Assembly (NCBI RefSeq): GCF_000353285.1
Contig: NZ_KB731324.1
Span: 2,560,577 to 2,624,576 of the forward strand
Reading direction: 5' to 3'
DNA length: 64,000 nt
Source: Leptolyngbya boryana PCC 6306
Lineage (GTDB): Bacteria; Cyanobacteriota; Cyanobacteriia; Leptolyngbyales; Leptolyngbyaceae
Part shown: positions 1 to 64,000 of the stretch, piece after piece
Numbering within the stretch: position 1 is the first letter of the stretch
Layout of the letters: each line of letters starts with the position of its first letter
Program-made: the position numbers and the translations under genes
Notes under the pieces: generated by a model
The model's database searches: none
The model's input: only the letters and a program-made list of their open reading frames with translations
What the model was told of the DNA's origin: nothing

Positions 1-252
1 AGGGGGTTCAAACGTTCTTCTAAACCTACCTGGAGAATTTCGCCCGAATGTCGCAAAACGCTTTCCGGGATCTGATCCGAATCCCTTCTCACTCATCATT
101 TATCCATCAGGGGATCTACAGTTAACCTATCTCACCGCAACCATATCGAGCATTGCTTTTATCCCCCTGGATGTGATCCAATTCTTTGCAAATTAATCAA
201 AGCTCAAAAAACCGGAAAAGCTAACTGCGGAAGAGTTACAAGCAATTAAAAC

Positions 253-287
253 AACCCCCTGGAACTCTTAGAAGGTTCCAGGGGGTT
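253..287. terminator. Octamer-pair hairpin terminator
   Basis: A perfect 13-bp stem (AACCCCCTGGAAC with GTTCCAGGGGGTT) closes a 9-base loop. It lies six bases past the stop of the minus-strand gene ending at 294 and is followed on that strand by a T-rich run, so it probably terminates that gene. Both arms contain the element's octamer. Confidence 0.75.
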
Positions 288-293
288 AAAGTA

Positions 294-1073
294 TCAAGCA
301 CCCTTTGGGTGAATCGTCAGATCCAAGGGTTTACCTCTCAGTTTTCTGTTGATGCCCTCTTGAGCGATCGCAACCATTTCTAGAAGTCCCGAATCATCAA
401 ATCTTGCAAGCCATAAGTAACCGTCTAAATCGCTTCTACCGAGTGCTCTAAAAGCTTCTAGGAGGTTCTTACGGCAAAGCTCGGGATCACCATCACCACT
501 CCAACCGAGAGCAGTTGAAATTAGTCCGCTTGCAACCCCCCAACTATTCAGAGTTTTGCCTTGAATGCCACTTGCCAGGGGGTGCATAAAAATTGTGGAT
601 CGATCGACTCCAACCCCCTGGAAATTCTCAACCACTTTAATGGGTGAGTCAGAACTTGGAAAAAACTCCAGTACGGCACAAGCCCCGACAGTGAGATATA
701 CACCACTATCCGAGACTCTTACAGCATTCTCTAAGGGCACTTTGAGGGATGTCAGCCGCTCTGCTAGTAGCGTCCCTAAAGCGTGTTGATAGTGCTTCTG
801 AATGCCCCGATTGATATGCTTGAGAATCTTTTGAATGAGTGCTGGGTGTGCTTCGGTATGTTGGAGCAACCAAATTCCACAGTAGCGATCGCCAAACTCA
901 TGAATCACTTTTTGGGCAACCTGTAGAGCTTGAGCAAAGTCCTTACGTTTTGCAACTCGCTGAAAGTGGTTGTTGATCCGGCTTAGAAGTTTTATGCCAG
1001 CAGGCTTAAGGGCTTTCTCGAATTTTTGATTATCTTGCTTCATCTTTTTAGGGGGTGTTGCGAGTGTTTTCAT
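294..1073 (-). CDS. Unrecognised 259-aa protein of the integrated element
   Basis: I do not recognise this protein. It is soluble, with no signal peptide or membrane segment. The first 60 residues are rich in Lys and Arg and largely helical in character; the rest is mixed alpha/beta with a Gly-rich stretch around residues 175-195. The ATG at 1073 is preceded on the minus strand by a copy of a repeat (1108-1146) that also precedes the recombinase gene, which hints at shared control. An octamer hairpin follows the stop codon. Two octamer copies lie inside the gene (575 and 614). The gene lies downstream of the recombinase on the same strand, so an accessory role such as element maintenance is possible but unsupported. 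Confidence 0.6.
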   Translation of the reverse strand: MKTLATPPKKMKQDNQKFEKALKPAGIKLLSRINNHFQRVAKRKDFAQALQVAQKVIHEFGDRYCGIWLLQHTEAHPALIQKILKHINRGIQKHYQHALGTLLAERLTSLKVPLENAVRVSDSGVYLTVGACAVLEFFPSSDSPIKVVENFQGVGVDRSTIFMHPLASGIQGKTLNSWGVASGLISTALGWSGDGDPELCRKNLLEAFRALGRSDLDGYLWLARFDDSGLLEMVAIAQEGINRKLRGKPLDLTIHPKGA

Positions 1074-1107
1074 GGGGTTTTGGTGATTCGCTAGTACGCG
1101 ATTATGA

Positions 1108-1146
1108 ACGAGTTTTCAAGGGTTTCAGAGGTTTAGAGGTTGTCAC
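1108..1146. repeat. Promoter-proximal repeat, copy 1
   Basis: This stretch (ACGAGTTTTCAAGGGTTTC and the following AGAGGTTT...GTTGTCAC) is an imperfect copy of sequences at 2387-2432 and 2525-2555. It sits 35 bases upstream of the start of the 259-aa gene, as copy 2 sits upstream of the recombinase start. A shared promoter or operator is the simplest reading. Confidence 0.5.
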
Positions 1147-1244
1147 TAAATGATCTGAATTTTCAAAACCCCCCTGGAGCACTTTGGAGCAATTGTGAAA
1201 GCTCGAAAGCATTGAGGGGATTTCACTTTTGATCGTTTGACCAT

Positions 1245-2366
1245 CTAGAAAATCTCTGGGAGCACTACATTAGTTTTGATAGAGGCTCCATAGTGTTCGT
1301 AGATCATCTTGATCGATGTGCGGGTCATCTTAGCGATCGTTGCGGGGTCTTCTCCCTGACTCAGCCAAAAACTAATCAGAGTAGATCGAGTACTGTAGGG
1401 TTTCCGGTACTCGATTTTTGCTTTTCTGAGGATCACTATCCAAGATTCGCGGAACGTCTGATCGCTAATTTCAGACCCTTGACGACTTGAGGGGAATACC
1501 AGGGGGTTATCAGAGCATCTTGAGAGTTTTCGACGCTTTAAGACTGCTTGTAGGTTGTTTGGTATGTTTATCCATCCGGTCTTGTCATTCTTTGTTGTGG
1601 GGCTAGTTTCACCCCTGGAGAATGACTTATGAAAGTGAATACGATCGCAATCTTCTGAAAGATCATCCCAGGTTAAACAAGCCACTTCACCAAACCTTGC
1701 ACCCGTCCCCAAAAGCACCTTCACTAAATCGGCATAGAACGAATAATAGGGGTCACTTTGGTAAGTTGCGATGACTACAGGGATCTCTTCAGGGGTCAAG
1801 GGTTTTGGCTGAGACTTTTGTTTTTTGATCGTTCTACTCGCACGTTTCCAGGGGTTTGATTTGAGGATCTTCTCATCTTCTGCCCAACTCCAACAGCTTG
1901 AGAGGATTTGTAATCGTTCTTTGATAGTCACGTTAGACAGGGGCAACCCCCTGGAGTTCTTCAGAGTCTTCAGCCAATCTCGAAACTTTGCAGCGGTTTC
2001 TAAATCAATTTCAGAAGCCCTTTTAGTGGTGCTGAAATACTGTTGAACCCGTGCCAGAGTTGCATGATATTTCTGCAATCCCCTGGGGTTTGTTTCATGG
2101 GATTTAACGGTAATGAACCGCTCCATTAGAGCGATTACCGTTAAATCTTCGGTTTGTTTTGGTGAGCTTTCTTGATAGCGTTCCAGGGTGTGATCGTAAG
2201 TGCCATTAATAATTTCTCGCTCGATCCAAGTGGCTTTCGATTTAGCAATATTCTCAGATATCGCAGTACAACCCCCTGGAATATACAGAGTATTTCGTAC
2301 TCCTTTGGGGAATGTCCAACGCAGTCTAAATTGAACGCGATCGATCTCTACTTTGACTCGAACCAT
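1245..2366 (-). CDS. Tyrosine recombinase (integrase)
   Basis: This is a 373-aa site-specific recombinase of the phage-integrase family that would catalyse integration and excision of the element. An N-terminal arm-type DNA-binding region (about 1-65, with the RLRWTFP pattern common in cyanobacterial integrases) is followed by a SAM-like core-binding domain (about 75-165) and a catalytic domain (about 190-365). Visible active-site residues are Arg224 in GARFGEV, a Lys near 259-262, Arg327 and the nucleophile Tyr359 in IYEHYG. The usual HxxR box reads YSTR (324-327), and the second His/Trp position reads MTRTS. The ATG at 2366 fits the family N-terminus. The likely attachment site, tRNA-Asp, is 11 kb away, so the enzyme sits nearer the unseen left end. 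Confidence 0.92.
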   Translation of the reverse strand: MVRVKVEIDRVQFRLRWTFPKGVRNTLYIPGGCTAISENIAKSKATWIEREIINGTYDHTLERYQESSPKQTEDLTVIALMERFITVKSHETNPRGLQKYHATLARVQQYFSTTKRASEIDLETAAKFRDWLKTLKNSRGLPLSNVTIKERLQILSSCWSWAEDEKILKSNPWKRASRTIKKQKSQPKPLTPEEIPVVIATYQSDPYYSFYADLVKVLLGTGARFGEVACLTWDDLSEDCDRIHFHKSFSRGETSPTTKNDKTGWINIPNNLQAVLKRRKLSRCSDNPLVFPSSRQGSEISDQTFRESWIVILRKAKIEYRKPYSTRSTLISFWLSQGEDPATIAKMTRTSIKMIYEHYGASIKTNVVLPEIF

Positions 2367-2374
2367 GCCAAGCT

Positions 2375-2552
2375 CCAGGGGTATCTACGAGTTTTCAATG
2401 GTTTCAGAGGTTTTCTGAGTGGTTGTTACCATGTCTCCACACTTCAACCAATTTTCAATGAATTTTCAAGGGTTCCGGGGTGTAAGAGGTTGTCACCATG
2501 ACTCTGAGTTTCCAGGGGGTATCTACGAGTTTTCAATGGTTTCAGAGGTTTT
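2375..2552. repeat. 40-bp direct repeats upstream of the recombinase
   Basis: Two nearly identical copies (2375-2414 and 2512-2552) begin with the octamer or a one-base-shorter form and continue TATCTACGAGTTTTCAATGG and then TTTCAGAGGTTTT. A more degenerate unit (TTTTCAAGGGTTCC...GTTGTCACC) lies between them at 2463-2502. The first copy ends nine bases before the recombinase ATG. Regulator or recombinase accessory binding are both plausible. Confidence 0.6.
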
Positions 2553-2667
2553 GTGTGACTCCAGACTCCCTGATCTGGCTTTTCGATTTTTTGACAACCC
2601 CCTGAAACCCTATTGCTGGACTCTAGAACAGTTTTAGAGCTTGTCAGGGGGTGTGATAGGACTTCTG

Positions 2668-2744
2668 GAGCTTGTTCGGAGCTTGTTCGGAGCTTGTTCG
2701 GAGCTTGTTCGGAGCTTGTTCGCAGGTTGTTCGCAGGTTGTTCG
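2668..2744 (+). repeat. Seven tandem 11-bp iterons (GAGCTTGTTCG type)
   Basis: Five perfect copies of GAGCTTGTTCG (2668-2722) are followed without spacers by two copies of CAGGTTGTTCG (2723-2744). The period of 11 places every unit on nearly the same face of the helix. There are no spacers, so this is not a CRISPR array. The invariant core is TTGTTCG. Confidence 0.9.
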
Positions 2745-2799
2745 ACATGGGGGACGAACAAAAATATTAAGAAGCTTGTGCAGTAAACGTTTTAGCCAT

Positions 2800-2854
2800 C
2801 GAACACACACCGAACACACACCGAACACACACCGAACACACACCGAACACACAC
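2800..2854 (-). repeat. Five tandem 11-bp iterons in opposite orientation
   Basis: Five perfect tandem copies of CGAACACACAC; read on the minus strand the unit is GTGTGTGTTCG, which matches GAGCTTGTTCG at 8 of 11 positions, including the TGTTCG core. The two arrays face each other across a 55-bp spacer (2745-2799) that holds an A/T-rich run (AAAAATATTAA) and an extra ACGAACA half-site at 2754. This geometry suits an origin or partition site. Confidence 0.88.
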
Positions 2855-2875
2855 CGGATATCCCAGGGGGCTACC

Positions 2876-3187
2876 CTAAGCTGTGACGGGGTTTTCAAGC
2901 CACTCTGATAGCACTTCGAGCAGGTAATGAGCCTCTTGCACGTCCGCTTCAGAGCACCAATCAAAATCGAGAGCTAACTCTGAAAGATGGCATGTGATTG
3001 TTAACATTACTGAATCACCGTTATCAAAGAAGTACTCCCCAGAAATCTCATCGCTCTCAAACTCAGTTGCATCTTCTGAAGAGAGAAACTGATGTAGCTT
3101 TTCTAAGTAGGTTCGAGAGCACCCAGAAAATACTTGAAAAGCGACTTGACGGACATGAATTTTAGGATCGATAAGTGTTTGAGGCAT
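2876..3187 (-). CDS. Small acidic protein, 103 aa, unrecognised
   Basis: I do not recognise the family. Reading from the ATG at 3187 gives a 103-aa acidic, probably helical soluble protein. This start is chosen over upstream in-frame ones because GGAG lies about 12 bases before it and the longer version would translate an octamer repeat (LQGG). It contains the Asp/Glu/Phe/Trp-rich segment LALDFDWCSEAD. It begins right after the 11-bp iteron block and shares its strand with the neighbour at 3260-3550, so the two may be co-transcribed. Confidence 0.5.
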   Translation of the reverse strand: MPQTLIDPKIHVRQVAFQVFSGCSRTYLEKLHQFLSSEDATEFESDEISGEYFFDNGDSVMLTITCHLSELALDFDWCSEADVQEAHYLLEVLSEWLENPVTA

Positions 3188-3259
3188 AATTAAGAAAAAC
3201 TCCATGATGTTTGTGAATCCCCCCTGGAGCTTTGCCGAGTCCAAGGGGTTATTTTTTGG

Positions 3260-3550
3260 TTACTTCTGAGGGGTTGGTAACGCTGGGAGGTTGAGTGTAG
3301 GGATCTTGAGCGAAACCCCAAAGCTTTGGGATAGCCAGGGGGTGATTGAACTATCGAAGTAGTTCCGAGAAACCCGACCAAACCCAATAGAGCGAACCCG
3401 AAGCGATTCAAGCATCTGCAAAGCTTCTAGAAAGTCTTGCCAGATTTGCTGATAGTTAATCGACATCTGCCAAACCCCTTGGTTATTGCAGATTTTGATT
3501 CGTTGCGCTGCATAGGCTCCCAAGAAAGCAGTAAAAATGAGAGTGAGCAT
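3260..3550 (-). CDS. Small protein with N-terminal membrane segment, 96 aa
   Basis: Unrecognised. The start at 3550 is supported by AGGAGA eight bases upstream on the minus strand; the longer reading frame to 3613 would again run through an octamer. The first 16 residues (LTLIFTAFLGAYAA) are hydrophobic and could be a membrane anchor or signal. The rest is Ser/Leu/Pro-rich. It lies just upstream of the 103-aa gene on the same strand. Confidence 0.45.
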   Translation of the reverse strand: MLTLIFTAFLGAYAAQRIKICNNQGVWQMSINYQQIWQDFLEALQMLESLRVRSIGFGRVSRNYFDSSITPWLSQSFGVSLKIPTLNLPALPTPQK

Positions 3551-3924
3551 TTTGGGAATCTCCTGTGAAATTTTTGAAAGTGGTTTAGATGCTCCAGGGG
3601 GGAGCAAAAGCACATCTCAGAATCGGACTGAGAACCCCTACGGTGTTGCGGGGTGAACCATCTGTGCTGTGCAGTTCCGCTTAATCACGTTAAATAAGGT
3701 CACTGCCAACTCAATACGCTCAAGCCCTAACACTTGAGAGGAACACCCGTGAGGGCTGTTTTTGAAGGTTTTTCGGTAGCCCTTCAACCGTCCAGGAGTG
3801 CTATGGTCTAGCGGTTCAACCCGCTCCACTGCTGTTGAGTCCTGTCGTCCCACCTTCCAACATTCGGGGGTCGGTTCCTAACCCTTAACCCTGGGTGCTA
3901 GGTTTGAATCAGAAGCTTAATCTT
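3551..3924. other. No supported gene; downstream flank of the structured RNA
   Basis: A 71-codon minus-strand frame (3638-3853) crosses this stretch, but it has no ribosome binding site and no family I recognise. Its sequence is continuous with the structured-RNA region to the right, and it lies where a nuclease gene would be expected if that RNA were an omega RNA. An octamer occurs at 3594. It may be part of a longer RNA or the decayed remains of an open reading frame. Confidence 0.4.
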
Positions 3925-4172
3925 CGTTCCCTAGCTTTCTTTATCTGAGTCAGAAAAGCCGTTTTCATCGATTCAGAGTTCTTTAAGAACCCCTTAGATT
4001 AAGCAGTAATGGTTGTGTTCAAGGCGGTTGCAATCCCGCTTTATACTCCTTTACCAGACACCCCGGAGTTTTAGATTTTCTCAGGCTTGGTTAACCTTCC
4101 GCTCCATTGTTTCGGCTTTCGCCCCCCGGTAGGAGTCCCCCGGTCGCCTTCGGGGTTGTCTCTCCCCTCGAC
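3925..4172 (-). ncRNA. Candidate structured RNA resembling HEARO / omega RNA
   Basis: The minus strand of this coding-free stretch is rich in local stems: GGC-GAAA-GCC with a GNRA tetraloop (4114-4123), GCGG/CCGC (4024-4039), ACTCC/GGAGT (4045-4069), GTTCTT-x-AAGAAC (3978-3990), and a G-rich 5' segment (4120-4165) able to pair with CCCCG. The order of these parts recalls, from memory, HEARO RNAs, the guide RNAs of IscB/IsrB nucleases. No IscB or IsrB gene follows on the minus strand, so this would be an ORF-less copy. The class assignment is inference; that it is a structured RNA is better supported. The ends are approximate. Confidence 0.42.
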
Positions 4173-4194
4173 AAATCTAATATAAATCAAAATT

Positions 4195-4217
4195 TCAAAA
4201 AGTACAACACTTTTTGA
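4195..4217. promoter_or_regulatory. Palindromic operator 1
   Basis: TCAAAAAGT - 5 bases - ACTTTTTGA, with perfect 9-bp arms. It is the first of two such sites ahead of the ribbon-helix-helix gene at 4341 and is probably bound by that protein or its partner. Confidence 0.65.
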
Positions 4218-4271
4218 TTAATATAAACAGGACTGATTTGGTTTTGCAGGATCATCTAGCTCACTTATAAT

Positions 4272-4293
4272 TCAAAAAGTGTTGCACTTTTGA
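4272..4293. promoter_or_regulatory. Palindromic operator 2 (inverted relative to operator 1)
   Basis: TCAAAAAGTGTTGC followed by ACTTTTGA nearly equals the reverse complement of operator 1, so the two sites form an inverted pair with centres about 76 bp apart. They flank the likely promoter of the gene starting at 4341. Confidence 0.65.
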
Positions 4294-4340
4294 TTAAGCC
4301 AGACTATATTAATTAGGACAGACATCTAACAAGGAGTACT

Positions 4341-4655
4341 ATGTACGCATTGCACCGTAACGACCCCTGTATTTCGATGCCCACAAGACTAAAGCGAATT
4401 AGTGTTGCACTGGATGATGAAGCCTACGCAAAACTGGAAGAACTAGCACTATCCAGTAAAAGACCGATATCAAGTATGGCAGTAGTCCTACTGGAAACCG
4501 TACTGTTCCCAGGGGGGCGAGTTGTGACCCCCAAGAAGAAACCAAAGGAAGACCGTAGAGGGGGTAAACGTGAAGGTGCAGGTAGACCTCGAAAAAAGCA
4601 ATCGAATACTACAAACTCAGGGGAATCTTCAACAGAGCAAAAAGATTCCGAATAA
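4341..4655 (+). CDS. CopG-like ribbon-helix-helix DNA-binding protein, 104 aa
   Basis: After a 13-residue lead comes a ribbon-helix-helix pattern: the strand RLKRISVALDD, then helix AYAKLEELAL, then the helix-2 region ISSMAVVLLETVL (about residues 16-55). The C-terminal third is basic, with the glycine-rich GGKREGAGRP motif often seen in phage and plasmid DNA-binding proteins, and ends in a Ser/Glu tail. AAGGAG at 4331-4336 supports the ATG at 4341; Met13 (4377) is an alternative start that would begin right at the domain. The two palindromes upstream suggest autoregulation. It probably controls copy number, replication or excision of the element. Confidence 0.75.
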   Translation: MYALHRNDPCISMPTRLKRISVALDDEAYAKLEELALSSKRPISSMAVVLLETVLFPGGRVVTPKKKPKEDRRGGKREGAGRPRKKQSNTTNSGESSTEQKDSE

Positions 4656-4822
4656 TTGACAACCCCCTGGAACCCTACTAAACCCTTCAAAGATCCATTA
4701 ATGCTTAATCAGCTACCCCGCGATCGCTCTGGGTGCTCCAGGGGGTGTATTTTTGACGGGCATTTTTAGCGATCACTCTCAAAGATCTCTTGAGTATTTC
4801 CTAATAGTTTCAAAGGAGTTTG

Positions 4823-4879
4823 TTGACAAATTTATCAACGGTTTTAACCCACTTATTGACAAATTTATCAACGGTTTAA
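4823..4879 (+). promoter_or_regulatory. Two direct repeats TTGACAAATTTATCAACGG with 33-bp spacing
   Basis: Copies at 4823-4847 and 4856-4879 are identical over 23 bases. Their starts are 33 bp apart, three helical turns. Each contains an imperfect palindrome (TTGACAAATTTATCAA). A partial third element (TTGACATATCAATAA) follows near 4898. They lie upstream of the 63-aa gene at 4980 and are likely binding sites for it; TTGACA could also serve as a -35 box. Confidence 0.7.
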
Positions 4880-4979
4880 GGTCAATAAATAAGTGTTTGA
4901 CATATCAATAAGAATTGCTTATCATCGAAGTTAATGCAGCAATATCTAGATTGTCTCAAACAATTTTAGGAGTTGAAAG

Positions 4980-5171
4980 ATGGCAAGACCGGGAAGATTT
5001 ATCAACGCAAATTACGAGAGAATCACCATCGCTTTTACATCGGCTGAGTACGATGCTTTGATCGCTAAAAAACCTCAAAATATGCCCGAAGCAACCTTTG
5101 TGAGACAGGCAGCTTTTGAGCGCTTGGGAATTGACCCTAAGACGGTAAATCAAACTGTTCAAGCAGCTTAG
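4980..5171 (+). CDS. Small DNA-binding-like protein, 63 aa
   Basis: TAGGAG at 4967-4972 supports the ATG at 4980. The protein has a basic N-terminal strand, a short beta stretch (RITIAFTSAEY) and two predicted helices (YDALIAKK; EATFVRQAAFERLGI). This suits a ribbon-helix-helix fold of the kind found in plasmid and mobilisation regulators, but I cannot assign a family firmly. It lies between its own direct-repeat operators and the replication gene at 5378, which suggests a role in regulating replication. Confidence 0.6.
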   Translation: MARPGRFINANYERITIAFTSAEYDALIAKKPQNMPEATFVRQAAFERLGIDPKTVNQTVQAA

Positions 5172-5211
5172 AGCAAGATCCAGAGAACATCTTAGGAATT
5201 CTCTAAAGCCC

Positions 5212-5227
5212 CAAAAGTCACTTTTTG
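5212..5227. promoter_or_regulatory. Short palindrome CAAAAGTCACTTTTTG
   Basis: This is one of four intergenic sites of form AAAGT-N-ACTTTT (others at 9688-9703, 10453-10468 and 13171-13185). The half-sites equal those of the 4195 and 4272 operators but with a one-base spacer. It lies 20 bp before an octamer hairpin. Confidence 0.55.
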
Positions 5228-5246
5228 ATTTGGTGCAAGATCAAAA

Positions 5247-5279
5247 ACCCCCTGGAGATTCTCTAAGGCTCCAGGGGGT
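5247..5279. terminator. Octamer-pair hairpin
   Basis: An 11-bp perfect stem ACCCCCTGGAG / CTCCAGGGGGT closes an 11-base loop, with A/T runs on both sides. It lies between the 63-aa gene and the replication gene and probably isolates them transcriptionally. Confidence 0.7.
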
Positions 5280-5377
5280 GATCAAAAATAATTTCAGGTC
5301 GTGTGTGTCTGTTTTTCATAAACCCTTGAGAAATTTGCGGTTTCTCAAGATTCACCTTCAAATATGAGGTCAAGTCG

Positions 5378-8300
5378 ATGAAAGAGATCGAACAGGATTT
5401 GTTGTCTCAAGCCACTGAAGCCAACGAATCAACCAACAATCAAGCCGACAATTCAACAACTAGCTCAACCAACAATTCAATAACTAACTCAATCAACAAT
5501 TCGATGTTATCAAATATGTCAACACTTTTCAAGAAATCCGACGAAACCCAAGCAGAAGTTACCGGAGTTTCTAACAATGGGTCAGGAAATCCGAGAGATT
5601 TAGCGATCGCTGATAGTGCTTCTGAAACTCCTATGATTGCTCCAGGGGGGACTAAACCCAATCACCGTCAGGAAGTAATCGGGTTTGCAAAAAAATTACC
5701 GAAAGATTGTGAATTGACTCCCTATCGGAAACCCACGGAGGAAGAGGAGCCAGACAGGAAACCCGCTTGTGTGCATCCTAGAAAAGCGAATAAAGCAACA
5801 TATCATAGTGACCCTCTAACACCTGACACAATCCAGACTGCACCTCAAAGCATGGTTGGAGTGGGCTTGAATCTGGGAACTCGTTTTACCTCAATTGATG
5901 AGGATTCCCCACTAGCAGCAGAATGGTTAGAGCGTTTCAGAATTGAGCATAATCTTTCTGAGTTGCCTGAGACTTTTACAGTGAGGAGTGGGAGAGATGG
6001 GAGACGGGCAAGACTCTTCAGGCTCCCCCCTGGAATTTCTCTCAAACTCAAGCAAATTTTTGATAAATCGGATTCTGCACACCCAATTCTGGAGTTTCTA
6101 GCAGGCAAGAAGTATCAGAACTTGTATGGGTTTCACCCGATCACAGGAAGTTACCAGAACAATGGCTTAGAGAAAGATGGAGTTTGGCATTTTGAGACTC
6201 TCCCCCTGGATTGGTGTGGAGCGATCGCAAAGCTCCAGGGGGGTAAATCTCAATCCTTTGAGAAACCCGAAAGTGCTTCTGAAAGTAGCTTTTCATCAAC
6301 GGTCTACTATGAAACCGATGTAGCTTCTAAGTTGGCTGAGGTTACGACGAAACTTAGCTTTTTACAGTTTGCGGATGGCTGTGAAGAGTTCAGACCTGAA
6401 TGTGAACATGCTTGGGCTAACGTAGGGCTGATGTTCAAACAGATGACCAAAGACTACCCAGAAGCAGATGAGGAAATCTTTCAGGCTTGGGTCGAATGGT
6501 CGAGAACGGCTAAGGACTTCAAAGACGAACCTGAAGACACCTATCGAGAAAAATGGAATGCTTGGGGCATCAAACCAGAAGGAGAAGCAAAAACAATTGG
6601 AAGCATTCTATGGAAATTCGATCAGGTGTTTCCAAAGATTCAGCAAACTCACTCAGAGAAAGCCGCAGAGGTTCAAAAGCGGCTGAAAGAAATTGAAGCA
6701 AAGCGAGGTGTCCCCAGCTTTGCAGAGAAAGTTCAGAAACTCGCAATTCAGATCATGGGTCAAGACTCCTATGAAGCGTTGGAGGAGAAAGATGATCCCA
6801 CAAAGCTTTTAATGTCGCTCCCTGAATACTGGAGATCAGTACCAGAGCAAGACATAGACAGGGCAAAAGCAGATATCCTGAAACTCGCGGTTTTGTACCT
6901 CAATAAGAAACAAATTCATTCATGCAGTCGTCCAGGGTTTGAATTCGATGATCAGGATTTAGGGAGCCTTGTAGCGAAAGAGATTCGCATCTTACGATCA
7001 CAAGGAAAAACCGAAGAAATCCTAACCCTTTCAGGTGCATTGGTTTGGGGATGGCTGAAAAAGGATGATCCCATCTTCTACGATTACTTGATGCTGCTTA
7101 AGAAGTTCGGGGAACGTCTGAAATACAACGAACTTAAGATGCGCGTTGAGTTAGATGGTCAAGAGTTGAGTCTGGAAGCGATCAAAGCGGATTTGTCGAT
7201 CGATCATAACTTTAAGCCTGCATCTCGAAATAAGGACGATATCAGGGATGCAGTGATCAAAGCGGCTAAAGCACACTCTTATCACCCAATTGTTGACTTC
7301 CTTGAAGGAGTACATCAAAAGTATGGGGATGATACCTCAATCCTCCAGGGGGTTGCTCAAAGATATTTCGGGCAAATTAAACCCATCTACAACACGATGA
7401 TCATTAAGAGCATGGTTGCGGCGGTTGCTAGAGTATTTGAGCCAGGATGCAAAGTAGATACTATACCCATTCTCCAGGGGGGTCAGGGTATAGGTAAGTC
7501 AACTTTTTGGACTGTTCTAGCAGCTAGAGATGATGCTTTCATTGACTCCCTGAACAACTCAAACCCGACAGATGAAATTGCTAAGATGCACAAGCACTGG
7601 TTCTGTGAATATGCAGAATTTGAAACAGCTTTTTCTCGCAAAGCGCTATCAGCAGTAAAAGCTTTCATCACAAATCGAACAGATGTGGTTCGATTGCCCT
7701 ATGCCCGTGCGGATCAATCTATGGAGCGTAGATTCGTTTTAGTTGGCTCCACAAACGAAACAGAGTTCCTGATTGACCCTACGGGGAACCGTAGATTTTG
7801 GATTATCCCTGTATCGGGCAAAGTTGATATTGCTCTGTTGAAAGAGGAAAGAGATCGATTATGGGCAGCAGCAGTAGCACTTTACAAAAGTGGGTATCAA
7901 TGGCATCTAACAGAGGATGAAGAACGAGAAGCAGGAATGATTGCAGATCAGTTTCAAACAACAGACCCTTGGGAAGAGTCGATCAAGGCTTCTTTGCAAG
8001 GTAAAGACATGGTTTCAATTGAAGAGATCCTTTCGTCTGATTTGCTAATTCCAACCCATATGCAGGGACAAAAAGAGCTGAAAAGAGTTTCAAAAATCTT
8101 GACTCAATTAGGGTGGGAGAAAAAGAATAAACGCATTGATGGGAAACAGGTTAAGCGTTGGGTTCCTAGCAATGAAGTGAAAGCTGAATATCAGGGGAAC
8201 CAGGGGGGGACACAAGCCCAAGTAGAGCCAATAACCCAAGTAGAGCCAACGATCGAAGACCTTTTAATCTTCCAAGAATCCCTGATAGCGGATGAGTTCG

Positions 8301-8530
8301 TCAATCAAACTGAAATCAGAAACAAACCACTTCCTAGACTTTGGGATGCCAAGATAGGCGATCAAGTATGGGTTTCTGATAGCGGGAAATGGAAAAGTGC
8401 AACCGTTGTAAAAGAACCTCAAGAAGACATCATGGATGTCTGTCAACGCTGGACAGTGGAAATCCATTGGACTGGAAGACAAGTGGTAATTACAAATCGC
8501 GCAAAGATGAAACCGATGGAAGTCGTTTAA
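5378..8530 (+). CDS. Primase-polymerase / VapE-type helicase replication protein, 1050 aa
   Basis: This is the likely replication initiator of the element. Residues 14-50 are low-complexity Asn/Ser/Thr. Around 95-245 is a primase-polymerase-like region with the acidic motif SIDEDS (172-177) and LPETFTVRSGRDGRR, as in bifunctional primase-polymerases. Around 325-405 is a PriCT-2-like segment. From about 600 to 860 is a virulence-associated-E (VapE/D5-like) ATPase: Walker A GGQGIGKS (701-708), an acidic WFCEYAE (741-747), the sensor motif GSTNETEF and GNRRFW. A winged-helix-like part (about 900-945) and a beta-rich C-terminus follow. GAGGT at 5366 supports the start. Several octamers lie inside, one encoding the residues leading into Walker A. 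Such proteins are typical of phage satellites and integrative plasmids. Confidence 0.85.
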   Translation: MKEIEQDLLSQATEANESTNNQADNSTTSSTNNSITNSINNSMLSNMSTLFKKSDETQAEVTGVSNNGSGNPRDLAIADSASETPMIAPGGTKPNHRQEVIGFAKKLPKDCELTPYRKPTEEEEPDRKPACVHPRKANKATYHSDPLTPDTIQTAPQSMVGVGLNLGTRFTSIDEDSPLAAEWLERFRIEHNLSELPETFTVRSGRDGRRARLFRLPPGISLKLKQIFDKSDSAHPILEFLAGKKYQNLYGFHPITGSYQNNGLEKDGVWHFETLPLDWCGAIAKLQGGKSQSFEKPESASESSFSSTVYYETDVASKLAEVTTKLSFLQFADGCEEFRPECEHAWANVGLMFKQMTKDYPEADEEIFQAWVEWSRTAKDFKDEPEDTYREKWNAWGIKPEGEAKTIGSILWKFDQVFPKIQQTHSEKAAEVQKRLKEIEAKRGVPSFAEKVQKLAIQIMGQDSYEALEEKDDPTKLLMSLPEYWRSVPEQDIDRAKADILKLAVLYLNKKQIHSCSRPGFEFDDQDLGSLVAKEIRILRSQGKTEEILTLSGALVWGWLKKDDPIFYDYLMLLKKFGERLKYNELKMRVELDGQELSLEAIKADLSIDHNFKPASRNKDDIRDAVIKAAKAHSYHPIVDFLEGVHQKYGDDTSILQGVAQRYFGQIKPIYNTMIIKSMVAAVARVFEPGCKVDTIPILQGGQGIGKSTFWTVLAARDDAFIDSLNNSNPTDEIAKMHKHWFCEYAEFETAFSRKALSAVKAFITNRTDVVRLPYARADQSMERRFVLVGSTNETEFLIDPTGNRRFWIIPVSGKVDIALLKEERDRLWAAAVALYKSGYQWHLTEDEEREAGMIADQFQTTDPWEESIKASLQGKDMVSIEEILSSDLLIPTHMQGQKELKRVSKILTQLGWEKKNKRIDGKQVKRWVPSNEVKAEYQGNQGGTQAQVEPITQVEPTIEDLLIFQESLIADEFVNQTEIRNKPLPRLWDAKIGDQVWVSDSGKWKSATVVKEPQEDIMDVCQRWTVEIHWTGRQVVITNRAKMKPMEVV

Positions 8531-8552
8531 GCCATTTGAAACGAAATCACAC

Positions 8553-8607
8553 AACCCCCTGGAACCTTTCAAGCGATCTCAGAGATCTCTCAGGGTTCCA
8601 GGGGGTT
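8553..8607 (+). terminator. Octamer-pair terminator after the replication gene
   Basis: A 14-bp perfect stem (AACCCCCTGGAACC / GGTTCCAGGGGGTT) encloses an inner GATCTC/GAGATC hairpin and is followed by TTTCC. It begins 22 bases past the stop codon of the replication protein. Confidence 0.78.
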
Positions 8608-8631
8608 TCCTCTTTTCAACGAATTTTCCTT

Positions 8632-8940
8632 GCTACCCCTTGCTACCTCTGCTACCCCATGCTACCCCTAGTTTCTAATTAGGGGTAGCACCCTCAAACT
8701 ACCAGGGGGTAAGGCTTTCAGCCTACTGCTACCCCTGCTACCCCTATTTTCAATAAAAAGTACAAATAACTTGTTCACAGGGGAGTACCCCCCCTGGTGC
8801 TGTTGAATATTTCAAAGTTTTGAAAACGGGGTTTTAGGGGTAGCAAGGGGTAGCAGCCTCCCCAAAACTCTTTCAGCATAAGGGTTACAGACTGCTACCC
8901 CTAGGGGTAGCACGGCAAAATCTATAGACTTAGGGGTAGC
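8632..8940. repeat. Iteron-like cluster of GCTACCCCT, at least ten copies
   Basis: Exact 9-mers on the + strand at 8632, 8661, 8728, 8737 and 8894; inverted (AGGGGTAGC) at 8681, 8836, 8846, 8903 and 8932; near-copies at 8642 and 8651. Some are tandem (8728/8737), one pair forms a hairpin (8661-8689) and one pair a perfect 18-bp palindrome (8894-8911). The cluster lies in coding-free DNA directly downstream of the replication gene and contains an A/T-rich interval (8746-8780). It fits an iteron-type origin for the encoded primase/helicase. Confidence 0.85.
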
Positions 8941-8955
8941 AATAGATTTTTATCT

Positions 8956-9132
8956 ATGAAAATCCCTCAAATCTTTACAAAGCAAGTATTACAACGCATT
9001 GAGATCTCTAAAAGCCATTTGCAACAGGATTTTTCAGGCATTTCTCTTGATGCTTTTGTAGAGATTAAGCAAAGTCATGATAAATACTTGATGAGCTTGC
9101 TGATGGCGAAATTAGTAGTCTGTAGGGTGTAG
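8956..9132 (+). CDS. Possible small protein, 58 aa
   Basis: A 58-codon frame with ordinary-looking amphipathic composition (KQVLQRIEISKSHLQQDF near the N-terminus). There is no clear ribosome binding site, but the codons look coding and the frame fills the gap between the GCTACCCC cluster and the next gene. I do not recognise it. Confidence 0.35.
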   Translation: MKIPQIFTKQVLQRIEISKSHLQQDFSGISLDAFVEIKQSHDKYLMSLLMAKLVVCRV

Positions 9133-9155
9133 AGCGTTATACCCCCTTAACTCCC

Positions 9156-9374
9156 ATGATTTCACTGATTGGTCTAGTCATTGCGACCTACACGGTTCCC
9201 CGTCTGCTGACTGAAGTTCTTAACGACAAAAACTCCAACGTTTCCAGGGGGGTCTTCACTCTATTTTTTACACTCAACCTAGCCGCTAGTGGTTTTTTAG
9301 TTATCAAGGTGTTTGAATCTCAGAAGGCTCCAAACAACCCCCTAGGAATTGAAAGATTACCGATGAATTCTTGA
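9156..9374 (+). CDS. Small membrane protein, 72 aa
   Basis: Unrecognised. Two hydrophobic segments (about 2-16 and 33-51) separated by a polar loop suggest a two-pass inner membrane protein. An octamer interrupts the loop (9244), and a variant CCCCCTAGG lies near the C-terminus. No strong ribosome binding site is visible. Small membrane proteins are common cargo in satellites, for example in superinfection exclusion, but nothing here shows that function. Confidence 0.45.
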   Translation: MISLIGLVIATYTVPRLLTEVLNDKNSNVSRGVFTLFFTLNLAASGFLVIKVFESQKAPNNPLGIERLPMNS

Positions 9375-9466
9375 TTTTCGCCCCCTGGAATCTAAAGGAT
9401 CATGCGATCGCTCTAAAAACCGCTCTAGGGGTCAAAAAGATAACTGAATTCCCAAGGGGATTTATA

Positions 9467-9487
9467 GGGGGGGGTGACACCCCCCCC
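9467..9487. repeat. Pure G/C hairpin next to an octamer
   Basis: Eight G then TG, one central A, CA then eight or nine C: a 10-bp perfect palindrome that runs straight into CCCCCTGG at 9484. It lies in a gene-free stretch (9375-9764). It could be a terminator, a polymerase pause or an expanded octamer arm. Confidence 0.6.
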
Positions 9488-9642
9488 CTGGCACTCTGTA
9501 AGACAACCCAGATATCCCTCAGAAATCTCTAGAGCACTTAATCAATCTATGTATCAAATATCCTCTCTGAGTGGTCTAAGTGGCGATTCTAGCCCTTCTC
9601 TTCAATTAATCCCTAGAATCCCTAATTGAGATCCCTTAGCCC

Positions 9643-9743
9643 TTTACAGGGCATTCTAGAGGGATGTATTGATTTATCAACAGTGTCCGAAAGTGACTTT
9701 TTGCAGAGTGACCCCCCTGGAGATCTTGATAGGCTCCAGGGGG
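9643..9743. repeat. Intergenic module, copy 1
   Basis: TTTACAGGGCATTCTAGAGG and the following bases are about 75% identical to 10408-10467. Each copy continues into an AAAGTNACTTTT palindrome (9688-9703 here) and then an octamer hairpin (CCCCCTGGAG 9713-9722 with CTCCAGGGGG 9734-9743). The order is conserved even though the flanking genes differ. Confidence 0.65.
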
Positions 9744-9764
9744 TAATTTGGGTTCGTTTAGGGG

Positions 9765-10130
9765 CTACCGGGGGAGCATGTATTCATACTCTGGGCAAAC
9801 CAACTTTAGAGCTATCAAATCGCTCGAAACTAATAAATCAATCAAAACGGCTTTTTCTATTTGGCTCATTTGGTTCAATCTGGCACGTCTTACAGCCATT
9901 AAGCCATCTAGCGACCCTTCATTTTTTGCAGTGCGGCAAGTGCGGTTAACTGCATCTGCGATCAGTTCTTCACTCGCATAATACTTTCCATAATCGTATG
10001 TTGAAATTCTCCGAATTTCTGCGATTTGCATTCGAGTAGCTTGAAACTCCCTAGCTTCTTGTGCAGCGATCGCGGGGGCTGTGAGACCGATTGCCAGGGC
10101 AGCGAGAGAGAACGATAGTTTGGGTTGCAT
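9765..10130 (-). CDS. Exported protein with signal peptide, 121 aa
   Basis: The N-terminus is a textbook Sec signal peptide: Lys at position 4, the hydrophobic LSFSLAALAIGLTAPAIA, and a likely cleavage after AIAA (near residue 23). The mature part is about 98 residues, helical and Arg/Glu-rich, with two Cys (about 65 and 113) that could form a disulfide. I do not recognise the family. AAAGGA lies upstream of the ATG at 10130. It is monocistronic, between two intergenic modules. Confidence 0.6.
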   Translation of the reverse strand: MQPKLSFSLAALAIGLTAPAIAAQEAREFQATRMQIAEIRRISTYDYGKYYASEELIADAVNRTCRTAKNEGSLDGLMAVRRARLNQMSQIEKAVLIDLLVSSDLIALKLVCPEYEYMLPR

Positions 10131-10407
10131 GGTCGGGTTAGTCCTTTGGGTTAGTTGATGGTTGGTTTAAGGGTTGTTAGGTGAGAATTTGCAAGAGCTT
10201 AGTGGTTCTGTGCTATTTACTCACAAAACTCTTATTTGGCAGCAGTTCAAAACCTTCTGGGCACTTGCACCATAGATTTGATGTTGCCCTCTAGAGCACA
10301 GAATTAACCCCAGAAATGGTTCCGGTTTTCTCACAGGTAAATAGATGAAAATCTCGCTTTGGTCTAGGTTGATCCAGCGTATTTAAGCCTAATAAAGCCC
10401 TCATCTC

Positions 10408-10536
10408 CATTTACAGGGCATCCTAGAGAGATGTATTAGTTGCTCAACACCTAAAAAGTTACTTTTAGAATTCTGATCACACCTAAACCCCCTGGAACTT
10501 TGAGAACCATTGCGATCTCTCTCAAAGTTCCAGGGG
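10408..10536. repeat. Intergenic module, copy 2, with terminator
   Basis: This is the second copy of the 9643 module: the related 60-bp leader (10408-10467), an AAAAGTTACTTTT palindrome (10453-10468), then the longest octamer hairpin, CCCCTGGAACTTTGAG (10489-10504) with its complement (10521-10536), a 16-bp stem. It ends five bases after the HNH gene's stop (minus strand), so it probably terminates that operon. The remaining gap 10131-10407 shows no gene. Confidence 0.7.
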
Positions 10537-10541
10537 ACGCT

Positions 10542-11201
10542 CTACCATTTTGTTGTATATCCGTGTGAGGCTGCAAACTGCTTTAGGGTAGCTCTTGTTA
10601 CGCTCCCCCCCTGGGAATTGACCCAATTGTGATAAGCCTTGTGGATATCTTCACGGATAGCAATCAAGTTTTTCGGGTCAGTTGCTAGATTCGGTTGTTC
10701 ACTAACACCTTCAATATGGTGAACGTGGCACTCTACACCTTGTCCAAATGGTGTCCCAGACAGTGCACAGTGAGTCGCCTTATTTCTTACAGCCTGCATA
10801 GCGCTGATCTTTTTCCGGTCTAATTCTTGTCCTGTCAATTGAGCATCCTTGAAGACTTCAGGGTTATTGGCTAACCAGGCTGAAATATAGGCTCTAGCTG
10901 CAAGGTATTGAGTCTTCTTCTTTGGACTCTCCTCACCGAGTTGTTCTAGAAGAATGTCTATCCCAATATGCTTTAGATACTGATCATCATTTTCCTGCCA
11001 AATGTACGGCTGAACGAATCTCAGGTGAGCTTTGATGATGTTCAAAGCGTTTTGCTTACTATGTGTTAGTAAAACACCATGCATTTCACTTGTAGGAAAA
11101 TAGGCTTTTCCATCTCTTAGCTGCATCTTGGCAAAAAGGCTTTTGAATTTGTTTAGTTGCCCCGGACTTAGATCAGTCTCTATTTGAATAACGGAACTCA
11201 C
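10542..11201 (-). CDS. HNH endonuclease, 219 aa
   Basis: The C-terminal half carries an HNH (beta-beta-alpha metal) nuclease pattern: CALSG (145-149), CHVHHIEG (158-165), Asn178, and His187/His191 in DIHKAYH. The N-terminal 130 residues are helical and unassigned and may bind DNA or the partner. Translation starts at a GTG whose GTGA overlaps the stop of the upstream J-domain gene, so the pair is translationally coupled. A strong terminator follows. HNH enzymes in mobile elements can be homing, restriction or packaging nucleases; the coupled chaperone-like partner is unusual for terminase-type HNH proteins. Confidence 0.82.
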   Translation of the reverse strand: MSSVIQIETDLSPGQLNKFKSLFAKMQLRDGKAYFPTSEMHGVLLTHSKQNALNIIKAHLRFVQPYIWQENDDQYLKHIGIDILLEQLGEESPKKKTQYLAARAYISAWLANNPEVFKDAQLTGQELDRKKISAMQAVRNKATHCALSGTPFGQGVECHVHHIEGVSEQPNLATDPKNLIAIREDIHKAYHNWVNSQGGSVTRATLKQFAASHGYTTKW

Positions 11202-11668
11202 TTATCCAATCCCCCGTTGGATTTTACGAAGGTTCTGCCAACTTCATAGGCATTGATAAGGTTGTTCATTTGAGCTTCAGAACCCCCGTTGTCAGGGTGA
11301 TAGCGTTTCGCTAAGCGATAATAGCGGCGTTTGAGAACCGATTCAAAGTATGCCCAGTCATCTCTCCCTGTATCTTCTGGCTCGTTTTCTAGCGCTTCAG
11401 GAGACTCGAAAACTTCATCAGACCCGACCCCCCGTGGATAAACTAAGTCAGTTAGTAGTACATCTAAATCACTTTTCGCTGATGCTTTGGACAATTCAGA
11501 CCGCAGTGCTTTAATTTCAGTTTCGAGTTTACGTATTTGTGCATCTTTCTGAGACTCTGCATTTAATTTGTCACAGAGTTTCTGCCAACTTCCAGCCTTA
11601 ATCTGGAAATGATCCTTAGCCTCAGAAAATTTCTTATATTTACTCTTCAGGTCTTCAACGGTATACAT
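11198..11668 (-). CDS. J-domain (DnaJ-like) protein with N-terminal coiled coil, 156 aa
   Basis: Residues about 108-143 match a compact J domain: the helix KRRYYRLAKRY, then the diagnostic HPD at 124-126 and NNLINAYEVGR. J domains stimulate the ATPase of Hsp70 (DnaK). Upstream lies a heptad-like coiled coil (about 38-62) and an acidic linker (83-104). There is no G/F region or zinc finger, so this is a class C J protein dedicated to some client. The next gene (HNH nuclease) overlaps its stop by four bases, so the nuclease is the obvious candidate client. The domain assignment is firm; the partnership is inference. Confidence 0.8.
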   Translation of the reverse strand: MYTVEDLKSKYKKFSEAKDHFQIKAGSWQKLCDKLNAESQKDAQIRKLETEIKALRSELSKASAKSDLDVLLTDLVYPRGVGSDEVFESPEALENEPEDTGRDDWAYFESVLKRRYYRLAKRYHPDNGGSEAQMNNLINAYEVGRTFVKSNGGLDK

Positions 11669-11879
11669 TTTTATGCCTAAACTCCTACATTTTGGGACAG
11701 TGCAATGTCTAAAAGCCAGTCAAAAATAACTAGACTTTGTATCTGAGGGAACAATTTCTGCTCTATCTTTCACAAATAACTACAGAAATTATTCCCATAA
11801 CAAGGGGATCTCAAGAAGATTCTCTGAAGCTCCAGGGGGTATTATGATTCCCCTAATTCCCTTCCCCCAATTCCCACCC

Positions 11880-12971
11880 CTAATTCGCGATCGCTTCTCC
11901 GGAGTTTGTGCTGATCGCCACGATCACTGGCGAAACCTCAAAAACGTTCAAAGGTTTCTCAAATCGGCTCCAGAAATCATTACTAAGCAACAGCGGGTCA
12001 GGTGTAGGGATTTGAGGGGTGTTATCAGAGGGTGTGATTGCTCCAGGGGTCATACTGCTAAGGTCAATAATCGAAGCGTTACCCCCTGGAACCCATGAGG
12101 GGGTTGAAGGTTGATTTTTGGGTTTGAAAAACTCATCGGCAGCTTTTTGGATCTCAGGGTCGATCGGTGTGGTTGGAAAGAGTTCTTCCCCAGGGGGTAG
12201 AGTGGATTCAACTCGGGTCGCTGTACTCCAATCAAACGGTGTGGGAGTTCCTAAAGACTCCCACCAATTACCCGATGGTGGGGGAGTCTCCGGAGCAATT
12301 TCTAAAATCGACGGAAGCACTCTACAGAAAGGCTCAAGGTTTTGTTCTGAATCCTCAAAGCCCCCTGAAATCACGTCAATTGGATTAGGGGATAGTGGGG
12401 TTTCTGAAGGGGTGTATCCCCCCTGGTAATAATCTGGAATTGTGTTCGAGGGTATGTTTACAGGGTTATAGATTCCTCCAGGGGTTGGTGTGTGGTCTGG
12501 AGGAACCATAGCCCGTTGAGGATCTACCTTCTCAAAAACACGACCCTGCAAGTCCATTTGGAGCGTCACGAATTCTTTATCAGCCAAGTCAAAAGCTCTC
12601 AGGCTCCCCCCTGGTTTTAAACCCTCACTTGGTAAACCACTGTAAGCAGCCCCCAGGGCATAATCCGTAATGTCTTTAACGCTACTCGCTTTTATTGTGA
12701 AGTTCCATTGGGAGTCATAAGCGCTTAGAGAATAATCTTGAAAAGCTCTGGCGAGAATAACTCGACCGTCCTCATATTCAAACTTATAGTTCTGGGCATT
12801 GCGATCAGCTGTAGGGGTTCTTATGAGATCCCTAGAAGTCATCTTTCCATGTATCGAAGAATCCGAGAGAGTGAAATCAAAGGCACTCTTGAAGCTGCTC
12901 AAAGTGATTTGAGATTCGATTAGAGATGCACTTCTTGAGTAACCTACGCCAGGGGTAAAACTATCGCTCAT
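11880..12971 (-). CDS. Unrecognised Pro/Ser/Thr-rich protein, 363 aa
   Basis: I do not recognise this protein. The N-terminal 165 residues look folded, with alternating beta strands (FTLSDSSIHGKMTSRDL; NYKFEYEDGRVILARAFQDY; WNFTIKASSV). The remaining 200 residues are low complexity, rich in Pro, Thr, Ser and Gly, with several octamers embedded (12082, 12190, 12419, 12607). There is no signal peptide. The disordered tail may simply have grown from octamer insertion, since many of its PPG/PGG/QGG triplets are octamer-encoded. It is the element's last gene before the tRNA-Asp junction. Confidence 0.55.
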   Translation of the reverse strand: MSDSFTPGVGYSRSASLIESQITLSSFKSAFDFTLSDSSIHGKMTSRDLIRTPTADRNAQNYKFEYEDGRVILARAFQDYSLSAYDSQWNFTIKASSVKDITDYALGAAYSGLPSEGLKPGGSLRAFDLADKEFVTLQMDLQGRVFEKVDPQRAMVPPDHTPTPGGIYNPVNIPSNTIPDYYQGGYTPSETPLSPNPIDVISGGFEDSEQNLEPFCRVLPSILEIAPETPPPSGNWWESLGTPTPFDWSTATRVESTLPPGEELFPTTPIDPEIQKAADEFFKPKNQPSTPSWVPGGNASIIDLSSMTPGAITPSDNTPQIPTPDPLLLSNDFWSRFEKPLNVFEVSPVIVAISTNSGEAIAN

Positions 12972-13095
12972 AAGACACTACAAACTTCTGTAGAGCATTT
13001 TTAACACTCTGTCAGTGTTTACCCTGAACTGTTAGGAGCGGATTCATACAATCTTCATACTCATAAAGAATCGTTAGAGTGCGTTATATTTATCG

Positions 13096-13147
13096 CCCCC
13101 TGGAGCATTTAAGCAATTACAAGAAACTTTGATAAGGCTCCAGGGGG
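13096..13147. terminator. Octamer-pair hairpin at the right end of the element
   Basis: An 11-bp perfect stem CCCCCTGGAGC / GCTCCAGGGGG closes a 30-base loop. It is the last paired copy before the chromosome and lies upstream of the minus-strand 363-aa gene, so it may shield that gene from chromosomal transcription. Confidence 0.6.
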
Positions 13148-13170
13148 TGTCTTTGATTACTCTCGATTCC

Positions 13171-13185
13171 CAAAAGTTACTTTTG
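13171..13185. promoter_or_regulatory. Short palindrome CAAAAGTTACTTTTG
   Basis: A perfect palindrome around one base, the fourth AAAGTNACTTTT site. Unlike the others it is followed by GATTA, exactly as in operators 4195 and 4272. It lies between the terminal octamer hairpin and the last single octamer (13205). Confidence 0.55.
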
Positions 13186-13212
13186 ATTACCCGAAATTTT
13201 GATACCCCCTGG

Positions 13213-13380
13213 TGTAGAACGCAAATAAAGTTCTTTACCGAAATCGTTGACAGTCTTTATTTTTCTATATTTGCTTCAAAAGCGTGAAAAAATAAAGTCC
13301 CAGATTCTCAAAGTTTTAGTCCAGATGAGTAAGCAACCTCCGGCTGAGCCGGAGGCTTTAGCGTATGTGCGCCGCTCAAA
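13213..13380. other. Element-chromosome junction zone with GC hairpin
   Basis: No gene. CCTCCGGC-TGA-GCCGGAGG (13337-13355) is an 8-bp G/C stem. AGTCCCAGATT at 13296-13306 repeats the sequence at the 5' end of tRNA-Asp (13604-13614). Octamers stop at 13212. The junction proper is expected near 13536, where the tRNA 3' end begins, so this is probably the terminal DNA of the element. Confidence 0.5.
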
Positions 13381-13411
13381 GCGCAGATTTGGGACTGTAG
13401 TTCAATGGTTA
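13381..13411 (+). repeat. Inverted fragment of the tRNA-Asp 5' end and its flank
   Basis: GCGCAGATTTGGGACTGTAG and the next bases reproduce, in inverted orientation, the 5' flank and first 20 bases of the tRNA-Asp gene at 13536-13609 (three small differences). No complete tRNA can be folded from it, so it is a fragment rather than a second gene. Confidence 0.75.
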
Positions 13412-13535
13412 CACTCTCGCCAAGATAATGCGGCTGATCTCTAACAGCCCTCAAAGCGTTGTAAAATCTGTCAACGCTTAGGACAGTTTTAGGACAGCTT
13501 TGGGGTGATTTTCTGGATTCTTCTCGAATCTTCTA

Positions 13536-13609
13536 CGGGACTGACGGGGCTCGAACCCGCAACTTCCGCCGTGACAGGGCGGTGCTCTAACCAATTGAAC
13601 TACAGTCCC
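13536..13609 (-). tRNA. tRNA-Asp (anticodon GTC)
   Basis: A complete 74-base cloverleaf: acceptor GGGACTG/CAGTCCC with discriminator G, D arm GTTC...GAGC, anticodon arm GCCCT-GTC-ACGGC region, T arm with GTTCGAA. CCA is not encoded. The mobile element abuts its 3' end, so it is the likely attachment site, with the 3' end of the tRNA as the crossover region. Confidence 0.95.
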
Positions 13610-13782
13610 AGATTTGCGCGTTTGGTGGCGCGATTTCTATATTGCAGTGTTTCAGTAGATTTGTCAAACAAATTACAAAGATTTTTTTGACGTGCTTCTT
13701 CAACCTCAATAAAAATTTCTGCCCCGATCTCAAATTCCCTTGTTATTACTGAAGTAGGAAGATTGACACGAGCTAGGCACAG

Positions 13783-14361
13783 GTGATGAAAGAAATAAAA
13801 TCGGGATCTCGTCCGACTGGGAGAGTTGCACTGCAAGTTGCTTTGGCTGCGATCGTTTTGATCGGAATTGTGGGCGCGGTTCTGATGAAATTATTTGCAA
13901 TCGAGATTTCGATCACGCCCGCTGCGCCAAATTCTGTGCCGATGATCACAACGGATGAATCTCCTTCAGGTGAACTAGTTACACCTGTAAAAATTGAGAA
14001 GCCTGACGCGACAGCAATTGCTGCAAAACAAGGCAATCTTAGAATTCGCAATCGATCAGATTATCCGATCCGAGTTGCGCTGCTTTCGCGACAACCAAAA
14101 GAGGCAAATCTCAAGTCGGGTTCACCGCAGAGCGGTTTTGCACTTCCGGCGCACTGGGATTTTGCGCCGCAAGAAGGCAGCCAAACCGGATTATTAGTGT
14201 CGTTGCCGCAGCGATCAATTCGACTGAAACGAGGTGATGTCGTGGTTGCCTTCGCTCAGGATGGCTCACAAAGGTATTGGGGGCCGTTTGTCGTCGGAGA
14301 GACTGAGCGACCCGATTGGAATGCTCAGGCAGGAGAATGGGAGCTTGTGATTGAGAATTAA
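13783..14361 (+). CDS. Membrane-anchored conserved hypothetical protein, 192 aa
   Basis: A single transmembrane helix near residues 17-38 ([20 protein letters not shown]) follows a basic start, so the protein is anchored with its bulk probably outside the cytoplasm. The C-terminal 110 residues are beta-rich ([25 protein letters not shown]), like a small immunoglobulin-type or beta-sandwich fold. I know similar cyanobacterial proteins only as hypotheticals. Its stop overlaps that of tsaD (convergent, 4 bp). Confidence 0.6.
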
Positions 14362-15398
14362 GCGTAGAGGGTCATGACCTCGGATAGTGGCAAACGGGAC
14401 TGTGCTGCGATCGCAAAGTCTGATGTATGCCCCCGATCAAAATGCTCCGCTGCGGCACATCCAATCATGGCAGCGTTATCTGTACAGAATTTCATCGGCG
14501 GAAATAAAACTTTAATCTGATGCGGTTCAGCCGCCGCTTGAAGTTCTGCTCTCAATCCTCGATTGGCTGCAACACCCCCGCCGACTGCAATTGTGTTTAG
14601 TCCGTAATTTTTAGCGCAGGCGATCGCTCGTTTCGTCAAGGCTCGTACCACGGTTGCTTGAAAACTAGCCGCGAGATCGGCAATGGGGATCGGTTCACCA
14701 GTTGCCTGCAATTTTTGAGTCAGCCGCAAAACCGCTGTCTTTAAGCCGCTAAAACTTGAATCATAAGGATGAACGCCACCTTCAGGTAAAGAGATCTGAC
14801 CTTCAGGTAGGGCAAAAGCGCGTGGATTGCCCTCTGCCGCCAACCGATCAATAACTGGGCCGCCTGGATAGCCCAGATTCAATAAGCGAGCAACTTTATC
14901 AAACGCTTCACCTGCGGCATCGTCCCGGGTCTGCCCTAACACTTCATATTTGCCGCAGTCTTTGACGTAGATTAGGCTGGTATGTCCGCCAGAGACGAGA
15001 AGACAGAGAAAGGGCGGTTCGAGATGGGGATCACTGAGGTAGGAGGCGTAAATGTGCCCTTCTAGGTGATGTACACCAATAAAGGGCTTTTGATGGACGA
15101 TCGCTAAAGTCTTGGCGGCAGTCAATCCCACTAAAAGTGCACCGACGAGTCCGGGCGTACAAGTGCCCGCGATCGCATCGATTTCTGACCAGGTTATGCC
15201 GGATGCTTCAAGGGCTTGAGCGATCGCTAAATTGACCATTTCCACATGTTGCCGTGAAGCAACTTCAGGAACAACCCCGCCGTATTTCTGGTGAATCGCG
15301 ATTTGAGACGACACAATGCTGCTGAGAATGTGACGATTTTTTACGATTGCCACCGCAGTTTCGTCACAACTTGTTTCAATTGCTAAGACCGTTGCCAT
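14358..15398 (-). CDS. tsaD: tRNA N6-adenosine threonylcarbamoyltransferase TsaD
   Basis: TsaD transfers the threonylcarbamoyl group made by TsaC to A37 of ANN-decoding tRNAs (t6A), together with TsaB and TsaE. It belongs to the ASKHA fold. The 346-aa length is normal. Visible features: the N-terminal [10 protein letters not shown] phosphate-binding motif, the metal-binding HHLEGH (His111 and His115), SGGHTSL, and near the C-terminus [11 protein letters not shown] and the FCTDNAAMI motif. The ATG at 15398 gives the standard N-terminus. It is transcribed away from psaF and converges on the 192-aa gene. Confidence 0.97.
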
Positions 15399-15568
15399 TT
15401 GCTGGTAGGTTTTGGGAGTAGGTGACTTTAGCAGTCGCTCGAATTAGAGTGAGCTAAGCTGATTTCCTAGTTTAGCGCTCTGTTGGATTCACCCCCATTT
15501 GTGGAAAAATCAACTTCGTTTTTGACACAACTTTTCTTTGTAATTCGTAAATAAAGGGAAACAATTCC

Positions 15569-16111
15569 ATGCAACGATTGTTTGCTCTAGTTCTCGTTCT
15601 TTTCCTAGGATTGGGCTTTGCCAACCCTCAGCCTGCTCACGCCTACAATTTGACTCGGTGTGGCGACAATCCTGTGTTCGTTCAACGAATGAAAGATTCG
15701 ACTAGCGCCAGCGCGCAGCGTCGTTTTGAGCAGTATTCCGATTTGCTATGCGGTAAGGATGATGGTCTACCTCACTTGATCACGGATGGCAACCTGGCAC
15801 ATGCTGGCGAATTCACCATTCCTGGCATTCTGTTCTTGCTGATTACGGGCTGGATCGGTTGGGCAGGTCGCTCTTATCTCCAAGCCGTTAAGAAGACAGG
15901 TAAGCCTGAAGAAAACGAAATCATTATCAATGTGCCTTTGGCAATCTCCTGCATGTTGGGGGCTGCTTTATGGCCTTTATTGGCAGTGAAAGAGTTGCTG
16001 AGCGGCGAATTGACCGAGCGTGACGGAAATGTTCCAGTTGGAGCAGATTCTGTCCTATTGGCTCAAGCGAATAAGCAAGCACCTGCGGCTTCACAAAACC
16101 GAGCACGCTAA
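15569..16111 (+). CDS. psaF: Photosystem I subunit III PsaF
   Basis: PsaF is a plastocyanin/cytochrome c6-side subunit of photosystem I. The 180-aa precursor begins with a signal peptide (hydrophobic 5-18, cleavage after AHA near 25), then the lumenal N-terminus YNLTRCGDNPVF, the conserved FTIPGILFLLITGWIGWAGRSYL membrane region, and a second hydrophobic stretch, PLAISCMLGAALWPLLAVKEL. The C-terminal tail after about residue 150 is longer and more variable than in many homologues. psaJ follows 27 bases later, the usual psaFJ operon. Confidence 0.97.
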   Translation: MQRLFALVLVLFLGLGFANPQPAHAYNLTRCGDNPVFVQRMKDSTSASAQRRFEQYSDLLCGKDDGLPHLITDGNLAHAGEFTIPGILFLLITGWIGWAGRSYLQAVKKTGKPEENEIIINVPLAISCMLGAALWPLLAVKELLSGELTERDGNVPVGADSVLLAQANKQAPAASQNRAR

Positions 16112-16138
16112 TTTTCTTCACGTTTTGGAGGTTCATCC

Positions 16139-16264
16139 ATGTCTGGTCTTCTGAGATATCTTTCATCGGCTCCTGTAGCGACTGCACTGTGGTTGACTTT
16201 TACTGCAGGTCTTTTGATTGAATTTAATCGGTTCTTCCCTGATTTGCTGTCTCATCCGAGATAA
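16139..16264 (+). CDS. psaJ: Photosystem I subunit IX PsaJ
   Basis: A 41-aa single-span protein that packs against PsaF at the edge of photosystem I. The pattern [13 protein letters not shown], the hydrophobic helix [20 protein letters not shown] and the short C-terminus are typical PsaJ. GGAGG lies nine bases before the ATG. The frame is too short for common gene-length cutoffs. A terminator follows 21 bases after the stop. Confidence 0.95.
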
Positions 16265-16284
16265 GCGGATTTGGAACTTTTTTG

Positions 16285-16319
16285 AATGCGCGATCGACTT
16301 CTGTGATCGCGCATTTTTG
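16285..16319 (+). terminator. Terminator of psaFJ
   Basis: An 11-bp stem AATGCGCGATC / GATCGCGCATT around a 9-base loop, followed by TTTTG. It separates psaFJ from the second psaJ-like gene. Confidence 0.8.
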
Positions 16320-16421
16320 TTAAATCTATCCATTAGTAGAGTGAGGGGTCTTCATTGGGTTGATGATTCGTAGTCGCAATTTTTTTAAGGTGTAAGCGTC
16401 CTTAATATATTGGAGCCGCTT

Positions 16422-16550
16422 ATGTCTTCTGGTTTTCTCAGATTTCTCTCGCTTTCCTCAATTCTAGGGATTGCAACTGTTAGCTTCTTTTTGACTTTAT
16501 TTATTTTGATTAACTGGGTTTCGCCTGATCTGCTGTATTTGATGCATTAG
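16422..16550 (+). CDS. Second PsaJ-like protein, 42 aa
   Basis: MSSGFLRFLSLSSI is followed by the hydrophobic span ATVSFFLTLFILINWV and SPDLLYLMH. The N-terminus (SGFLRFLS against SGLLRYLS) and the PDLL end match PsaJ of the gene 160 bases upstream, while the helix has diverged. GGAG lies about seven bases before the ATG. It has its own promoter region after the psaFJ terminator, so it is a diverged psaJ duplicate with separate expression. It could be an alternative subunit for a stress-specific photosystem I or a decaying copy. Confidence 0.75.
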   Translation: MSSGFLRFLSLSSILGIATVSFFLTLFILINWVSPDLLYLMH

Positions 16551-16613
16551 AAACTTACAGGCAATACGCTGATTCGCTTATACTTTGAGGCGTGTCGCGT
16601 ATTGCCTGCCGTT

Positions 16614-17219
16614 ATGAATCCTGAGCTTGAGATTAGACGATTGTTAGACGTGATGCCTGCATCGGGTCGGATGTTTGTCAAGTTGGTCAGTAAGCCAGAT
16701 CAGCGATCGTTCATTGATACTCCTGCACCGTTACCCTGGGGCAGGGATCGCCCGGTTTATATTAATTTCGACCTTTGGAGTCGGTTGTCGCGATCTCAGC
16801 GTGACCTCCTGATCTTGCGAACGGTCAGTTGGAGTAGCAATATTAAATGGTTTCAACCGACCCCAATGTTAGGACTGACCGCATTAGGTGCGATCGGATT
16901 GGGGGTTGAACTTGCTCAGCAGGATTTTGTGGGAGTTGCAGCGGCAAGTGGATTAAGCGCGATCGCACTCTTTCAAATTTGGCGGAATAACCGCAGCTCG
17001 CGGATGGAACTCGAAGCGGATGAACAAGCGCTGAAAATTGCTCAACGACGAGGCTATACAGAAACTGAAGCGGCACGGGCTTTGTTGAGTGCGATCGAAG
17101 CTGTCGCCCAAAATGAAGGGCGCATGTTGAGTTTTGTGGAATTACTGCGATGTCAAGGTTTGAGAGCCATTGGGGGACTTTCTCCCGTTGGCATTCCTGA
17201 CGAGTTGAGAAGCGAATGA
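16614..17219 (+). CDS. DUF3318-type conserved cyanobacterial protein
   Basis: About 201 aa from the ATG at 16614 (MNPELEIRRLLDVMPASGRM), the usual start in this family as I remember it; a GTG at 16602 is also in frame. A middle hydrophobic stretch (about 85-122) could be one or two membrane spans. The helical region after it, ELEADEQALKIAQRRGYTETEAARALL, resembles the metalloprotease-like segment of membrane-associated proteins but has no HExxH. Its function is not known to me. Confidence 0.7.
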   Translation: MNPELEIRRLLDVMPASGRMFVKLVSKPDQRSFIDTPAPLPWGRDRPVYINFDLWSRLSRSQRDLLILRTVSWSSNIKWFQPTPMLGLTALGAIGLGVELAQQDFVGVAAASGLSAIALFQIWRNNRSSRMELEADEQALKIAQRRGYTETEAARALLSAIEAVAQNEGRMLSFVELLRCQGLRAIGGLSPVGIPDELRSE

Positions 17220-17455
17220 TCTACCCAATGACTGGGAGAGTTAAATTGCGGTGAACTCCGGGAAATCACTTAGGAATTTGAGATCGGGGCAGGGAACTTT
17301 AGCAATACGACCCCACTGGAAATAAAGACTTCATGATTGAAGGCATGAATTCACGGACTGCTCCGAATTCAAAGTTTCTGGATACTATGGGTTTGTTGCG
17401 GAAATGACGGACAATCGCGCCGTCAGTGACCCACGATCGCAGGGCAGCATATTTT

Positions 17456-18580
17456 ATGTCTCACATGGCAACCCAAACTCCACCCTCTCGCAGCATTGAT
17501 GTCAGCTTAGATGTCGAGTTGCGAAACGTCACCAAAGTTTATCACGGTGAATCTGCGGTTCGCAGTATTGATTTGGGCATTCGGCGCGGCGAGTTTTTTA
17601 GTATCTTAGGGCCGTCTGGTTGTGGTAAAACGACGACGCTGCGGATGATTGCGGGATTTGAGCATCCGACCTCGGGCGAGATTTTGATCCGCGATCGCTC
17701 GATGTCGAATGTCCCACCGTACAAACGTCCTGCCAATACAGTCTTTCAGAGCTACGCCCTGTTCGGTCATATGACCGTCGCAGAAAATATTGCATTTGGG
17801 CTGAAAATTCAGAAATGTTCGCGATCAGAAGTTCAAGATCGAGTTCGAGATGCGTTGAAATTAGTCAAGCTCGAAGCGCTTGCCAATCGATTTCCAGCGC
17901 AGCTCTCCGGTGGACAACAACAACGAGTCGCCGTTGCCCGTGCTTTAGTCAATCGCCCCGCCGTTCTGCTGCTCGATGAACCGCTAGGCGCATTAGATTT
18001 GAAGTTACGCAAAGAGATGCAGGTTGAACTCGCAACGTTACATCGAGAATTAGGCATGACCTTTGTGATGGTGACGCATGATCAGGAAGAAGCGTTGTCA
18101 TTATCCGATCGCATTGCCGTGATGAACTTGGGGAAAGTTGAGCAAGTGGGAACGCCTGAGCAAATTTACGATCGTCCACGCACTTCATTTGTTGCAGATT
18201 TCATTGGGGATACGAATCTATTTCGCGGCAAGATTGAAGGCGCACATCCTGAGACGCTTTGGATTAGAACCGAGACGGGTATCAAAATGACCGTCCAGCA
18301 GGATACTGCCTCGAAATCCCTGACTTCTGGCTGGGTCACGGTGAGCGTACGTCCTGAGAAAATCCAGATTAGTCTAGCTCCTCAAGCAGCAGCAAACTGC
18401 TTTGAAGGCAGATTGCAAGATGTGATGTATCTGGGAACTCATGTCTATTGCGTGATAGCCCTGAACTCTGGCGATCGTGTGATTGTGCGTCAGCCAAAAT
18501 CACCTAAACTTCCAAACGCAGACGCTCCACTCTATGTGTCTTGGGATGCAGCCGACAGTTTAGCGTTATCTGAGTTGTAA
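17456..18580 (+). CDS. potA: Spermidine/putrescine ABC transporter ATP-binding protein PotA
   Basis: The cytoplasmic ATPase of a PotABCD polyamine importer. It has Walker A GPSGCGKTT, a Q-loop before SYALFGHMTV, the signature LSGGQQQR, Walker B LLLDEPLGALD, and H-loop VTHDQEEAL, then a TOBE domain (about 280-370). The start is uncertain: a GTG at 17426 is in frame, but the ATG at 17456 (or 17465) better fits the family. It is the first gene of a four-gene operon with potD 10 bases downstream. The 236-base gap upstream shows no other gene and presumably holds the promoter. Confidence 0.93.
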   Translation: MSHMATQTPPSRSIDVSLDVELRNVTKVYHGESAVRSIDLGIRRGEFFSILGPSGCGKTTTLRMIAGFEHPTSGEILIRDRSMSNVPPYKRPANTVFQSYALFGHMTVAENIAFGLKIQKCSRSEVQDRVRDALKLVKLEALANRFPAQLSGGQQQRVAVARALVNRPAVLLLDEPLGALDLKLRKEMQVELATLHRELGMTFVMVTHDQEEALSLSDRIAVMNLGKVEQVGTPEQIYDRPRTSFVADFIGDTNLFRGKIEGAHPETLWIRTETGIKMTVQQDTASKSLTSGWVTVSVRPEKIQISLAPQAAANCFEGRLQDVMYLGTHVYCVIALNSGDRVIVRQPKSPKLPNADAPLYVSWDAADSLALSEL

Positions 18581-18590
18581 GGAGGCAGTT

Positions 18591-19691
18591 ATGTCCTATT
18601 GTGCCTCTCGTCGCCGATTCATCAAAACTGCAGCCGCAGGAGTTTCAGGGTTTGCGCTGTCAAGTTGTGGTTGGACATTAGCAAAAGTTCAGACTGATCA
18701 GGCGATCGTGCAGTCTTCCGATGAACTCAATATCTACACTTGGTCGAATTACATTGATCAAGAACTCGTCGATGCATTTCAAGCCAAGACAGGGATCAAA
18801 GTTAAGTTTGATGTGTTTGATTCTAACGAGACGATGTTGGCAGCTTTCCAAGCCGGAAAAGCAAAAATCTATAGCGTCATTTATCCATCGGACTATAAAG
18901 TGACTCAGATGAGTAAGCTCGGCTATTTGAGCCAGCTTGATCACTTACGGTTAGAAAGCCTCCGTCATCTGATTCCGCGTTTTCAAACCTCACTGCATGA
19001 CCCCGGCAATCGTTACAGTGTGCCGATGAGTTGGGGAACGACCGGATTGATCTATAACAGTGAAAAAATCAAGGATGCACCCAAAGATTGGAACTATCTG
19101 TGGGAGAACAAAGAGAAGTTGATGCGACGCATGACCTTGATGAATGATGTGCGGGAAGTGTTAGGAGCAACGTTACGATCGCTTGGATTCTCCTACAATT
19201 CCACCAACCCAGCCGAATTGAAAAAAGCATACGATCGGCTACAAGAATTGAAACCTGCGATCGCGACTTTCACAACCGATGCCTGGCGGGATCAATTAAT
19301 TGCTGGAGATTTGTCGATCGCGATGGCTTACTCCTCAGATGCGGCACTGGCAATGAAAGACAATCCAAAGTTGAAATATGTCATCCCGAGCAGTGGCACT
19401 TCTCTCTGGACAGATACGATGGTGATTCCCAAAACGGCTCCCAACCCTGATGGAGCTTACGCTTGGTTGGAGTTTATGCTTCAGCCTGAAGTCGCCGCCA
19501 AAATGACAGAACGGTTATCCTTTGCAACGACCAATCAAGCTGGCATTGCTCAACTCCCTGAAGCGATTCGGTCAAATTCTAGCTTGTTCCCCGCGATGGA
19601 GTTGTTGAATAGATCCGAATCGATCGCACCCGTAGAGCGGGAAACGCTAGAAGCCTACGAACGATATTGGACGAAACTCACGAGTAGCTGA
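18591..19691 (+). CDS. potD: Polyamine ABC transporter substrate-binding lipoprotein PotD
   Basis: A periplasmic polyamine-binding protein, 366 aa. The N-terminus has a Tat-like RRRFIK, then a hydrophobic stretch ending in a lipobox (ALSSC, Cys26), so it is probably exported by Tat and lipidated. The mature protein starts its first lobe with LNIYTWSNYIDQELV, the PotD/PotF hallmark. AAGGAGG lies just before the start, which follows potA by 10 bases. Confidence 0.94.
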   Translation: MSYCASRRRFIKTAAAGVSGFALSSCGWTLAKVQTDQAIVQSSDELNIYTWSNYIDQELVDAFQAKTGIKVKFDVFDSNETMLAAFQAGKAKIYSVIYPSDYKVTQMSKLGYLSQLDHLRLESLRHLIPRFQTSLHDPGNRYSVPMSWGTTGLIYNSEKIKDAPKDWNYLWENKEKLMRRMTLMNDVREVLGATLRSLGFSYNSTNPAELKKAYDRLQELKPAIATFTTDAWRDQLIAGDLSIAMAYSSDAALAMKDNPKLKYVIPSSGTSLWTDTMVIPKTAPNPDGAYAWLEFMLQPEVAAKMTERLSFATTNQAGIAQLPEAIRSNSSLFPAMELLNRSESIAPVERETLEAYERYWTKLTSS

Positions 19692-19703
19692 GGATATTAA
19701 ACT

Positions 19704-20588
19704 ATGAAAGCGCCCTCGATTTCTGAATCCTCTACCTCTAGCTCTCCTCGCTGGTTGCAGCCAGTCTTGATGCTCTCGCCTGCGGGACTTTGGCTATTGT
19801 TGCTGTTGATTGTTCCGACCCTGATTATTTTCCAATTGAGCCTTGTTCCCAACATCAAACCGGGCGATGTCGTGAATCCATCAGGATTGGAGAATTACTT
19901 GCGAATTTTTCAGCCTGAGAGTTTCCCTGCTCTTTGGCGATCGTTCCTCTTCGCATCGGGAACGACGATCGCTTGTCTTGTCCTCGGCTTTCCCGTCGCG
20001 TATTGGATTGCTCTCACTTCTCCCAAACGCTGGCAAAATCTCATCTTAATGGGCTTTACATTGCCTCTTTGGACATCTTCGCTGTTGCGATCGTATGCCT
20101 GGATTAGCATTCTGCGTCGAACTGGCGTACTCAACAGCTTTCTGATGAGTCTCGGTTTACCGACCTTAGATTTATTAAATCAACCGATCGCAGTCCTGAT
20201 CGGCATGACCTATGGTTTATTGCCTTACATGGTTCTGATTCTCTATGCCTCGTTAGAAAAGCTCGATCGACGATTGTTAGAAGCCGCCGCAGACTTAGGC
20301 GCAACCCCTCAACAAGCGTTCTGGAAAGTGACTGTCCCCCAATGCTTTCCGGGCATTATTGCTGGAGGTTTGCTGGTATTCATCACGGCGCTAGGAGACT
20401 TTATCAATCCAGAGCTATTAGGCGGAACATCGAGCCGAACTGCGGCGCGTGTCGTTTATGACCAATTCCTAGGTGCAACGCAGAATTGGGGATATGGCTC
20501 AGCTTTGAGCATGATGCTGATTTTAATCGTCAGTATTGCGATCGCACTGCTCATTAAATACGGAGATCAGAATGCAAAGTCAATTTAG
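19704..20588 (+). CDS. potB: Polyamine ABC transporter permease PotB
   Basis: A 294-aa inner-membrane permease with about six membrane helices. The cytoplasmic EAA loop reads EAAADLGATPQQAFWKVTVP, the contact site for PotA. It lies 12 bases after potD and overlaps potC by 17 bases, so the two permeases are translationally coupled, as in other PotB/PotC pairs. Confidence 0.94.
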   Translation: MKAPSISESSTSSSPRWLQPVLMLSPAGLWLLLLLIVPTLIIFQLSLVPNIKPGDVVNPSGLENYLRIFQPESFPALWRSFLFASGTTIACLVLGFPVAYWIALTSPKRWQNLILMGFTLPLWTSSLLRSYAWISILRRTGVLNSFLMSLGLPTLDLLNQPIAVLIGMTYGLLPYMVLILYASLEKLDRRLLEAAADLGATPQQAFWKVTVPQCFPGIIAGGLLVFITALGDFINPELLGGTSSRTAARVVYDQFLGATQNWGYGSALSMMLILIVSIAIALLIKYGDQNAKSI

Positions 20589-21366
20589 AAATCGCATCTC
20601 AGCAGGGTTTACCTTGCTGATGTTTGGCTTTATGTATTTACCGCTATCAGTGCTCGCGTTCTACAGCTTTAATCAAGCTCCAAACAGTGCTCAGTGGACT
20701 GGATTTACATTATCTTGGTACATCAAATTTTTCCAAGATAGTCGAATTCTTTCAGCGCTTCGAGATAGTTTGTTAGTTGCAAGTTTGGCAACTGCGATCG
20801 CAGCTGTCATTGGAACCTTACTGGCGATCGGGCTTGCAAAATATCAGTTCTTTGGCAAAAAGTTATTTCAAGGTGCAGCTTATTTGCCGTTGATTATTCC
20901 TGATATCGCGATCGCAGTTGCAACCCTTGTATTTTTAGCAGTCATTGCAGTACCCCTGAGCCTTTGGACAATCGTGGCTGCCCATGTCGTTTTCTGCCTG
21001 GCTTACATCGCGTTAGTCGTTTCAACACGACTCGTCAATCTTGACCCGCATCTGGAGGAAGCAGCGTTAGATTTGGGTGCAACTCCGATGCAGTCATTGG
21101 TGATGGTATTGCTGCCGCAGTTAATGCCCGCGATCGTCTCGGGCTGTCTCCTGGCTTTCGTGTTGAGCATGGATGATTTTCTCATCGCAAGCTTTACCGC
21201 AGGTGGAGGGATTACAACTTTGCCGATGGAGATCTTCAGCCGAATCCGAACCAGTGTAAGACCGGATATGAATGCATTGAGCGTCGTTTTGCTGGTGATT
21301 TCAGGTGGACTCGCTCTACTGGCTGAAGGGATTCGCTACCAGGGTGAGAAGAAGCGATTCACTTAG
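20572..21366 (+). CDS. potC: Polyamine ABC transporter permease PotC
   Basis: The second permease, 264 aa from the ATG at 20572 (an upstream in-frame start at 20536 lies deep in potB and is unlikely). Six hydrophobic helices and the EAA loop EEAALDLGATPMQSLVMVLLP are visible. The C-terminus ends in the basic GEKKRFT. Its stop overlaps the stop of the convergent CHAD gene by four bases. Confidence 0.94.
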   Translation: MQSQFRNRISAGFTLLMFGFMYLPLSVLAFYSFNQAPNSAQWTGFTLSWYIKFFQDSRILSALRDSLLVASLATAIAAVIGTLLAIGLAKYQFFGKKLFQGAAYLPLIIPDIAIAVATLVFLAVIAVPLSLWTIVAAHVVFCLAYIALVVSTRLVNLDPHLEEAALDLGATPMQSLVMVLLPQLMPAIVSGCLLAFVLSMDDFLIASFTAGGGITTLPMEIFSRIRTSVRPDMNALSVVLLVISGGLALLAEGIRYQGEKKRFT

Positions 21367-22307
21367 GTCGGTTCTAGTACAGTCCGCCGAAGCTGCATTC
21401 GGAATGAAGGGTCGAGATATTTTTCTTGTTGCGATCGCCATTGCTGCCAAGCGTTGATGATTTTCTCTTGCAGGCGATCGGCAAAAATCGGACAAGTTTT
21501 CTCGATCGCTTGCTTCAAGCTGCTCTCTAAGAACTCCTGCATCACAACGCTATCTTGAATCTCTCCCAAACTCTCTTGAATCGCTTTGAAATCCTCGACT
21601 TGAGCCTTGTAAGCCTCTCCATAGAACTCGGTGAATAGCTCAGTTTGATAGCGCACCCGTTTCATTTGCTTCCGTAAATCGTGGAGCGATGCGTTCTGCC
21701 GCAATTGTTCTCGAATCGATTCGGCTGTAATCGGGGCAAATCTGCCAGATTCTTCTCGTCCAATCAGCCAAGCGGGATGCAGCAGAACGCCATGAATCAG
21801 AGGCATCAAGACATCGGGTAAGACGGATTGAATTGGGAGTTGCCCAATCACCCGATAATGTGGCAACGCTAACCAATTCTCCATTTCTTTCCGAAATGCC
21901 TTGTATTCGTGCGATTTCAACGCCTTTTGCAGTTTTTTGAAATCTCGCGATCGCTGTTTCTGGAGTTTCTTCAACGCCCGTTTTAATTCTTTCTGCTCTG
22001 ATTCTGGCAAAGTGGGCGACTTCAATTCAAGCTGCAACACATCTGCATCTCGCACTGCACCTAAAATTTGAGCAAACTTACGGATTTTTGCTTCACTCGC
22101 GGCTTTTGGCAGATCTGCTACAAATCCAAAAACCTGAATTGCGGTTCTCAGTCGCCGCAGTCCGACTCGCATTTGATGCAGTGCCTCTGGATCTTGATCC
22201 GCTAAAACTTCTTCTTCGTGCTTCATCGCTTTACGGAAATGTTTCTCGATCGCACGATAAGCAAAGTGACTCAGCGTTTCTGATTGCAGTGGGATATGGA
22301 GATTCAT
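21363..22307 (-). CDS. CHAD domain protein
   Basis: A 314-aa protein of the conserved histidine alpha-helical domain family, all-helical and rich in Lys/Arg; CHAD proteins bind polyphosphate. Diagnostic pieces: VLADQDPEALHQMRVGLRRLR (about 37-56), a central basic helix, and LHDLRKQMKRVRYQTELF (about 215-232), each with conserved His and Arg. There is no attached CYTH (triphosphatase) domain. It lies alone between potC and a nuclease gene. Confidence 0.88.
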   Translation of the reverse strand: MNLHIPLQSETLSHFAYRAIEKHFRKAMKHEEEVLADQDPEALHQMRVGLRRLRTAIQVFGFVADLPKAASEAKIRKFAQILGAVRDADVLQLELKSPTLPESEQKELKRALKKLQKQRSRDFKKLQKALKSHEYKAFRKEMENWLALPHYRVIGQLPIQSVLPDVLMPLIHGVLLHPAWLIGREESGRFAPITAESIREQLRQNASLHDLRKQMKRVRYQTELFTEFYGEAYKAQVEDFKAIQESLGEIQDSVVMQEFLESSLKQAIEKTCPIFADRLQEKIINAWQQWRSQQEKYLDPSFRMQLRRTVLEPT

Positions 22308-22453
22308 GGCGAGTTTTTATCAAGGGAATACACCTCTATTCTGAGTCTCTGTCACTCCCAGAATAGAAACATCTCACTTAAGTTAATGATTGCGGTTCTG
22401 ACGCATTCAGTGGTGTTTTAGAGATATTTCGGAATCCTTAATTTCAGCTTCTT

Positions 22454-23224
22454 TCATAAAGGAATCTCTTGGATCTCTGCCAAGTTTAAGAACACTTCCG
22501 CATTGACTGCTTCTGTCGATCGCTGACATCGCACCGCAAAACTACATCCGCTACATTCTTCGGTTTGTGGAATTTGCGGGAAAGGCTGATTTTTGGTCTC
22601 ATAGCGATCGAGCCATTCATCCAACTGGGCTAACAATTGCTGCAAGCTTTGCCGCGTTTCCTTATGCTGTTGCGTACTGTAAGCGAATCTCAAGCTCTGA
22701 GGAGATTCAGCGGCTCCCTGCGCTTGGAAAAACCAATACGTCATCGAAATCTGCTCTGGTGCATATTCACTCGTCTCCGCCAAAACAAATGGATAGAGGC
22801 GAGACTGCCAGTTTTGCGATAAGTCCTTTCGCGCTGGTTTTGGATAAGTCTTCCAATCTAAAATTTGCGCTGCTGAATCTGTTAAAAGTAGCAAATCATA
22901 GACCACAGTCAATAAATGCCCATTGAATTCGAGCGTCCGAAGATGCTCACTCTCCCGAAAGCTAGGACGCTCAATCTGAAGAATTGTCGGAGCAGCACCC
23001 GTAAAAGCGTGAAACCATTGGCGAAGTTGCGGATCTTCTTGCAGGAAAGGCTCGATCGGTAAATCCATTTCCCACTGTTGCATCAGCGCATGAAATCGAC
23101 TTCCTGCCGCAAGTCGCTCTCGCTGCTCGGGTGAATTCGCTGATCCCAACTGCTCTATATAAGTGTGCTGAAATTTGCGCGGACACAATTCAAGTAAATT
23201 CAAATGTCCTTGAGAGATTCGCAT
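22454..23224 (-). CDS. PD-(D/E)XK nuclease family protein (RecB-like)
   Basis: A 256-aa protein with the layout of PDDEXK_1 / RecB-C-terminal nucleases: an N-terminal LNLLELCPRKFQHTY (the usual LYxxCPRKF helix), the catalytic core AAQILDWKTYPKP (Asp-x-Lys) around 136-148, the QSRLYPFVLAE helix after it, and a C-terminal CSGCSFAVRCQ cysteine cluster that may help hold an Fe-S cluster. It is probably a stand-alone exonuclease-like repair protein. Its start overlaps the stop of the fibrillin gene by one base (TAATG), so they are coupled. Confidence 0.85.
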   Translation of the reverse strand: MRISQGHLNLLELCPRKFQHTYIEQLGSANSPEQRERLAAGSRFHALMQQWEMDLPIEPFLQEDPQLRQWFHAFTGAAPTILQIERPSFRESEHLRTLEFNGHLLTVVYDLLLLTDSAAQILDWKTYPKPARKDLSQNWQSRLYPFVLAETSEYAPEQISMTYWFFQAQGAAESPQSLRFAYSTQQHKETRQSLQQLLAQLDEWLDRYETKNQPFPQIPQTEECSGCSFAVRCQRSTEAVNAEVFLNLAEIQEIPL

Positions 23225-23808
23225 TAGTTCTTCGTTAAAACAAACACACTGCCTTCATTGCCGCGCCCAATCCGCAAATCCTCATCAAGATAAGTCACAT
23301 CCAGCCATCCTTGTTGATCCCGGTCTTTGATCTGAAAATCGATCGCGGCAAACTTCTTCTCGGATTCTAGCTGTTGAATAAAGTAACTGGGAGATTGGTA
23401 ATCGATTAAGCGTTGCAGACCAATGAACGATCGCTCAAATTTCACATCGACTCGGCGATCCGTCATCCGACGAAAGCGAGCAACCACTGCCACAATTCCT
23501 TCTAAAAACGGCACACCCGAAACTTCCGCAATATTATAGAGTTTCGCTTCGGGAGCGTGAATACACTGATAAACCTGCCCCAATTTGAGCAACGGAAATT
23601 GATCAATCCCCAAAATGCCGCGACTGGTCGTGTAAATTAACCGCCAATCACCATCAAGTAAGTGAATTGCTTCAAGTGGGCGAGGGGTAGGATTGCGATC
23701 TTCGAGTTGAGCGATCGCCGCTAAAATTGCCTGTTTTTCGGACTCTGAGGCGAGAATGCCGCGATTCGTTCCCGCGATCGCTTCGAGTAAAGCAGCTTTC
23801 CCGATCAT
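23224..23808 (-). CDS. PAP/fibrillin family lipid-associated protein
   Basis: A 194-aa lipocalin-like plastid-lipid-associated protein. Recognisable features: the start helix KAALLEAIAGTNRGI, LDGDWRLIYTTSRGILGIDQFP (the family's WxLxYTT motif), QVYQCI, and the end segment LDVTYLDEDLRIGRGNEGSVFVL. Fibrillins associate with thylakoid lipids and photoprotection in cyanobacteria and plants. It is upstream of and coupled to the nuclease gene. Confidence 0.9.
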   Translation of the reverse strand: MIGKAALLEAIAGTNRGILASESEKQAILAAIAQLEDRNPTPRPLEAIHLLDGDWRLIYTTSRGILGIDQFPLLKLGQVYQCIHAPEAKLYNIAEVSGVPFLEGIVAVVARFRRMTDRRVDVKFERSFIGLQRLIDYQSPSYFIQQLESEKKFAAIDFQIKDRDQQGWLDVTYLDEDLRIGRGNEGSVFVLTKN

Positions 23809-24103
23809 GATGCGCTCCTAGCGTAAACAGAATTAATCGTAATCGCTCTCCACGGCTCTGCTTCAGATTCAAAAAGTTTCTTAAATTCAGTCTTGATCCA
23901 AAAAATCCGAAATTCCGAAATTATTTACTTGACAATTTCAGAAAAACGTAGAAAATGCATTGAATCTAAACCGTATATTGCTAATTTGCGAAAGCAAAAG
24001 CAAATTCAATGTGCCAGCTATACCCGTAAGTGTTACACTCTGGGTGTTTCGGTCGATCTAAGATAAAGTAGAAGCTCTCTACTGTTGGAGTTACAACCGC
24101 TCA

Positions 24104-24343
24104 ATGATTTACAACCCCTCTCTACGTCAAGAACCTCGAACCCAACGTGCCGCTGTGATCCCGATGCAGCAGGAATCATCGATCCTCGACTGGTTAGAAA
24201 GCACAGGGCGACTTCTGGCACGCGACAATGCAGATTTCGACTATCTAGACGATGAAGAAGAGATCAATGAACTGATGGATGGCGAAGGCAGCAGTGCCTT
24301 TGACACAGACGATGACGATGATGATTTAGATTTAGAAGATTAG
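24104..24343 (+). CDS. DUF3134-type small acidic protein
   Basis: A 79-aa protein: N-terminal NPSLRQEPR...VIPMQQESSILDWLE and an extremely acidic tail with runs of Asp. This matches a conserved cyanobacterial family I know as DUF3134, of unknown function. The 295-base gap before it holds a possible -35 (TTGACA, 23929-23934) and a small hairpin (TTTGC-GAAA-GCAAA) but no gene. It lies 83 bases upstream of mraY on the same strand. Confidence 0.75.
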   Translation: MIYNPSLRQEPRTQRAAVIPMQQESSILDWLESTGRLLARDNADFDYLDDEEEINELMDGEGSSAFDTDDDDDDLDLED

Positions 24344-24426
24344 ACGATGAGGCGCGAGATTCTTCTGAATCTTGTGCCTGATTTGATAATTAAGTGGTGA
24401 AATGTGCGGAGTGAATTGAGAAACCT

Positions 24427-25518
24427 GTGGACGCAAAACTTTTTACAGGAAGAGCCTTAAATTTTTCGGGTACGAAGCTATTTCTTCTACTCACGATTGG
24501 CATGACGATCGCAGCAATCTCGCTGGATCATTTTAGTGGACGAGTTTGGAGCCAGAATACATCACTGACGTTCCCCATGTGGATGAGTGGACTGGCAACG
24601 GCAGGGATCGGCTTTTGGGCTGTGCCTTTCCTCAAGGCACTGAAAGCTGGACAGATTATTCGCGAAGATGGCCCACAATCGCATTTGAAGAAGGCAGGAA
24701 CCCCGACGATGGGAGGAGCCTTCTTTGTTCCCATCGCGGTTGCACTGGGTTTAATTTTGTCTAATTTTTCGGGCAATGTAATTGCCGTTTCAGCATTGAC
24801 CATGGCGTACGCTGCGATCGGCTTTCTCGACGATTGGCAAATCATTCGCCGCAAGTCCAACAAAGGCATTTCTCCGCGGATGAAAATGGGACTGCAAATC
24901 TTCTTTGCAGTTGCGTTTTGTCTCTGGTTAGCCCTGACAAATCCGAGCGTCACTTCGATCGCATTGCCGTTGGGTCTAGTGCTGCCGTTGGGATCGCTCT
25001 TTTGGGCGTTGGCTTGTTTCGTTTTAGTTGCAGAAAGCAATGCGACGAATCTGACTGATGGAATGGATGGATTGGCAGGTGGAACAGTCGCGATCGCGCT
25101 GTTGGGATTGGGTGCTTTGATCGCACCTGAGCATGCTGATTTAGGTATCTTCTGTGCGTCCCTAAGTGGAGGTTGCCTCGGCTTCCTGGTTCACAATCGC
25201 AATCCGGCAAAAGTCTTCATGGGAGACACTGGATCGCTGGCGTTAGGTGGCGCATTAGCGGCAGTTGGATTACTAACGAATTCCCTGTTCGCGTTGTTGA
25301 TTCTGAGCGGCTTGTTCTTCTTAGAAACTCTCTCTGTCATTGCTCAAGTGACGTATTACAAAGCCACAAAAGATGCAAATGGCATCGGCAAGCGTTTGTT
25401 CAGGATGTCTCCATTCCATAACCATTTGGAATTGACGGGCTGGACAGAAACACAGGTTGTCGGTTGGTTTTATACGATCGCGGCTGTCCTGGCTGGATTC
25501 AGTCTTGCAATTCACTAA
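24427..25518 (+). CDS. mraY: Phospho-N-acetylmuramoyl-pentapeptide transferase MraY
   Basis: MraY attaches UDP-MurNAc-pentapeptide to undecaprenyl phosphate to form lipid I in the inner membrane. The 363-aa, roughly ten-helix protein shows the family landmarks: EDGPQSHLKKAGTPTMGG, GFLDDWQII, ESNATNLTDGMDGLAGG (catalytic Asp pair), FMGDTGSLALGG, and the C-terminal SPFHNHLELTGW (HHH-type loop). Translation starts at GTG 24427. A tRNA-Ser gene follows 70 bases after the stop. Confidence 0.96.
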   Translation: MDAKLFTGRALNFSGTKLFLLLTIGMTIAAISLDHFSGRVWSQNTSLTFPMWMSGLATAGIGFWAVPFLKALKAGQIIREDGPQSHLKKAGTPTMGGAFFVPIAVALGLILSNFSGNVIAVSALTMAYAAIGFLDDWQIIRRKSNKGISPRMKMGLQIFFAVAFCLWLALTNPSVTSIALPLGLVLPLGSLFWALACFVLVAESNATNLTDGMDGLAGGTVAIALLGLGALIAPEHADLGIFCASLSGGCLGFLVHNRNPAKVFMGDTGSLALGGALAAVGLLTNSLFALLILSGLFFLETLSVIAQVTYYKATKDANGIGKRLFRMSPFHNHLELTGWTETQVVGWFYTIAAVLAGFSLAIH

Positions 25519-25587
25519 TTTCTCAAATCCGCACAAAAAACTGTGATCGAGTCACAAAAAGCTGTTATGATGTGACTCGACAACTCT

Positions 25588-25677
25588 GGAGAGATGGCTG
25601 AGTGGTCGAAAGCGGCAGATTGCTAATCTGTTGTACGGTCTTGAACCGTACCGAGGGTTCGAATCCCTCTCTCTCCG
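25588..25677 (+). tRNA. tRNA-Ser (anticodon GCT)
   Basis: A 90-base type II tRNA: acceptor GGAGAGA/TCTCTCC, anticodon arm CAGATT-GCT-AATCTG, a long variable arm (TTGTACGGTC...GACCGTAC-like) and T arm GGTTCGAATCC. CCA is not encoded. Confidence 0.95.
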
Positions 25678-25789
25678 TTCTAAAATCCCGTAATCAACCG
25701 ATTTAAACTTGTATCTACTGCAAGTTACGAACGCGGCTGAAATTTTTAGCAGCTATCATTAAATTCACCTTTGATCGGAACCTGTCGAA

Positions 25790-26455
25790 ATGATTGTCTG
25801 TCCCAATTGCAATCATGCTAATCCTGACGGTGCAGTGCAATGTGAAGCGTGTTACACGCCTTTGCCCGTCTCGATCGCCTGTCCAAGCTGTGGCACGACC
25901 GTGCAAGCGGATGCCAGTTTCTGTGGACAGTGCGGCTATCACCTGAAATCTGTGAGCGCTCCTATGTTATCGACTCCTGAATCTTCGCTGCCTGATCCCT
26001 TAGAATCGCCTGAACCGATCGTGCCTGAACCTTTGGTTCAGCCCGATCCGATTCTTCTACCGACCCAAGCTGAAAGAATCCCTGAAGCTGCCGCCATTCA
26101 GCCTCCAGTCTTGGCAACTCAGCTTCAGCAATCCTTCGCCCGTTTGTTAAATCTACAAACCAGCACGGTAGTAGAAATCCCGCCAGGTCTAACTGTGGTG
26201 CATATCGGAAAACCCAACGATCAAATTCCACCCGACATTGATGTTTCGGGGTTTCCAAACTCGGAGATCGTTTCGCGGATTCATGCCGACATTCGCGTCG
26301 AAGGTGAAACCTACTACATTGAAGATGTCGGCAGTTCTAACGGAACTTATATTAATAATTCGCCCCTGCCGATGGGCAATCGGCATCGATTAAGACCGGG
26401 CGATCGCATTTCACTCGGCAAAGGCGATAAGATTTCGTTTCTCTTTCAAACCTAA
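25790..26455 (+). CDS. Zinc-ribbon / FHA domain protein
   Basis: A 221-aa protein. Residues 4-22 (CPNCNHANPDGAVQCEAC) and 31-48 (CPSCGTTVQADASFCGQC) are two zinc-ribbon modules. A Pro-rich linker (55-105) leads to a forkhead-associated domain (about 120-221) with VSRIHADI (phosphothreonine-binding) and the GSSNGTYINNSPL signature. FHA domains read phospho-Thr, so this protein is probably an adapter in Ser/Thr kinase signalling. Confidence 0.92.
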   Translation: MIVCPNCNHANPDGAVQCEACYTPLPVSIACPSCGTTVQADASFCGQCGYHLKSVSAPMLSTPESSLPDPLESPEPIVPEPLVQPDPILLPTQAERIPEAAAIQPPVLATQLQQSFARLLNLQTSTVVEIPPGLTVVHIGKPNDQIPPDIDVSGFPNSEIVSRIHADIRVEGETYYIEDVGSSNGTYINNSPLPMGNRHRLRPGDRISLGKGDKISFLFQT

Positions 26456-26462
26456 TCCATCC

Positions 26463-27137
26463 TCACCGTTTGCCAGTCACGATATAAGCCACCCGTTTGC
26501 CAATATTTGCAGCGTGATCTGCCATTCGTTCTAGATGGCGGATCACCAGGATTTGCAGCACAATTGGCTCGATAATGCCTTTTACGTCTTGCTGACGCGC
26601 CAGTAGGTTGTAAAGCGTTTCATAGTCAGAATCGACCGCATCATCTCGCTGGCGCACATCCATTCCGGATTCTGCATTCAGATCAGACAACGATTCTAGA
26701 CTCAACGCCAACATTGCACGACAGCGATCGAACATTTGCAAAATCTGACCCATGTAAGGTGATTCTGCATAGGGAAATAGTTGCACTGCGACATCCCCTA
26801 AGTTTTTGGCATAATCTCCAATTCGTTCTAGATCTCGGACTAACTGCATCAGAGCACTTAACAGCCGCAAATCCTGCGCGACCGGAGACTGGAGCGCAAT
26901 TAAATTCACACAATCGAGTTCGATTTGTTTATAGAGACGATCGATTTTTTTATCTTGTTTATTAATTTGCTCAGCCGCTTCAAGATTGCGATCGAACAAA
27001 GCTTCTCTTGCTAGACAACAGGAGCGTTCAACTAACGCGCCCATTCTCAAAACATCACGCTGAATGCGTTTAATCTGACGCTCGAAGTGAACACGGATCG
27101 GTTCCTGACCTTCTGGCACATTTCTATACAGCATCAA
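26463..27137 (-). CDS. phoU: Phosphate signalling protein PhoU
   Basis: A 224-aa all-helical protein of two PhoU repeats, each with the metal-binding E/DxxxD patterns (ERIGDYAKNLGD; ERMADHAANIGKRVAYI). PhoU links the Pst transporter to the histidine kinase of the Pho regulon and dampens signalling under phosphate sufficiency. No pst genes adjoin it here. Its stop lies seven bases from that of the convergent FHA gene. Confidence 0.95.
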   Translation of the reverse strand: MMLYRNVPEGQEPIRVHFERQIKRIQRDVLRMGALVERSCCLAREALFDRNLEAAEQINKQDKKIDRLYKQIELDCVNLIALQSPVAQDLRLLSALMQLVRDLERIGDYAKNLGDVAVQLFPYAESPYMGQILQMFDRCRAMLALSLESLSDLNAESGMDVRQRDDAVDSDYETLYNLLARQQDVKGIIEPIVLQILVIRHLERMADHAANIGKRVAYIVTGKR

Positions 27138-27358
27138 TTAGAGGGATAAATTTTGGACACACAACCGAGTATCGAATGAACATCAGGAACAGCGGTTAAT
27201 TTCAGCCGCCTCAATATAACAAGAGAAATTTATCTTGACAGGTATTACACAAAACGTTTTGACTCTTTTTCTATTGTAGAGTGATCGATCTGGAGAGAGA
27301 TCCTGTAACCTATAAACTTTCATGGTCGCGGCAGTTTGCCCTTCTTCCTACAATAGAT

Positions 27359-28156
27359 ATGATTGCGAACCTCACTCCTGTTATGTTCTCTTCCTCTGAA
27401 GATTCTCTCAATTTGGCATCTCACTCCCAAGGACATAGTTTATTTGCTCAGTTGCGGAGCCGATTTCCGCAAGGAGCGCTGATTTCAGAACTGGTGCAGG
27501 TGCAGGATGGGCAATTTGTCGTTCGCGCGATCGTGCAAGTCGGAACGGCGATCATGGCAACCGGAATGGCTGCCGCCGAGAAGATTGAAGTCGCAGAAGA
27601 TCGAGCCAGAGTCAGAGCGATGGAAGTTTTGGGAATTTCACCGACGGGGGGTGCCGCGACATTTGATGTGCCATCTAGACCAATGGTGGAAGCGCCAAAA
27701 GAAGTGGAACCCAGCTTAGACCCCATTGCTGAAATTCCGTTACCCCCTGTTGAAGAATTGGTTCCTGAAGGGATTGCACCGAAAAAGCCTGCGCGCAAAA
27801 AGAAAGAAGATCCGATCGCCCCTGCGCTTGAATTTTCCGTGCCAGACTTCGATCTTCCCGAGATCAAATCTGAACCTCTTGAATTTACTCGCGAACCTGT
27901 GCCGCCTGTAGCAGATTTTGCACCCGATTTTGAGGAAGATGATTTTCCAGCACCCGAACCCATCGACTTATCCGATGCGATCGCTCAGATTGGAACTGAG
28001 ATTGAGCGCATCGGCTGGACGAAAAAACAGGGCAGCACTTACTTGCAAGATACATACGGCAAGAAAACCCGTGCGGAGCTTGATGAGGATGAACTGATCG
28101 AGTTTCTGCATTACTTGAAAGCCCTTCCCAGTAAAAATAGCCAAATTCCCTTCTAA
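27359..28156 (+). CDS. Conserved hypothetical protein with Rad52-like N-terminal pattern
   Basis: About 265 aa from the ATG at 27359; a GTG at 27281 is an alternative start. The N-terminal part ([20 protein letters not shown]...[22 protein letters not shown]) resembles the short-chain annealing-protein pattern in which a beta sheet is followed by an Ala/Glu helix. The middle is Pro/Glu-rich and disordered. The C-terminus ([37 protein letters not shown]) is helical and looks like a dimerisation or DNA-associated module. I cannot name it; a link to DNA repair is a weak inference. Confidence 0.5.
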
Positions 28157-28161
28157 ACCTT

Positions 28162-28845
28162 ATGCCTTCGATCGCCGCACAGCCTTACGAATACGAACTT
28201 CCGAGTGATTCCCAAGTCGCGTTAATCGTGATCGATATGCAGCGCGATTTCCTGGAGTTAGGCGGATTTGGTGAAGCCCTTGGCAATGATGTGAAACTCG
28301 CTCAAGCGATCGTGCCCACCGTGAAGCAACTGCTCGAAGGATGTCGATCGCTGCACCTGCCGATCTTTCATACTCAAGAAGGACATCTGCCGGATCTCTC
28401 TGACTGTCCGCAATCGAAGCTCAAGCGGGGAAAAGGAAACCTGACCATTGGCGATCAGGGCAAGTTGGGGCGGATTCTGATTCTGGGTGAACCTGGAAAC
28501 GCAATCATTCCTGAACTTGCTCCCTTACCGGGGGAAGTTTTGATTCCCAAGCCCGGAAAAGGAGCGTTTTACAACACTGATCTGGAGATGCAGTTGATCA
28601 ATCGCAATGTTACCCATCTTTTGATTGCAGGCGTAACAACCGAAGTTTGTGTGCAGACCACGATGCGAGAGGCAAACGATCGAGGATATGAGTGCTTACT
28701 CGTCGAAGATGCCACTGAGAGTTACTTTCCACAATTTAAACAAGCGACGTTAGAGATGGTGCGGGCACAAGGGGGCATTGTGGGATGGACGGCAAACACA
28801 GAGGCGGTGTTACAGGGTTTACGATCGTGGAAAGCCGGAGAATGA
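28162..28845 (+). CDS. Isochorismatase-like cysteine hydrolase
   Basis: A 227-aa alpha/beta hydrolase of the isochorismatase-like superfamily. The catalytic triad is visible: Asp in VIDMQRDF, Lys in [14 protein letters not shown], Cys in [14 protein letters not shown], with the usual cis-peptide VTTEV. The substrate is unknown; relatives cleave amides such as nicotinamide, ureidoacrylate or biuret. It starts five bases after the previous gene, so they are likely co-transcribed. Confidence 0.85.
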
Positions 28846-28900
28846 TAAGTTAAGTCCAGTGCATCTCGATCAATACTTTCATCATTATTCCTTGCGTTTC

Positions 28901-28925
28901 GGGTGGCGGTTTGTCACCCTTTTTG
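28901..28925 (+). terminator. Intrinsic terminator
   Basis: GGGTGGC-GGTTT-GTCACCC (7 bp with one G-T pair) is followed by TTTTT. It lies between the cysteine hydrolase gene and purB. Confidence 0.75.
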
Positions 28926-28989
28926 TTGCCCTCTTTGAATCGGGAACTTGAGGCGCTACAATGTGACGGTTGAATTCGGCACCCCTACC

Positions 28990-30285
28990 TTGATTGAGCG
29001 TTACACCCTGCCTGAGATGGGCGATTTGTGGACAGATCACTACAAATTTAAAACCTGGCTCCAAGTTGAAATAGCAGTGTGTGAGGCGCAAGCCGAGCTA
29101 GGTTATATTCCGGCTGAAGCGGTTGAAGAGATTAAAGCGAAAGCGAAATTTGATGTGGCGCGGATTTTAGAAATCGAAGCGCAGGTTCGTCATGATGTGA
29201 TCGCGTTTTTGACGAATGTGAATGAATATGTAGGCGATGCGGGTCGCTATATTCATTTAGGCATGACCAGTTCGGATGTGCTGGATACCGCTTTAGCCTT
29301 GCAAATGGTCGCCAGTTTAGATGTGATCATGACGCATGTAGAAGCGTTGATTCAAGCCATCCGATATCAGGCCCAACAGCATCGCAATACGGTGATGATT
29401 GGTCGATCGCATGGAATTCACGCCGAGCCGATCACATTTGGATTCAAACTGGCAGGCTGGCTCGCTGAAATGTTGCGTCATCGCGATCGCTTATGTCAAC
29501 TCAGAAAATCGATCGCAGTCGGTCAAATCTCTGGCGCAGTGGGAACTTACGCCAATATTGATCCGCGCATTGAGGCTCTAACTTGTCAGAATTTAGGACT
29601 TGAACCGGATGCCGCTTCAACCCAGGTAATTTCTCGCGATCGCCATGCCGATTATATGAATTGCCTCGCTTTGTTAGGAGCTTCGATCGAGCGGTTTGCG
29701 GTTGAGATTCGCAATTTGCAGAAAACGGATGTTTTGGAAGTTGAGGAATTTTTCTCAAAGGGTCAGAAAGGATCGTCTGCCATGCCCCACAAACGCAATC
29801 CGATTCGATCGGAGCGTTTGACCGGAATGGCAAGATTACTCCGAGGCTATGCAACCGCTGCATTAGAGAATGTTGCGTTATGGCATGAACGCGATATTTC
29901 TCACAGCTCCGTTGAGCGAGTTGCATTACCCGATGCATGCATTTTGACGCATTTTATGTTGGTTGAAACGACGGACTTGATTAAACATCTGCTGGTTTAT
30001 CCAGAGAATATGGCTCGCAACATGAACGTGTATGGCGGGGTAGTGTTTAGTCAGCGGGTGATGCTGGCATTGGTGCAGAAGGGATTGAGCCGAGAGGATG
30101 CTTATGCGATCGTGCAATCTTGCGCCCACCAAGCCTGGAATCGGGAAGATGGGAATTTCCGTCAATTGCTGAGTGAAGACGATCGCGTGACCAAAACGCT
30201 ATCGACTACCGAATTGGATGAGTGTTTTGATCCACAGGTGCATCTGAAAAATCTCGACCAGGTTTATCAACGGTTAGGGATTTAA
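28990..30285 (+). CDS. purB: Adenylosuccinate lyase PurB
   Basis: PurB performs two beta-eliminations in purine synthesis: SAICAR to AICAR, and adenylosuccinate to AMP. From a TTG at 28990 the protein reads MIERYTLPEMGDLW and is 431 aa, the normal cyanobacterial length; a further in-frame TTG at 28948 would add 14 atypical residues. Features: HLGMTSSDVLDTA, the catalytic His in GRSHGIHAEP, and the signature loop GSSAMPHKRNP. Confidence 0.95.
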   Translation: MIERYTLPEMGDLWTDHYKFKTWLQVEIAVCEAQAELGYIPAEAVEEIKAKAKFDVARILEIEAQVRHDVIAFLTNVNEYVGDAGRYIHLGMTSSDVLDTALALQMVASLDVIMTHVEALIQAIRYQAQQHRNTVMIGRSHGIHAEPITFGFKLAGWLAEMLRHRDRLCQLRKSIAVGQISGAVGTYANIDPRIEALTCQNLGLEPDAASTQVISRDRHADYMNCLALLGASIERFAVEIRNLQKTDVLEVEEFFSKGQKGSSAMPHKRNPIRSERLTGMARLLRGYATAALENVALWHERDISHSSVERVALPDACILTHFMLVETTDLIKHLLVYPENMARNMNVYGGVVFSQRVMLALVQKGLSREDAYAIVQSCAHQAWNREDGNFRQLLSEDDRVTKTLSTTELDECFDPQVHLKNLDQVYQRLGI

Positions 30286-30287
30286 TC

Positions 30288-30341
30288 GGGGAATGGGGGA
30301 ATGGGGAAAGTAGCAATGGTTATGCTGATTTCCCATTCCCC
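30288..30341. terminator. Convergent hairpin between purB and an SH3 gene
   Basis: GGGGAATGGG (from 30288) pairs with CCCATTCCCC (30332-30341) around a loop. It touches the stop codon of the minus-strand gene, so it could terminate both. G-rich GGGGAATGGGG runs of this kind are common between cyanobacterial genes. Confidence 0.6.
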
Positions 30342-31111
30342 TAACGTGCCTCGACAGACACTCCGTATTCATATCCTTTGAAGTTCGATTCAAAAATAAC
30401 TGCATAATCTCCGGTCGCAGCAACCTCACCCGTCCAAGATTTTCGGTCTTCTCTGTACTCAACCAAATCTTTCCCATCCGGCGCAACAATTCTGGGAAAA
30501 ACCTGGCGATCGCGCGTCACCGTCAATGTCTGACCTTTGCTCAAATTGAAGGAATAGGTGTGACTGCCAGTTCCAATGAAGCGATCTCTAATTTCAATGT
30601 TGTCTTGTCCTCCAGCAAATTCGATCCGCTCAACTTTTTCACCACAGTTATTTTCTGTTCTAGATTTCGCAATCCAACCTGGCTTCTCACCCGTGATTTT
30701 GAACCAGCCGTCTTGTTCATTCTCAACATCGACAAACGTTCCATTTGGCAACTGTCCCAAAATCTGTGAGGAAGCATTGGGACTCGATCGCACATTCAGA
30801 GGTGACTCTGGATCGTTGACTTTCGCCATACGAATCACACATTTTTCGACGGTTCGAGCCGCTTTTGATCCAGAGGGCTTAGCGTCAGAAGCAGCATCCG
30901 ATTTTGGGGATTCGGGCGACAGTTGAGGAATCGATTGAGGTGCAGCCGTGGGAGATTCAGTCGGTTTTGCAGGAGATTGAGGCGCTGCAGTCGGAGAGCT
31001 TGCACTTGGGGCAGAAGATTGAGGCGCAGAAGAACAAGCCGCCATCATCGCTAACAAGGTTGCACAAGTGCTTGAGCGGAACCAAATCAATGCTGAGGAT
31101 CTAAAAGGCAT
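30341..31111 (-). CDS. SH3-domain lipoprotein
   Basis: A 256-aa exported protein. Residues about 10-25 form a signal with a lipobox (MMAAC); a long Ser/Pro/Ala linker (30-85) follows. A bacterial SH3-like domain (about 88-155: LNVRSSPNASSQILGQLPNGT...GWFKITGEKPGWIAKS) and a C-terminal beta-sandwich (about 160-256; SHTYSFNLSKGQTLTV...GDYAVIFESNFKGYEYGVSVE) complete it. SH3 domains of this type bind peptidoglycan or proteins. A paralogue lies at 31337. Confidence 0.8.
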   Translation of the reverse strand: MPFRSSALIWFRSSTCATLLAMMAACSSAPQSSAPSASSPTAAPQSPAKPTESPTAAPQSIPQLSPESPKSDAASDAKPSGSKAARTVEKCVIRMAKVNDPESPLNVRSSPNASSQILGQLPNGTFVDVENEQDGWFKITGEKPGWIAKSRTENNCGEKVERIEFAGGQDNIEIRDRFIGTGSHTYSFNLSKGQTLTVTRDRQVFPRIVAPDGKDLVEYREDRKSWTGEVAATGDYAVIFESNFKGYEYGVSVEAR

Positions 31112-31191
31112 ATGTCGTAGAGAAGCTTGGGATCAAGAAATTACTTCAATACTTGCAAATTCAATCACGGAATGGTTCAGTGAATTACAAA

Positions 31192-31223
31192 AAACCTCCA
31201 GACTTGAAAAAGCCTAGAGGTTT
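31192..31223 (-). terminator. Terminator of the downstream-reading SH3 gene at 31337
   Basis: AAACCTC (31192-31198) pairs with GAGGTTT (31217-31223); on the minus strand the stem is followed by a run of T. It separates the two minus-strand SH3 genes. Confidence 0.6.
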
Positions 31224-31238
31224 CAATTCAATTTTCGC

Positions 31239-31270
31239 GTCGGGTTGAGTTTCGGCTATGGTGAACCCGC
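31239..31270. repeat. Short interspersed repeat, copy 1
   Basis: GGGTTGAGTTTCGGCTATGG followed by TGAACCC, an imperfect hairpin. A second copy occurs at 48575-48602. It resembles a REP-like family seen between genes in many cyanobacteria. Confidence 0.6.
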
Positions 31271-31336
31271 ACTGACCTTGACTGTGCAAAGACCTACTGA
31301 AAGTCTTGAGCATTGTACAAAGCTCAATGTGACACC

Positions 31337-32098
31337 TTACTGAACATCTCTATCTGAACCGGAAAAATCGTGTTGCATCTGGATCGCCCGTTTTACAATC
31401 GGCGTGAGTTTCTCTCTCCAGTAGCGAATATCGGGATAATTCGTCGCGATCTTGAGAATATCGCTCCAACGGTTCTGTTCTTCTGCTGCTAGCGCCGTTG
31501 AATATTGAGTCACAGCTTTATCCCAGGATTTGGGCATCGTCTTGAGAGCCGATTGAGCTTGGGGATAGGCGGCGCTGTTGGCTGGCACCGCTTTTGCAAG
31601 TGCGATCGCGCCATCTAAATTTCCAGCTTGGAAATGCGAAAGTGATTCACGGTAGAGGCGGCTGCCTGGATCATTCGGCAAACTCGCTAAAGCTGGATCA
31701 TTCGCTCGTTTCCGATTGAGCGTTGCAACAGGACCATCACTTTCACAGGTTTTCCGAGTTAAATTCTCATAAATCCAGCCCACAACAGGTTGGCTAATTT
31801 GTAACCAGCCATCTCTGCGCCCAATCACGGTAACAACAATACCATTCTGTAGCGACCCCACAATATTTCCGACCTTCTCGATTGGAGCCGATCTCACATT
31901 CAATGGCGGCTTATCGTCAAAGACGATCGTTTGACAATCCTGCGCGACCGTTTGAATGACATTCGCCGATTCTGTACTGTTAATCGTCGCCTTGGGTTTC
32001 GCTACCGCATACAGAGTTCCAGACACGGTCATGACTGCGGTAATACAAGCTCCAACTGCCAAAGGAGATTTCAGAATCGTCTTCACGTTAACCGACAT
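31337..32098 (-). CDS. SH3-domain exported protein
   Basis: A 253-aa protein with an N-terminal hydrophobic segment (about 12-33) acting as a signal or anchor. An SH3-like domain lies at about 55-120 (LNVRSAPIEKVGNIVGSLQNGIVVTV...DGWLQISQPVVGWIYENL). The C-terminal half is helical, with tetratricopeptide-like helices (LYRESLSHFQAGNLDGAIALAKAV; WDKAVTQYSTALAAEEQNRW). It is likely periplasmic. It shares the SH3 layout with the gene at 30341, so both may descend from one duplication. Confidence 0.75.
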   Translation of the reverse strand: MSVNVKTILKSPLAVGACITAVMTVSGTLYAVAKPKATINSTESANVIQTVAQDCQTIVFDDKPPLNVRSAPIEKVGNIVGSLQNGIVVTVIGRRDGWLQISQPVVGWIYENLTRKTCESDGPVATLNRKRANDPALASLPNDPGSRLYRESLSHFQAGNLDGAIALAKAVPANSAAYPQAQSALKTMPKSWDKAVTQYSTALAAEEQNRWSDILKIATNYPDIRYWREKLTPIVKRAIQMQHDFSGSDRDVQ

Positions 32099-32282
32099 GG
32101 TGATGCCTCATGCTGATCCAAAATTGAGAATTCAAACTTTACAAGCGCTTGTTCAGTTCCGCGACTCGTCTTCACTCTTGTAGATTGCCCTAAAATTCAT
32201 GCAAATGCGTTCAGGAGTCCCAACAATCCTAGAAAATTAACTCTTCTCAATTCATCGTGTTCTCCCACTTGACAAAATAATC

Positions 32283-32313
32283 TGGGTCAGACCCATGAGG
32301 GGTAATACCCCTC
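32283..32313 (+). promoter_or_regulatory. Tandem hairpins upstream of petP
   Basis: TGGGTC-A-GACCCA (32283-32295) is followed at once by GAGGGG-TAATA-CCCCTC (32297-32313). They sit 84-114 bases before the petP ATG within a gene-free stretch (32099-32396). They may shape the 5' leader or terminate upstream transcription. Confidence 0.5.
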
Positions 32314-32396
32314 GACATTTGATTCTGTCTTGTCAGCAGCTTAATAAGACGCAACATCCTGGTAAACTTTTGGATGGTCAAGTATCAGAAGTGGCA

Positions 32397-32591
32397 ATGG
32401 AAATTGGTCAAAAAGTGCGCGTTCGGCGACTGCGCGATCGTGTCCCCCAAGATGTGGTTAAAAAGCTCGGAGCAACTGGCGTTATCAGCCAATACAAAGT
32501 GGTTGATGGCAAAGGCATTGGTTTACTCGTCCAGTTTGAGGATAAATACTCAACCTGGTTTTTTGAGGATGAGTTGGAAACGATCGGCTAA
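32397..32591 (+). CDS. petP: Cytochrome b6f-associated subunit PetP (DUF2862)
   Basis: A 64-aa soluble SH3-like protein. The ATG at 32397 gives MEIGQKVRVRRLRDRV and the ending STWFFEDELETIG, both characteristic of PetP; the longer frame upstream runs through the hairpins. PetP is a peripheral cytoplasmic subunit of cytochrome b6f that affects electron flow in cyanobacteria and red algae. A strong terminator follows. Confidence 0.85.
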   Translation: MEIGQKVRVRRLRDRVPQDVVKKLGATGVISQYKVVDGKGIGLLVQFEDKYSTWFFEDELETIG

Positions 32592-32622
32592 TCGAGCTAA
32601 GAATTCGACCAGTCGATACCAT

Positions 32623-32668
32623 AGGGGTTAGGGAATCAAGCAGTTTGCCTTTTTCCCTGACCCCTCTT
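32623..32668 (+). terminator. Terminator of petP
   Basis: AGGGGTTAGGGAA pairs with TTCCCTGACCCCT (13 bp, one wobble) and is followed by a pyrimidine-rich tail. Confidence 0.75.
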
Positions 32669-32700
32669 CTCATGAATCGCCCCTTTTTGCGGATTTGGAT

Positions 32701-33792
32701 ATGGCTTTTATATTGACGTTTTTAGGTAAAGGCGGAACCGGACGGACAACTTGCGCGATCGCGGCTGCCAAAAAGTTTGCCGCTCAAGGAAAGCGCGTTT
32801 TACTGGTCGGACAAGATCCGACTCCGGCTTTTGGTTTAGCACTCGGAACAACGGTTGGCGTTGATCCACAAGAAATTTCTGCCAACTTCAGCGCCGTTCA
32901 ACTTCAGACAACAACGCTGCTCGAACGCAGTTGGGAAGAAGTGAAAAAGTTGGAGGCGCAATATCTCCAGTCGCCGATTCTGAAAAATGTGTTTGGTCAG
33001 GAATTAACGATTTTTCCAGGCTTGGATCAGCTGCTCGCTTTGAATGCCCTGCGAGAGTTTGATAGCCGCTATGACGTAATTATCTACGATGGTGCAGGCA
33101 ATCAAGATACGCTGCGATTGTTAGGAACGCCTGAGACACTGAGTTGGTATATTCGTCGATTCCGTCAGGTCTTTATCGATTCAGATTTAGGGAAAACGGT
33201 TTCGATGTTGATTCAACCGATCGCTGCTGCAATTTTCACGAACAACAATTTCGTCGGGGATAACTTTGCCCAGCCGACTCGTCAAGCCAATGATCTGTTA
33301 GATCAAGGGAAGCAAGCGGTGAATGATCCGAAACGCATGGCGGCTTTCTTAGTGACGACTGAAGATGAAGCTGCGATCGCGAGTGCAAAATATCTCTGGG
33401 GCAGCGCGCAACAAATTGGCTTAACCGTTGCAGGCGTTTTGTGTAATCGTTCCAGCGATGCTTCTGCGGTCAGCGAAGCATTTCAGCCTTTGCCAATTTC
33501 AGCGATTCCGGTTCAGCCCGTGAATGACTGGCAGTCCCTGATCGATGCATTGCCAGAACTCGATCACACTTCTGAAGCCCCGAGACCGATCGCGGTGAAT
33601 GTCGCCGAAAGAAAAGTAAGCTTATTCTTGCCGGGATTTGATAAAAAGCAAGTCAAACTGACCCAGTATGGGACAGAAATCACGATCGAAGCGGGCGATC
33701 AGCGGCGCAATATCGACCTGCCTGCGCCATTACGCGGGCAACCTGTGACAGGCGCAAAATTCCAAGACGGCTATTTAATCATCTCGTTTTAG
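32701..33792 (+). CDS. ArsA/GET3-like ATPase with C-terminal HSP20-like domain
   Basis: A 363-aa protein of the deviant-Walker P-loop class. The P-loop reads GKGGTGRTT, where ArsA usually has GKGGVGKTT, so the second lysine is replaced by Arg. It is followed by VLLVGQDPTPAFG (an altered switch I) and YDVIIYDGAGNQDTLRLL (switch II). The last 65 residues (AERKVSLFLPGFDKKQVKLTQ...) are an ArsA-associated HSP20-like beta sandwich. It is not an arsenite pump: no arsB or arsR is nearby. chlG follows 45 bases downstream, so a role in membrane-protein or pigment-protein assembly is plausible. Confidence 0.85.
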   Translation: MAFILTFLGKGGTGRTTCAIAAAKKFAAQGKRVLLVGQDPTPAFGLALGTTVGVDPQEISANFSAVQLQTTTLLERSWEEVKKLEAQYLQSPILKNVFGQELTIFPGLDQLLALNALREFDSRYDVIIYDGAGNQDTLRLLGTPETLSWYIRRFRQVFIDSDLGKTVSMLIQPIAAAIFTNNNFVGDNFAQPTRQANDLLDQGKQAVNDPKRMAAFLVTTEDEAAIASAKYLWGSAQQIGLTVAGVLCNRSSDASAVSEAFQPLPISAIPVQPVNDWQSLIDALPELDHTSEAPRPIAVNVAERKVSLFLPGFDKKQVKLTQYGTEITIEAGDQRRNIDLPAPLRGQPVTGAKFQDGYLIISF

Positions 33793-33837
33793 CGTGTCTT
33801 AGTCGTCCGCGATTATTCAATTCACGACCCTAACCTT

Positions 33838-34815
33838 ATGACTGAATCTTCTGAACTTCAAACCGAGCGCTCTGCCAAAACTCGCCAGATTCTGGGGATG
33901 AAAGGCGCAGACGTGAAAGAATCTTCGATCTGGAAGATTCGGCTGCAATTGATGAAGCCGATTACCTGGATTCCGCTGATGTGGGGAATTCTCTGCGGTG
34001 CGGCTTCGTCTGGAAACTATCATTGGGCACTCGAAGATGTGCTGAAATCTGCGGCTTGTATGCTGCTGGCAGGACCACTGCTCACAGGCTACACGCAGAT
34101 TATGAACGACTACTACGATCGCGAGATCGACGCCATCAACGAACCGTATCGTCCGATTCCATCGGGTGCGATCCCTCTGAACCAAGTTGTGATCCAAATT
34201 TGGTTCTTGCTCCTCAGCGGTGTGGGACTTGCCTATGTTTTGGATCGTTGGGCAGGGCATGAATTTCCAACGATTACGGTACTGGCGATCGCCGGATCAT
34301 TCTTGTCTTATATCTACTCAGCACCCCCTCTCAAACTCAAACAAAATGGCTGGCTAGGCTGTTATGCGCTCGGTGCAAGCTATATTGCGATTCCCTGGTG
34401 GACAGGACATGCTTTATTTGGCGATCTGAATCCGACCATTATTATCTTGACCTTGTTCTACAGTTTTTCGGGCTTGGGAATTGCGATCGTCAACGATTTC
34501 AAGAGCGTCGAAGGCGATAAAGCGCTAGGACTCAAATCACTTCCGGTCATGTTTGGAGTAACAACAGCGGCTTGGATTTGTGTAGCAATGATTGATGTTT
34601 TTCAAGCAGGAGTTGCAGGTTATCTGATGACCATTCATCAAAATCTGATGGCGACGCTGCTGATCTTGTTAATCATTCCGCAGATCACCTTTCAAGATAT
34701 GTACTTCCTGCGAGACCCGATCAAGAACGATGTTAAATATCAAGCCAGCGCCCAACCCTTTCTTGTGTTTGGCATGTTGGTGACGGCGTTAGCATTAGGA
34801 CATGCAAATATTTAG
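33838..34815 (+). CDS. chlG: Chlorophyll synthase ChlG
   Basis: ChlG esterifies chlorophyllide a with phytyl or geranylgeranyl diphosphate at the thylakoid membrane. The 325-aa UbiA-family protein has about nine membrane helices and the two Asp-rich motifs: NDYYDREIDAINEPYRPIPSG and the later DFKSVEGD. It lies downstream of the ArsA-like gene on the same strand and is probably co-transcribed with it. Confidence 0.97.
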   Translation: MTESSELQTERSAKTRQILGMKGADVKESSIWKIRLQLMKPITWIPLMWGILCGAASSGNYHWALEDVLKSAACMLLAGPLLTGYTQIMNDYYDREIDAINEPYRPIPSGAIPLNQVVIQIWFLLLSGVGLAYVLDRWAGHEFPTITVLAIAGSFLSYIYSAPPLKLKQNGWLGCYALGASYIAIPWWTGHALFGDLNPTIIILTLFYSFSGLGIAIVNDFKSVEGDKALGLKSLPVMFGVTTAAWICVAMIDVFQAGVAGYLMTIHQNLMATLLILLIIPQITFQDMYFLRDPIKNDVKYQASAQPFLVFGMLVTALALGHANI

Positions 34816-35094
34816 CCTTGATTTGCGATCGCTAACCCCGGAATCAAAGGGATTGCGATCGCAAAATCCTGAAAGTCTTGTAGACTAAACGTCAGTAATT
34901 CTTCAAATTCGGTCATGATTCTGACCCCGCAGCAGAGATCATCCGTTTGAAGAACACGGTTGACGTAAGAATCGCTTTCCGTCAATCTAACAGAGATGAA
35001 TTCCCTGGTTTCTGCGGATCTTTTCTTCTGCTTTGTGATAAGAGGCACAATCGTGGCACAGCATCGCTCAAAACGTAGAGAAAAACCGACTCGG

Positions 35095-37425
35095 ATGGAT
35101 CAATCTTCAACAGGGCTGGACTCTATGACAGACGGAACAGGAAAGAAGCGCCAAGTGAAGCCAAAATCTAGACGAGAACGCGCCCGCAACCCTTTATCCG
35201 CAGGAGTAACGAAGCTCATGGAGCATCCTCGGATGGCAGGGGTGCGAAGGTTTTTAGATGTTACCACTCGTCGCCTTGAAGCACTAGACCATAAGATACC
35301 TGCACCGATCAAAAATCCGGTGGTACAAAAGCGAGTCGCGATCGGGATTGTCATTTTGGGCGGAGCTGGACTATTCCGATATGCTGCGATTCAAGTCGAT
35401 CAAAGCTTACCTGACCCGGCTGAATTAAAGACATTTGCTCGTCCCGGAACACTGACCATCCGAGCTTCCGACGGATCAGTTTTACATCAATTGGGTCCCG
35501 CAACGCGCGATCAAGTGGCGGTTGATCGGATTCCGAAGCGATTGATCGATGCATTTGTTGCTTCGGAAGACCGTAGATTTTACGACCATAACGGGCTTGA
35601 TCTTCAGGGAATTGGGCGGGCAGTCTTTCGCAACCTGACTTCGAGAGATGTAGTTGAGGGAGGAAGTACGCTCACTCAGCAACTTTCACGAGTGGTCTTT
35701 CTCGATCAAGACGATCGCTCTCTCGGTCGCAAGGTTCGCGAAGCCCTGATTGCTCAGAAACTTGAGCGCACGATCGATAAAAAGCAGATTCTCGAAAAAT
35801 ATCTGAACTTTGTTTATCTTGGCTCTAATGCTTACGGTGTAGCAGATGCAGCGTGGATCTATTTTAGTAAGCGCCTCGATCAGCTAACGCTAGGCGAGAT
35901 GGCAATGATCGCGGGATTGCCTCCTGCGCCCAGTTTATATTCCCCATTAGTGAGCTTAGAAAAAGCTCAAGAGCGGCGAAATACAGTGCTCGACAAAATG
36001 GTGGTGGCTGGTTACATCAGCGAAGCAGAATCTCAGGCAGCCCAGGCTGAGAAATTGGTTGTGAAGCCCAGTATGCCGAAAAATCTTCAAAGTACGTCGC
36101 CATACTTCACATATTACGTTCAGCAGCAGCTTGAGAAACTTGTACCGAAAGACGTACTTGCAGCAGGTGGCGTGACCGTTGAGACGACTCTGAATGCGAA
36201 GTGGCAAAAAGTTGCAGAGCGATCGATTCGAGAGGCGATCGGCGTAGACGGAAATGCTGAAGGCTTCAAGCAAGCCGCACTCGTTGCTATCGATCCGCGC
36301 AATGGTGAAATTCGATCGATGGTCGGTGGATATGACTTCTACAAAGATAGTCAATTCAACCGAGTGACCCAAGCTCAACGGCAACCTGGATCGACATTTA
36401 AGCCCTTTGTCTATGCCACTGCCATTGCAACCGGCAAGTCGCCTTATCAATCCTATTTGGATGAGCGTTTTAGCGTCGATGGCTATCAGCCGAAGAACTA
36501 CAGCAATAAGTATTCTGGCTGGTTGAACATGAAAACGGCACTGACCAATTCAGTGAATGTGATTGCCGTTAAAGTGCTGATCGATGTCGGATTTGAGCCT
36601 GTGATCAAACTAGCGCAGGGCATGGGAATTCGATCGAAGATGGAACCCACTTATTCATTAGCGCTAGGCGCATATGAAGTGAATCCATTAGAACTGACCA
36701 GTGCGTATGGCGTGTTTGCTGCTCAGGGAAATTATGTTGAACCTCATGCAATTCGCAAAGTGATCGATCGTAAAGGCAAGGTTCTCTATGATGCAAACTA
36801 CAAACCAAAACGAGTTTTAGATGCAGAAACGGCGGCAATTACGACTTGGATGATGCGTGGAGTCGTTTCAGATGGAACAGCACGGGCAGCCCGACTCGAT
36901 CGACCCGTGGCAGGAAAAACTGGAACTTCAGAAAACGCGCGTGACCTTTGGTTTATTGGCTATGTCCCACAACTGGTTACAGGTGTATGGCTCGGCAACG
37001 ACGATAATTCCCCCACTTGGGGAAGCAGTGGAACGGCTGCTTTTACCTGGCATGAATTCATGAAAGAAGCTGTGGCAGGAATGCCGACGCAAAAATTTGC
37101 TGAGATTCCAGAGAATTTGGACGATCGCAAAGGCACGATCAAGGCTCAGCCTGTAAAACCGAATCGGCTCCGAGCACTGGGCACAGCTCCAGATTCCCCT
37201 GAAGAACAACCTCGTCGTCGATATGAGGAAGCTCCACCCGAACCAACTTACTCAGAACCACGCTATTCTGAGCCAGAGCCTCCTAGATCTGCTCCACCTG
37301 AACCTGAAGCTGCTCCACCTGAACCTGAAGCTGCTCCACCTGAACCTGAGGCTGCTCCAGTTGCGCCACCTCCTGCTGATCCTGCTCCCGCCGCTGCTGA
37401 TCCTCTACCTCCTCCAGGGAATTAG
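35095..37425 (+). CDS. Class A penicillin-binding protein (PBP1A-like)
   Basis: A bifunctional peptidoglycan synthase. A basic cytoplasmic tail is followed by one membrane helix, then a GT51 transglycosylase domain (EDRRFYDHNGLDLQGIGRA and GGSTLTQQLSR) and a transpeptidase domain with PGSTFKPF (active Ser), TNSVN (SxN) and KTGTSENARDLW. The C-terminus is disordered and Pro/Glu-rich, with a repeated PPEPEAA unit. The start is uncertain: in-frame starts at 34996 and 35053 exist; I prefer ATG 35095, because 34996 would add a hydrophobic lead not expected before the anchor. Confidence 0.93.
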   Translation: MDQSSTGLDSMTDGTGKKRQVKPKSRRERARNPLSAGVTKLMEHPRMAGVRRFLDVTTRRLEALDHKIPAPIKNPVVQKRVAIGIVILGGAGLFRYAAIQVDQSLPDPAELKTFARPGTLTIRASDGSVLHQLGPATRDQVAVDRIPKRLIDAFVASEDRRFYDHNGLDLQGIGRAVFRNLTSRDVVEGGSTLTQQLSRVVFLDQDDRSLGRKVREALIAQKLERTIDKKQILEKYLNFVYLGSNAYGVADAAWIYFSKRLDQLTLGEMAMIAGLPPAPSLYSPLVSLEKAQERRNTVLDKMVVAGYISEAESQAAQAEKLVVKPSMPKNLQSTSPYFTYYVQQQLEKLVPKDVLAAGGVTVETTLNAKWQKVAERSIREAIGVDGNAEGFKQAALVAIDPRNGEIRSMVGGYDFYKDSQFNRVTQAQRQPGSTFKPFVYATAIATGKSPYQSYLDERFSVDGYQPKNYSNKYSGWLNMKTALTNSVNVIAVKVLIDVGFEPVIKLAQGMGIRSKMEPTYSLALGAYEVNPLELTSAYGVFAAQGNYVEPHAIRKVIDRKGKVLYDANYKPKRVLDAETAAITTWMMRGVVSDGTARAARLDRPVAGKTGTSENARDLWFIGYVPQLVTGVWLGNDDNSPTWGSSGTAAFTWHEFMKEAVAGMPTQKFAEIPENLDDRKGTIKAQPVKPNRLRALGTAPDSPEEQPRRRYEEAPPEPTYSEPRYSEPEPPRSAPPEPEAAPPEPEAAPPEPEAAPVAPPPADPAPAAADPLPPPGN

Positions 37426-37534
37426 CAGAAAGTACCTAATTCTGTAACAACGGATCGAACTGGCGAAAGATGCCCTGCTATGATGACTTTGTTAGTCTGG
37501 ATTCCACAGTAGAAAATTTACAGGAGCAGTTTAG

Positions 37535-37750
37535 ATGAATCTTCTATTAGAAGTGGCAACCGAAGTAGCAACAAAGCCTGGAATGCAGTTTCCGACCTCG
37601 TTCACGTTAGTTTATGGGGTTGGGTTTGTGGCAGCCGTGACGATTGGGTCAATCGCTTGGTACAACTCGAAACGCCCGGTCGGTTGGGAAGATAAAGAGC
37701 GTCCTAATATCGTGCCAGAAGTTGAAAAAGAAGAAACGCCTGGTATTTAG
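37535..37750 (+). CDS. Psb35-like small photosystem II-associated protein
   Basis: A 71-aa single-span protein. Its core FPTSFTLVYGVGFVAAVTIG and IAWYNSKRPVGWEDKERP match, as I remember it, the family called Psb35, a CP47-associated photosystem II assembly factor. An N-terminal extension of about 17 residues precedes the core. CAGGAG lies 11 bases before the ATG. It is transcribed on its own, between the PBP gene and a convergent terB-like gene. Confidence 0.65.
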   Translation: MNLLLEVATEVATKPGMQFPTSFTLVYGVGFVAAVTIGSIAWYNSKRPVGWEDKERPNIVPEVEKEETPGI

Positions 37751-37776
37751 GCTTAAACCAAGCTCTGGATTACGAT

Positions 37777-38193
37777 TCAGAGCTTTTCAATTTTTTGGAG
37801 TCCATGCTGATAGAGCTTACGCAGCGCTGAGACAACCTTGGTTTGCAGGGTTGGGACAGGTTCAGATTCGAGAATTTGCAGGCGAGTGAGAAGCTTGGCT
37901 TCCTCGCTGTCGATCATGCCATCGGTATAGATAATTTCACTAATGGCTTCGATGAGATGATGGCATTCTTCAGAGGTAGGATGCTCGCCCAGATAGTCTT
38001 GTATCCATTGGTAGCATTCCTCTGATCGAACCGCTCGAAGTTCGTGCAGGATAGGTTGAATTTCTGGATCTTTTGCCACTCCTTTTTCGATCGCAATTCG
38101 CTGTAAGTACGTTCTTTCTTCCGGCTGAATTTTCCCATCTAACCAAGCGACACCGATCAGAATTTTTACTAAATCTTTGACATCGTTTTTCAT
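37777..38193 (-). CDS. TerB-like helical protein
   Basis: A 138-aa protein starting at the ATG at 38193, whose ATGA overlaps the stop of rsmB by three bases, so the two are coupled. Two TerB-type motifs are visible: ILIGVAWLDGKIQPEERTYL (about 10-29) and AISEIIYTDGMIDSEEAKLL (about 78-97), each with acidic metal-binding-like turns. TerB-like domains are small helical modules linked to the membrane and to stress responses; a specific role is unknown. Confidence 0.78.
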   Translation of the reverse strand: MKNDVKDLVKILIGVAWLDGKIQPEERTYLQRIAIEKGVAKDPEIQPILHELRAVRSEECYQWIQDYLGEHPTSEECHHLIEAISEIIYTDGMIDSEEAKLLTRLQILESEPVPTLQTKVVSALRKLYQHGLQKIEKL

Positions 38194-39512
38194 ATTTGTT
38201 TGAGTCGAACCATAAAGAATCCGTCCATATTGTGGCAGTGCGGGAGGACTTTGATCCACCCTTGTTGGGAAGTGAGTGTGATCAAAGCTGGATGCGTAGG
38301 GTGTTCGATCGCCCAATTTGGATGCTGATGGAGGAATTTCTCAATCACGGATTCGTTTTCGAGCGGATTCAAGGTGCAAGTTGAGTACACAAGCACGCCT
38401 TGAGGTTTTAGCCAACTTGCAGCTTCGGTGAGAATTTCTTGTTGCAGTTGAGCAAGTGCTGTTGCGCTTTCAGGGGTTTGTCGCCAGCGTGCATCGGCAT
38501 GACGATTCAGCGTTCCTAAGCCTGAACAAGGTGCATCGACTAAAACCCGATCGCATTTCCCTTTCAAACTGGGAACGTCTCGGCTATCACTTGTCAAAAT
38601 CTGAATCGAAGTGACCCCTAAGCGATCGATGTTTTGCTGAAGCTTTTTCAATCGAGAGGCGGTTTTGTCGATCGCCCACACGGTTCCTTGATCTTGCATC
38701 AATTCTGCCAGGTGCAGAGTTTTGCCACCGGGAGCCGCACAAGCGTCTGCAACAATCTCTCCAGGTTGCGGATCGACTAAGTAACTGACGAGCTGAGCAC
38801 TACTATCTTGAACAATCCACCAGCCTTCTGCATAGCCTGGTAAGTTCTGAATGGCTCCAGCGTTGCTAGGTAATCTCAGTGCATTTGGCACGTTGGGAAT
38901 GCACTGCGAGTCTGGAATTGCAGATTCAACTTGCTCGATGTTGGTCTTTAAAGTATTCACCCGCAGATCAATCCGAGGGGGTTGATTCATCCATTCACAG
39001 AGTTTAGCTGTATCGTCGATTCCAAATTGCTCTAACCAAACTTGAATGATCCAATCGGGATAGCTATGTAGCGTTCCAAGTTGTTCGACTGGATCATCGC
39101 AAAGTTTTAATGGGTCAGCGTGAAGAATCAGTTGCGATCGCAGATACTGCCGCAAAATCCCATTGACGACTCCTGTGAGTCCACTCAGCTTATTTTTCTT
39201 CGCAAGTTCAACACTCGTATCGACTGCGGCGGATTCAGGAATTTGATTGAGATAGCGTAGTTGATACAGTCCCAATTGCAGAATCAATCTGAGATCAGGG
39301 GGTTGATCTTTCTTTTTCGCAAACTGATCAATCAGCGCGTTTAAGGTTCTCTGACGACGAACGGTTCCGTAAACGAGTTCGGTAAACAATCGTCGATCGA
39401 GGAGATTCAGATCAGATTGATGCAGCACTTGATCAACTGCAACATCAGCGAAGGCTCCTTTCTGAATCGATCGGAGTGTCGTAAAAGCAAGCTGGCGAGA
39501 GGACTGATTCAA
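38190..39512 (-). CDS. rsmB: 16S rRNA m5C967 methyltransferase RsmB
   Basis: A 440-aa enzyme. An N-terminal NusB-like RNA-binding domain (about 1-130; ADVAVDQVLHQ...RRLFTELVYGTVRRQRTL) is followed by a SAM-dependent methyltransferase domain with VADACAAPGGKTLHLAE (motif I), DAPCSGLGTLNRHADARW (motif IV with catalytic Cys) and YSTCTLNPLENE (motif VI with the second Cys). It methylates C967 of 16S rRNA. It heads a two-gene operon with the terB-like gene. Confidence 0.95.
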   Translation of the reverse strand: MNQSSRQLAFTTLRSIQKGAFADVAVDQVLHQSDLNLLDRRLFTELVYGTVRRQRTLNALIDQFAKKKDQPPDLRLILQLGLYQLRYLNQIPESAAVDTSVELAKKNKLSGLTGVVNGILRQYLRSQLILHADPLKLCDDPVEQLGTLHSYPDWIIQVWLEQFGIDDTAKLCEWMNQPPRIDLRVNTLKTNIEQVESAIPDSQCIPNVPNALRLPSNAGAIQNLPGYAEGWWIVQDSSAQLVSYLVDPQPGEIVADACAAPGGKTLHLAELMQDQGTVWAIDKTASRLKKLQQNIDRLGVTSIQILTSDSRDVPSLKGKCDRVLVDAPCSGLGTLNRHADARWRQTPESATALAQLQQEILTEAASWLKPQGVLVYSTCTLNPLENESVIEKFLHQHPNWAIEHPTHPALITLTSQQGWIKVLPHCHNMDGFFMVRLKQI

Positions 39513-39687
39513 AGATCGAGGAAATGCGAGAGTGGCTTATCTAGGATAACAATCGGTTGATCGATTTCAGTTGAAAGTGACATTGCTCAATGTCTCGATC
39601 GCTGCAAGAAGCATATAGAGATTCAATCATCGTGAAGCGTTCCGCAGTACGATTAAGAATGCAAAAAGACTTGTTGTGTTTGTGACT

Positions 39688-41052
39688 ATGCCGAAAGCTT
39701 ACGTAATTGGTTTGGGAAGATCTGGCAATGCTGCCGCCCGACTTCTGAAACGTCAAGGATGGCAAGTCATCATCAGCGATCGTGGGTCTTCCGAATCTCT
39801 CCACTCTCAACAGCAAGCCCTGATCGCAGAAGGCATTGAAGTACGGTTAGGGGATAACTTTGACCCTGAATCAGCCCGCCCAGATTTAATCGTAGTCAGT
39901 CCCGGTGTGCCCTGGGATATTCCCAGTTTAGTCAAAGCGCGATCGCTCAACATCGAAACTATTGGCGAAATGGAACTCGCTTGGCGATCGCTCAATTCTT
40001 CTCCTTGGGTCGCTATCACCGGAACCAATGGCAAAACGACAACTACGGCATTGACTGCAGCAATTTTCCAGAAAGCCGGACTTTATGCTCCTGCTTTTGG
40101 CAACATTGGCTATGCCGCCTGCGAAGTTGCATTACTCGACCAAAAACCCGATTGGGCGATCGCGGAAATTAGCAGTTATCAGATCGAATCGGCTCCTTCA
40201 CTTGCACCTGAAATCGGCATCTGGACAACCTTCACGCCCGATCACCTCGCCCGCCACAAAACCTTAGAAAACTATTACAACATCAAAGCGAGTTTACTCA
40301 ATCAAACTAAGCAGCAGATCTTTAACGGCGATGACCCCTATCTTCGGAAGATTGGAACAGCCCATGGTTATCCAGTTCAAGAGACTGCCTGTTGGACAAG
40401 TGTCAAAGGACGGTCTGAGTTGATTGGAAATCCCGCATTCGGAGCGTATATCGAGAACAATTGGGTCTTTGTCCGAGATGAAAAAATCGTCCAAGCAGAT
40501 GCGCTAAAAATGCCCGGAGCGCACAATCTACAGAATTTACTAGCTGCTGTTGCAGCCGCACATTTTGCAGGCATTGAGAAGAGTGCGATCGCCGAAGCCG
40601 TTGCAGAATTTCCTGGAGTAGAACACCGTTTAGAATTCATCTGCACTTATCAAGGGGTCGATTACATCAACGACAGCAAAGCAACGAACTACGATGCTGC
40701 CGAAGTTGGACTCTCTGCCGTCAAAGCTCCAGCAATTCTGATTGCAGGTGGAGAACCGAAAATTGGCGAAGATCAAGCTTGGCTGAATGTCATTCAATCC
40801 AATGCTGCCGCAGTGCTATTAATTGGAGAAGCAGCCCCGACCTTTGCGAAGCGCTTAGATGAGATTCGCTACTCGAATTACGAGATTGTCGAAACCATGG
40901 ATCGCGCGATCTCACGATCACCCCAACTCGCAAAACAACATTCCGCTAAAGTCGTGCTTCTCTCTCCCGCTTGTGCGAGTTTTGACCAGTATCAGAGCTT
41001 TGAGCATCGCGGCGATCACTTCCGTCAACTCTGTCTAGAATCCTTCCAATGA
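39688..41052 (+). CDS. murD: UDP-N-acetylmuramoylalanine--D-glutamate ligase MurD
   Basis: MurD adds D-Glu to UDP-MurNAc-L-Ala in the cytoplasm. The ATG at 39688 starts at [13 protein letters not shown]. Domain order is normal: an N-terminal Rossmann-like UDP-binding domain (to about 95), a central ATPase domain with [11 protein letters not shown], and a C-terminal domain after HRLEFI with [11 protein letters not shown] and [12 protein letters not shown]. Its stop overlaps the start of the next gene (ATGA). Confidence 0.95.
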
Positions 41053-41351
41053 AGCCACCTGAAGAATGCCAGAACATGACTGAGATTCGATCTGAGATTG
41101 ATGCTCTCGATCGACAAGTCATCCAACTTCTTGGTCAACGTTTCGCTTATGTGAAAGCTGCGGCTAAGTTCAAAACCGATGCAACCAGCGTCAAAGCACC
41201 AGAACGATTTCAATCGATGCTGCAACAGCGGAGAATTTGGGCAGAAGTAGAAGGATTAAACCCTGATGCGATCGAAAAGCTATACCGAGATCTCGTCAAT
41301 CACTTCATTCAGGAAGAACTCCAGCAATGGAAAACCCAACACCCAGATTAG
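41049..41351 (+). CDS. AroQ-type chorismate mutase / isochorismate lyase-like protein
   Basis: A 100-aa all-helical protein starting in the ATGA that ends murD. From residue 12 ([22 protein letters not shown]) it matches the first helix of AroQ-class enzymes, with conserved Arg and Lys (Arg in IRSEID, Lys in VKAAAKFK, Glu/Arg in PERFQSML). The length and the PchB-like YVKAAAKFK pattern leave chorismate mutase or a PchB-type lyase possible. Overlap with murD indicates co-translation. Confidence 0.8.
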
Positions 41352-42955
41352 TTAATCTCAACCAAAGAAACTTCAGGAATTTCTAAAAGCTTTGGTTCAT
41401 CCGATTTTGCTATTTCCGAGTTCACATCTTTCTCTAGCTTTGCTCCGATTTCTAAAGGAGCTTCCTGTGGAGCAGGCAACCCATCTAGCGGAGTTGGAGT
41501 TGGGACAGGCGCAGAAGCAGAAAGCGGCGTTTTCACCAAACGATCAACTGCCTGTTTGACAAACATCTGCATAAACGGCAATCGTCGATTCTGCTCAAAG
41601 ACTTTCTCCATAATCTGTTGCAGAATGTCAGGCTTAATCTCTTCTGATGATTCCCCTTCAAAATATTCAATCAACGTTAATCCAGCTAATCTGGTCAAAT
41701 ACGCTGCACTCACGCCCTGAATCAATCCACCTGCGACAAAGGTGATCGCATTCGTTTTCATAATTGCCGCGATCGCTTGTGTAGAAACCTCCACTAGCCC
41801 CAATTTCACCATCACACCTGCCATCGTCGCAGCGACAGTCTTCGCTTGTTCTAACGTGAATTTGCGCTGATACAAATTACTCAGATCCATTACCATCTGA
41901 CCGTTGATAGCAGCAGTTGCTAACAGATCCAATGCTGGAAATGGATTGGCAAATGCTGTACCTGCCACAATCCATTGCGCTTGATCAATTCGGGGCATTG
42001 CGCGATCGCGTCGAATTCGATTTAACGCTGATTTCGCTTCTGCCTGAACCGCAGTCACATTGCTAAGAGAACTAGACAAAACAAGTTGCTTCCCTTCCTG
42101 GATGAGAATTTGATTTAACCGCTCCAGTAAGGGCAGAATCTGCGGTTCGACTTTCTCCATCCATTCCTTGAATGTGCCGTCTGATCGATGTTGTCGGATT
42201 TTCAAAGATTTTGGATTGGTTGCAATTCCAATGACATCTTGTGGGCTGAGAATGCCATCAACTCGTTCACGCAATTGCTCTAAAACGATTTTTTGCTCCT
42301 CTGGTAAGTACTGATCCTGTTTGTTGAATACCAAAACTAGCCGTTTACCCACAGAAGTAATTTTTTGAATGGCTTGAAATTCCGTTGCTGTCAAATCACC
42401 CGTGGTCATAAATAAAATGACATCTGCCGATCGCGCTAATTTCCACGCATCCCGCTCTGCAATAATTCCGCCTTCCGTTGCCGCAAAGAGTTCAGGTGTA
42501 TCCTGCAAAATTAGCTTTTGTGAAATGCCTCTTGCCCATTTGATCTCTAGCAAATTCATCAGCATGGTTTTGCCAACTGATTTACCGCCCATCACGGCAA
42601 ATCGAATTTCATCACGCTTCAGGTCTGCTGTGATGTTTTGAATTTGCGATCGTAGATCAGACAATTGCTGAGCACTGCCATCAATCGATAAATCTTGCGA
42701 CTCGATCGCGAGCTGATCTAATAATCCTTTCGCTTCAACTAATTCAGTCTGAACTTTATTGAGCGAAACTGGCTCGACTCGAATCTTAGGTGTATCGCTC
42801 TGTTGAAATTTTAGAACGACCCAAGCAATTCCACTCCCAATGACAATCGCGGGCAGCCAATCTCCCAAGGTATGCGTCAAATTTTCGAGGAACCAGAGTG
42901 AAAGCGTTGCGCCGACACCCCCTAAGATTAACGATCGCTGCCACGAACTAGTCAT
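41348..42955 (-). CDS. Membrane-associated GTPase with DUF697-like C-terminus
   Basis: About 535 aa from the ATG at 42955. Two hydrophobic stretches lie near residues 8-48. The G domain has P-loop GGKSVGKT (123-130), DTPE as G3 (152-155) and NKQD as G4 (211-214). A long helical, hydrophobic region (about 305-445) resembles DUF697/YcjF-type modules and can bind membranes; the C-terminus is Pro-rich. Such proteins recall small dynamin-like or Era-like GTPases of unknown role. It diverges from the TIR operon, with 120 bases between the two starts. Confidence 0.78.
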   Translation of the reverse strand: MTSSWQRSLILGGVGATLSLWFLENLTHTLGDWLPAIVIGSGIAWVVLKFQQSDTPKIRVEPVSLNKVQTELVEAKGLLDQLAIESQDLSIDGSAQQLSDLRSQIQNITADLKRDEIRFAVMGGKSVGKTMLMNLLEIKWARGISQKLILQDTPELFAATEGGIIAERDAWKLARSADVILFMTTGDLTATEFQAIQKITSVGKRLVLVFNKQDQYLPEEQKIVLEQLRERVDGILSPQDVIGIATNPKSLKIRQHRSDGTFKEWMEKVEPQILPLLERLNQILIQEGKQLVLSSSLSNVTAVQAEAKSALNRIRRDRAMPRIDQAQWIVAGTAFANPFPALDLLATAAINGQMVMDLSNLYQRKFTLEQAKTVAATMAGVMVKLGLVEVSTQAIAAIMKTNAITFVAGGLIQGVSAAYLTRLAGLTLIEYFEGESSEEIKPDILQQIMEKVFEQNRRLPFMQMFVKQAVDRLVKTPLSASAPVPTPTPLDGLPAPQEAPLEIGAKLEKDVNSEIAKSDEPKLLEIPEVSLVEIN

Positions 42956-43075
42956 TCTTAACCCACTCTTGCAAATCTCTGACTCCCAGAATAGATCAAA
43001 GTTTCTGCTTTGACTTGTACTCAGAGTCATTTTGTTCAAACCCGTTCGTACTTATAAAATAATTCAGAACCAGAT

Positions 43076-43702
43076 TTGAGAGTTCTAGCGTTGAGCCAAG
43101 ATTCTACAGCACAAGACTATATTTATGACGTTTTCATTAGTTACCGTCGTAAAGGCCCTTCAGGAGATTGGGTTAGAAATCACTTCTTTCCTCTTCTGGA
43201 GGCTTGGTTACCAGAGTCTTTACCCTATGAGCCTAAGATTTTTATCGATAAAACGGAAATTGAAACCGGAACAGATTGGGAATTTGTTCTTGAGCAAGCG
43301 CTCAGAACTTCACGCTGTTTAATTCCGATTTGGTCGCCCAGTTATTTTCGATCGACATGGTGTCTTGCAGAATGGCAGAGTATGAGAGCTAGAGAGCAAC
43401 AATGTGGTTTCAAAACAGCAACGAATCCAAATGGACTAATTTATCCAATCGTGTTTCACGACGGTGAGCATTTTCCGCCCGAAGCAAAAGCAACGCAACA
43501 GAAAGATCTCAAAAAATGGAATAGCTCATACCCTTCTTTTATTGAGACTAGAGGTATTGTTGAGTTAGAGCGAGAAGTTCAAGTCATTTGTGCAGAAATT
43601 GCGGTCATGTTGGAAACTGCTCCGCTTTGGCAGAATGACTTTCCAGTCGTCACTCCAAATGTCGATTCAACCATAAACGTTCAATTGCCGAGGTTGAAAT
43701 GA
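43076..43702 (+). CDS. TIR domain protein, 208 aa
   Basis: TIR fold from about residue 14 to 150: YDVFISYRRKGPSGDWV (strand A and box 1), IFIDKTEIETGTDW (BB loop) and IWSPSYFRSTWCLAEWQSM, where Glu99 occupies the place of the catalytic glutamate of NAD-cleaving TIR enzymes. The last 60 residues are an unassigned tail. The start is uncertain (TTG 43076 or TTG 43091, both poor). Its stop overlaps the next gene by ATGA, so both are made together. Possible role: NAD consumption or signal production in response to the partner ATPase. Confidence 0.85.
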   Translation: MRVLALSQDSTAQDYIYDVFISYRRKGPSGDWVRNHFFPLLEAWLPESLPYEPKIFIDKTEIETGTDWEFVLEQALRTSRCLIPIWSPSYFRSTWCLAEWQSMRAREQQCGFKTATNPNGLIYPIVFHDGEHFPPEAKATQQKDLKKWNSSYPSFIETRGIVELEREVQVICAEIAVMLETAPLWQNDFPVVTPNVDSTINVQLPRLK

Positions 43703-45135
43703 ATAAAGGCAATATTGTTACCTTCTACTCATACAAAGGAGGGGTAGGTCGGACTTTCGCCCTAGCTAGTATTGGAGTACTCTTGGCTCAATGGGGATTT
43801 AAAGTTCTCTGTATTGACTGGGATCTTGAAGCGCCAGGACTTCATTTATATTTTTCACCATGGATTAAAGACCCTAATCAATCTGGCTTAACAGAATTGA
43901 TCCAAGCTCATGTAAATGAAGAAAATCCTAGATGGCAGGATTTTGTCACAACCGTTGATCTCCCTGATGCACAACATCCCTTATCGCTTGTCACAGCAGG
44001 ACTTCAAAATGATTCTTATCTTCAACGGATGCAGCAATTAGATTGGGATGCTCTTTATCAAGCTGAAGATTTAGGAATTTTCTTGGAAGAATTACGTGAA
44101 GACTGGAAACAGCAATTTGATTTTGTGTTGATCGATAGCCGTACAGGAATAACGGATATTGGCGGAATTTGCACAATTCAAATGCCAGATTTTTTAGTCT
44201 TGTTGTTTACAGCAAATGTCCAAAGCCTTTATGGAGCGATCGACGTTGCCCAACGAGCGAAACGGTTAAGAGACCTTTTGCCTTTCGATCGCTCGAAACT
44301 CTTAGTTCTTCCAGTTGTTACTCGGTTTGAATCTAGAGTTGAGTACGAACTGGCACAAGAATGGCTAGAAATTTTCTCAACCCAATTAGCTCCACTATTT
44401 GAAGACTGGATTAGCCGAGAAGTTACCACATCTGAATTATTAAACTTTACAAAAATTCCATATGTTCCTTATTGGAGCTTTGGAGAGAAAATCCCAGTCA
44501 TTGAAGAAGGGACAAAAGATCTAGAAAGTATTGGATTTACCCTTGAAACTCTAGCCGCTCTTTTAGGAGGCGAACTTGGTGAGACAGAACAACTCGTGAA
44601 GAATCGTAGTTCTTATATTAATCGCATTCAACAGGTTCAAAACACAGCAATCATCAGCAAGTCTCCACCAAAAAACGACCTCCGTCTCTTTTTTAGTTAC
44701 TCTCATCGGGATGAAGAGTTAGCAAAAGAACTCATGGTACATCTTCAAGCTCTAAAACGGCGAGGCATTATTGATACATGGCATGATAGAGAAATTACTC
44801 CAGGTAGCACATGGCTGCGAGAGATTGACGAACAGATGAATGAAGCTGATCTTATTCTCTTATTGATTAGTCCTTCATTCCTAGCTTCTGACTATCCATA
44901 TGAGAAAGAAATTGAGCAGGCAATAATGCGTCACCAAAGAGGAGAGGCTGTAGTGATACCTATCATTGTCCGTCCCGTCGATTGGCAAGCATCACCTTTT
45001 GCCAACCTACAAGCTTTACCTAGAAATGCTCAACCAATTACAACGTGGTCAGACCAAGATGAGGCGTTTTTAAATATAAGCATGGGTATACGAAAAGCAG
45101 CAGAACACTTAATAACAAGAAAGAGCAAAATCTAG
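43699..45135 (+). CDS. ParA-like KGGVGRT ATPase fused to a TIR domain, 478 aa
   Basis: Residues 6-285 are a SIMIBI-class ATPase related to ParA/MinD: the deviant Walker A KGGVGRT (13-19, with Arg where Lys is standard), VLCIDWDLEAPGLHLY (switch I region) and FVLIDSRTGITDIGG (switch II). Residues 327-475 are a complete TIR domain (LRLFFSYSHRDEELA; WHDREITPGSTW; LISPSFLASDYPYEKEIEQA, with Glu402/Glu404 as catalytic candidates). Between them is a linker of about 40 residues. Base composition looks lower in G+C than neighbours, which hints at transfer. An ATPase sensor with a TIR effector plus a second TIR protein is the usual grammar of bacterial immune operons. Confidence 0.85.
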   Translation: MNKGNIVTFYSYKGGVGRTFALASIGVLLAQWGFKVLCIDWDLEAPGLHLYFSPWIKDPNQSGLTELIQAHVNEENPRWQDFVTTVDLPDAQHPLSLVTAGLQNDSYLQRMQQLDWDALYQAEDLGIFLEELREDWKQQFDFVLIDSRTGITDIGGICTIQMPDFLVLLFTANVQSLYGAIDVAQRAKRLRDLLPFDRSKLLVLPVVTRFESRVEYELAQEWLEIFSTQLAPLFEDWISREVTTSELLNFTKIPYVPYWSFGEKIPVIEEGTKDLESIGFTLETLAALLGGELGETEQLVKNRSSYINRIQQVQNTAIISKSPPKNDLRLFFSYSHRDEELAKELMVHLQALKRRGIIDTWHDREITPGSTWLREIDEQMNEADLILLLISPSFLASDYPYEKEIEQAIMRHQRGEAVVIPIIVRPVDWQASPFANLQALPRNAQPITTWSDQDEAFLNISMGIRKAAEHLITRKSKI

Positions 45136-45161
45136 ATAAAAGCAGGAATTAAAAACTGAAA

Positions 45162-45185
45162 AAGCCCCCCAGAAATGGGGGGCTT
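45162..45185. terminator. Shared terminator between the TIR operon and psbA
   Basis: AAGCCCCCC-AGAAAT-GGGGGGCTT, a 9-bp perfect stem flanked by A on one side and T on the other. It lies between two convergent genes and works for both directions. Confidence 0.85.
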
Positions 45186-45209
45186 CATTTTGCTCAAATC
45201 AGTTAAAGA

Positions 45210-46292
45210 TTAACCGTTGATTGCAGGTGCGCTCATTGCAACAGGTGCAACTTCACCAGCAGCCAAGTCGAGCGGGAAGTTGTGAGCGTTACGCTCGTGC
45301 ATTACTTCCATACCCAGGTTCGCACGGTTGATTACATCAGACCAGGTGCTCACCACACGACCTTGCGAGTCGATGATCGATTGGTTGAAGTTGAATCCGT
45401 TCAGGTTGAACGCCATCGTGGACACGCCCAATGCGGTGAACCAGATGCCGACGACCGGCCATGCACCCAAGAAGAAGTGCAGTGCGCGAGAGTTGTTGAA
45501 CGATGCGTATTGGAAGATCAACCGTCCGAAGTAGCCGTGTGCTGCAACGATGTTGTAGGTCTCTTCTTCTTGTCCAAACTTGTAACCGTAGTTTTGGCTC
45601 TCAACTTCAGTGGTCTCACGTACCAACGAAGAAGTGACCAACGAACCGTGCATTGCCGAGAACAAGCTACCACCGAATACACCAGCTACGCCCAACATGT
45701 GGAACGGGTGCATCAAGATGTTGTGCTCTGCTTGGAAGACCAACATGAAGTTGAAGGTTCCAGAGATTCCGAGGGGCATACCGTCGGAGAACGATCCTTG
45801 CCCAATCGGGTAGATCAAGAAGACTGCGGTTGCTGCTGCAACAGGTGCAGAGTATGCAACACAGATCCAAGGACGCATGCCGAGACGGTAGGAAAGTTCC
45901 CACTCACGTCCCATGTAGCAGAAGACGCCGATCAAGAAGTGGAATACGACGAGTTGGTAAGGACCACCGTTGTACAACCACTCATCTAAGGATGCTGCTT
46001 CCCAAATTGGGTAGAAGTGCAAGCCAATTGCGTTCGAGGAAGGAACAACTGCACCAGAGATGATGTTGTTGCCGTAGAGCAAGGAACCTGCAACAGGTTC
46101 ACGGATGCCGTCGATGTCCACAGGAGGAGCAGCGATGAAGGCAATGATGTAGCAGATGGTTGCAGCCAGCAAGGTGGGGATCATCAATACGCCGAACCAG
46201 CCTACATACAGGCGGTTTTCGGTGGAGGTGACCCAGTTGCAGAACTGCGCCCACAGGTTTGCGCTTTCGCGTCTCTGTAAGGTCGTTGTCAT
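45210..46292 (-). CDS. psbA: Photosystem II reaction centre protein D1
   Basis: D1 binds P680, the QB quinone and the manganese cluster in the thylakoid membrane. From the ATG at 46292 the 360-aa precursor starts [14 protein letters not shown]; earlier in-frame starts to 46325 would add residues not seen in D1. Residue 130 (CYMGRE) is Glu, the form linked to high-light D1 variants (Gln in low-light forms). The C-terminal extension after the D1 processing site (NFPLDLA) is present. No other psbA occurs in the window. Confidence 0.98.
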
Positions 46293-46329
46293 GATTCTGT
46301 ATGAGTGCTTGATTTGTTTGCTCAAAGAT

Positions 46330-46349
46330 TAGATTGAAATTTCAATCTA
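46330..46349. promoter_or_regulatory. Perfect 20-bp palindrome upstream of psbA
   Basis: TAGATTGAAA / TTTCAATCTA, centred 47 bases before the psbA start codon on the minus strand, so in the leader or core promoter. It may be an operator or an RNA hairpin that affects translation. A TTTACA (-35-like) lies about 35 bases further upstream. Confidence 0.6.
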
Positions 46350-46469
46350 TGAATCTAGATTAAGTGAATCGTTTCATTTTGTAAAGAGGTAAATTAAGTT
46401 TTTACTCAGGTTTTGTAACAGAAAGTTCACAAAATCGGCATTGAATCCCTGCAAAGCCTGACACAGAGC

Positions 46470-47540
46470 TTATTGCGAGGCGTCTCCGATTCTGAGATTT
46501 GAGAGTGCCCGCTGCATATCAGTTTCTAAGAAACGATCGATTGCGCCATGAATCCAAGCAAAGGAACGCTGACTGTCTTCACAAATTCGCTCAAATCCTA
46601 GAATTCGACGTAACTCTTCGTAAATTGGGTGAACGATTAATGTGTAAAGGTCACAGCTTTCCGGATAATCCTCACGCATCTTAATTAAGGTCTGCTGAGT
46701 ATCTTCTAAGAGCTGGCAGAGCGATGTGATCGTTAGATACGGTTGATCAATCACCCAAGCCCGAATGTAAATCGAGACGCAGGTCTTATCGCCTGGCTGA
46801 GCCATGATGAATGGATCAACTGGATTGTCCGTTGTGAGATAAAAGCTTTTACTCGGTTGCTGAAAGAAGTACTGGTCGGATTCTGCGGCGACTGGATACA
46901 GAACACAAGCGGCCACTACATTATGATTATCTGACCGCCGAAGTACCCGCATTCCTTTGCCGTACTGTTGTGACCATAATCTGAGAACTTTAGCAAGCTT
47001 AGCCATCGCTGCACCATCTCGAATCATCGGTGCATAGTTTTTGGTGTATAGCGTTGAGATAGTAATTGCGTCAGTTCGAGGATTAAACATATCAGCAAAA
47101 AGCTCGACAGGCTCTTCGCTGGGAGGAAGTTCAATTTCAGGAAAGGTACGTATTTTGAGTGCGAGAGAATTCCCGTCATATTGTTTGTCGAGTAATCCTA
47201 ACGCAGCAAGACGATCGATCATCATTCCCGCCGCACGATCGCTACCTTTTTCCTGATCTCGGTAAAACAGCTCAGCTGCTTCACGATGAGTACAGTTGAC
47301 TAATCCTTCTGGAGCACGAAGTTCTTTTAAGCGAGTTGGAATACCGCCATGTAATTCTTCTTGCTGTTTCAGCAAGAGATACGCCCAGAGGCGGACAAAA
47401 TATTCTGCCTTGCGCCGAGTGAGTCCGCCTCGGCGTTGAATCAGAGCGATGTAAGAACGTTGAACCTCGATTGGAAATAAGCGATCGACCAGATCTGGAA
47501 GCATGGCAAAGGTGGGGGCTAAAGAGAGTTGATAAAACAA
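46470..47540 (-). CDS. Unrecognised 356-aa cyanobacterial protein
   Basis: I do not recognise the family. It is soluble and lacks a signal. The N-terminal region (YIALIQRRGGLTRRKAEYFVRLWAYLLLKQQ) is helical and basic. Residues about 80-120 (CTHREAAELFYRDQEKGSDRAAGMMIDRLAALGLLD) look like a winged-helix, possibly DNA-binding. The rest is mixed alpha/beta. It lies 177 bases upstream of psbA on the same strand and diverges from a LuxR-type regulator gene, so it may share control with that regulator. Confidence 0.6.
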   Translation of the reverse strand: MFYQLSLAPTFAMLPDLVDRLFPIEVQRSYIALIQRRGGLTRRKAEYFVRLWAYLLLKQQEELHGGIPTRLKELRAPEGLVNCTHREAAELFYRDQEKGSDRAAGMMIDRLAALGLLDKQYDGNSLALKIRTFPEIELPPSEEPVELFADMFNPRTDAITISTLYTKNYAPMIRDGAAMAKLAKVLRLWSQQYGKGMRVLRRSDNHNVVAACVLYPVAAESDQYFFQQPSKSFYLTTDNPVDPFIMAQPGDKTCVSIYIRAWVIDQPYLTITSLCQLLEDTQQTLIKMREDYPESCDLYTLIVHPIYEELRRILGFERICEDSQRSFAWIHGAIDRFLETDMQRALSNLRIGDASQ

Positions 47541-47862
47541 CCTGAATGGGTGAAGCGAGATAATGCTTGGATCAGCAATAGTTTAGAGTGCGAGACATTT
47601 GCACAAGTGAAATTGCTGGTGCATCGTTAGTCAATCCAAGCAGAGATAGCCCTGCATCAGTTCGGTCATGCAGCGCAAAACTCCTGTTGTTCTTACGATT
47701 ATGACTAACTGTTTTTCCTCTGGGATGAAAAAGCCCTAAATCTTTAAATTATTTCAGCCTTGTTCACCTTTGTTCGGCATTCTTCGGGGAGCTTCTGTGC
47801 GCTCATTGTGACTTCGGACGTACGATGTTCACAATCATGAAATTGCTTGAGGATGTCACATT
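47541..47862. other. Divergent promoter region
   Basis: A 322-base gap between divergent starts. It is A/T-rich near 47700-47760. I see no gene, no strong hairpin and no repeat; it presumably carries the promoters of both flanking genes. Confidence 0.4.
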
Positions 47863-48549
47863 ATGACTGCCCGCCTTTTTTCTGTTTCATCGGATTCTCA
47901 GTTTGTATTCACGCCTAATCTGCAAAAGAGATCGTCTCGGCGTTCTCAGAGAAAACAACTCAATACTAATAAGCAGCAGCGATTACGATCGGTTGAATCA
48001 CCCGATTTCAGTCGTAATTTCATTAGCCAGGATGCACTATGGGCAGTTTTGTTAGATACGATGCCAGTGGGGATGATGGTGCTCACCGATGAATTACAAG
48101 TGTTTTACTGCAATGAGTCAGCAAAGCACTTATGTCATCGTTTAGAACCCAATAACTCTATACCAGCGTTAGTTCGTTCGCTCTGTGAACGATTGCTAGC
48201 AGAAGGATTTGTCATACCAGACCCCCTCATAATGGAGTATCAAGATGGAGCCAATAAACTCTTTCGATTACAGGTTCGCTGGCTAAATTTAGCTGAACGG
48301 ACATTCTTTCTCGTTCATTTAGAAGACTGTTTTGCCTTGTTACAGGAAGAATTGACGATCGAACAAGTAAAATACGATTTCACCGAACGAGAAGCCGAAG
48401 TTTGGTGTTTGTTGCGGCAAAAGTATTCATATCAAGAGATTGCAGACTTTCTAAAAATCACATTGAATACGGTCAAGACCCACGTTAAGAATATTTATGC
48501 AAAACGCAAGAGCATAGGGAACCAACAGCAAATTTGGTATTCCAGATAG
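47863..48549 (+). CDS. LuxR-type transcriptional regulator with PAS-like domain
   Basis: A 228-aa protein. The first 45 residues are basic and disordered. Residues about 60-160 (LLDTMPVGMMVLTDELQVFYCNESAKHL) look like a PAS-type sensor. The C-terminal 60 residues (FTEREAEVWCLLRQKYSYQEIADFLKITLNTVKTHVKNIY) are a complete LuxR/GerE helix-turn-helix. A receiver domain is absent, so the input is a ligand or cofactor in the PAS-like part. Candidate targets are the divergent gene and psbA-linked genes, by proximity only. Confidence 0.85.
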   Translation: MTARLFSVSSDSQFVFTPNLQKRSSRRSQRKQLNTNKQQRLRSVESPDFSRNFISQDALWAVLLDTMPVGMMVLTDELQVFYCNESAKHLCHRLEPNNSIPALVRSLCERLLAEGFVIPDPLIMEYQDGANKLFRLQVRWLNLAERTFFLVHLEDCFALLQEELTIEQVKYDFTEREAEVWCLLRQKYSYQEIADFLKITLNTVKTHVKNIYAKRKSIGNQQQIWYSR

Positions 48550-48574
48550 ACAAATTGAGTCGAGCATCCCGTCA

Positions 48575-48602
48575 GGGTTGGGTTTCGACTATGCTCAACC
48601 CG
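48575..48602. repeat. Short interspersed repeat, copy 2
   Basis: GGGTTGGGTTTCGACTATGC followed by TCAACCC, closely related to 31239-31270, with 6-bp arms GGGTTG/CAACCC. It lies between the luxR-like gene and cofG. Confidence 0.6.
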
Positions 48603-48646
48603 GCGTATGATGGCTCTATTGCCTGATAGCAAGTCTTCTTGGATCA

Positions 48647-49618
48647 ATGAAAGCGATTACCTATAGTTCGGCTTACACGATTGTTCCAACCTACGAATGT
48701 TTTAATCGCTGTACGTATTGCAATTTTCGTACTGATCCGGGTCAGGATGAATGGATGAGTTTGGCACAAGCCGAGCATATTTTGCAACGATTAGACCATG
48801 TTGTCGAACTACTAATCTTGAGCGGCGAAGTCCATCCAAACAGTGCAAGACGCGCTTCTTGGTTCGATCGCATTTTCGATCTTTGCAAATTAGCGCTATC
48901 GATGGGATTTCTCCCGCATACCAATGCGGGAATTCTCAGCTTTGATGAGATGGCAAAGCTAAAAACCGTCAATGTTTCAATGGGGCTAATGCTAGAACAA
49001 ATGACCCCAACCTTACTCGAATCTGTCCATCGCCATGCACCGAGCAAATTACCTGAGGTGAGATTGCAGCAGTTAGCCTGGGCTGGTGAATTGCAGATTC
49101 CGTTCACAACTGGGTTATTACTCGGGATTGGGGAGAGTGAACGCGATCGCATTGAGACATTAGTCGCGATCGCGAACATTCACGAACAATACAAGCACAT
49201 TCAAGAAGTCATTCTCCAGCCTTACAGTCCTGGACAAAAAGAGAGCCTTTCTCAAGCTGCTTTTCAGCCTAGGCAGCTCATTCAACTGATTAAAATTGCA
49301 CGATCGATCTTGCCAGATACAATTTCAATTCAGATTCCACCGAACTTGGTCGCAGAGGATTTGATTGCCTGCTTAGACGCAGGTGCGCAGGATTTGGGTG
49401 GGATTAGCCCGCATGATGAAGTTAATCCCGATTATCCGCATCCTAAAGTTGAGGCGCTGAGACAACAGCTTGAGCCGCAGAGCTATCACTTAGTGCAGCG
49501 CCTGCCCATCTATCCGCAGTACGATCGCTGGTTAGCTGACGACCTCAGAGCCGCAGTTGAGCATCATAGAACGGCTGGACTTGAAACCTCTAAGAACTCA
49601 GTCACATACCGCAAATAA
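48647..49618 (+). CDS. cofG: 7,8-didemethyl-8-hydroxy-5-deazariboflavin synthase subunit CofG
   Basis: A radical SAM enzyme, 323 aa, that with CofH makes F0, used in cyanobacteria mainly as the antenna chromophore of DNA photolyase. The CxxxCxxC cluster site is CFNRCTYCNF (about 20-29). Further signs are LLGIGESERDRIETL and the C-terminal GGISPHDEVNPDYPHP motif. cofH is not in the window. Its 3' end overlaps the convergent hydrolase gene by 55 bases. Confidence 0.93.
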   Translation: MKAITYSSAYTIVPTYECFNRCTYCNFRTDPGQDEWMSLAQAEHILQRLDHVVELLILSGEVHPNSARRASWFDRIFDLCKLALSMGFLPHTNAGILSFDEMAKLKTVNVSMGLMLEQMTPTLLESVHRHAPSKLPEVRLQQLAWAGELQIPFTTGLLLGIGESERDRIETLVAIANIHEQYKHIQEVILQPYSPGQKESLSQAAFQPRQLIQLIKIARSILPDTISIQIPPNLVAEDLIACLDAGAQDLGGISPHDEVNPDYPHPKVEALRQQLEPQSYHLVQRLPIYPQYDRWLADDLRAAVEHHRTAGLETSKNSVTYRK

Positions 49619-50418
49619 GTTGTTGGGTCTTCCAACATCGGGAAATGAGCCGTGTTCGGAATCACAACATGCTGAATGTGGTCGCTTAATGCTGCCGCCT
49701 GTCTGCCCATTTCAGCCGGAATAATTTTGTCGTATTCTCCTGAGATTAACAACGTTGGAACGGTAATTCGAGAGAACTCCCCTGGCATTGTCTCCGCTGC
49801 TTCTTGACTCACCGCAGAAAACATCGTTCCGAGTGCAGCAGGTTCGTCTGCCATTAAGAAATCGTCTAGAAATGCTCGGCTCATTTCCCTGGGCACAGAC
49901 TGATGGAGAAAGCGCTGCATAAAGAGTCGATCAGTGAAAGGCAAACTATAGAGCCACGGATAGCGAAATTTCACAACGTAGCCGCCAAATTTATGAAATG
50001 CTTTGAACGCTTTTTCTTGGTATTCAAAAATGCCGCTACAGGTGAGAATTGCTCGATCGACGAATTCCGCATACCGATTCAGGAATAAAACGGCGATTGA
50101 CGAGCCGGTCGAATGCGCATTCAGACTCACTTTCTGAAGCCGCAGTGCCACGAGTAATCCTGCTAAATCTCGAACATAGATATCTAGTTCATACGTTGAT
50201 TCAGGCGCATCGTCCATTCTCGATCGCCCAAATCCGCGCATATCGTATAGCAAACAATCGAAATGCGGACAGAGCGATCGAGCCGTACTTTCCCAATAGC
50301 GCGCCGACCCTCCCCAACCATGCACAAAAACTAAAACAGGCTTACCGCTCGGCTGATTTCCCGATTCAGTAAGCCATTCGTAGTAGTGATTAAAACCGTT
50401 TACAGAGATGTAAGCCAT
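49564..50418 (-). CDS. Alpha/beta fold hydrolase
   Basis: 284 aa from the ATG at 50418; the upstream ATG at 50466 would add 16 residues. Features: the oxyanion-hole stretch VFVHGWGGSARYW, the nucleophile elbow AHSTGSS (Ser), an acid in SGEYDKIIP and His in NTAHFPMLEDP. Substrate is not evident; related enzymes are esterases, lipases or haloperoxidase-like. It converges on cofG. Confidence 0.88.
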   Translation of the reverse strand: MAYISVNGFNHYYEWLTESGNQPSGKPVLVFVHGWGGSARYWESTARSLCPHFDCLLYDMRGFGRSRMDDAPESTYELDIYVRDLAGLLVALRLQKVSLNAHSTGSSIAVLFLNRYAEFVDRAILTCSGIFEYQEKAFKAFHKFGGYVVKFRYPWLYSLPFTDRLFMQRFLHQSVPREMSRAFLDDFLMADEPAALGTMFSAVSQEAAETMPGEFSRITVPTLLISGEYDKIIPAEMGRQAAALSDHIQHVVIPNTAHFPMLEDPTTYLRYVTEFLEVSSPAVL

Positions 50419-50480
50419 GAGCGGATTGAAACATGTCCAGAACTTAGGGTAGCACTGGAATTTCAATCCGCTAAGAAGCT

Positions 50481-51818
50481 TTAGGCTGATTCCGGTTTTG
50501 GTAAAGAAGATGGGTGTAGCAGCAATTCAGCCGTCGATCGTTTCTCAACCATTTCGCGAGTAATCGTGCAGCGAGTCACATCTTTACGCGAAGGCAACTC
50601 GTACATAATGTCGAGCATCATTTCTTCGACAATGCTGCGAAGTGCCCGTGCTCCTGTCTTCCGGCGATATGCCTCTTGAGCGATCGCGGTCACCGCATCC
50701 GGCTTAAATTCAAGCTGCACATTGTCCATCTTCAGCAATTTCTGGAACTGCTTGACCAGCGCGTTCTTCGGCTCGGTGAGAATCTCAGACAGTGCTTTCT
50801 CATCGAGTGGATCAACGACTGCCATCACGGGAATACGACCGATGAATTCAGGAATCAACCCAAATTTCACCAAATCATCTGGCTCTAAATGCTGAAGCAC
50901 ATCAGCGGTTCGCTTCTCTTTCGATTGTTCGCCCGCTTGGACAAAGCCCATCGATCGCTTGCCTAAGCGTTGCTCAACCGCTTTATCCAATCCAACAAAT
51001 GCACCACCGCAAATGAACAAGATATTGCTGGTGTCGATTTGAATGCAGTCTTGATACGGATGTTTGCGACCGCCTTGCGGAGGAACATTCGCGATCGTGC
51101 CTTCCAACATCTTCAGCAGAGCTTGCTGAACCCCTTCGCCTGAAACATCACGAGTAATCGAGGGATTTTCGCTCTTGCGGGCAATCTTATCAATTTCGTC
51201 AATGTAGATAATGCCGCGTTGCGCTTCTTCAACATCGAGATCCGCAACTTGTAGAAGACGCAGCAAAATGTTTTCAACATCTTCGCCGACATAACCTGCT
51301 TCGGTTAGGGTCGTCGCGTCAGCAACCGCAAACGGTACATCTAAAATCTCAGCCAAGGTCTGAGCCAAGAGCGTTTTACCGCACCCCGTCGGACCAATCA
51401 GCAAAATATTTGACTTCTGCAACTCAACCGAATCATCAGGCGATGACTTACCGCTATTTTTCGCTTGTAAAAAGCTCAAGCGTTTGTAATGGTTGTAGAC
51501 CGCGACCGAGAGCACTTTTTTCGCCTCGTCTTGACCGATCACATGCTCATCCAGATATTTCTTGATCTCGCGGGGTTTCGGCAACTGATTGAGAGAGATA
51601 TTGGCTGAGCGCGATCGACGTTTTTCAGGCGCTTGTTCTCGGCGCGGCACAGGTTGTGGAGCAGCGCTGGAGTCAAACAACTCCTCATCTAAAATCTCGT
51701 TACACAAATCCACGCATTCATCGCATATGTAAACCCCAGGTCCAGCGATTAGCTTGCGGACTTGCTCCTGAGACTTGCCACAAAAAGAACATTTCAGATG
51801 GGAGTCGTACTTTGACAT
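50481..51818 (-). CDS. clpX: ATP-dependent Clp protease ATP-binding subunit ClpX
   Basis: A AAA+ unfoldase, 445 aa, that feeds proteins to ClpP. It has an N-terminal C4 zinc finger (CSFCGKS...CDEC), Walker A GPTGCGKT, Walker [12 protein letters not shown], the RKH/pore loops and sensor motifs, and [15 protein letters not shown]. It follows clpP by nine bases in an operon with tig upstream. Its start ATG gives the standard N-terminus. Confidence 0.97.
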
Positions 51819-51827
51819 AGCTGCCTC

Positions 51828-52523
51828 TTATCTTGCTGCGGCGACAGGTTCTCCAGCTTTGGGAAGGTTCTGCCGGGAAATCACTTGGTCAATTAAGCCA
51901 TATTGCTTTGCTTCGTCAGCAGACATAAAGAAGTCGCGCTCCGTGTCTGCTTCAATGCGCTCAAGCGGCTGTCCGGTATGTTGAGCTAAAAGCTCATTGA
52001 GCTTGCGCTTATGATAAAGGATTTCTTTCGCCTGGATCTCGATATCCACTGCTTGCCCTTGAGCACCGCCGAGCGGCTGGTGAATCATGATGCGAGAACT
52101 GGGCAAAGACATCCGCTTACCGGGTGTTCCACCTGAGAGGAGAAACGCTCCCATACTAGCAGCAAGCCCAAAACAAATGGTCACAACATCACAGCTAACT
52201 TGCTGCATGGTGTCATAGATTGCCATTCCTGCCGTGACTGACCCGCCCGGAGAATTGATATAGATCTGAATGTCTTTTTCAGGATCTTCCGCTTCGAGAA
52301 ACAGCAATTGCGCGACTAGAGAATCCGCAACGCTATCGTCGATCGCGCTTCCTAAAAAGATAATGCGCTCCCGCAACAGACGGGAGTAGATGTCGAAGGC
52401 ACGCTCACCGCGCCCAGACTGCTCCACCACCATCGGAACGACGTTAGTTGGGGCAGCTTTAGAGACGACATCCAGCGTGCTGAGATTTTGAATTGCGTAG
52501 TCGAAAGACTGAGAGTTATACAT
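51828..52523 (-). CDS. clpP: ATP-dependent Clp protease proteolytic subunit ClpP
   Basis: A serine protease, 231 aa. Catalytic Ser lies in [14 protein letters not shown], His in [12 protein letters not shown] and Asp in [14 protein letters not shown]. This is the copy paired with clpX; cyanobacteria usually carry several clpP genes and a clpR elsewhere. It has a longer N-terminus than E. coli ClpP. Confidence 0.96.
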
Positions 52524-52653
52524 GAGGCAGGCGGCTTACGTTCCACAAGTTCAATTCTAGCCAACAAACGCGAAGTTATCCGGCACACATCCGAATGCTT
52601 ACAGATTTGTGGATGGACTTTAGATCTCGACAAAATTGAATTCCGGTTGTGGA

Positions 52654-52695
52654 GCAGGCATCTTGCCTGCAGTGGGGCAAAATATTCTGCCCCAC
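52654..52695. repeat. Twin hairpins between clpP and tig
   Basis: GCAGGC-ATCTT-GCCTGC (52654-52670) is followed by GTGGGGCA-AAATATTC-TGCCCCAC (52672-52695). Both are perfect stems. They look like an intergenic repeat cassette or an attenuator between tig and clpP. Confidence 0.65.
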
Positions 52696-52714
52696 AATTC
52701 ATTCTGTCGCTAAC

Positions 52715-54121
52715 CTATTCGACCACTTCAACTTCGACTGCTTCCGCTTCGGTTTCGTCGTCGTCAAAGCCGTCTTCATCGGGTTCGTCTTTTTTCAACG
52801 TGCCTTCTGGGACAAGCTCGATCGTTGAATTTGCAATCAGCCAATCCATGATCTTTTCTTTCAGCAGGTCTTCTTCAACCGCGCTTCTGAGCCGATCCAT
52901 ATCAATGTCGCGCCCCGCCAATTCTGTCAGAAGTTCCTGAATTTTGGTATTCAGTTCGTCTTCTTCGACTTTGAGCGATTCTTTTTTGGCAACTTCTCCC
53001 AAGGCAAGAGTGCGTTTGATTCGCTCGATCGCATCCGGTCTAGAGCGCTCTTTCAACATTGGGATGGTGTCTTTGTTGAGCAGGCGCTTGATGTCGATGC
53101 CTTGCTGCTGAAGCTGCATCGCGGTTTGAGTCACCATGTATTCGACTTCACGTTCGATCATGGTTTCAGGCAGATCAGCTTCAACTTGATTCAACAATTC
53201 GTTGAGCAGTGCTTCTTCTTTGTTGGTTTTGGTCTGCTGTTCCGCTTCGTCGTTGAAACGCTTTTCGAGGGCTTCACGCATTTCAGCGATCGTTTCATAC
53301 TCATCGCCACTCGCTTCTTTGGCAAAATCGTCATCGACTTCAGGAAGTTCTTTTCCTTTCAGTTCTTTGAGGGTAATTTCAAATTTTGCGGGTCGTCCAG
53401 CCAGTTGTTCTTGAGGGTAATCTTCGGGGAAGGTGACGGAGATTTCCTTTGTTTCGCCAGGCTTCATACCGAAAATTCCGTCAATAAAGCCTTCGATAAA
53501 GCGACCATCTTCGAGTTCAAGTTGGAAATCTGATGCTTCGCCGCCCGGAACTTCGATTTCTTCTTCACCCTCTGCCGGAGTAAAGCGACCTTTAAAGTCG
53601 ATCACGGAAACATCGCCTTTCTGAGCAGGACGATCTTCGATCGGGATCAAGGTTGCTAGCTGAGTGCGGTAATTTTCGATGACAGAATCCACTTTTTCTG
53701 GATCGGGTTTCACTTCTTCTGCTTGAACCGTGAAATCCTTATATTGCTTGAGGTTCACTTCCGGTGGGACATCAACAGAGGCGGAGAAGGTCAAGGCTTC
53801 GCCTGGTTTGTAGTTTCCAACCAGTTCATCAAACGACGACTTCAGTTGGAAGTTGCCCAATGCGTCGATTTTTTCTTGTTTGATGGCTTCTTTCAGTGCA
53901 GTATCAACCAATTCCTCCACAACTGATGCATTGATGCGCAACGAGCCGATCCGCTGAATCAGCACCTGTTTCGGCACTTTTCCTTTACGGAACCCAGGAA
54001 TATTTAGCGATCTCGTGAAGTCTTGAAGGACTCGATCGTAAGTTTTCTGAGACAGTTCTGGCGTAACTTCAATTTCTAACCCGACCTGACTGGCGGGAAG
54101 CTTTTCCTGGGTAACTTTCAT
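52715..54121 (-). CDS. tig: Trigger factor
   Basis: A ribosome-associated chaperone and prolyl isomerase, 468 aa from the ATG at 54121 (MKVTQEKLPASQ); a start at 54136 is also in frame. The N-terminal ribosome-binding signature FRKGKVP is present, then a PPIase domain (about 165-245; KGDVSVIDFKGRF, FPEDYP), and a long helical C-terminal domain ending in an acidic tail. tig, clpP and clpX are in the usual order for an operon. Confidence 0.96.
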   Translation of the reverse strand: MKVTQEKLPASQVGLEIEVTPELSQKTYDRVLQDFTRSLNIPGFRKGKVPKQVLIQRIGSLRINASVVEELVDTALKEAIKQEKIDALGNFQLKSSFDELVGNYKPGEALTFSASVDVPPEVNLKQYKDFTVQAEEVKPDPEKVDSVIENYRTQLATLIPIEDRPAQKGDVSVIDFKGRFTPAEGEEEIEVPGGEASDFQLELEDGRFIEGFIDGIFGMKPGETKEISVTFPEDYPQEQLAGRPAKFEITLKELKGKELPEVDDDFAKEASGDEYETIAEMREALEKRFNDEAEQQTKTNKEEALLNELLNQVEADLPETMIEREVEYMVTQTAMQLQQQGIDIKRLLNKDTIPMLKERSRPDAIERIKRTLALGEVAKKESLKVEEDELNTKIQELLTELAGRDIDMDRLRSAVEEDLLKEKIMDWLIANSTIELVPEGTLKKDEPDEDGFDDDETEAEAVEVEVVE

Positions 54122-54557
54122 CGGCGTAAGTGACAAAAAATGCGAATTTCTACCAAGCAGTAAGCTATACTAACCGATTCTAGTCACGGTTGCGCGATTC
54201 GTTTCGGTGAATCTTTAGATTTTAGAGAGTCCAGATTGTTATAAAAGCCCGCCTGGAGAAGAATATGAGGCTGTATGCTTCGTTTCCATTTGCCCCACAT
54301 TGCAGCGATCGGGCAAACAGTGCAGGTGATATCTATAAACATCGACGCTCTGCAATAATAATTTAAGAAATACCAAGGATCAAAACCTTGTCGGATCAGC
54401 TACTTGAATTCGGTTCAAAAGCACGCTAGTCTCTGAAAGAAATCAGAAGCAACCGAAAGTCTTTATATTTCAGATTATTCGTATTACCGATTCGTATTCA
54501 AACAAAATCTTATTGAAGCTTTTGAGACTTTAGTCATTCACTGTGGAGGAATTTATT
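54122..54557. other. Divergent promoter region of tig and asd
   Basis: A 436-base gap between divergent genes, A/T-rich near asd. A 33-codon frame beginning ATGAGGCTG near 54265 has no ribosome binding site and is not credible. No clear hairpin except TAAAAGCCCGCC-type runs. It should contain both promoters. Confidence 0.4.
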
Positions 54558-55598
54558 TTGGGTCAATCCTATCGAGTAGCGATTTTAGGGGCGACAGGGG
54601 CGGTTGGAACTGAACTACTGGAACTGTTGGATCAGCGTAATTTTCCCGTGTCTGAGTTGAAGCTGTTAGCCTCTCCACGATCGGCAGGCTCAACCGTGAT
54701 GTTTCAGGGCGAAAGTTTAACGATCGAAGCCGTCAACGAGTCGTCATTCAATAATGTCGATATTGTTCTCGCATCAGCAGGCGGATCAATTTCCAAGCAA
54801 TGGGTGAAAGATATCGTTGCGGCTGGAGCCGTGATGATTGATAACTCTAGCGCGTTTCGGATGCAGCCAGATGTACCCTTGGTTGTGCCAGAGGTAAATC
54901 CAGAAGCGGCAGCAGCCCATCAAGGTGTGATTGCGAATCCAAACTGCACCACGATTTTGATGTCGGTTGCAGTTTATCCGTTACATCAAGTCTTGCCGAT
55001 TCGGCGGATTGTCGCATCGACGTATCAATCCGCTAGTGGTGCAGGTGCGCGAGCAATGGAAGAAGTGAAAAAACAATCGATCGCGATTCTACAAGGGCAA
55101 GAACCAAAAGCCGAAATTTTGCCTTATCCATTAGCGTTTAATCTGTTTCCACACAATTCAAAACTCGAAGCTTCCGGGTATTGCGAAGAAGAGTTGAAAA
55201 TGGTGAATGAGACGCGCAAGATTTTTGGGGCGCCGGATCTGCGGATCACCGCAACCTGTGTACGGGTTCCTGTCTTGCGGGCACACTCGGAAGCGATTAA
55301 CCTAGAGTTTGATTCTCCTTTTGCAGTCGAGAAAGCGCGCGAACTCCTGATCCAAGCTCCTGGAGTCCAGCTAGTCGAAGACTGGGACGCAAACTATTTC
55401 CCGATGCCGATCGATGCTAGCGGCAAGGATGATGTTTTAGTGGGGCGGATTCGTCAAGATATTTCCAATCCCAATGGTTTAGAGCTTTGGCTGTGTGGCG
55501 ACCAGATTCGCAAAGGCGCCGCACTCAACGCGATTCAAATCGCTGAACTCTTGATCGAGAAGAATCTCTTGAAACCAGCTTTAGTCGCCAACTCATAG
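54558..55598 (+). CDS. asd: Aspartate-semialdehyde dehydrogenase
   Basis: Asd converts aspartyl phosphate to the semialdehyde on the way to lysine, threonine and methionine. GGAGGA at 54545 lies seven bases before a TTG at 54558, giving MGQSYRVAILGATGAVGTE (346 aa); the GTG at 54543 would overlap that site. The NADP-binding GATGAVG, catalytic Cys in NPNCTTI, and ASTYQSASGAGARAMEE are visible. dapA, the next lysine-branch step, follows 25 bases on. Confidence 0.95.
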   Translation: MGQSYRVAILGATGAVGTELLELLDQRNFPVSELKLLASPRSAGSTVMFQGESLTIEAVNESSFNNVDIVLASAGGSISKQWVKDIVAAGAVMIDNSSAFRMQPDVPLVVPEVNPEAAAAHQGVIANPNCTTILMSVAVYPLHQVLPIRRIVASTYQSASGAGARAMEEVKKQSIAILQGQEPKAEILPYPLAFNLFPHNSKLEASGYCEEELKMVNETRKIFGAPDLRITATCVRVPVLRAHSEAINLEFDSPFAVEKARELLIQAPGVQLVEDWDANYFPMPIDASGKDDVLVGRIRQDISNPNGLELWLCGDQIRKGAALNAIQIAELLIEKNLLKPALVANS

Positions 55599-55623
55599 GA
55601 TTTATAGGGAGTTTAGATAGAGT

Positions 55624-56520
55624 GTGATAAATTTTGGAAATGTTCTGACCGCAATGATTACGCCCTTCACAGCAGATGGGGAAGTCAATTATGCTGTGAC
55701 CGAAAAATTAGCGGTTCATTTAGCAGATCATGGTACAGATACGATCGTGGTCTGCGGCACAACCGGGGAATCCCCGACACTTTCTTGGGACGAAGAATTT
55801 GAATTATTCCGAGTCGTAAAAAGTGCTGTGGCAGGTAAGGCAAAAGTCATGGCAGGAACGGGATCAAACTCGACAGCAGAAGCGATCGAGGCAACTCAAA
55901 AAGCCGCTAAAATGGGGTTAGACGGTTCGTTACAAGTTGTGCCCTATTACAACAAGCCACCACAATCGGGATTGTATCAGCACTTTAAAGCGATCGCGGA
56001 ATCTTCCGATCTGCCGCTGATGCTGTATAACGTACCAGGGCGCACCAGTCAGAATTTGCAAGCCGAGACAGTTGCTCGACTTGCGAAAATTCCAAATATT
56101 GTTGCAATTAAGGAAGCGAGTGGCAATCTAGATCAAGTAAGCCAAATTCGACGGATGACCCCGCCAGAGTTTGCAATCTATTCTGGAGACGATTCCTTGA
56201 CACTGCCGATGTTAGCGATTGGAGCAAAAGGCGTTGTGAGCGTAGCGAGCCACTTAGTGGGAGATCGCTTACAGCAGATGATCCGAGCTTTCGAGAGCGG
56301 TCAAGTCCAGAAAGCAACCCAAATTCATTTAGAGTTGTTGTCCTTGTTTAAAGTTCTATTTGTCACAACAAATCCGATCCCAGTCAAAGCTGCTATGAGC
56401 CTGCAGGGCTGGCAAGTTGGGGATTTGCGCTTACCGCTCTGCGCACCTGACGACGCTGTGCGAGATCAAGTCATGCAAGTCATGAGTGAACTGAACTTGC
56501 TGAATGCTGCACATGTCTGA
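55624..56520 (+). CDS. dapA: 4-hydroxy-tetrahydrodipicolinate synthase DapA
   Basis: A Schiff-base aldolase, 298 aa, that condenses aspartate semialdehyde with pyruvate. It begins at GTG. Key motifs: [15 protein letters not shown], the active-site Tyr in [12 protein letters not shown], Tyr/Asn in [10 protein letters not shown], and the lysine that binds pyruvate in VAIKEASGN. It uses the product of asd, just upstream. Confidence 0.97.
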
Positions 56521-56623
56521 CAAGTTTCTGCACAACTGAATAGCTCCATTTTTTAGTCAGCGACTTGAAAACTTGCTCTGCTGACTTTTCACTAAGTTTT
56601 TTTCGTAAACCTGAAGGATACTG

Positions 56624-58384
56624 ATGACTCAAAATAACTCTTCAAACGCGCTCAAAATCATCCCGCTTGGCGGATTACATGAAATTGGTAAAAATACCTG
56701 CGTTTTTGAATACGGCGATGAGATTGTGCTTCTCGACGCTGGACTTGCTTTTCCGACCGATGGGATGCACGGTGTGAATATTGTGCTGCCGGACATGACC
56801 TATTTGCGGGAAAATCGCGAAAAGATCAAGGGTATGATTATTACCCACGGTCATGAAGATCATATCGGTGGCATTGCTTTCCACTTGAAGCAGCTAGATA
56901 TTCCAGTGATGTATGGACCTCGTTTGGCTCTGGCATTGCTCGAAGGCAAACTCGAAGAAGCTGGCGTTGCCGACCGCACAGAACTCAGAACGGTTCGCCC
57001 ACGCGACATTATCCGCATTGGTTCTCATTTCTTTGTCGAGTTCATTCGGAATACTCACTCGATCGCGGATAGTTTCACCGTTGCGATTCATACGCCTGTC
57101 GGGGTTGTGATTCACACAGGCGATTTCAAATTCGATCACACTCCAGTTGATGGCGAGAAGTTCGACATTCAGCGCTTAGCGGAGTACGGCGAAAAAGGTG
57201 TGCAATGTTTGATCAGCGATTCAACGAACTCTGAGATTCCAGGTTTTACTCCTTCGGAACGTGCTGTATTCCCGAATCTCGATCGAGTGTTTACACAAGC
57301 TCAAGGTCGCTTACTGATCACGACGTTTGCTTCTTCTGTGCACCGGATCAACATGATTTTGGAACTGGCAGAAAAGCATGGTCGTGTGGTTTCGGTCTTA
57401 GGTCGATCGATGCTGAATGTGATCGCTCACGCGCGAACTTTGGGATATATCAAATGCCGCGATGATATTCTTCAGCCGTTGCATGTGACACAAAAGATGC
57501 CCGATAAAGATGTCCTGATTTTGACGACTGGATCGCAAGGTGAACCGATGTCAGCGATGACTCGAATTGCCAATGGAGAACATCGCCAGGTCAAGATCCG
57601 GGAAGGTGATACCGTTGTTTTCTCAGCGAATCCGATTCCAGGAAATACGATCGCGGTTGTCAACACGATCGACAAGCTGATGATGAATGGCGCGAAGGTC
57701 GTTTATGGAAAAGACCAAGGCATTCACGTTTCAGGTCACGGTTGCCAAGAAGATCAGAAATTGATGCTGGCTCTGACTCGTCCGAAGTTCTTCTTACCCG
57801 TTCACGGTGAGCATCGGATGTTAATCAAACATTCTCAAACGGCTCAAAGCACGGGCATTCCGGCTGAGAATATGGTGATTATCGACAATGGTGATGTTGT
57901 TGAATTGACCAAAGATTCGATCCGCAAGGCTGGCAAAGTGAAAGCTGGAATTGAGTTAGTCGATACTTCGCGATCGGGCATGGTGGACGATCGCGTTCTG
58001 AAAGAGCGTCAGCAGTTAGCGGGTGATGGTGTTGTAACCGTTGCTGCGGCTGTGACGAATGAAGGGCGCTTGTTCAGTAAGCCCGATGTGCATTTGCGTG
58101 GGGTTGTAACTTCGGTGAATCCAGAGCAATTGAGAACGAGAATTCAAGACGCGATCGAGGCGGTGTTAAGCGATCGCTGGAAGGAGTTTTACAGCACGTT
58201 TGAGGGTCGCATTGAGATCGACTGGGCTGGTTTAGAAGTTCAGATCGAGCGTGAGATTCATCGCTTGCTGCGTCGTGAGTTGCAAAGCAATCCGTTGTTA
58301 GTGTTCTTGATGCAAACTCCGGATGCGCCTGTGGTGAAATCGACTCCAGGAAGAACGCGATCGACTGCAAGAGTCGCGTCTTAA
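56624..58384 (+). CDS. rnj: Ribonuclease J
   Basis: A beta-CASP metallo-beta-lactamase ribonuclease, 586 aa, with 5'-3' exo- and endonuclease activity in RNA decay. The metal site is THGHEDHIGG (HxHxDH), with further His/Asp at HTHSIADS and HTGDFKFD. The beta-CASP motifs A-C include DSTNSE, the ITTFASSVHRI stretch and HVSGHG; a C-terminal extension (about 560-586) is basic. GAAGGA lies before the ATG. It is the third gene of asd-dapA-rnj. Confidence 0.96.
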   Translation: MTQNNSSNALKIIPLGGLHEIGKNTCVFEYGDEIVLLDAGLAFPTDGMHGVNIVLPDMTYLRENREKIKGMIITHGHEDHIGGIAFHLKQLDIPVMYGPRLALALLEGKLEEAGVADRTELRTVRPRDIIRIGSHFFVEFIRNTHSIADSFTVAIHTPVGVVIHTGDFKFDHTPVDGEKFDIQRLAEYGEKGVQCLISDSTNSEIPGFTPSERAVFPNLDRVFTQAQGRLLITTFASSVHRINMILELAEKHGRVVSVLGRSMLNVIAHARTLGYIKCRDDILQPLHVTQKMPDKDVLILTTGSQGEPMSAMTRIANGEHRQVKIREGDTVVFSANPIPGNTIAVVNTIDKLMMNGAKVVYGKDQGIHVSGHGCQEDQKLMLALTRPKFFLPVHGEHRMLIKHSQTAQSTGIPAENMVIIDNGDVVELTKDSIRKAGKVKAGIELVDTSRSGMVDDRVLKERQQLAGDGVVTVAAAVTNEGRLFSKPDVHLRGVVTSVNPEQLRTRIQDAIEAVLSDRWKEFYSTFEGRIEIDWAGLEVQIEREIHRLLRRELQSNPLLVFLMQTPDAPVVKSTPGRTRSTARVAS

Positions 58385-58461
58385 GAGACTAGAATTCGGA
58401 ATTAAGGAATCCTTAAGTTCTTTCGTTCCGAATTCTTGCTATACTCACAAGAGTATTGCGA

Positions 58462-58534
58462 GGGCATGTAGCTCAGGGGATAGAGCACCAGATTCCGGTT
58501 CTGGGTGTCGCAGGTTCGATTCCTGCCATGCTCG
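58462..58534 (+). tRNA. tRNA-Arg (anticodon CCG)
   Basis: A 73-base cloverleaf: acceptor GGGCATG/CATGCTC, D arm with GCTC...GAGC, anticodon loop TTCCGGT between CCAGA and TCTGG, and T arm AGGTTCGATTCCT. CCA is not encoded. Confidence 0.95.
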
Positions 58535-58542
58535 TTAAACTG

Positions 58543-58573
58543 ATCTCCTGAAAGTTAATAACTTTCAGGAGAT
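58543..58573 (+). terminator. Terminator after tRNA-Arg
   Basis: A 14- to 15-bp perfect stem (ATCTCCTGAAAGTT with AACTTTCAGGAGAT) with a very small loop and TTTTG after it. It sits 9 bases past the tRNA. Confidence 0.88.
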
Positions 58574-58695
58574 TTTGTTATTGAAATACCGACCCTTTTT
58601 GATAGATGGGTTCAATGCAAGTTTAAGACGAATGCTGAGTATCGCTTTATAGTTGACAGAGCAATGTTTTTACTGTCCTACTAGACCGTTTTCTC

Positions 58696-59559
58696 ATGAA
58701 GCGACTTACCTCTTCAGTGCCCACTTTCGACACAATGCTTTTACCAACAATTCAAGCTCTACAGACCTTGGGTGGTTCTGGCACAACTGAAGAAATCTAT
58801 GACAAAGTAGTGCAACTTCTCAATTTACCAGATACGGTGTTAGAGATTTTACATGGCACCACTTCACAAACTGAAGTTGAATACCGATTGGCTTGGAGTC
58901 GAACCTATCTCAAGAAGTATGGCTTACTGCAAAATTCAGCCCGTGGAGTTTGGTCTTTAGTTTCAACCTCTATTAATCTCGATGATCTTGATGCAAAAGA
59001 GATAGTCAAAGCGGTTCGAGATACTCACAAAAACAAAGCAACTCAATCAGAATCGACAGATGCAGATGTAACGGTTGAATCTGAAACATTAGAAGAACTG
59101 ACTTGGCATCAACAACTTCATAAGTTGTTGCTTTCGCTTACTCCTGCTGCTTTTGAACGATTGGCACAACGTCTCTTACGTGAATCTGGTTTTATTCAAG
59201 TACAAGTTACAGGTAAGTCTGGAGATGGTGGTATTGATGGAGTAGGAATTGCTCGAATCAATGGTTTTTTAAGTTTTCACGTTTTGTTTCAGTGCAAGCG
59301 GTATCAAGGTTCTGTATCAGCAGGTCAAATCCGAGATTTTCGTGGAGCAATGCAGGGGCGTACAGATAAAGGATTATTCATCACAACCGGAACTTTTACG
59401 AGAGATGCAATCAAAGAAGCAACCCGAGATGGTGCACCTCCAATTGATTTAATCGATGGAGAACAGCTAGTCCAAAGATTGAAGGAGTTAGGGCTAGGAG
59501 TCAAAATTACAATGATTGAATCAGTGGAAGTTGATACAAACTGGTTCACAAAGATTTGA
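58696..59559 (+). CDS. Mrr-type restriction endonuclease
   Basis: A 287-aa protein with an N-terminal Mrr-like DNA-binding domain (about 14-100; LLPTIQALQTLGGSGTTEEIYDKV, a winged-helix) and a C-terminal Mrr catalytic domain (about 145-265). The active site is a PD-(D/E)XK variant: GDGGIDG (Asp) then FQCKRYQ (Gln-x-Lys), followed by VSAGQIRDFRGAM and GLFITTGTFT. Mrr enzymes cut DNA with foreign methylation. No methyltransferase adjoins it, as expected for type IV. It lies between tRNA-Arg and a toxin-antitoxin remnant. Confidence 0.93.
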   Translation: MKRLTSSVPTFDTMLLPTIQALQTLGGSGTTEEIYDKVVQLLNLPDTVLEILHGTTSQTEVEYRLAWSRTYLKKYGLLQNSARGVWSLVSTSINLDDLDAKEIVKAVRDTHKNKATQSESTDADVTVESETLEELTWHQQLHKLLLSLTPAAFERLAQRLLRESGFIQVQVTGKSGDGGIDGVGIARINGFLSFHVLFQCKRYQGSVSAGQIRDFRGAMQGRTDKGLFITTGTFTRDAIKEATRDGAPPIDLIDGEQLVQRLKELGLGVKITMIESVEVDTNWFTKI

Positions 59560-59629
59560 TCTACTAATTTTTAAGACGGCAAATTTTTCATTCTTTTAGA
59601 ATTGTATTGAGTGCTGTAGAGAAAAGATT

Positions 59630-59878
59630 GTGTCGATCGAGATTACTCTAAACCCAGAACTAGAAGAGCAGTTACGCAAAAAGGCAACACAGCGGGGGCA
59701 AGATATCAGCCTTGTTGCCACTAAGCTTTTGGCAAGTGTTCTGGAATGGGAAGCCCAGGATTCAGAAGAAGCAATTCAAGGTATTAAGCAGGGATTGAAT
59801 GATTTTGAAGCAGGCAATTTTCGCGGTTTTGACGAATTCGCTGCCGAACAACGCCGTAAATACAATTTGCCCGCATGA
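59630..59878 (+). CDS. Antitoxin-like protein, 82 aa
   Basis: It starts at GTG (MSIEITLNPELEEQLRKKATQRGQD). The N-terminal strand and helices suit a ribbon-helix-helix ParD/CopG-type antitoxin; the acidic C-terminus (SEEAIQGIKQGLNDFEAGNFRGFDEFAAEQRRKY) is the usual toxin-neutralising tail and resembles those paired with ParE/RelE toxins. Its stop overlaps the start of the truncated toxin (ATGA). Confidence 0.75.
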   Translation: MSIEITLNPELEEQLRKKATQRGQDISLVATKLLASVLEWEAQDSEEAIQGIKQGLNDFEAGNFRGFDEFAAEQRRKYNLPA

Positions 59879-59955
59879 GCTACCGGATTAAGATTTTGAG
59901 TGTTGCGGAAGCAGAGGCAGACAGCATCTACAGACGAATAATGAATAATAAGTGA
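59875..59955 (+). pseudogene. Truncated ParE/RelE-like toxin remnant, 26 codons
   Basis: MSYRIKILSVAEAEADSIYRRI is the expected start of a ParE/RelE-family toxin (first strand and first helix), but the frame ends at TGA after 26 codons, against about 95-100 in the family. No later piece of the toxin follows; the convergent DUF29 gene begins three bases on. The antitoxin is therefore an orphan, and the rest of the toxin was deleted. Confidence 0.7.
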
Positions 59956-59957
59956 GT

Positions 59958-60488
59958 TTAGTCCGCTACTAACTCGCTTGGTTCACCCGGATAAAAGCGA
60001 TCGCTCAATATCTCTTCCAAGTTGTAAGGACAATCGATCGGAAAAGTAGAATTCGGTAAATCTGTCTCTCTCACCGCAAGTTCAACTCCTCTCAAATAGG
60101 CTTTACAAAGCGCTTCTTCGATGTAAGGCTTCAAGCTAGGATTCTCGTCAAGTAGATCATTAATATCTAAACGCTGAATTCGCAGCGTTGACAACCAGCT
60201 ACGGCTACGATGTTGAGGCTGATACTGCCATTTCAGCAAATGCCCAATTAAAATACTGAGACGATTCCGAAGTTCTTGGCGCTGCTGCTTTCCCAAAGAT
60301 TCGATTTCCTCAATGATATTTGGCAGATCAATCTGCTCCCACTGCTGACTGTGCAGAAGTCGTACTTGCTGTTGTGTCCAACCGTAGAAATCAGCTTCGT
60401 AGAGATCCAATCCAGAAACTGTATGCTTTGCTGTCTCGGAATCCGCTTCTGGCATGTTCATCAGCTTGCCCCGATTGTGATGTCTCAT
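59958..60488 (-). CDS. DUF29 family protein
   Basis: A 176-aa helical protein. The DUF29 pattern is clear: LYEADFYGWTQQQVRLLHSQQWEQIDLPNIIEEIESLGKQQRQELRNRL, followed by LIGHLLKWQYQPQHRSRSWLSTLRIQR. This family is greatly expanded in cyanobacteria; its function is unknown. Confidence 0.93.
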   Translation of the reverse strand: MRHHNRGKLMNMPEADSETAKHTVSGLDLYEADFYGWTQQQVRLLHSQQWEQIDLPNIIEEIESLGKQQRQELRNRLSILIGHLLKWQYQPQHRSRSWLSTLRIQRLDINDLLDENPSLKPYIEEALCKAYLRGVELAVRETDLPNSTFPIDCPYNLEEILSDRFYPGEPSELVAD

Positions 60489-60542
60489 TATAAAAATAAA
60501 ATACTTATTCCTGGCGCTAAGCGATTCAAAACTTGAATATTG

Positions 60543-60587
60543 AAAAAAAAGGAGCGATCGCTATTTCTGCGATCGCTCCTTTTTTTC
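60543..60587. terminator. Terminator built from HIP1 repeats
   Basis: GGAGCGATCGC-TATTTCT-GCGATCGCTCC with A and T runs outside, so the stem is extended and works in both directions. Each arm holds a HIP1 octamer (GCGATCGC). It ends next to the stop of the glutamate synthase gene. Confidence 0.85.
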
Positions 60588-60588
60588 A

Positions 60589-63500
60589 TTAAGCCGAGAC
60601 AGCTACCTTCTCAACATCTGGATTTGCTTCCGGCGTGTCCTTCTCAGACGGCGGAACCACCTGCCAGAACTTCGGCAAATACTCCGACCAGTTCGCCAAA
60701 ACAGCCTTCGCTTTCGGGCTACCCGTATGCTCAACATGAGCCTCAAGCAGTTCTTTTAACTGTTGCTCACCCGCAGGTGCGACAACTCGCTGAACTTTGA
60801 CAATCTCAGGATTGACTTTCTCTTGGAAGCTGCCATCTTCATCTAAGAAGTAAGCTAATCCTCCGGTCATCCCTGCGCCAACGTTCCGACCTGCTCGACC
60901 GAGAACAACGACCACACCGCCTGTCATATATTCACAGCAGTGGTCACCCACACCTTCAACCACAGCTTCAGCCAGAGAGTTACGAACTGCAAACCGTTCC
61001 CCAGCTTGACCATTCGCAAATAGTCTGCCGCCCGTCGCACCGTAAAGGCAAGTATTACCAATGATCACATTCTGAGATGGATCATACGTTGCTTCAGGAG
61101 AAGGTTTGATAGCAATCTCACCGCCATGCATTCCTTTACCGACGTAATCGTTTGCTTCTCCAACGAGATTCAACGTCATACAAGGTAAGTTAAACGCACC
61201 AAAGCTTTGACCCACCGCTCCGGTAAAGTTTAGAGTGACCTGACCGCTGAAGCCAGAGTTACCATATTGTTTCGCGATCGCTCCTGAAATCCGAGTCCCA
61301 ACCGTTCGATCCGTGTTAACGACTTCAACGGATTTGGTCACATCGCCTTGATTTTGAATCGCAGCTTGAAGATCTGGATCACTGAGCAATTGATCATCCA
61401 GAACAGCACCATTGCTATGCACAGTTTCGTGATTCAGCCAAGTGCGATCGCTGCGAGTATCCGGCAACTGAGTCAAACAATCTAAGTTCAACAGTTGAGT
61501 CTTGGTCAGATTCACAGCTTCTCTGGGCTTGAGCAGATCAGCACGTCCAATAATTTCATCCAGAGATTTGTACCCTAAGCGAGCCAAGAGCGATCGTACT
61601 TCTTCTGCGATGAACAAGAAGAAATTCACAACATGCTCAGGTGTGCCAGGGAAGCGTTTGCGAAGTTCTTCCTTCTGACTCGCAACACCGACTGGACAAC
61701 TATTGGTATGGCAAATCCGAGCCATGATGCAGCCTTCCGCGATCATTGCGATCGAGCCAAATCCATATTCTTCAGCACCCATCAACGCGCCCATGACAAC
61801 ATCCCATCCCGTCTTGATACCGCCATCAACACGCAGAATCACACGATCGCGCAATTGATTTTCCATCAAGACTCGATGCACTTCGGTTAAGCCCAATTCC
61901 CAAGGACTTCCAGCGTGTTTGATTGAGCTGAGAGGAGATGCACCTGTACCGCCATCATGTCCAGAAATTTGAATGATGTCAGCATTCGCTTTGGCAACCC
62001 CAGCGGCGATCGTACCGATTCCTACTTCTGCAACCAATTTCACGGACACTTGAGCCAGCGGATTGATTTGGTGCAAGTCGAAAATCAGTTGGGCAAGATC
62101 TTCGATCGAGTAAATGTCGTGATGCGGAGGTGGAGAAATCAGCGTTACTCCAGGCTTCGATCGACGCAGGAGAGCAATGTAAGGACTGACTTTTGGCCCA
62201 GGTAATTGTCCACCTTCACCCGGTTTTGCACCTTGAGCCATCTTGATTTCGATTTGCTTCGCGCTCATCAAATACTCAGGCGTAACTCCGAAACGTCCTG
62301 ATGCGACTTGTTTAATCGCAGAGTTTGCAGTGTCGCCTGTTTGCAGTCCTTTGAGATGCGGCAAGAGCGGGGATGTCCCGTTCTCAACTTCATTCAGGAT
62401 CTTGTATCGAACTGGATCTTCGCCACCTTCTCCAGAGTTAGACTTACCGCCGATTCGATTCATCGCGATCGCTAAGACTTCATGCGCTTCACGAGATAAA
62501 GCACCAAGAGACATTCCGCCTGTGCAGAAGCGTTTCACAATGTCGATCGCGGGTTCTACTTCGTCAATCGAGATAGCCGCGCGATCGCTCTTGAAATCGA
62601 GTAAATCTCTCAATGCCGTGAGCGGACGACCGGCTAAATGCTTCTGATAGAGATCGTAATGATCCGGATTCTTCGTTCTAACCGCCTGGTGCAAGTGCTT
62701 CGCCATCTCTGGACTGTTCATGTGATACTCGCCGCCTGGACGGTATTGCACAAAGCCAAAGTTTTCCAGCTTCTTGGTTGTCAGCTCAGGGAATGCCTTG
62801 CTATGGAAGGAGAGAATTTCTTGAGCCAGTTCCGCTAAGGTCAAACCACCCAAGCGTGAAGCTGTTCCGAAGAATCCAGTATTGAGTAAATCGCCCCCGA
62901 TTCCGATCGCTTCAAAAATCTGTGCACCTTGATAGCTCGAGAGCAGTGAAATTCCCATTTTTGAGAGAATCTTCAGCAAACCATCTTCGATCGCTTTTCT
63001 AAAGTTCGCTTGAACGGCTGCAATGCTAGCAGATTTAATTTTTCCACGTTCCATCAGCGCTTGAGTCTTAGAATCCGACCACCACTGACGCACAGATTCC
63101 AATGCCAAGTAAGGACAAACCGCACTTGCACCATAGCCAATTAAGCAAGCGAAATGATGCGTACTCCAAGCCTGAGCCGTATCGACGACCAGAGAAGCTC
63201 TCATCCGTAAGCCTTTCTGAATCAAATGATGGTGAACAGCTCCCACTGCCAACATGGGCGGAATGTAGCTGTAGTCCGCATTCAGTTGAGTTGGATTGCC
63301 AGATTGATCTAAGCGATCGCTCAAGACCAAAATCTTGCTTCCGGATCGCACTGCTTCCGTCGCCTGCTCACATAAGCGAGCCACCGCAGCTTTCAAACCT
63401 TCTGGGCCTGCTGCGACTTCAAATAAAGTCGAAAGATTTGCAGTCGCCAAACCCGATTCACGAATCTGATCTAACTCAGGTTCAGTTAATACTGGAGAAT

Positions 63501-64000
63501 CAAGTAAGAAGAGATTTGCGCCATCTGAATTAATTTTCAGCAGATTTCCGCGCTCACCTAGCTGCATCGTCAACGACATGACGAGTTTTTCGCGCAGTGG
63601 ATCGATCGGCGGATTCGTCACCTGAGCAAAGCGCTGCTTGAAGTAGTCATACAACAAATGCGGACGCTCAGACAGCACAGCAAGAGGAATATCATCCCCC
63701 ATACAGAAAGTTGGTTCTTTACCTTGAGCCGCCATGTCTTGGATGACCATTTCCAAATCTTCCAAGGTGTAGCCAAAGGCAGTTTGATGCGTCAGCAGCG
63801 ATTTTGCATCCAATGCCGTTGATTCCAAGAAAGCATGAGATTTCAGAGTTTTACGATTTTGCTTCAACCACTCTCCATAGGGATGAGCGTTGGCAATGCG
63901 TTGCTTGATTTCCCAATTTTTCAGCACTTCACGAGATTGCAAATCGAATGCAATCATTTGCCCTGGACCAAGCCGCCCTTTCTCAATGATTTCGGATTCT
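60589..64000 (-). CDS. Glutamate synthase large subunit, partial (5' end outside window)
   Basis: The reading frame continues to the window's right edge, so the N-terminal glutamine amidotransferase domain and roughly the first 400 residues are missing. Present are the central and FMN-binding domains ([42 protein letters not shown]), the 3Fe-4S ligands in [16 protein letters not shown], and the C-terminal GXGXG beta-helix ([18 protein letters not shown]). It makes glutamate from glutamine and 2-oxoglutarate. Whether it is the ferredoxin (GlsF) or NAD(P)H (GltB) form cannot be settled by eye, and no small-subunit gene is visible. Confidence 0.95.

Follow-up and report, generated by a model that had tools for sequence, protein, structure and literature searches.

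The window (the whole 64,000-nucleotide stretch analysed here) opens inside an integrated element of 15,874 bp (window -2342 to 13531), which extends approximately 2.3 kb to the left of the window and is flanked by a 59-bp direct repeat of the 3' part of tRNA-Asp, one copy lying at L031:7658–7716 and the other at the right end of the element (Table 1). One of its proteins combines PrimPol, PriCT_2, and VapE helicase parts, and its PF09250 and PriCT_2 matches both exceed their Pfam cut-offs. The second tyrosine recombinase, int2, retains both Arg residues and the Tyr, without the two catalytic His residues.

Table 1. Features of the integrated element and its right-hand junction, in window coordinates.
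Feature	Position	Strand	Remarks
Integrated element, window part	1..13531		Left end outside the window, at L031:7658; 59-bp direct repeat
Octamer field	163..13212		45 CCCCCTGG/CCAGGGGG copies (54 in whole element)
Inverted octamer pair (255/278)	255..285		15-nt spacer; intergenic hairpin; MFE -25.9 kcal/mol, z -4.5
259-aa protein	294..1073	-	Search of 40 other genomes: relatives in 4
int2, second tyrosine recombinase	1245..2366	-	Altered at two catalytic His positions; may be a DNA-binding regulator
Two 11-bp iteron arrays	2667..2856		Copy numbers 7.1 and 5.2; putative replication origin
Small ORF	3260..3613	-	Homologue in G003 element
Ribbon-helix-helix (RHH) protein	4341..4655	+	Homologue in G012 and G001 elements
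Inverted octamer pair (5248/5271)	5248..5278		15-nt spacer; intergenic hairpin; MFE -22.7, z -4.3
PrimPol–PriCT_2–VapE helicase protein	5378..8530	+	PF09250 at aa 136–241, PriCT_2 at aa 344–412; candidate octamer reader; 7 octamers
Inverted octamer pair, long stem	8555..8605		Directly after PrimPol-VapE gene; MFE -35.9, z -6.7
Inverted octamer pair (9713/9736)	9713..9743		15-nt spacer; intergenic hairpin; MFE -23.9, z -3.2
HNH-like protein	10542..11201	-	Below Pfam cut-off; phrog_8048 1.4e-5
Protein with partial J-domain-like match	11198..11668	-	Below Pfam cut-off
363-aa protein	11880..12971	-	No family match; 4 octamers
Inverted octamer pair	13096..13147		Close to right end; MFE -28.8, z -5.4
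Right att repeat copy	13532..13590		59 bp, inside tRNA-Asp
tRNA-Asp	13535..13610		

The element is densely seeded with one octamer, CCCCCTGG (CCAGGGGG in the other orientation). The exact count at 163–13212 was 23 plus 22 copies, in agreement with an earlier note that had put it at about 44 in both orientations, and no exact copy occurred in the remaining 50.8 kb (13213–64000), also as described there. The further statement that the octamer is absent from the chromosome holds for the window and fails genome-wide: the 7,262,454 bases carry 109 exact copies, 54 within the 15,874-bp element (28 on one strand, 26 on the other) and 55, a background level, across the remaining ~7.25 Mb. The densities are therefore far from equal, with one copy per 294 bp in the element versus one per ~132 kb elsewhere, roughly a 450-fold difference. 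The mean same-strand gap is 567 nt on the 28-copy strand (circularised) and 611 nt on the 26-copy strand. Markov models of order 1–3 predicted 0.14–0.74 copies when the octamers were masked or the model was derived from the flank (0.14–0.16 per 15.5 kb for the window's own flank), and 0.6–3.7 when the octamers were left in the model, nowhere near 40. Simulating the masked element 200 times at order 2 produced no more than 4 copies of the octamer, and no octamer whatever exceeded 17 copies. When synonymous codons were shuffled 1,000 times with the proteins kept, the mean was 1.8 copies and the maximum 6, against 28 observed in genes.

These 28 intragenic copies are spread over all six codon settings, which bears out the earlier description of a DNA-level signal that crosses reading frames; relative to the direction of transcription they split 19 to 9, which is not significant (p = 0.087). 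Between genes the copies are twice as dense, and flanks that they share there extend the consensus to ACCCCCTGGARCYTT. At the VapE Walker A motif and at the HPL and QG stretches of the 259-aa protein, the octamers showed no indel relative to homologous proteins, whereas five of the seven sites in VapE fall within linkers that could not be aligned and two of the 10 integrase and 259-aa sites in loops of clearly variable length. The lack of indels in conserved protein stretches indicates that the octamers, where such stretches permit judging, arose by substitution. Folding was computed for six among the seven close inverted pairs and yielded a strong hairpin each time. The layout previously described, with inverted pairs after genes and single copies within them, is thus right in that pairs between genes fold well and incomplete in that pairs also occur inside genes (6202/6235 and -1410/-1368).

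Our favoured reading, with a probability of roughly 0.36, is that the octamer is the recognition site of an element-encoded replication protein, likeliest the PrimPol, and acts as a primer start. An element-encoded protein would read the octamer, and selection for many sites would seed it by point mutation on both strands. The reader would be the PrimPol–PriCT_2–VapE protein, whose PriCT_2 domain we take to be the helix-bundle-like template-reading part. Sites every 570–610 nt per strand may serve as template signals at which the primase starts primers, and the element, once excised, would use its own enzyme to replicate both strands, excision and replication themselves being presumed. In favour of this reading are the density of the octamer, its element specificity, its substitution origin where this can be judged, the presence of a PrimPol domain, and the fact that two elements with homologous primase N-termini have a second word in common; the 28/26 strand split and the absence of polarity about the iterons also count for it. 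According to PMC8718748 and PMC7102993, the PrimPol of phage NrS-1 relies mostly on an 8-nt word in its template, TTTGGTTA; like the focal octamer this word is asymmetric, and the enzyme that recognises it carries helix-bundle and ring-forming C-terminal domains. The same papers give only two copies of that word in the NrS-1 genome and describe GTG as also primed, more efficiently (PMC7102993, PMC8718748); the focal element, in contrast, has 54 copies, and binding here is putative.

The second dispersed word, (A)CCCACAG[GT], is common to the elements of the genomes G012 and G003 and sparser than the focal octamer, with enrichments over each genome's own rate of ~46-fold (G012) and ~20-fold (G003). 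The G012 element contains 10 copies of ACCCACAGKKKKK, with none in 36 kb of flank and none in 160 kb of host DNA, and 11 of the 121 genome-wide copies of ACCCACAGK fall within 18.6 kb (~0.24 expected). In the G003 element, CCCACAGK occurs 11 times in 15.5 kb, where ~0.55 would be expected from 242 in 6.8 Mb. Under the strictest null, G012 (-6.2) and G003 (-5.8) scored barely beyond the best host control (-5.3) and short of the best other VapE locus (-6.7), and their case therefore rests on the genome-wide counts; early sampling had given G012 a score of -4.3, a weak look that the whole-genome count reversed. Elsewhere in G003, six CCCACAGK copies cluster in 15.5 kb without a homologue of the element genes, so six-copy clusters do occur without an element. 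The G012 primase N-terminus matches only that of G003 within the VapE set (5.7e-37), and the latter also weakly matches two other loci (5.6e-9 and 9.8e-6), neither with a clear word. The G003 protein, which has no PF09250 match below 0.01, is a presumptive PrimPol by its homology to that of G012, and neither N-terminus is detectably homologous to the focal one. That two related elements appear to use another word, in a similar manner but more sparsely, points to an element protein reading its own DNA. Against the PrimPol as that protein, CCCACAGK was enriched at none of 17 loci with a G012-like PrimPol N-terminus (0/6 plasmid stretches and 0/11 chromosomal loci), the group comparison was marginal (p = 0.049 versus host DNA; 0.105 without the focal element), and the G012 and G003 elements share one further small ORF besides the primase. 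The plasmid test had been fixed beforehand, and it failed.

When other PrimPol-VapE elements were compared, as the earlier note had proposed, the outcome was mixed: CCCCCTGG occurred at most three times per locus across 26 VapE loci, G012 and G003 carried their other word, and most loci had no word beyond controls. At eight of the 11 related VapE loci examined, the over-represented words proved to be clustered iterons rather than dispersed words, with units differing from the focal ones. AGCAGGC at L262, GTTAGAAA at L268, and others looked dispersed and were not clearly beyond controls. The loci L383, L379, L278, and L219, top-ranked beside the focal element, were set aside by eye as CRISPR-like or tandem arrays; L278 has seven CCCCCTGG in 20 kb. 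HIP1-like words were filtered out of most of these rankings, and partly in one. Six other loci have PF09250 and VapE, in the same ORF (L380, L387, and L389) or in separate ORFs (L382, L388, and L396); among these and phage S-LBS1, a word possibly beyond controls was seen only at L380 (genome G258). A tblastn search with the focal PrimPol N-terminus gave no match to phage or plasmid sequences and just two marginal ones among 290 other cyanobacterial genomes. No solved structure matches it by sequence, and the structure model for the PrimPol candidate had a pLDDT of 37.8. This N-terminus is as orphan as the octamer, a parallel that counts for the favoured reading. No close relatives of the element were found in plasmids by megablast; the viral contigs contained no match to the whole PrimPol-VapE protein, its N-terminus, or int1, and one weak 29-residue match to the HNH protein.

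A generalisation of the favoured reading, which we regard as speculative and rather unlikely, is that integrated PrimPol-VapE elements form a class in which each PrimPol lineage would have its own 7–9-nt priming word, gained by point mutation and kept element-wide on both strands; the primase would thereby copy its own element rather than the chromosome, and a replication-identity tag is what the word would amount to. Signal words that act genome-wide are already known (uptake sequences, HIP1, and Chi), and among the top matches in open-licence PMC papers we found no word restricted to one mobile element of 15.9 kb at 450-fold above its host. The octamer gives a direct and inexpensive way to test what reads a word of this kind and could yield the sequence code for a PrimPol that mobile elements use. 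It also shows that a mobile element can be under strong selection for a short word while its host stays unaffected.

The main rival, which is possible if somewhat unlikely, is that the octamers are dispersed sites for an element protein other than the PrimPol (the RHH proteins, int2, or a 99-aa ORF) with a silencer, nucleoid, or segregation role, comparable with the stoperators of mycobacteriophage L5 or SPBRE/MrpR of SPbeta. Small DNA-binding candidates are present in the RHH protein and in the product of L031:9487–9813, which has an Arc-like match, and the doubled density and longer consensus of the intergenic octamers would suit such a role. The octamers are denser than the stoperators, given the size of the L5 genome, and the copy number of SPBRE is much lower than that of the octamer. 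As described in PMC9283540, L5 likewise has more than 20 asymmetric repressor sites over its whole genome; however, these are 13-mers in short intergenic spaces or promoters and are oriented with transcription, whereas half of the focal octamers (28/54) are intragenic and the octamers occur in both orientations. SPBRE are also prophage-specific dispersed sites, and MrpR is a recombinase-fold repressor that int2, without its catalytic His residues, somewhat resembles, but PMC10516654 places SPBRE in intergenic regions. The G001 element has a homologous RHH protein yet no word beyond controls, and two relatives of int2 that are altered at these His positions in the same way (L262 and L266) lie at loci without a comparable word.

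The octamer might instead protect against a helper phage or a host exonuclease, as a nuclease-stop or Chi-like signal, or be a packaging or identity mark of a phage satellite, which we consider improbable. Satellite-like traits are present in the tRNA integration, the PrimPol-VapE protein, and a small ORF resembling the C-terminus of a phage minor tail protein, and octamers on both strands would shield either end. However, a Chi of the host should be frequent along the host chromosome, which the octamer is not, and neither a helper nor a terminase was identified in the element. The octamers split 11+/8- to one side of the iterons and 17+/18- to the other, which, if the iterons are the origin, disagrees with polar, Chi- or KOPS-like use.

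Still less probable is a functionless selfish mini-repeat or gene-conversion drive, in which inserted palindromic units have since decayed. The hairpins and the shared intergenic flanks fit this idea, and small mobile repeats are known in cyanobacteria, judging from a title in the reference list of PMC4390886. The spreading mini-repeat named in the earlier note is nevertheless at odds with copies that are indel-free in conserved protein motifs, and 54 exact cores versus 22 one-mismatch sites (10 of which keep CCCCTGG) indicate that the core is not freely decaying.

DNA uptake sequences of Neisseria and Haemophilus are short words that occur in both orientations, as intergenic inverted pairs and as copies in genes. 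The octamer resembles them in its two orientations (28+/26-), its intergenic inverted pairs, and its gain by substitution, and it could be an uptake or transfer tag by which competence or conjugation machinery favours octamer-bearing DNA; unlike them, it is limited to a single mobile element. With a receptor encoded by the host, enrichment of the chromosome would be expected, which is at background, and no transfer genes were recognised among the 17 element ORFs scanned, so that we hold this reading to be very improbable. None of 387 other cyanobacterial genomes had CCCCCTGGA genome-wide at an element-like density, the densest (G088) having it once per ~15 kb versus 37 in the 15.9-kb element, although whole-genome counts could mask one small dense element where the background is high. 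A donor genome carrying the octamer genome-wide was likewise sought among these 387 and rejected. The inverted-pair pattern was found in one of 388 genomes, the host's own. Among the matches listed for viral contigs (21 loci) and genome contigs (at least 117 stretches, 80 examined as loci), none came near 3.4 copies per kb; the best densities among them were two copies in 853 bases and 9–10 copies in 8 kb (GC 0.64–0.70).

Least probable of all is a methylation or restriction identity tag, for which the octamer is suitably present on both strands and non-palindromic and HIP1 offers a parallel through its link to methyltransferases (PMC4390886), but a Pfam scan of the 17 element ORFs gave no methyltransferase match. 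HIP1 (GCGATCGC) resembles the octamer as an over-represented octamer of the same organism that is also found in the element; it differs in being palindromic and genome-wide. The element holds 11 HIP1 sites (0.69/kb versus 0.91–1.02/kb in host samples), and the octamer is thus additional to HIP1, as the earlier note had stated.

The octamer CCCCCTGG (22 copies as CCAGGGGG, 23 as written) occurs 45 times at window positions 163-13212, in agreement with the approximately 44 copies claimed in the earlier note, and is absent from the other 50.8 kb of the window, where none had been noticed. Across the genome (7.26 Mb, 5 contigs), it occurs 109 times, with 54 copies inside the focal mobile element at a density about 450 times that of the rest of the genome. 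The supposed absence from the chromosome therefore holds for the rest of the window but not genome-wide, where the chromosome is at background. The expected count was 0.14 to 0.74 with the octamers masked or the flank as model source, and up to 3.7 with the octamers left in the model, in neither case near 40. None of 200 order-2 simulated sequences contained more than 4 copies of the octamer, and the most frequent 8-nt word in them, whichever it was, did not exceed 17. Sites with one mismatch numbered 22, against about 5 expected; 10 of them retained CCCCTGG and differed at the first C only, so the core may be CCCCTGG. We regard this observation as strong and unusual.

Judging from the positions of the bounding 59-bp direct repeat, the element is 15,874 bp long, with its left end 2.3 kb before the window start. 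It encodes a PrimPol-PriCT_2-VapE protein, two tyrosine recombinases, and ribbon-helix-helix proteins, while its HNH-like and J-domain-like proteins gave weak matches only. The 17-nt match at its right end may be left over from a former tRNA copy, and the tail-protein-like ORF is a hint of a phage satellite nature. HIP1, the host-wide palindromic octamer, is present at 11 sites (0.69 per kb, versus 0.91-1.02 per kb in host samples); the octamer is thus additional to HIP1, as had been proposed, and the element has probably been long resident in HIP1 hosts. Its own octamer has not spread to the chromosome.

Features of the focal element and their positions
Feature	Position	Description
59-bp direct repeat	L031 (stretch reaching left of the window):7658-7716; window 13532-13590	3' part of tRNA-Asp; bounds the element
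Tyrosine recombinase beside the left att site	L031:7802-8905	usual R, HxxRH, GH and Y pattern
126-aa ORF	window 1-196 (L031:9816-10196)	similar to the C-terminal region of phrog_3285 (3.6e-8), a family of phage minor tail proteins
Inner tyrosine recombinase (int2)	window 1245-2366	Y, S and T in place of His
17-nt exact match	window 13390-13406	tRNA-Asp 5' end

When 15 ORFs of our own choice from the ORF lists were taken as the gene set, 28 octamers were genic (2.6 per kb) and 26 intergenic (5.2 per kb). The genic copies occupied all six strand and codon-phase combinations, and synonymous shuffling that kept the proteins gave a mean of 1.8 and a maximum of 6 in 1000 shuffles, against 28; the signal crosses reading frames and lies at the DNA level, as originally suggested. 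Both orientations, likewise reported before, are balanced (28 versus 26 copies, on average 567 and 611 nt apart in the circularised element). Spacing was not more even than random, and no polarity was found about the iteron arrays at 2667-2856. The intergenic octamers share the longer consensus ACCCCCTGGARCYTT, and all six of the seven close inverted pairs that were folded formed strong hairpins.

Within the VapE helicase, the octamer at 7474 falls in the Walker A stretch, which it encodes as ILQGGQGIGKST and which reads ILQGKQG and similar in relatives, and that at 7345 encodes SILQGVA (SILEGMA or similar in relatives); no insertion was found at either compared with VapE relatives. In the 259-aa protein, the residues encoded by the octamers are HPL and QG, and the majority of relatives show HPL and QG or EG at these places. 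Because the octamers in these conserved stretches came without insertion, point substitution is the main route of gain where alignments allow judgement, as it is for HIP1 according to the title of a paper cited in PMC4390886. Five other VapE octamers sit in linkers, undecidable by alignment, and two integrase octamers (-1368, 1947) in variable-length loops.

The background level on the chromosome means that whatever selects for the octamer works only on the element, and this suggests a protein encoded by the element or by a helper. We put the probability that the octamer is the recognition site of an element-encoded protein at roughly 0.65, with PrimPol as a tentative first candidate for its reader. 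An octamer-reading PrimPol is a known thing, because that of phage NrS-1 relies for the most part on an 8-nt word in the template, according to passages of PMC8718748 and PMC7102993; in these passages, however, NrS-1 has its word in two copies only and uses GTG as well, whereas the focal element has 54 copies. An octamer approximately every 600 nt per strand would fit a scheme in which primers are made on both strands. One rival reading is dispersed repressor sites like those of L5 or SPbeta, but each system, as described in parts of PMC9283540 and PMC10516654, respectively, differs from the octamer in one defining feature tested here. Nuclease-protection or packaging marks are another. The earlier reading as a DNA uptake sequence is not supported, with the chromosome at background.

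Of 97 related genomes, 19, counting the host's own, contain VapE homologues. Carried over to other PrimPol-VapE elements, as the earlier note had envisaged, the search gave at most three copies of CCCCCTGG per locus in 26 VapE loci (18 of 20 other places, 7 of 107 plasmid records, and 1 of 654 phage records); two relatives, genomes G012 and G003, have another dispersed word. The top words in 8 of 11 VapE loci inspected were clustered iterons, in both orientations and with differing units (GGTGGTAAC, TGGACAACCT, CCCGTCACC and others; L054, L055, L056, L058, L060, L061, L064, L066), which are probably the origins of these loci. Nothing comparable to the octamer emerged from 19 more integrase or 259-aa protein loci, with the exception of a tandem array in L278. 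In L070, a VapE locus of genome G053, CTAGGATC, GAGGCCTA, CCCCCGGG and similar words are abundant but rare in the host sample, possibly reflecting host restriction-site avoidance.

The top dispersed word in G012 was ACCCACAG, and in 9 of its 11 occurrences six G/T bases come next. ACCCACAGKKKKK was counted 10 times across the 20-kb stretch, in both orientations, and no copy turned up in 36 kb of flanking or 160 kb of host sequence. ACCCACAGK (K, G or T) occurs 121 times in this genome, with 11 copies within 18.6 kb (about 0.24 expected), one of them beyond the element in an ORF read as threonyl-tRNA synthetase. In G003, where CCCACAG surfaced in its own word scan, CCCACAGK occurs 242 times in 6.8 Mb, with 11 copies in 15.5 kb (about 0.55 expected), 3 of which come from 6 kb added after the word had been noticed. 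Copies fall in genes in several frames, and the densities in the two relatives (0.6-0.8 per kb) are well under the focal 3.4 per kb. Against a strict local null, the two loci only slightly exceeded controls, and six CCCACAGK cluster by chance elsewhere in G003; the claim therefore rests on genome-wide counts.

The N-termini of the G012 and G003 proteins are homologous (5.7e-37; 33% identity); only that of G012 matches the PF09250 model, and that of G003 shows weak likeness to two other loci too. The focal N-terminus appears to be an orphan, with no match in phages or plasmids, two marginal matches among 290 other genomes, and weak phmmer similarity to phage S-LBS1 and some PF09250 proteins. 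A homologous ribbon-helix-helix protein is also present in the element of genome G001, where no word exceeded controls; therefore, among the shared parts, the primase fits best. The link between PrimPol and word is not general. In a test set beforehand, 6 plasmid stretches that encode G012-like PrimPols (11 such records were detected) showed no CCCACAGK excess, and neither did 11 chromosomal loci with such PrimPols (lowest P 0.2).

A word scan of 40 of the 57 other PF09250 places, with repeat arrays set aside, gave best values of 10^-9.4 (L380) and 10^-9.3 (L389), whereas the focal element reached 10^-46 and the top host control 10^-7.7. A stricter common test compared 10 loci labelled PrimPol-VapE (in 3 of which the two domains lie on separate ORFs) with 23 other VapE loci and 36 stretches of host DNA; the PrimPol-VapE loci ranked only marginally higher (p 0.049 versus host, 0.105 without the focal element; 0.054 versus other VapE loci). 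Genome G258 may be a further word-bearing case: at L380 1-8850, adjoining a PrimPol-VapE gene, CTGCTGA, a test word chosen after looking, occurs 23 times in 10 kb in both orientations, versus 6 times in 20 kb of G258 sequence. A protelomerase family protein is annotated (L400 1707-2735) on the 17.5-kb Nostoc plasmid NZ_CP091924.1, which has a PrimPol gene.
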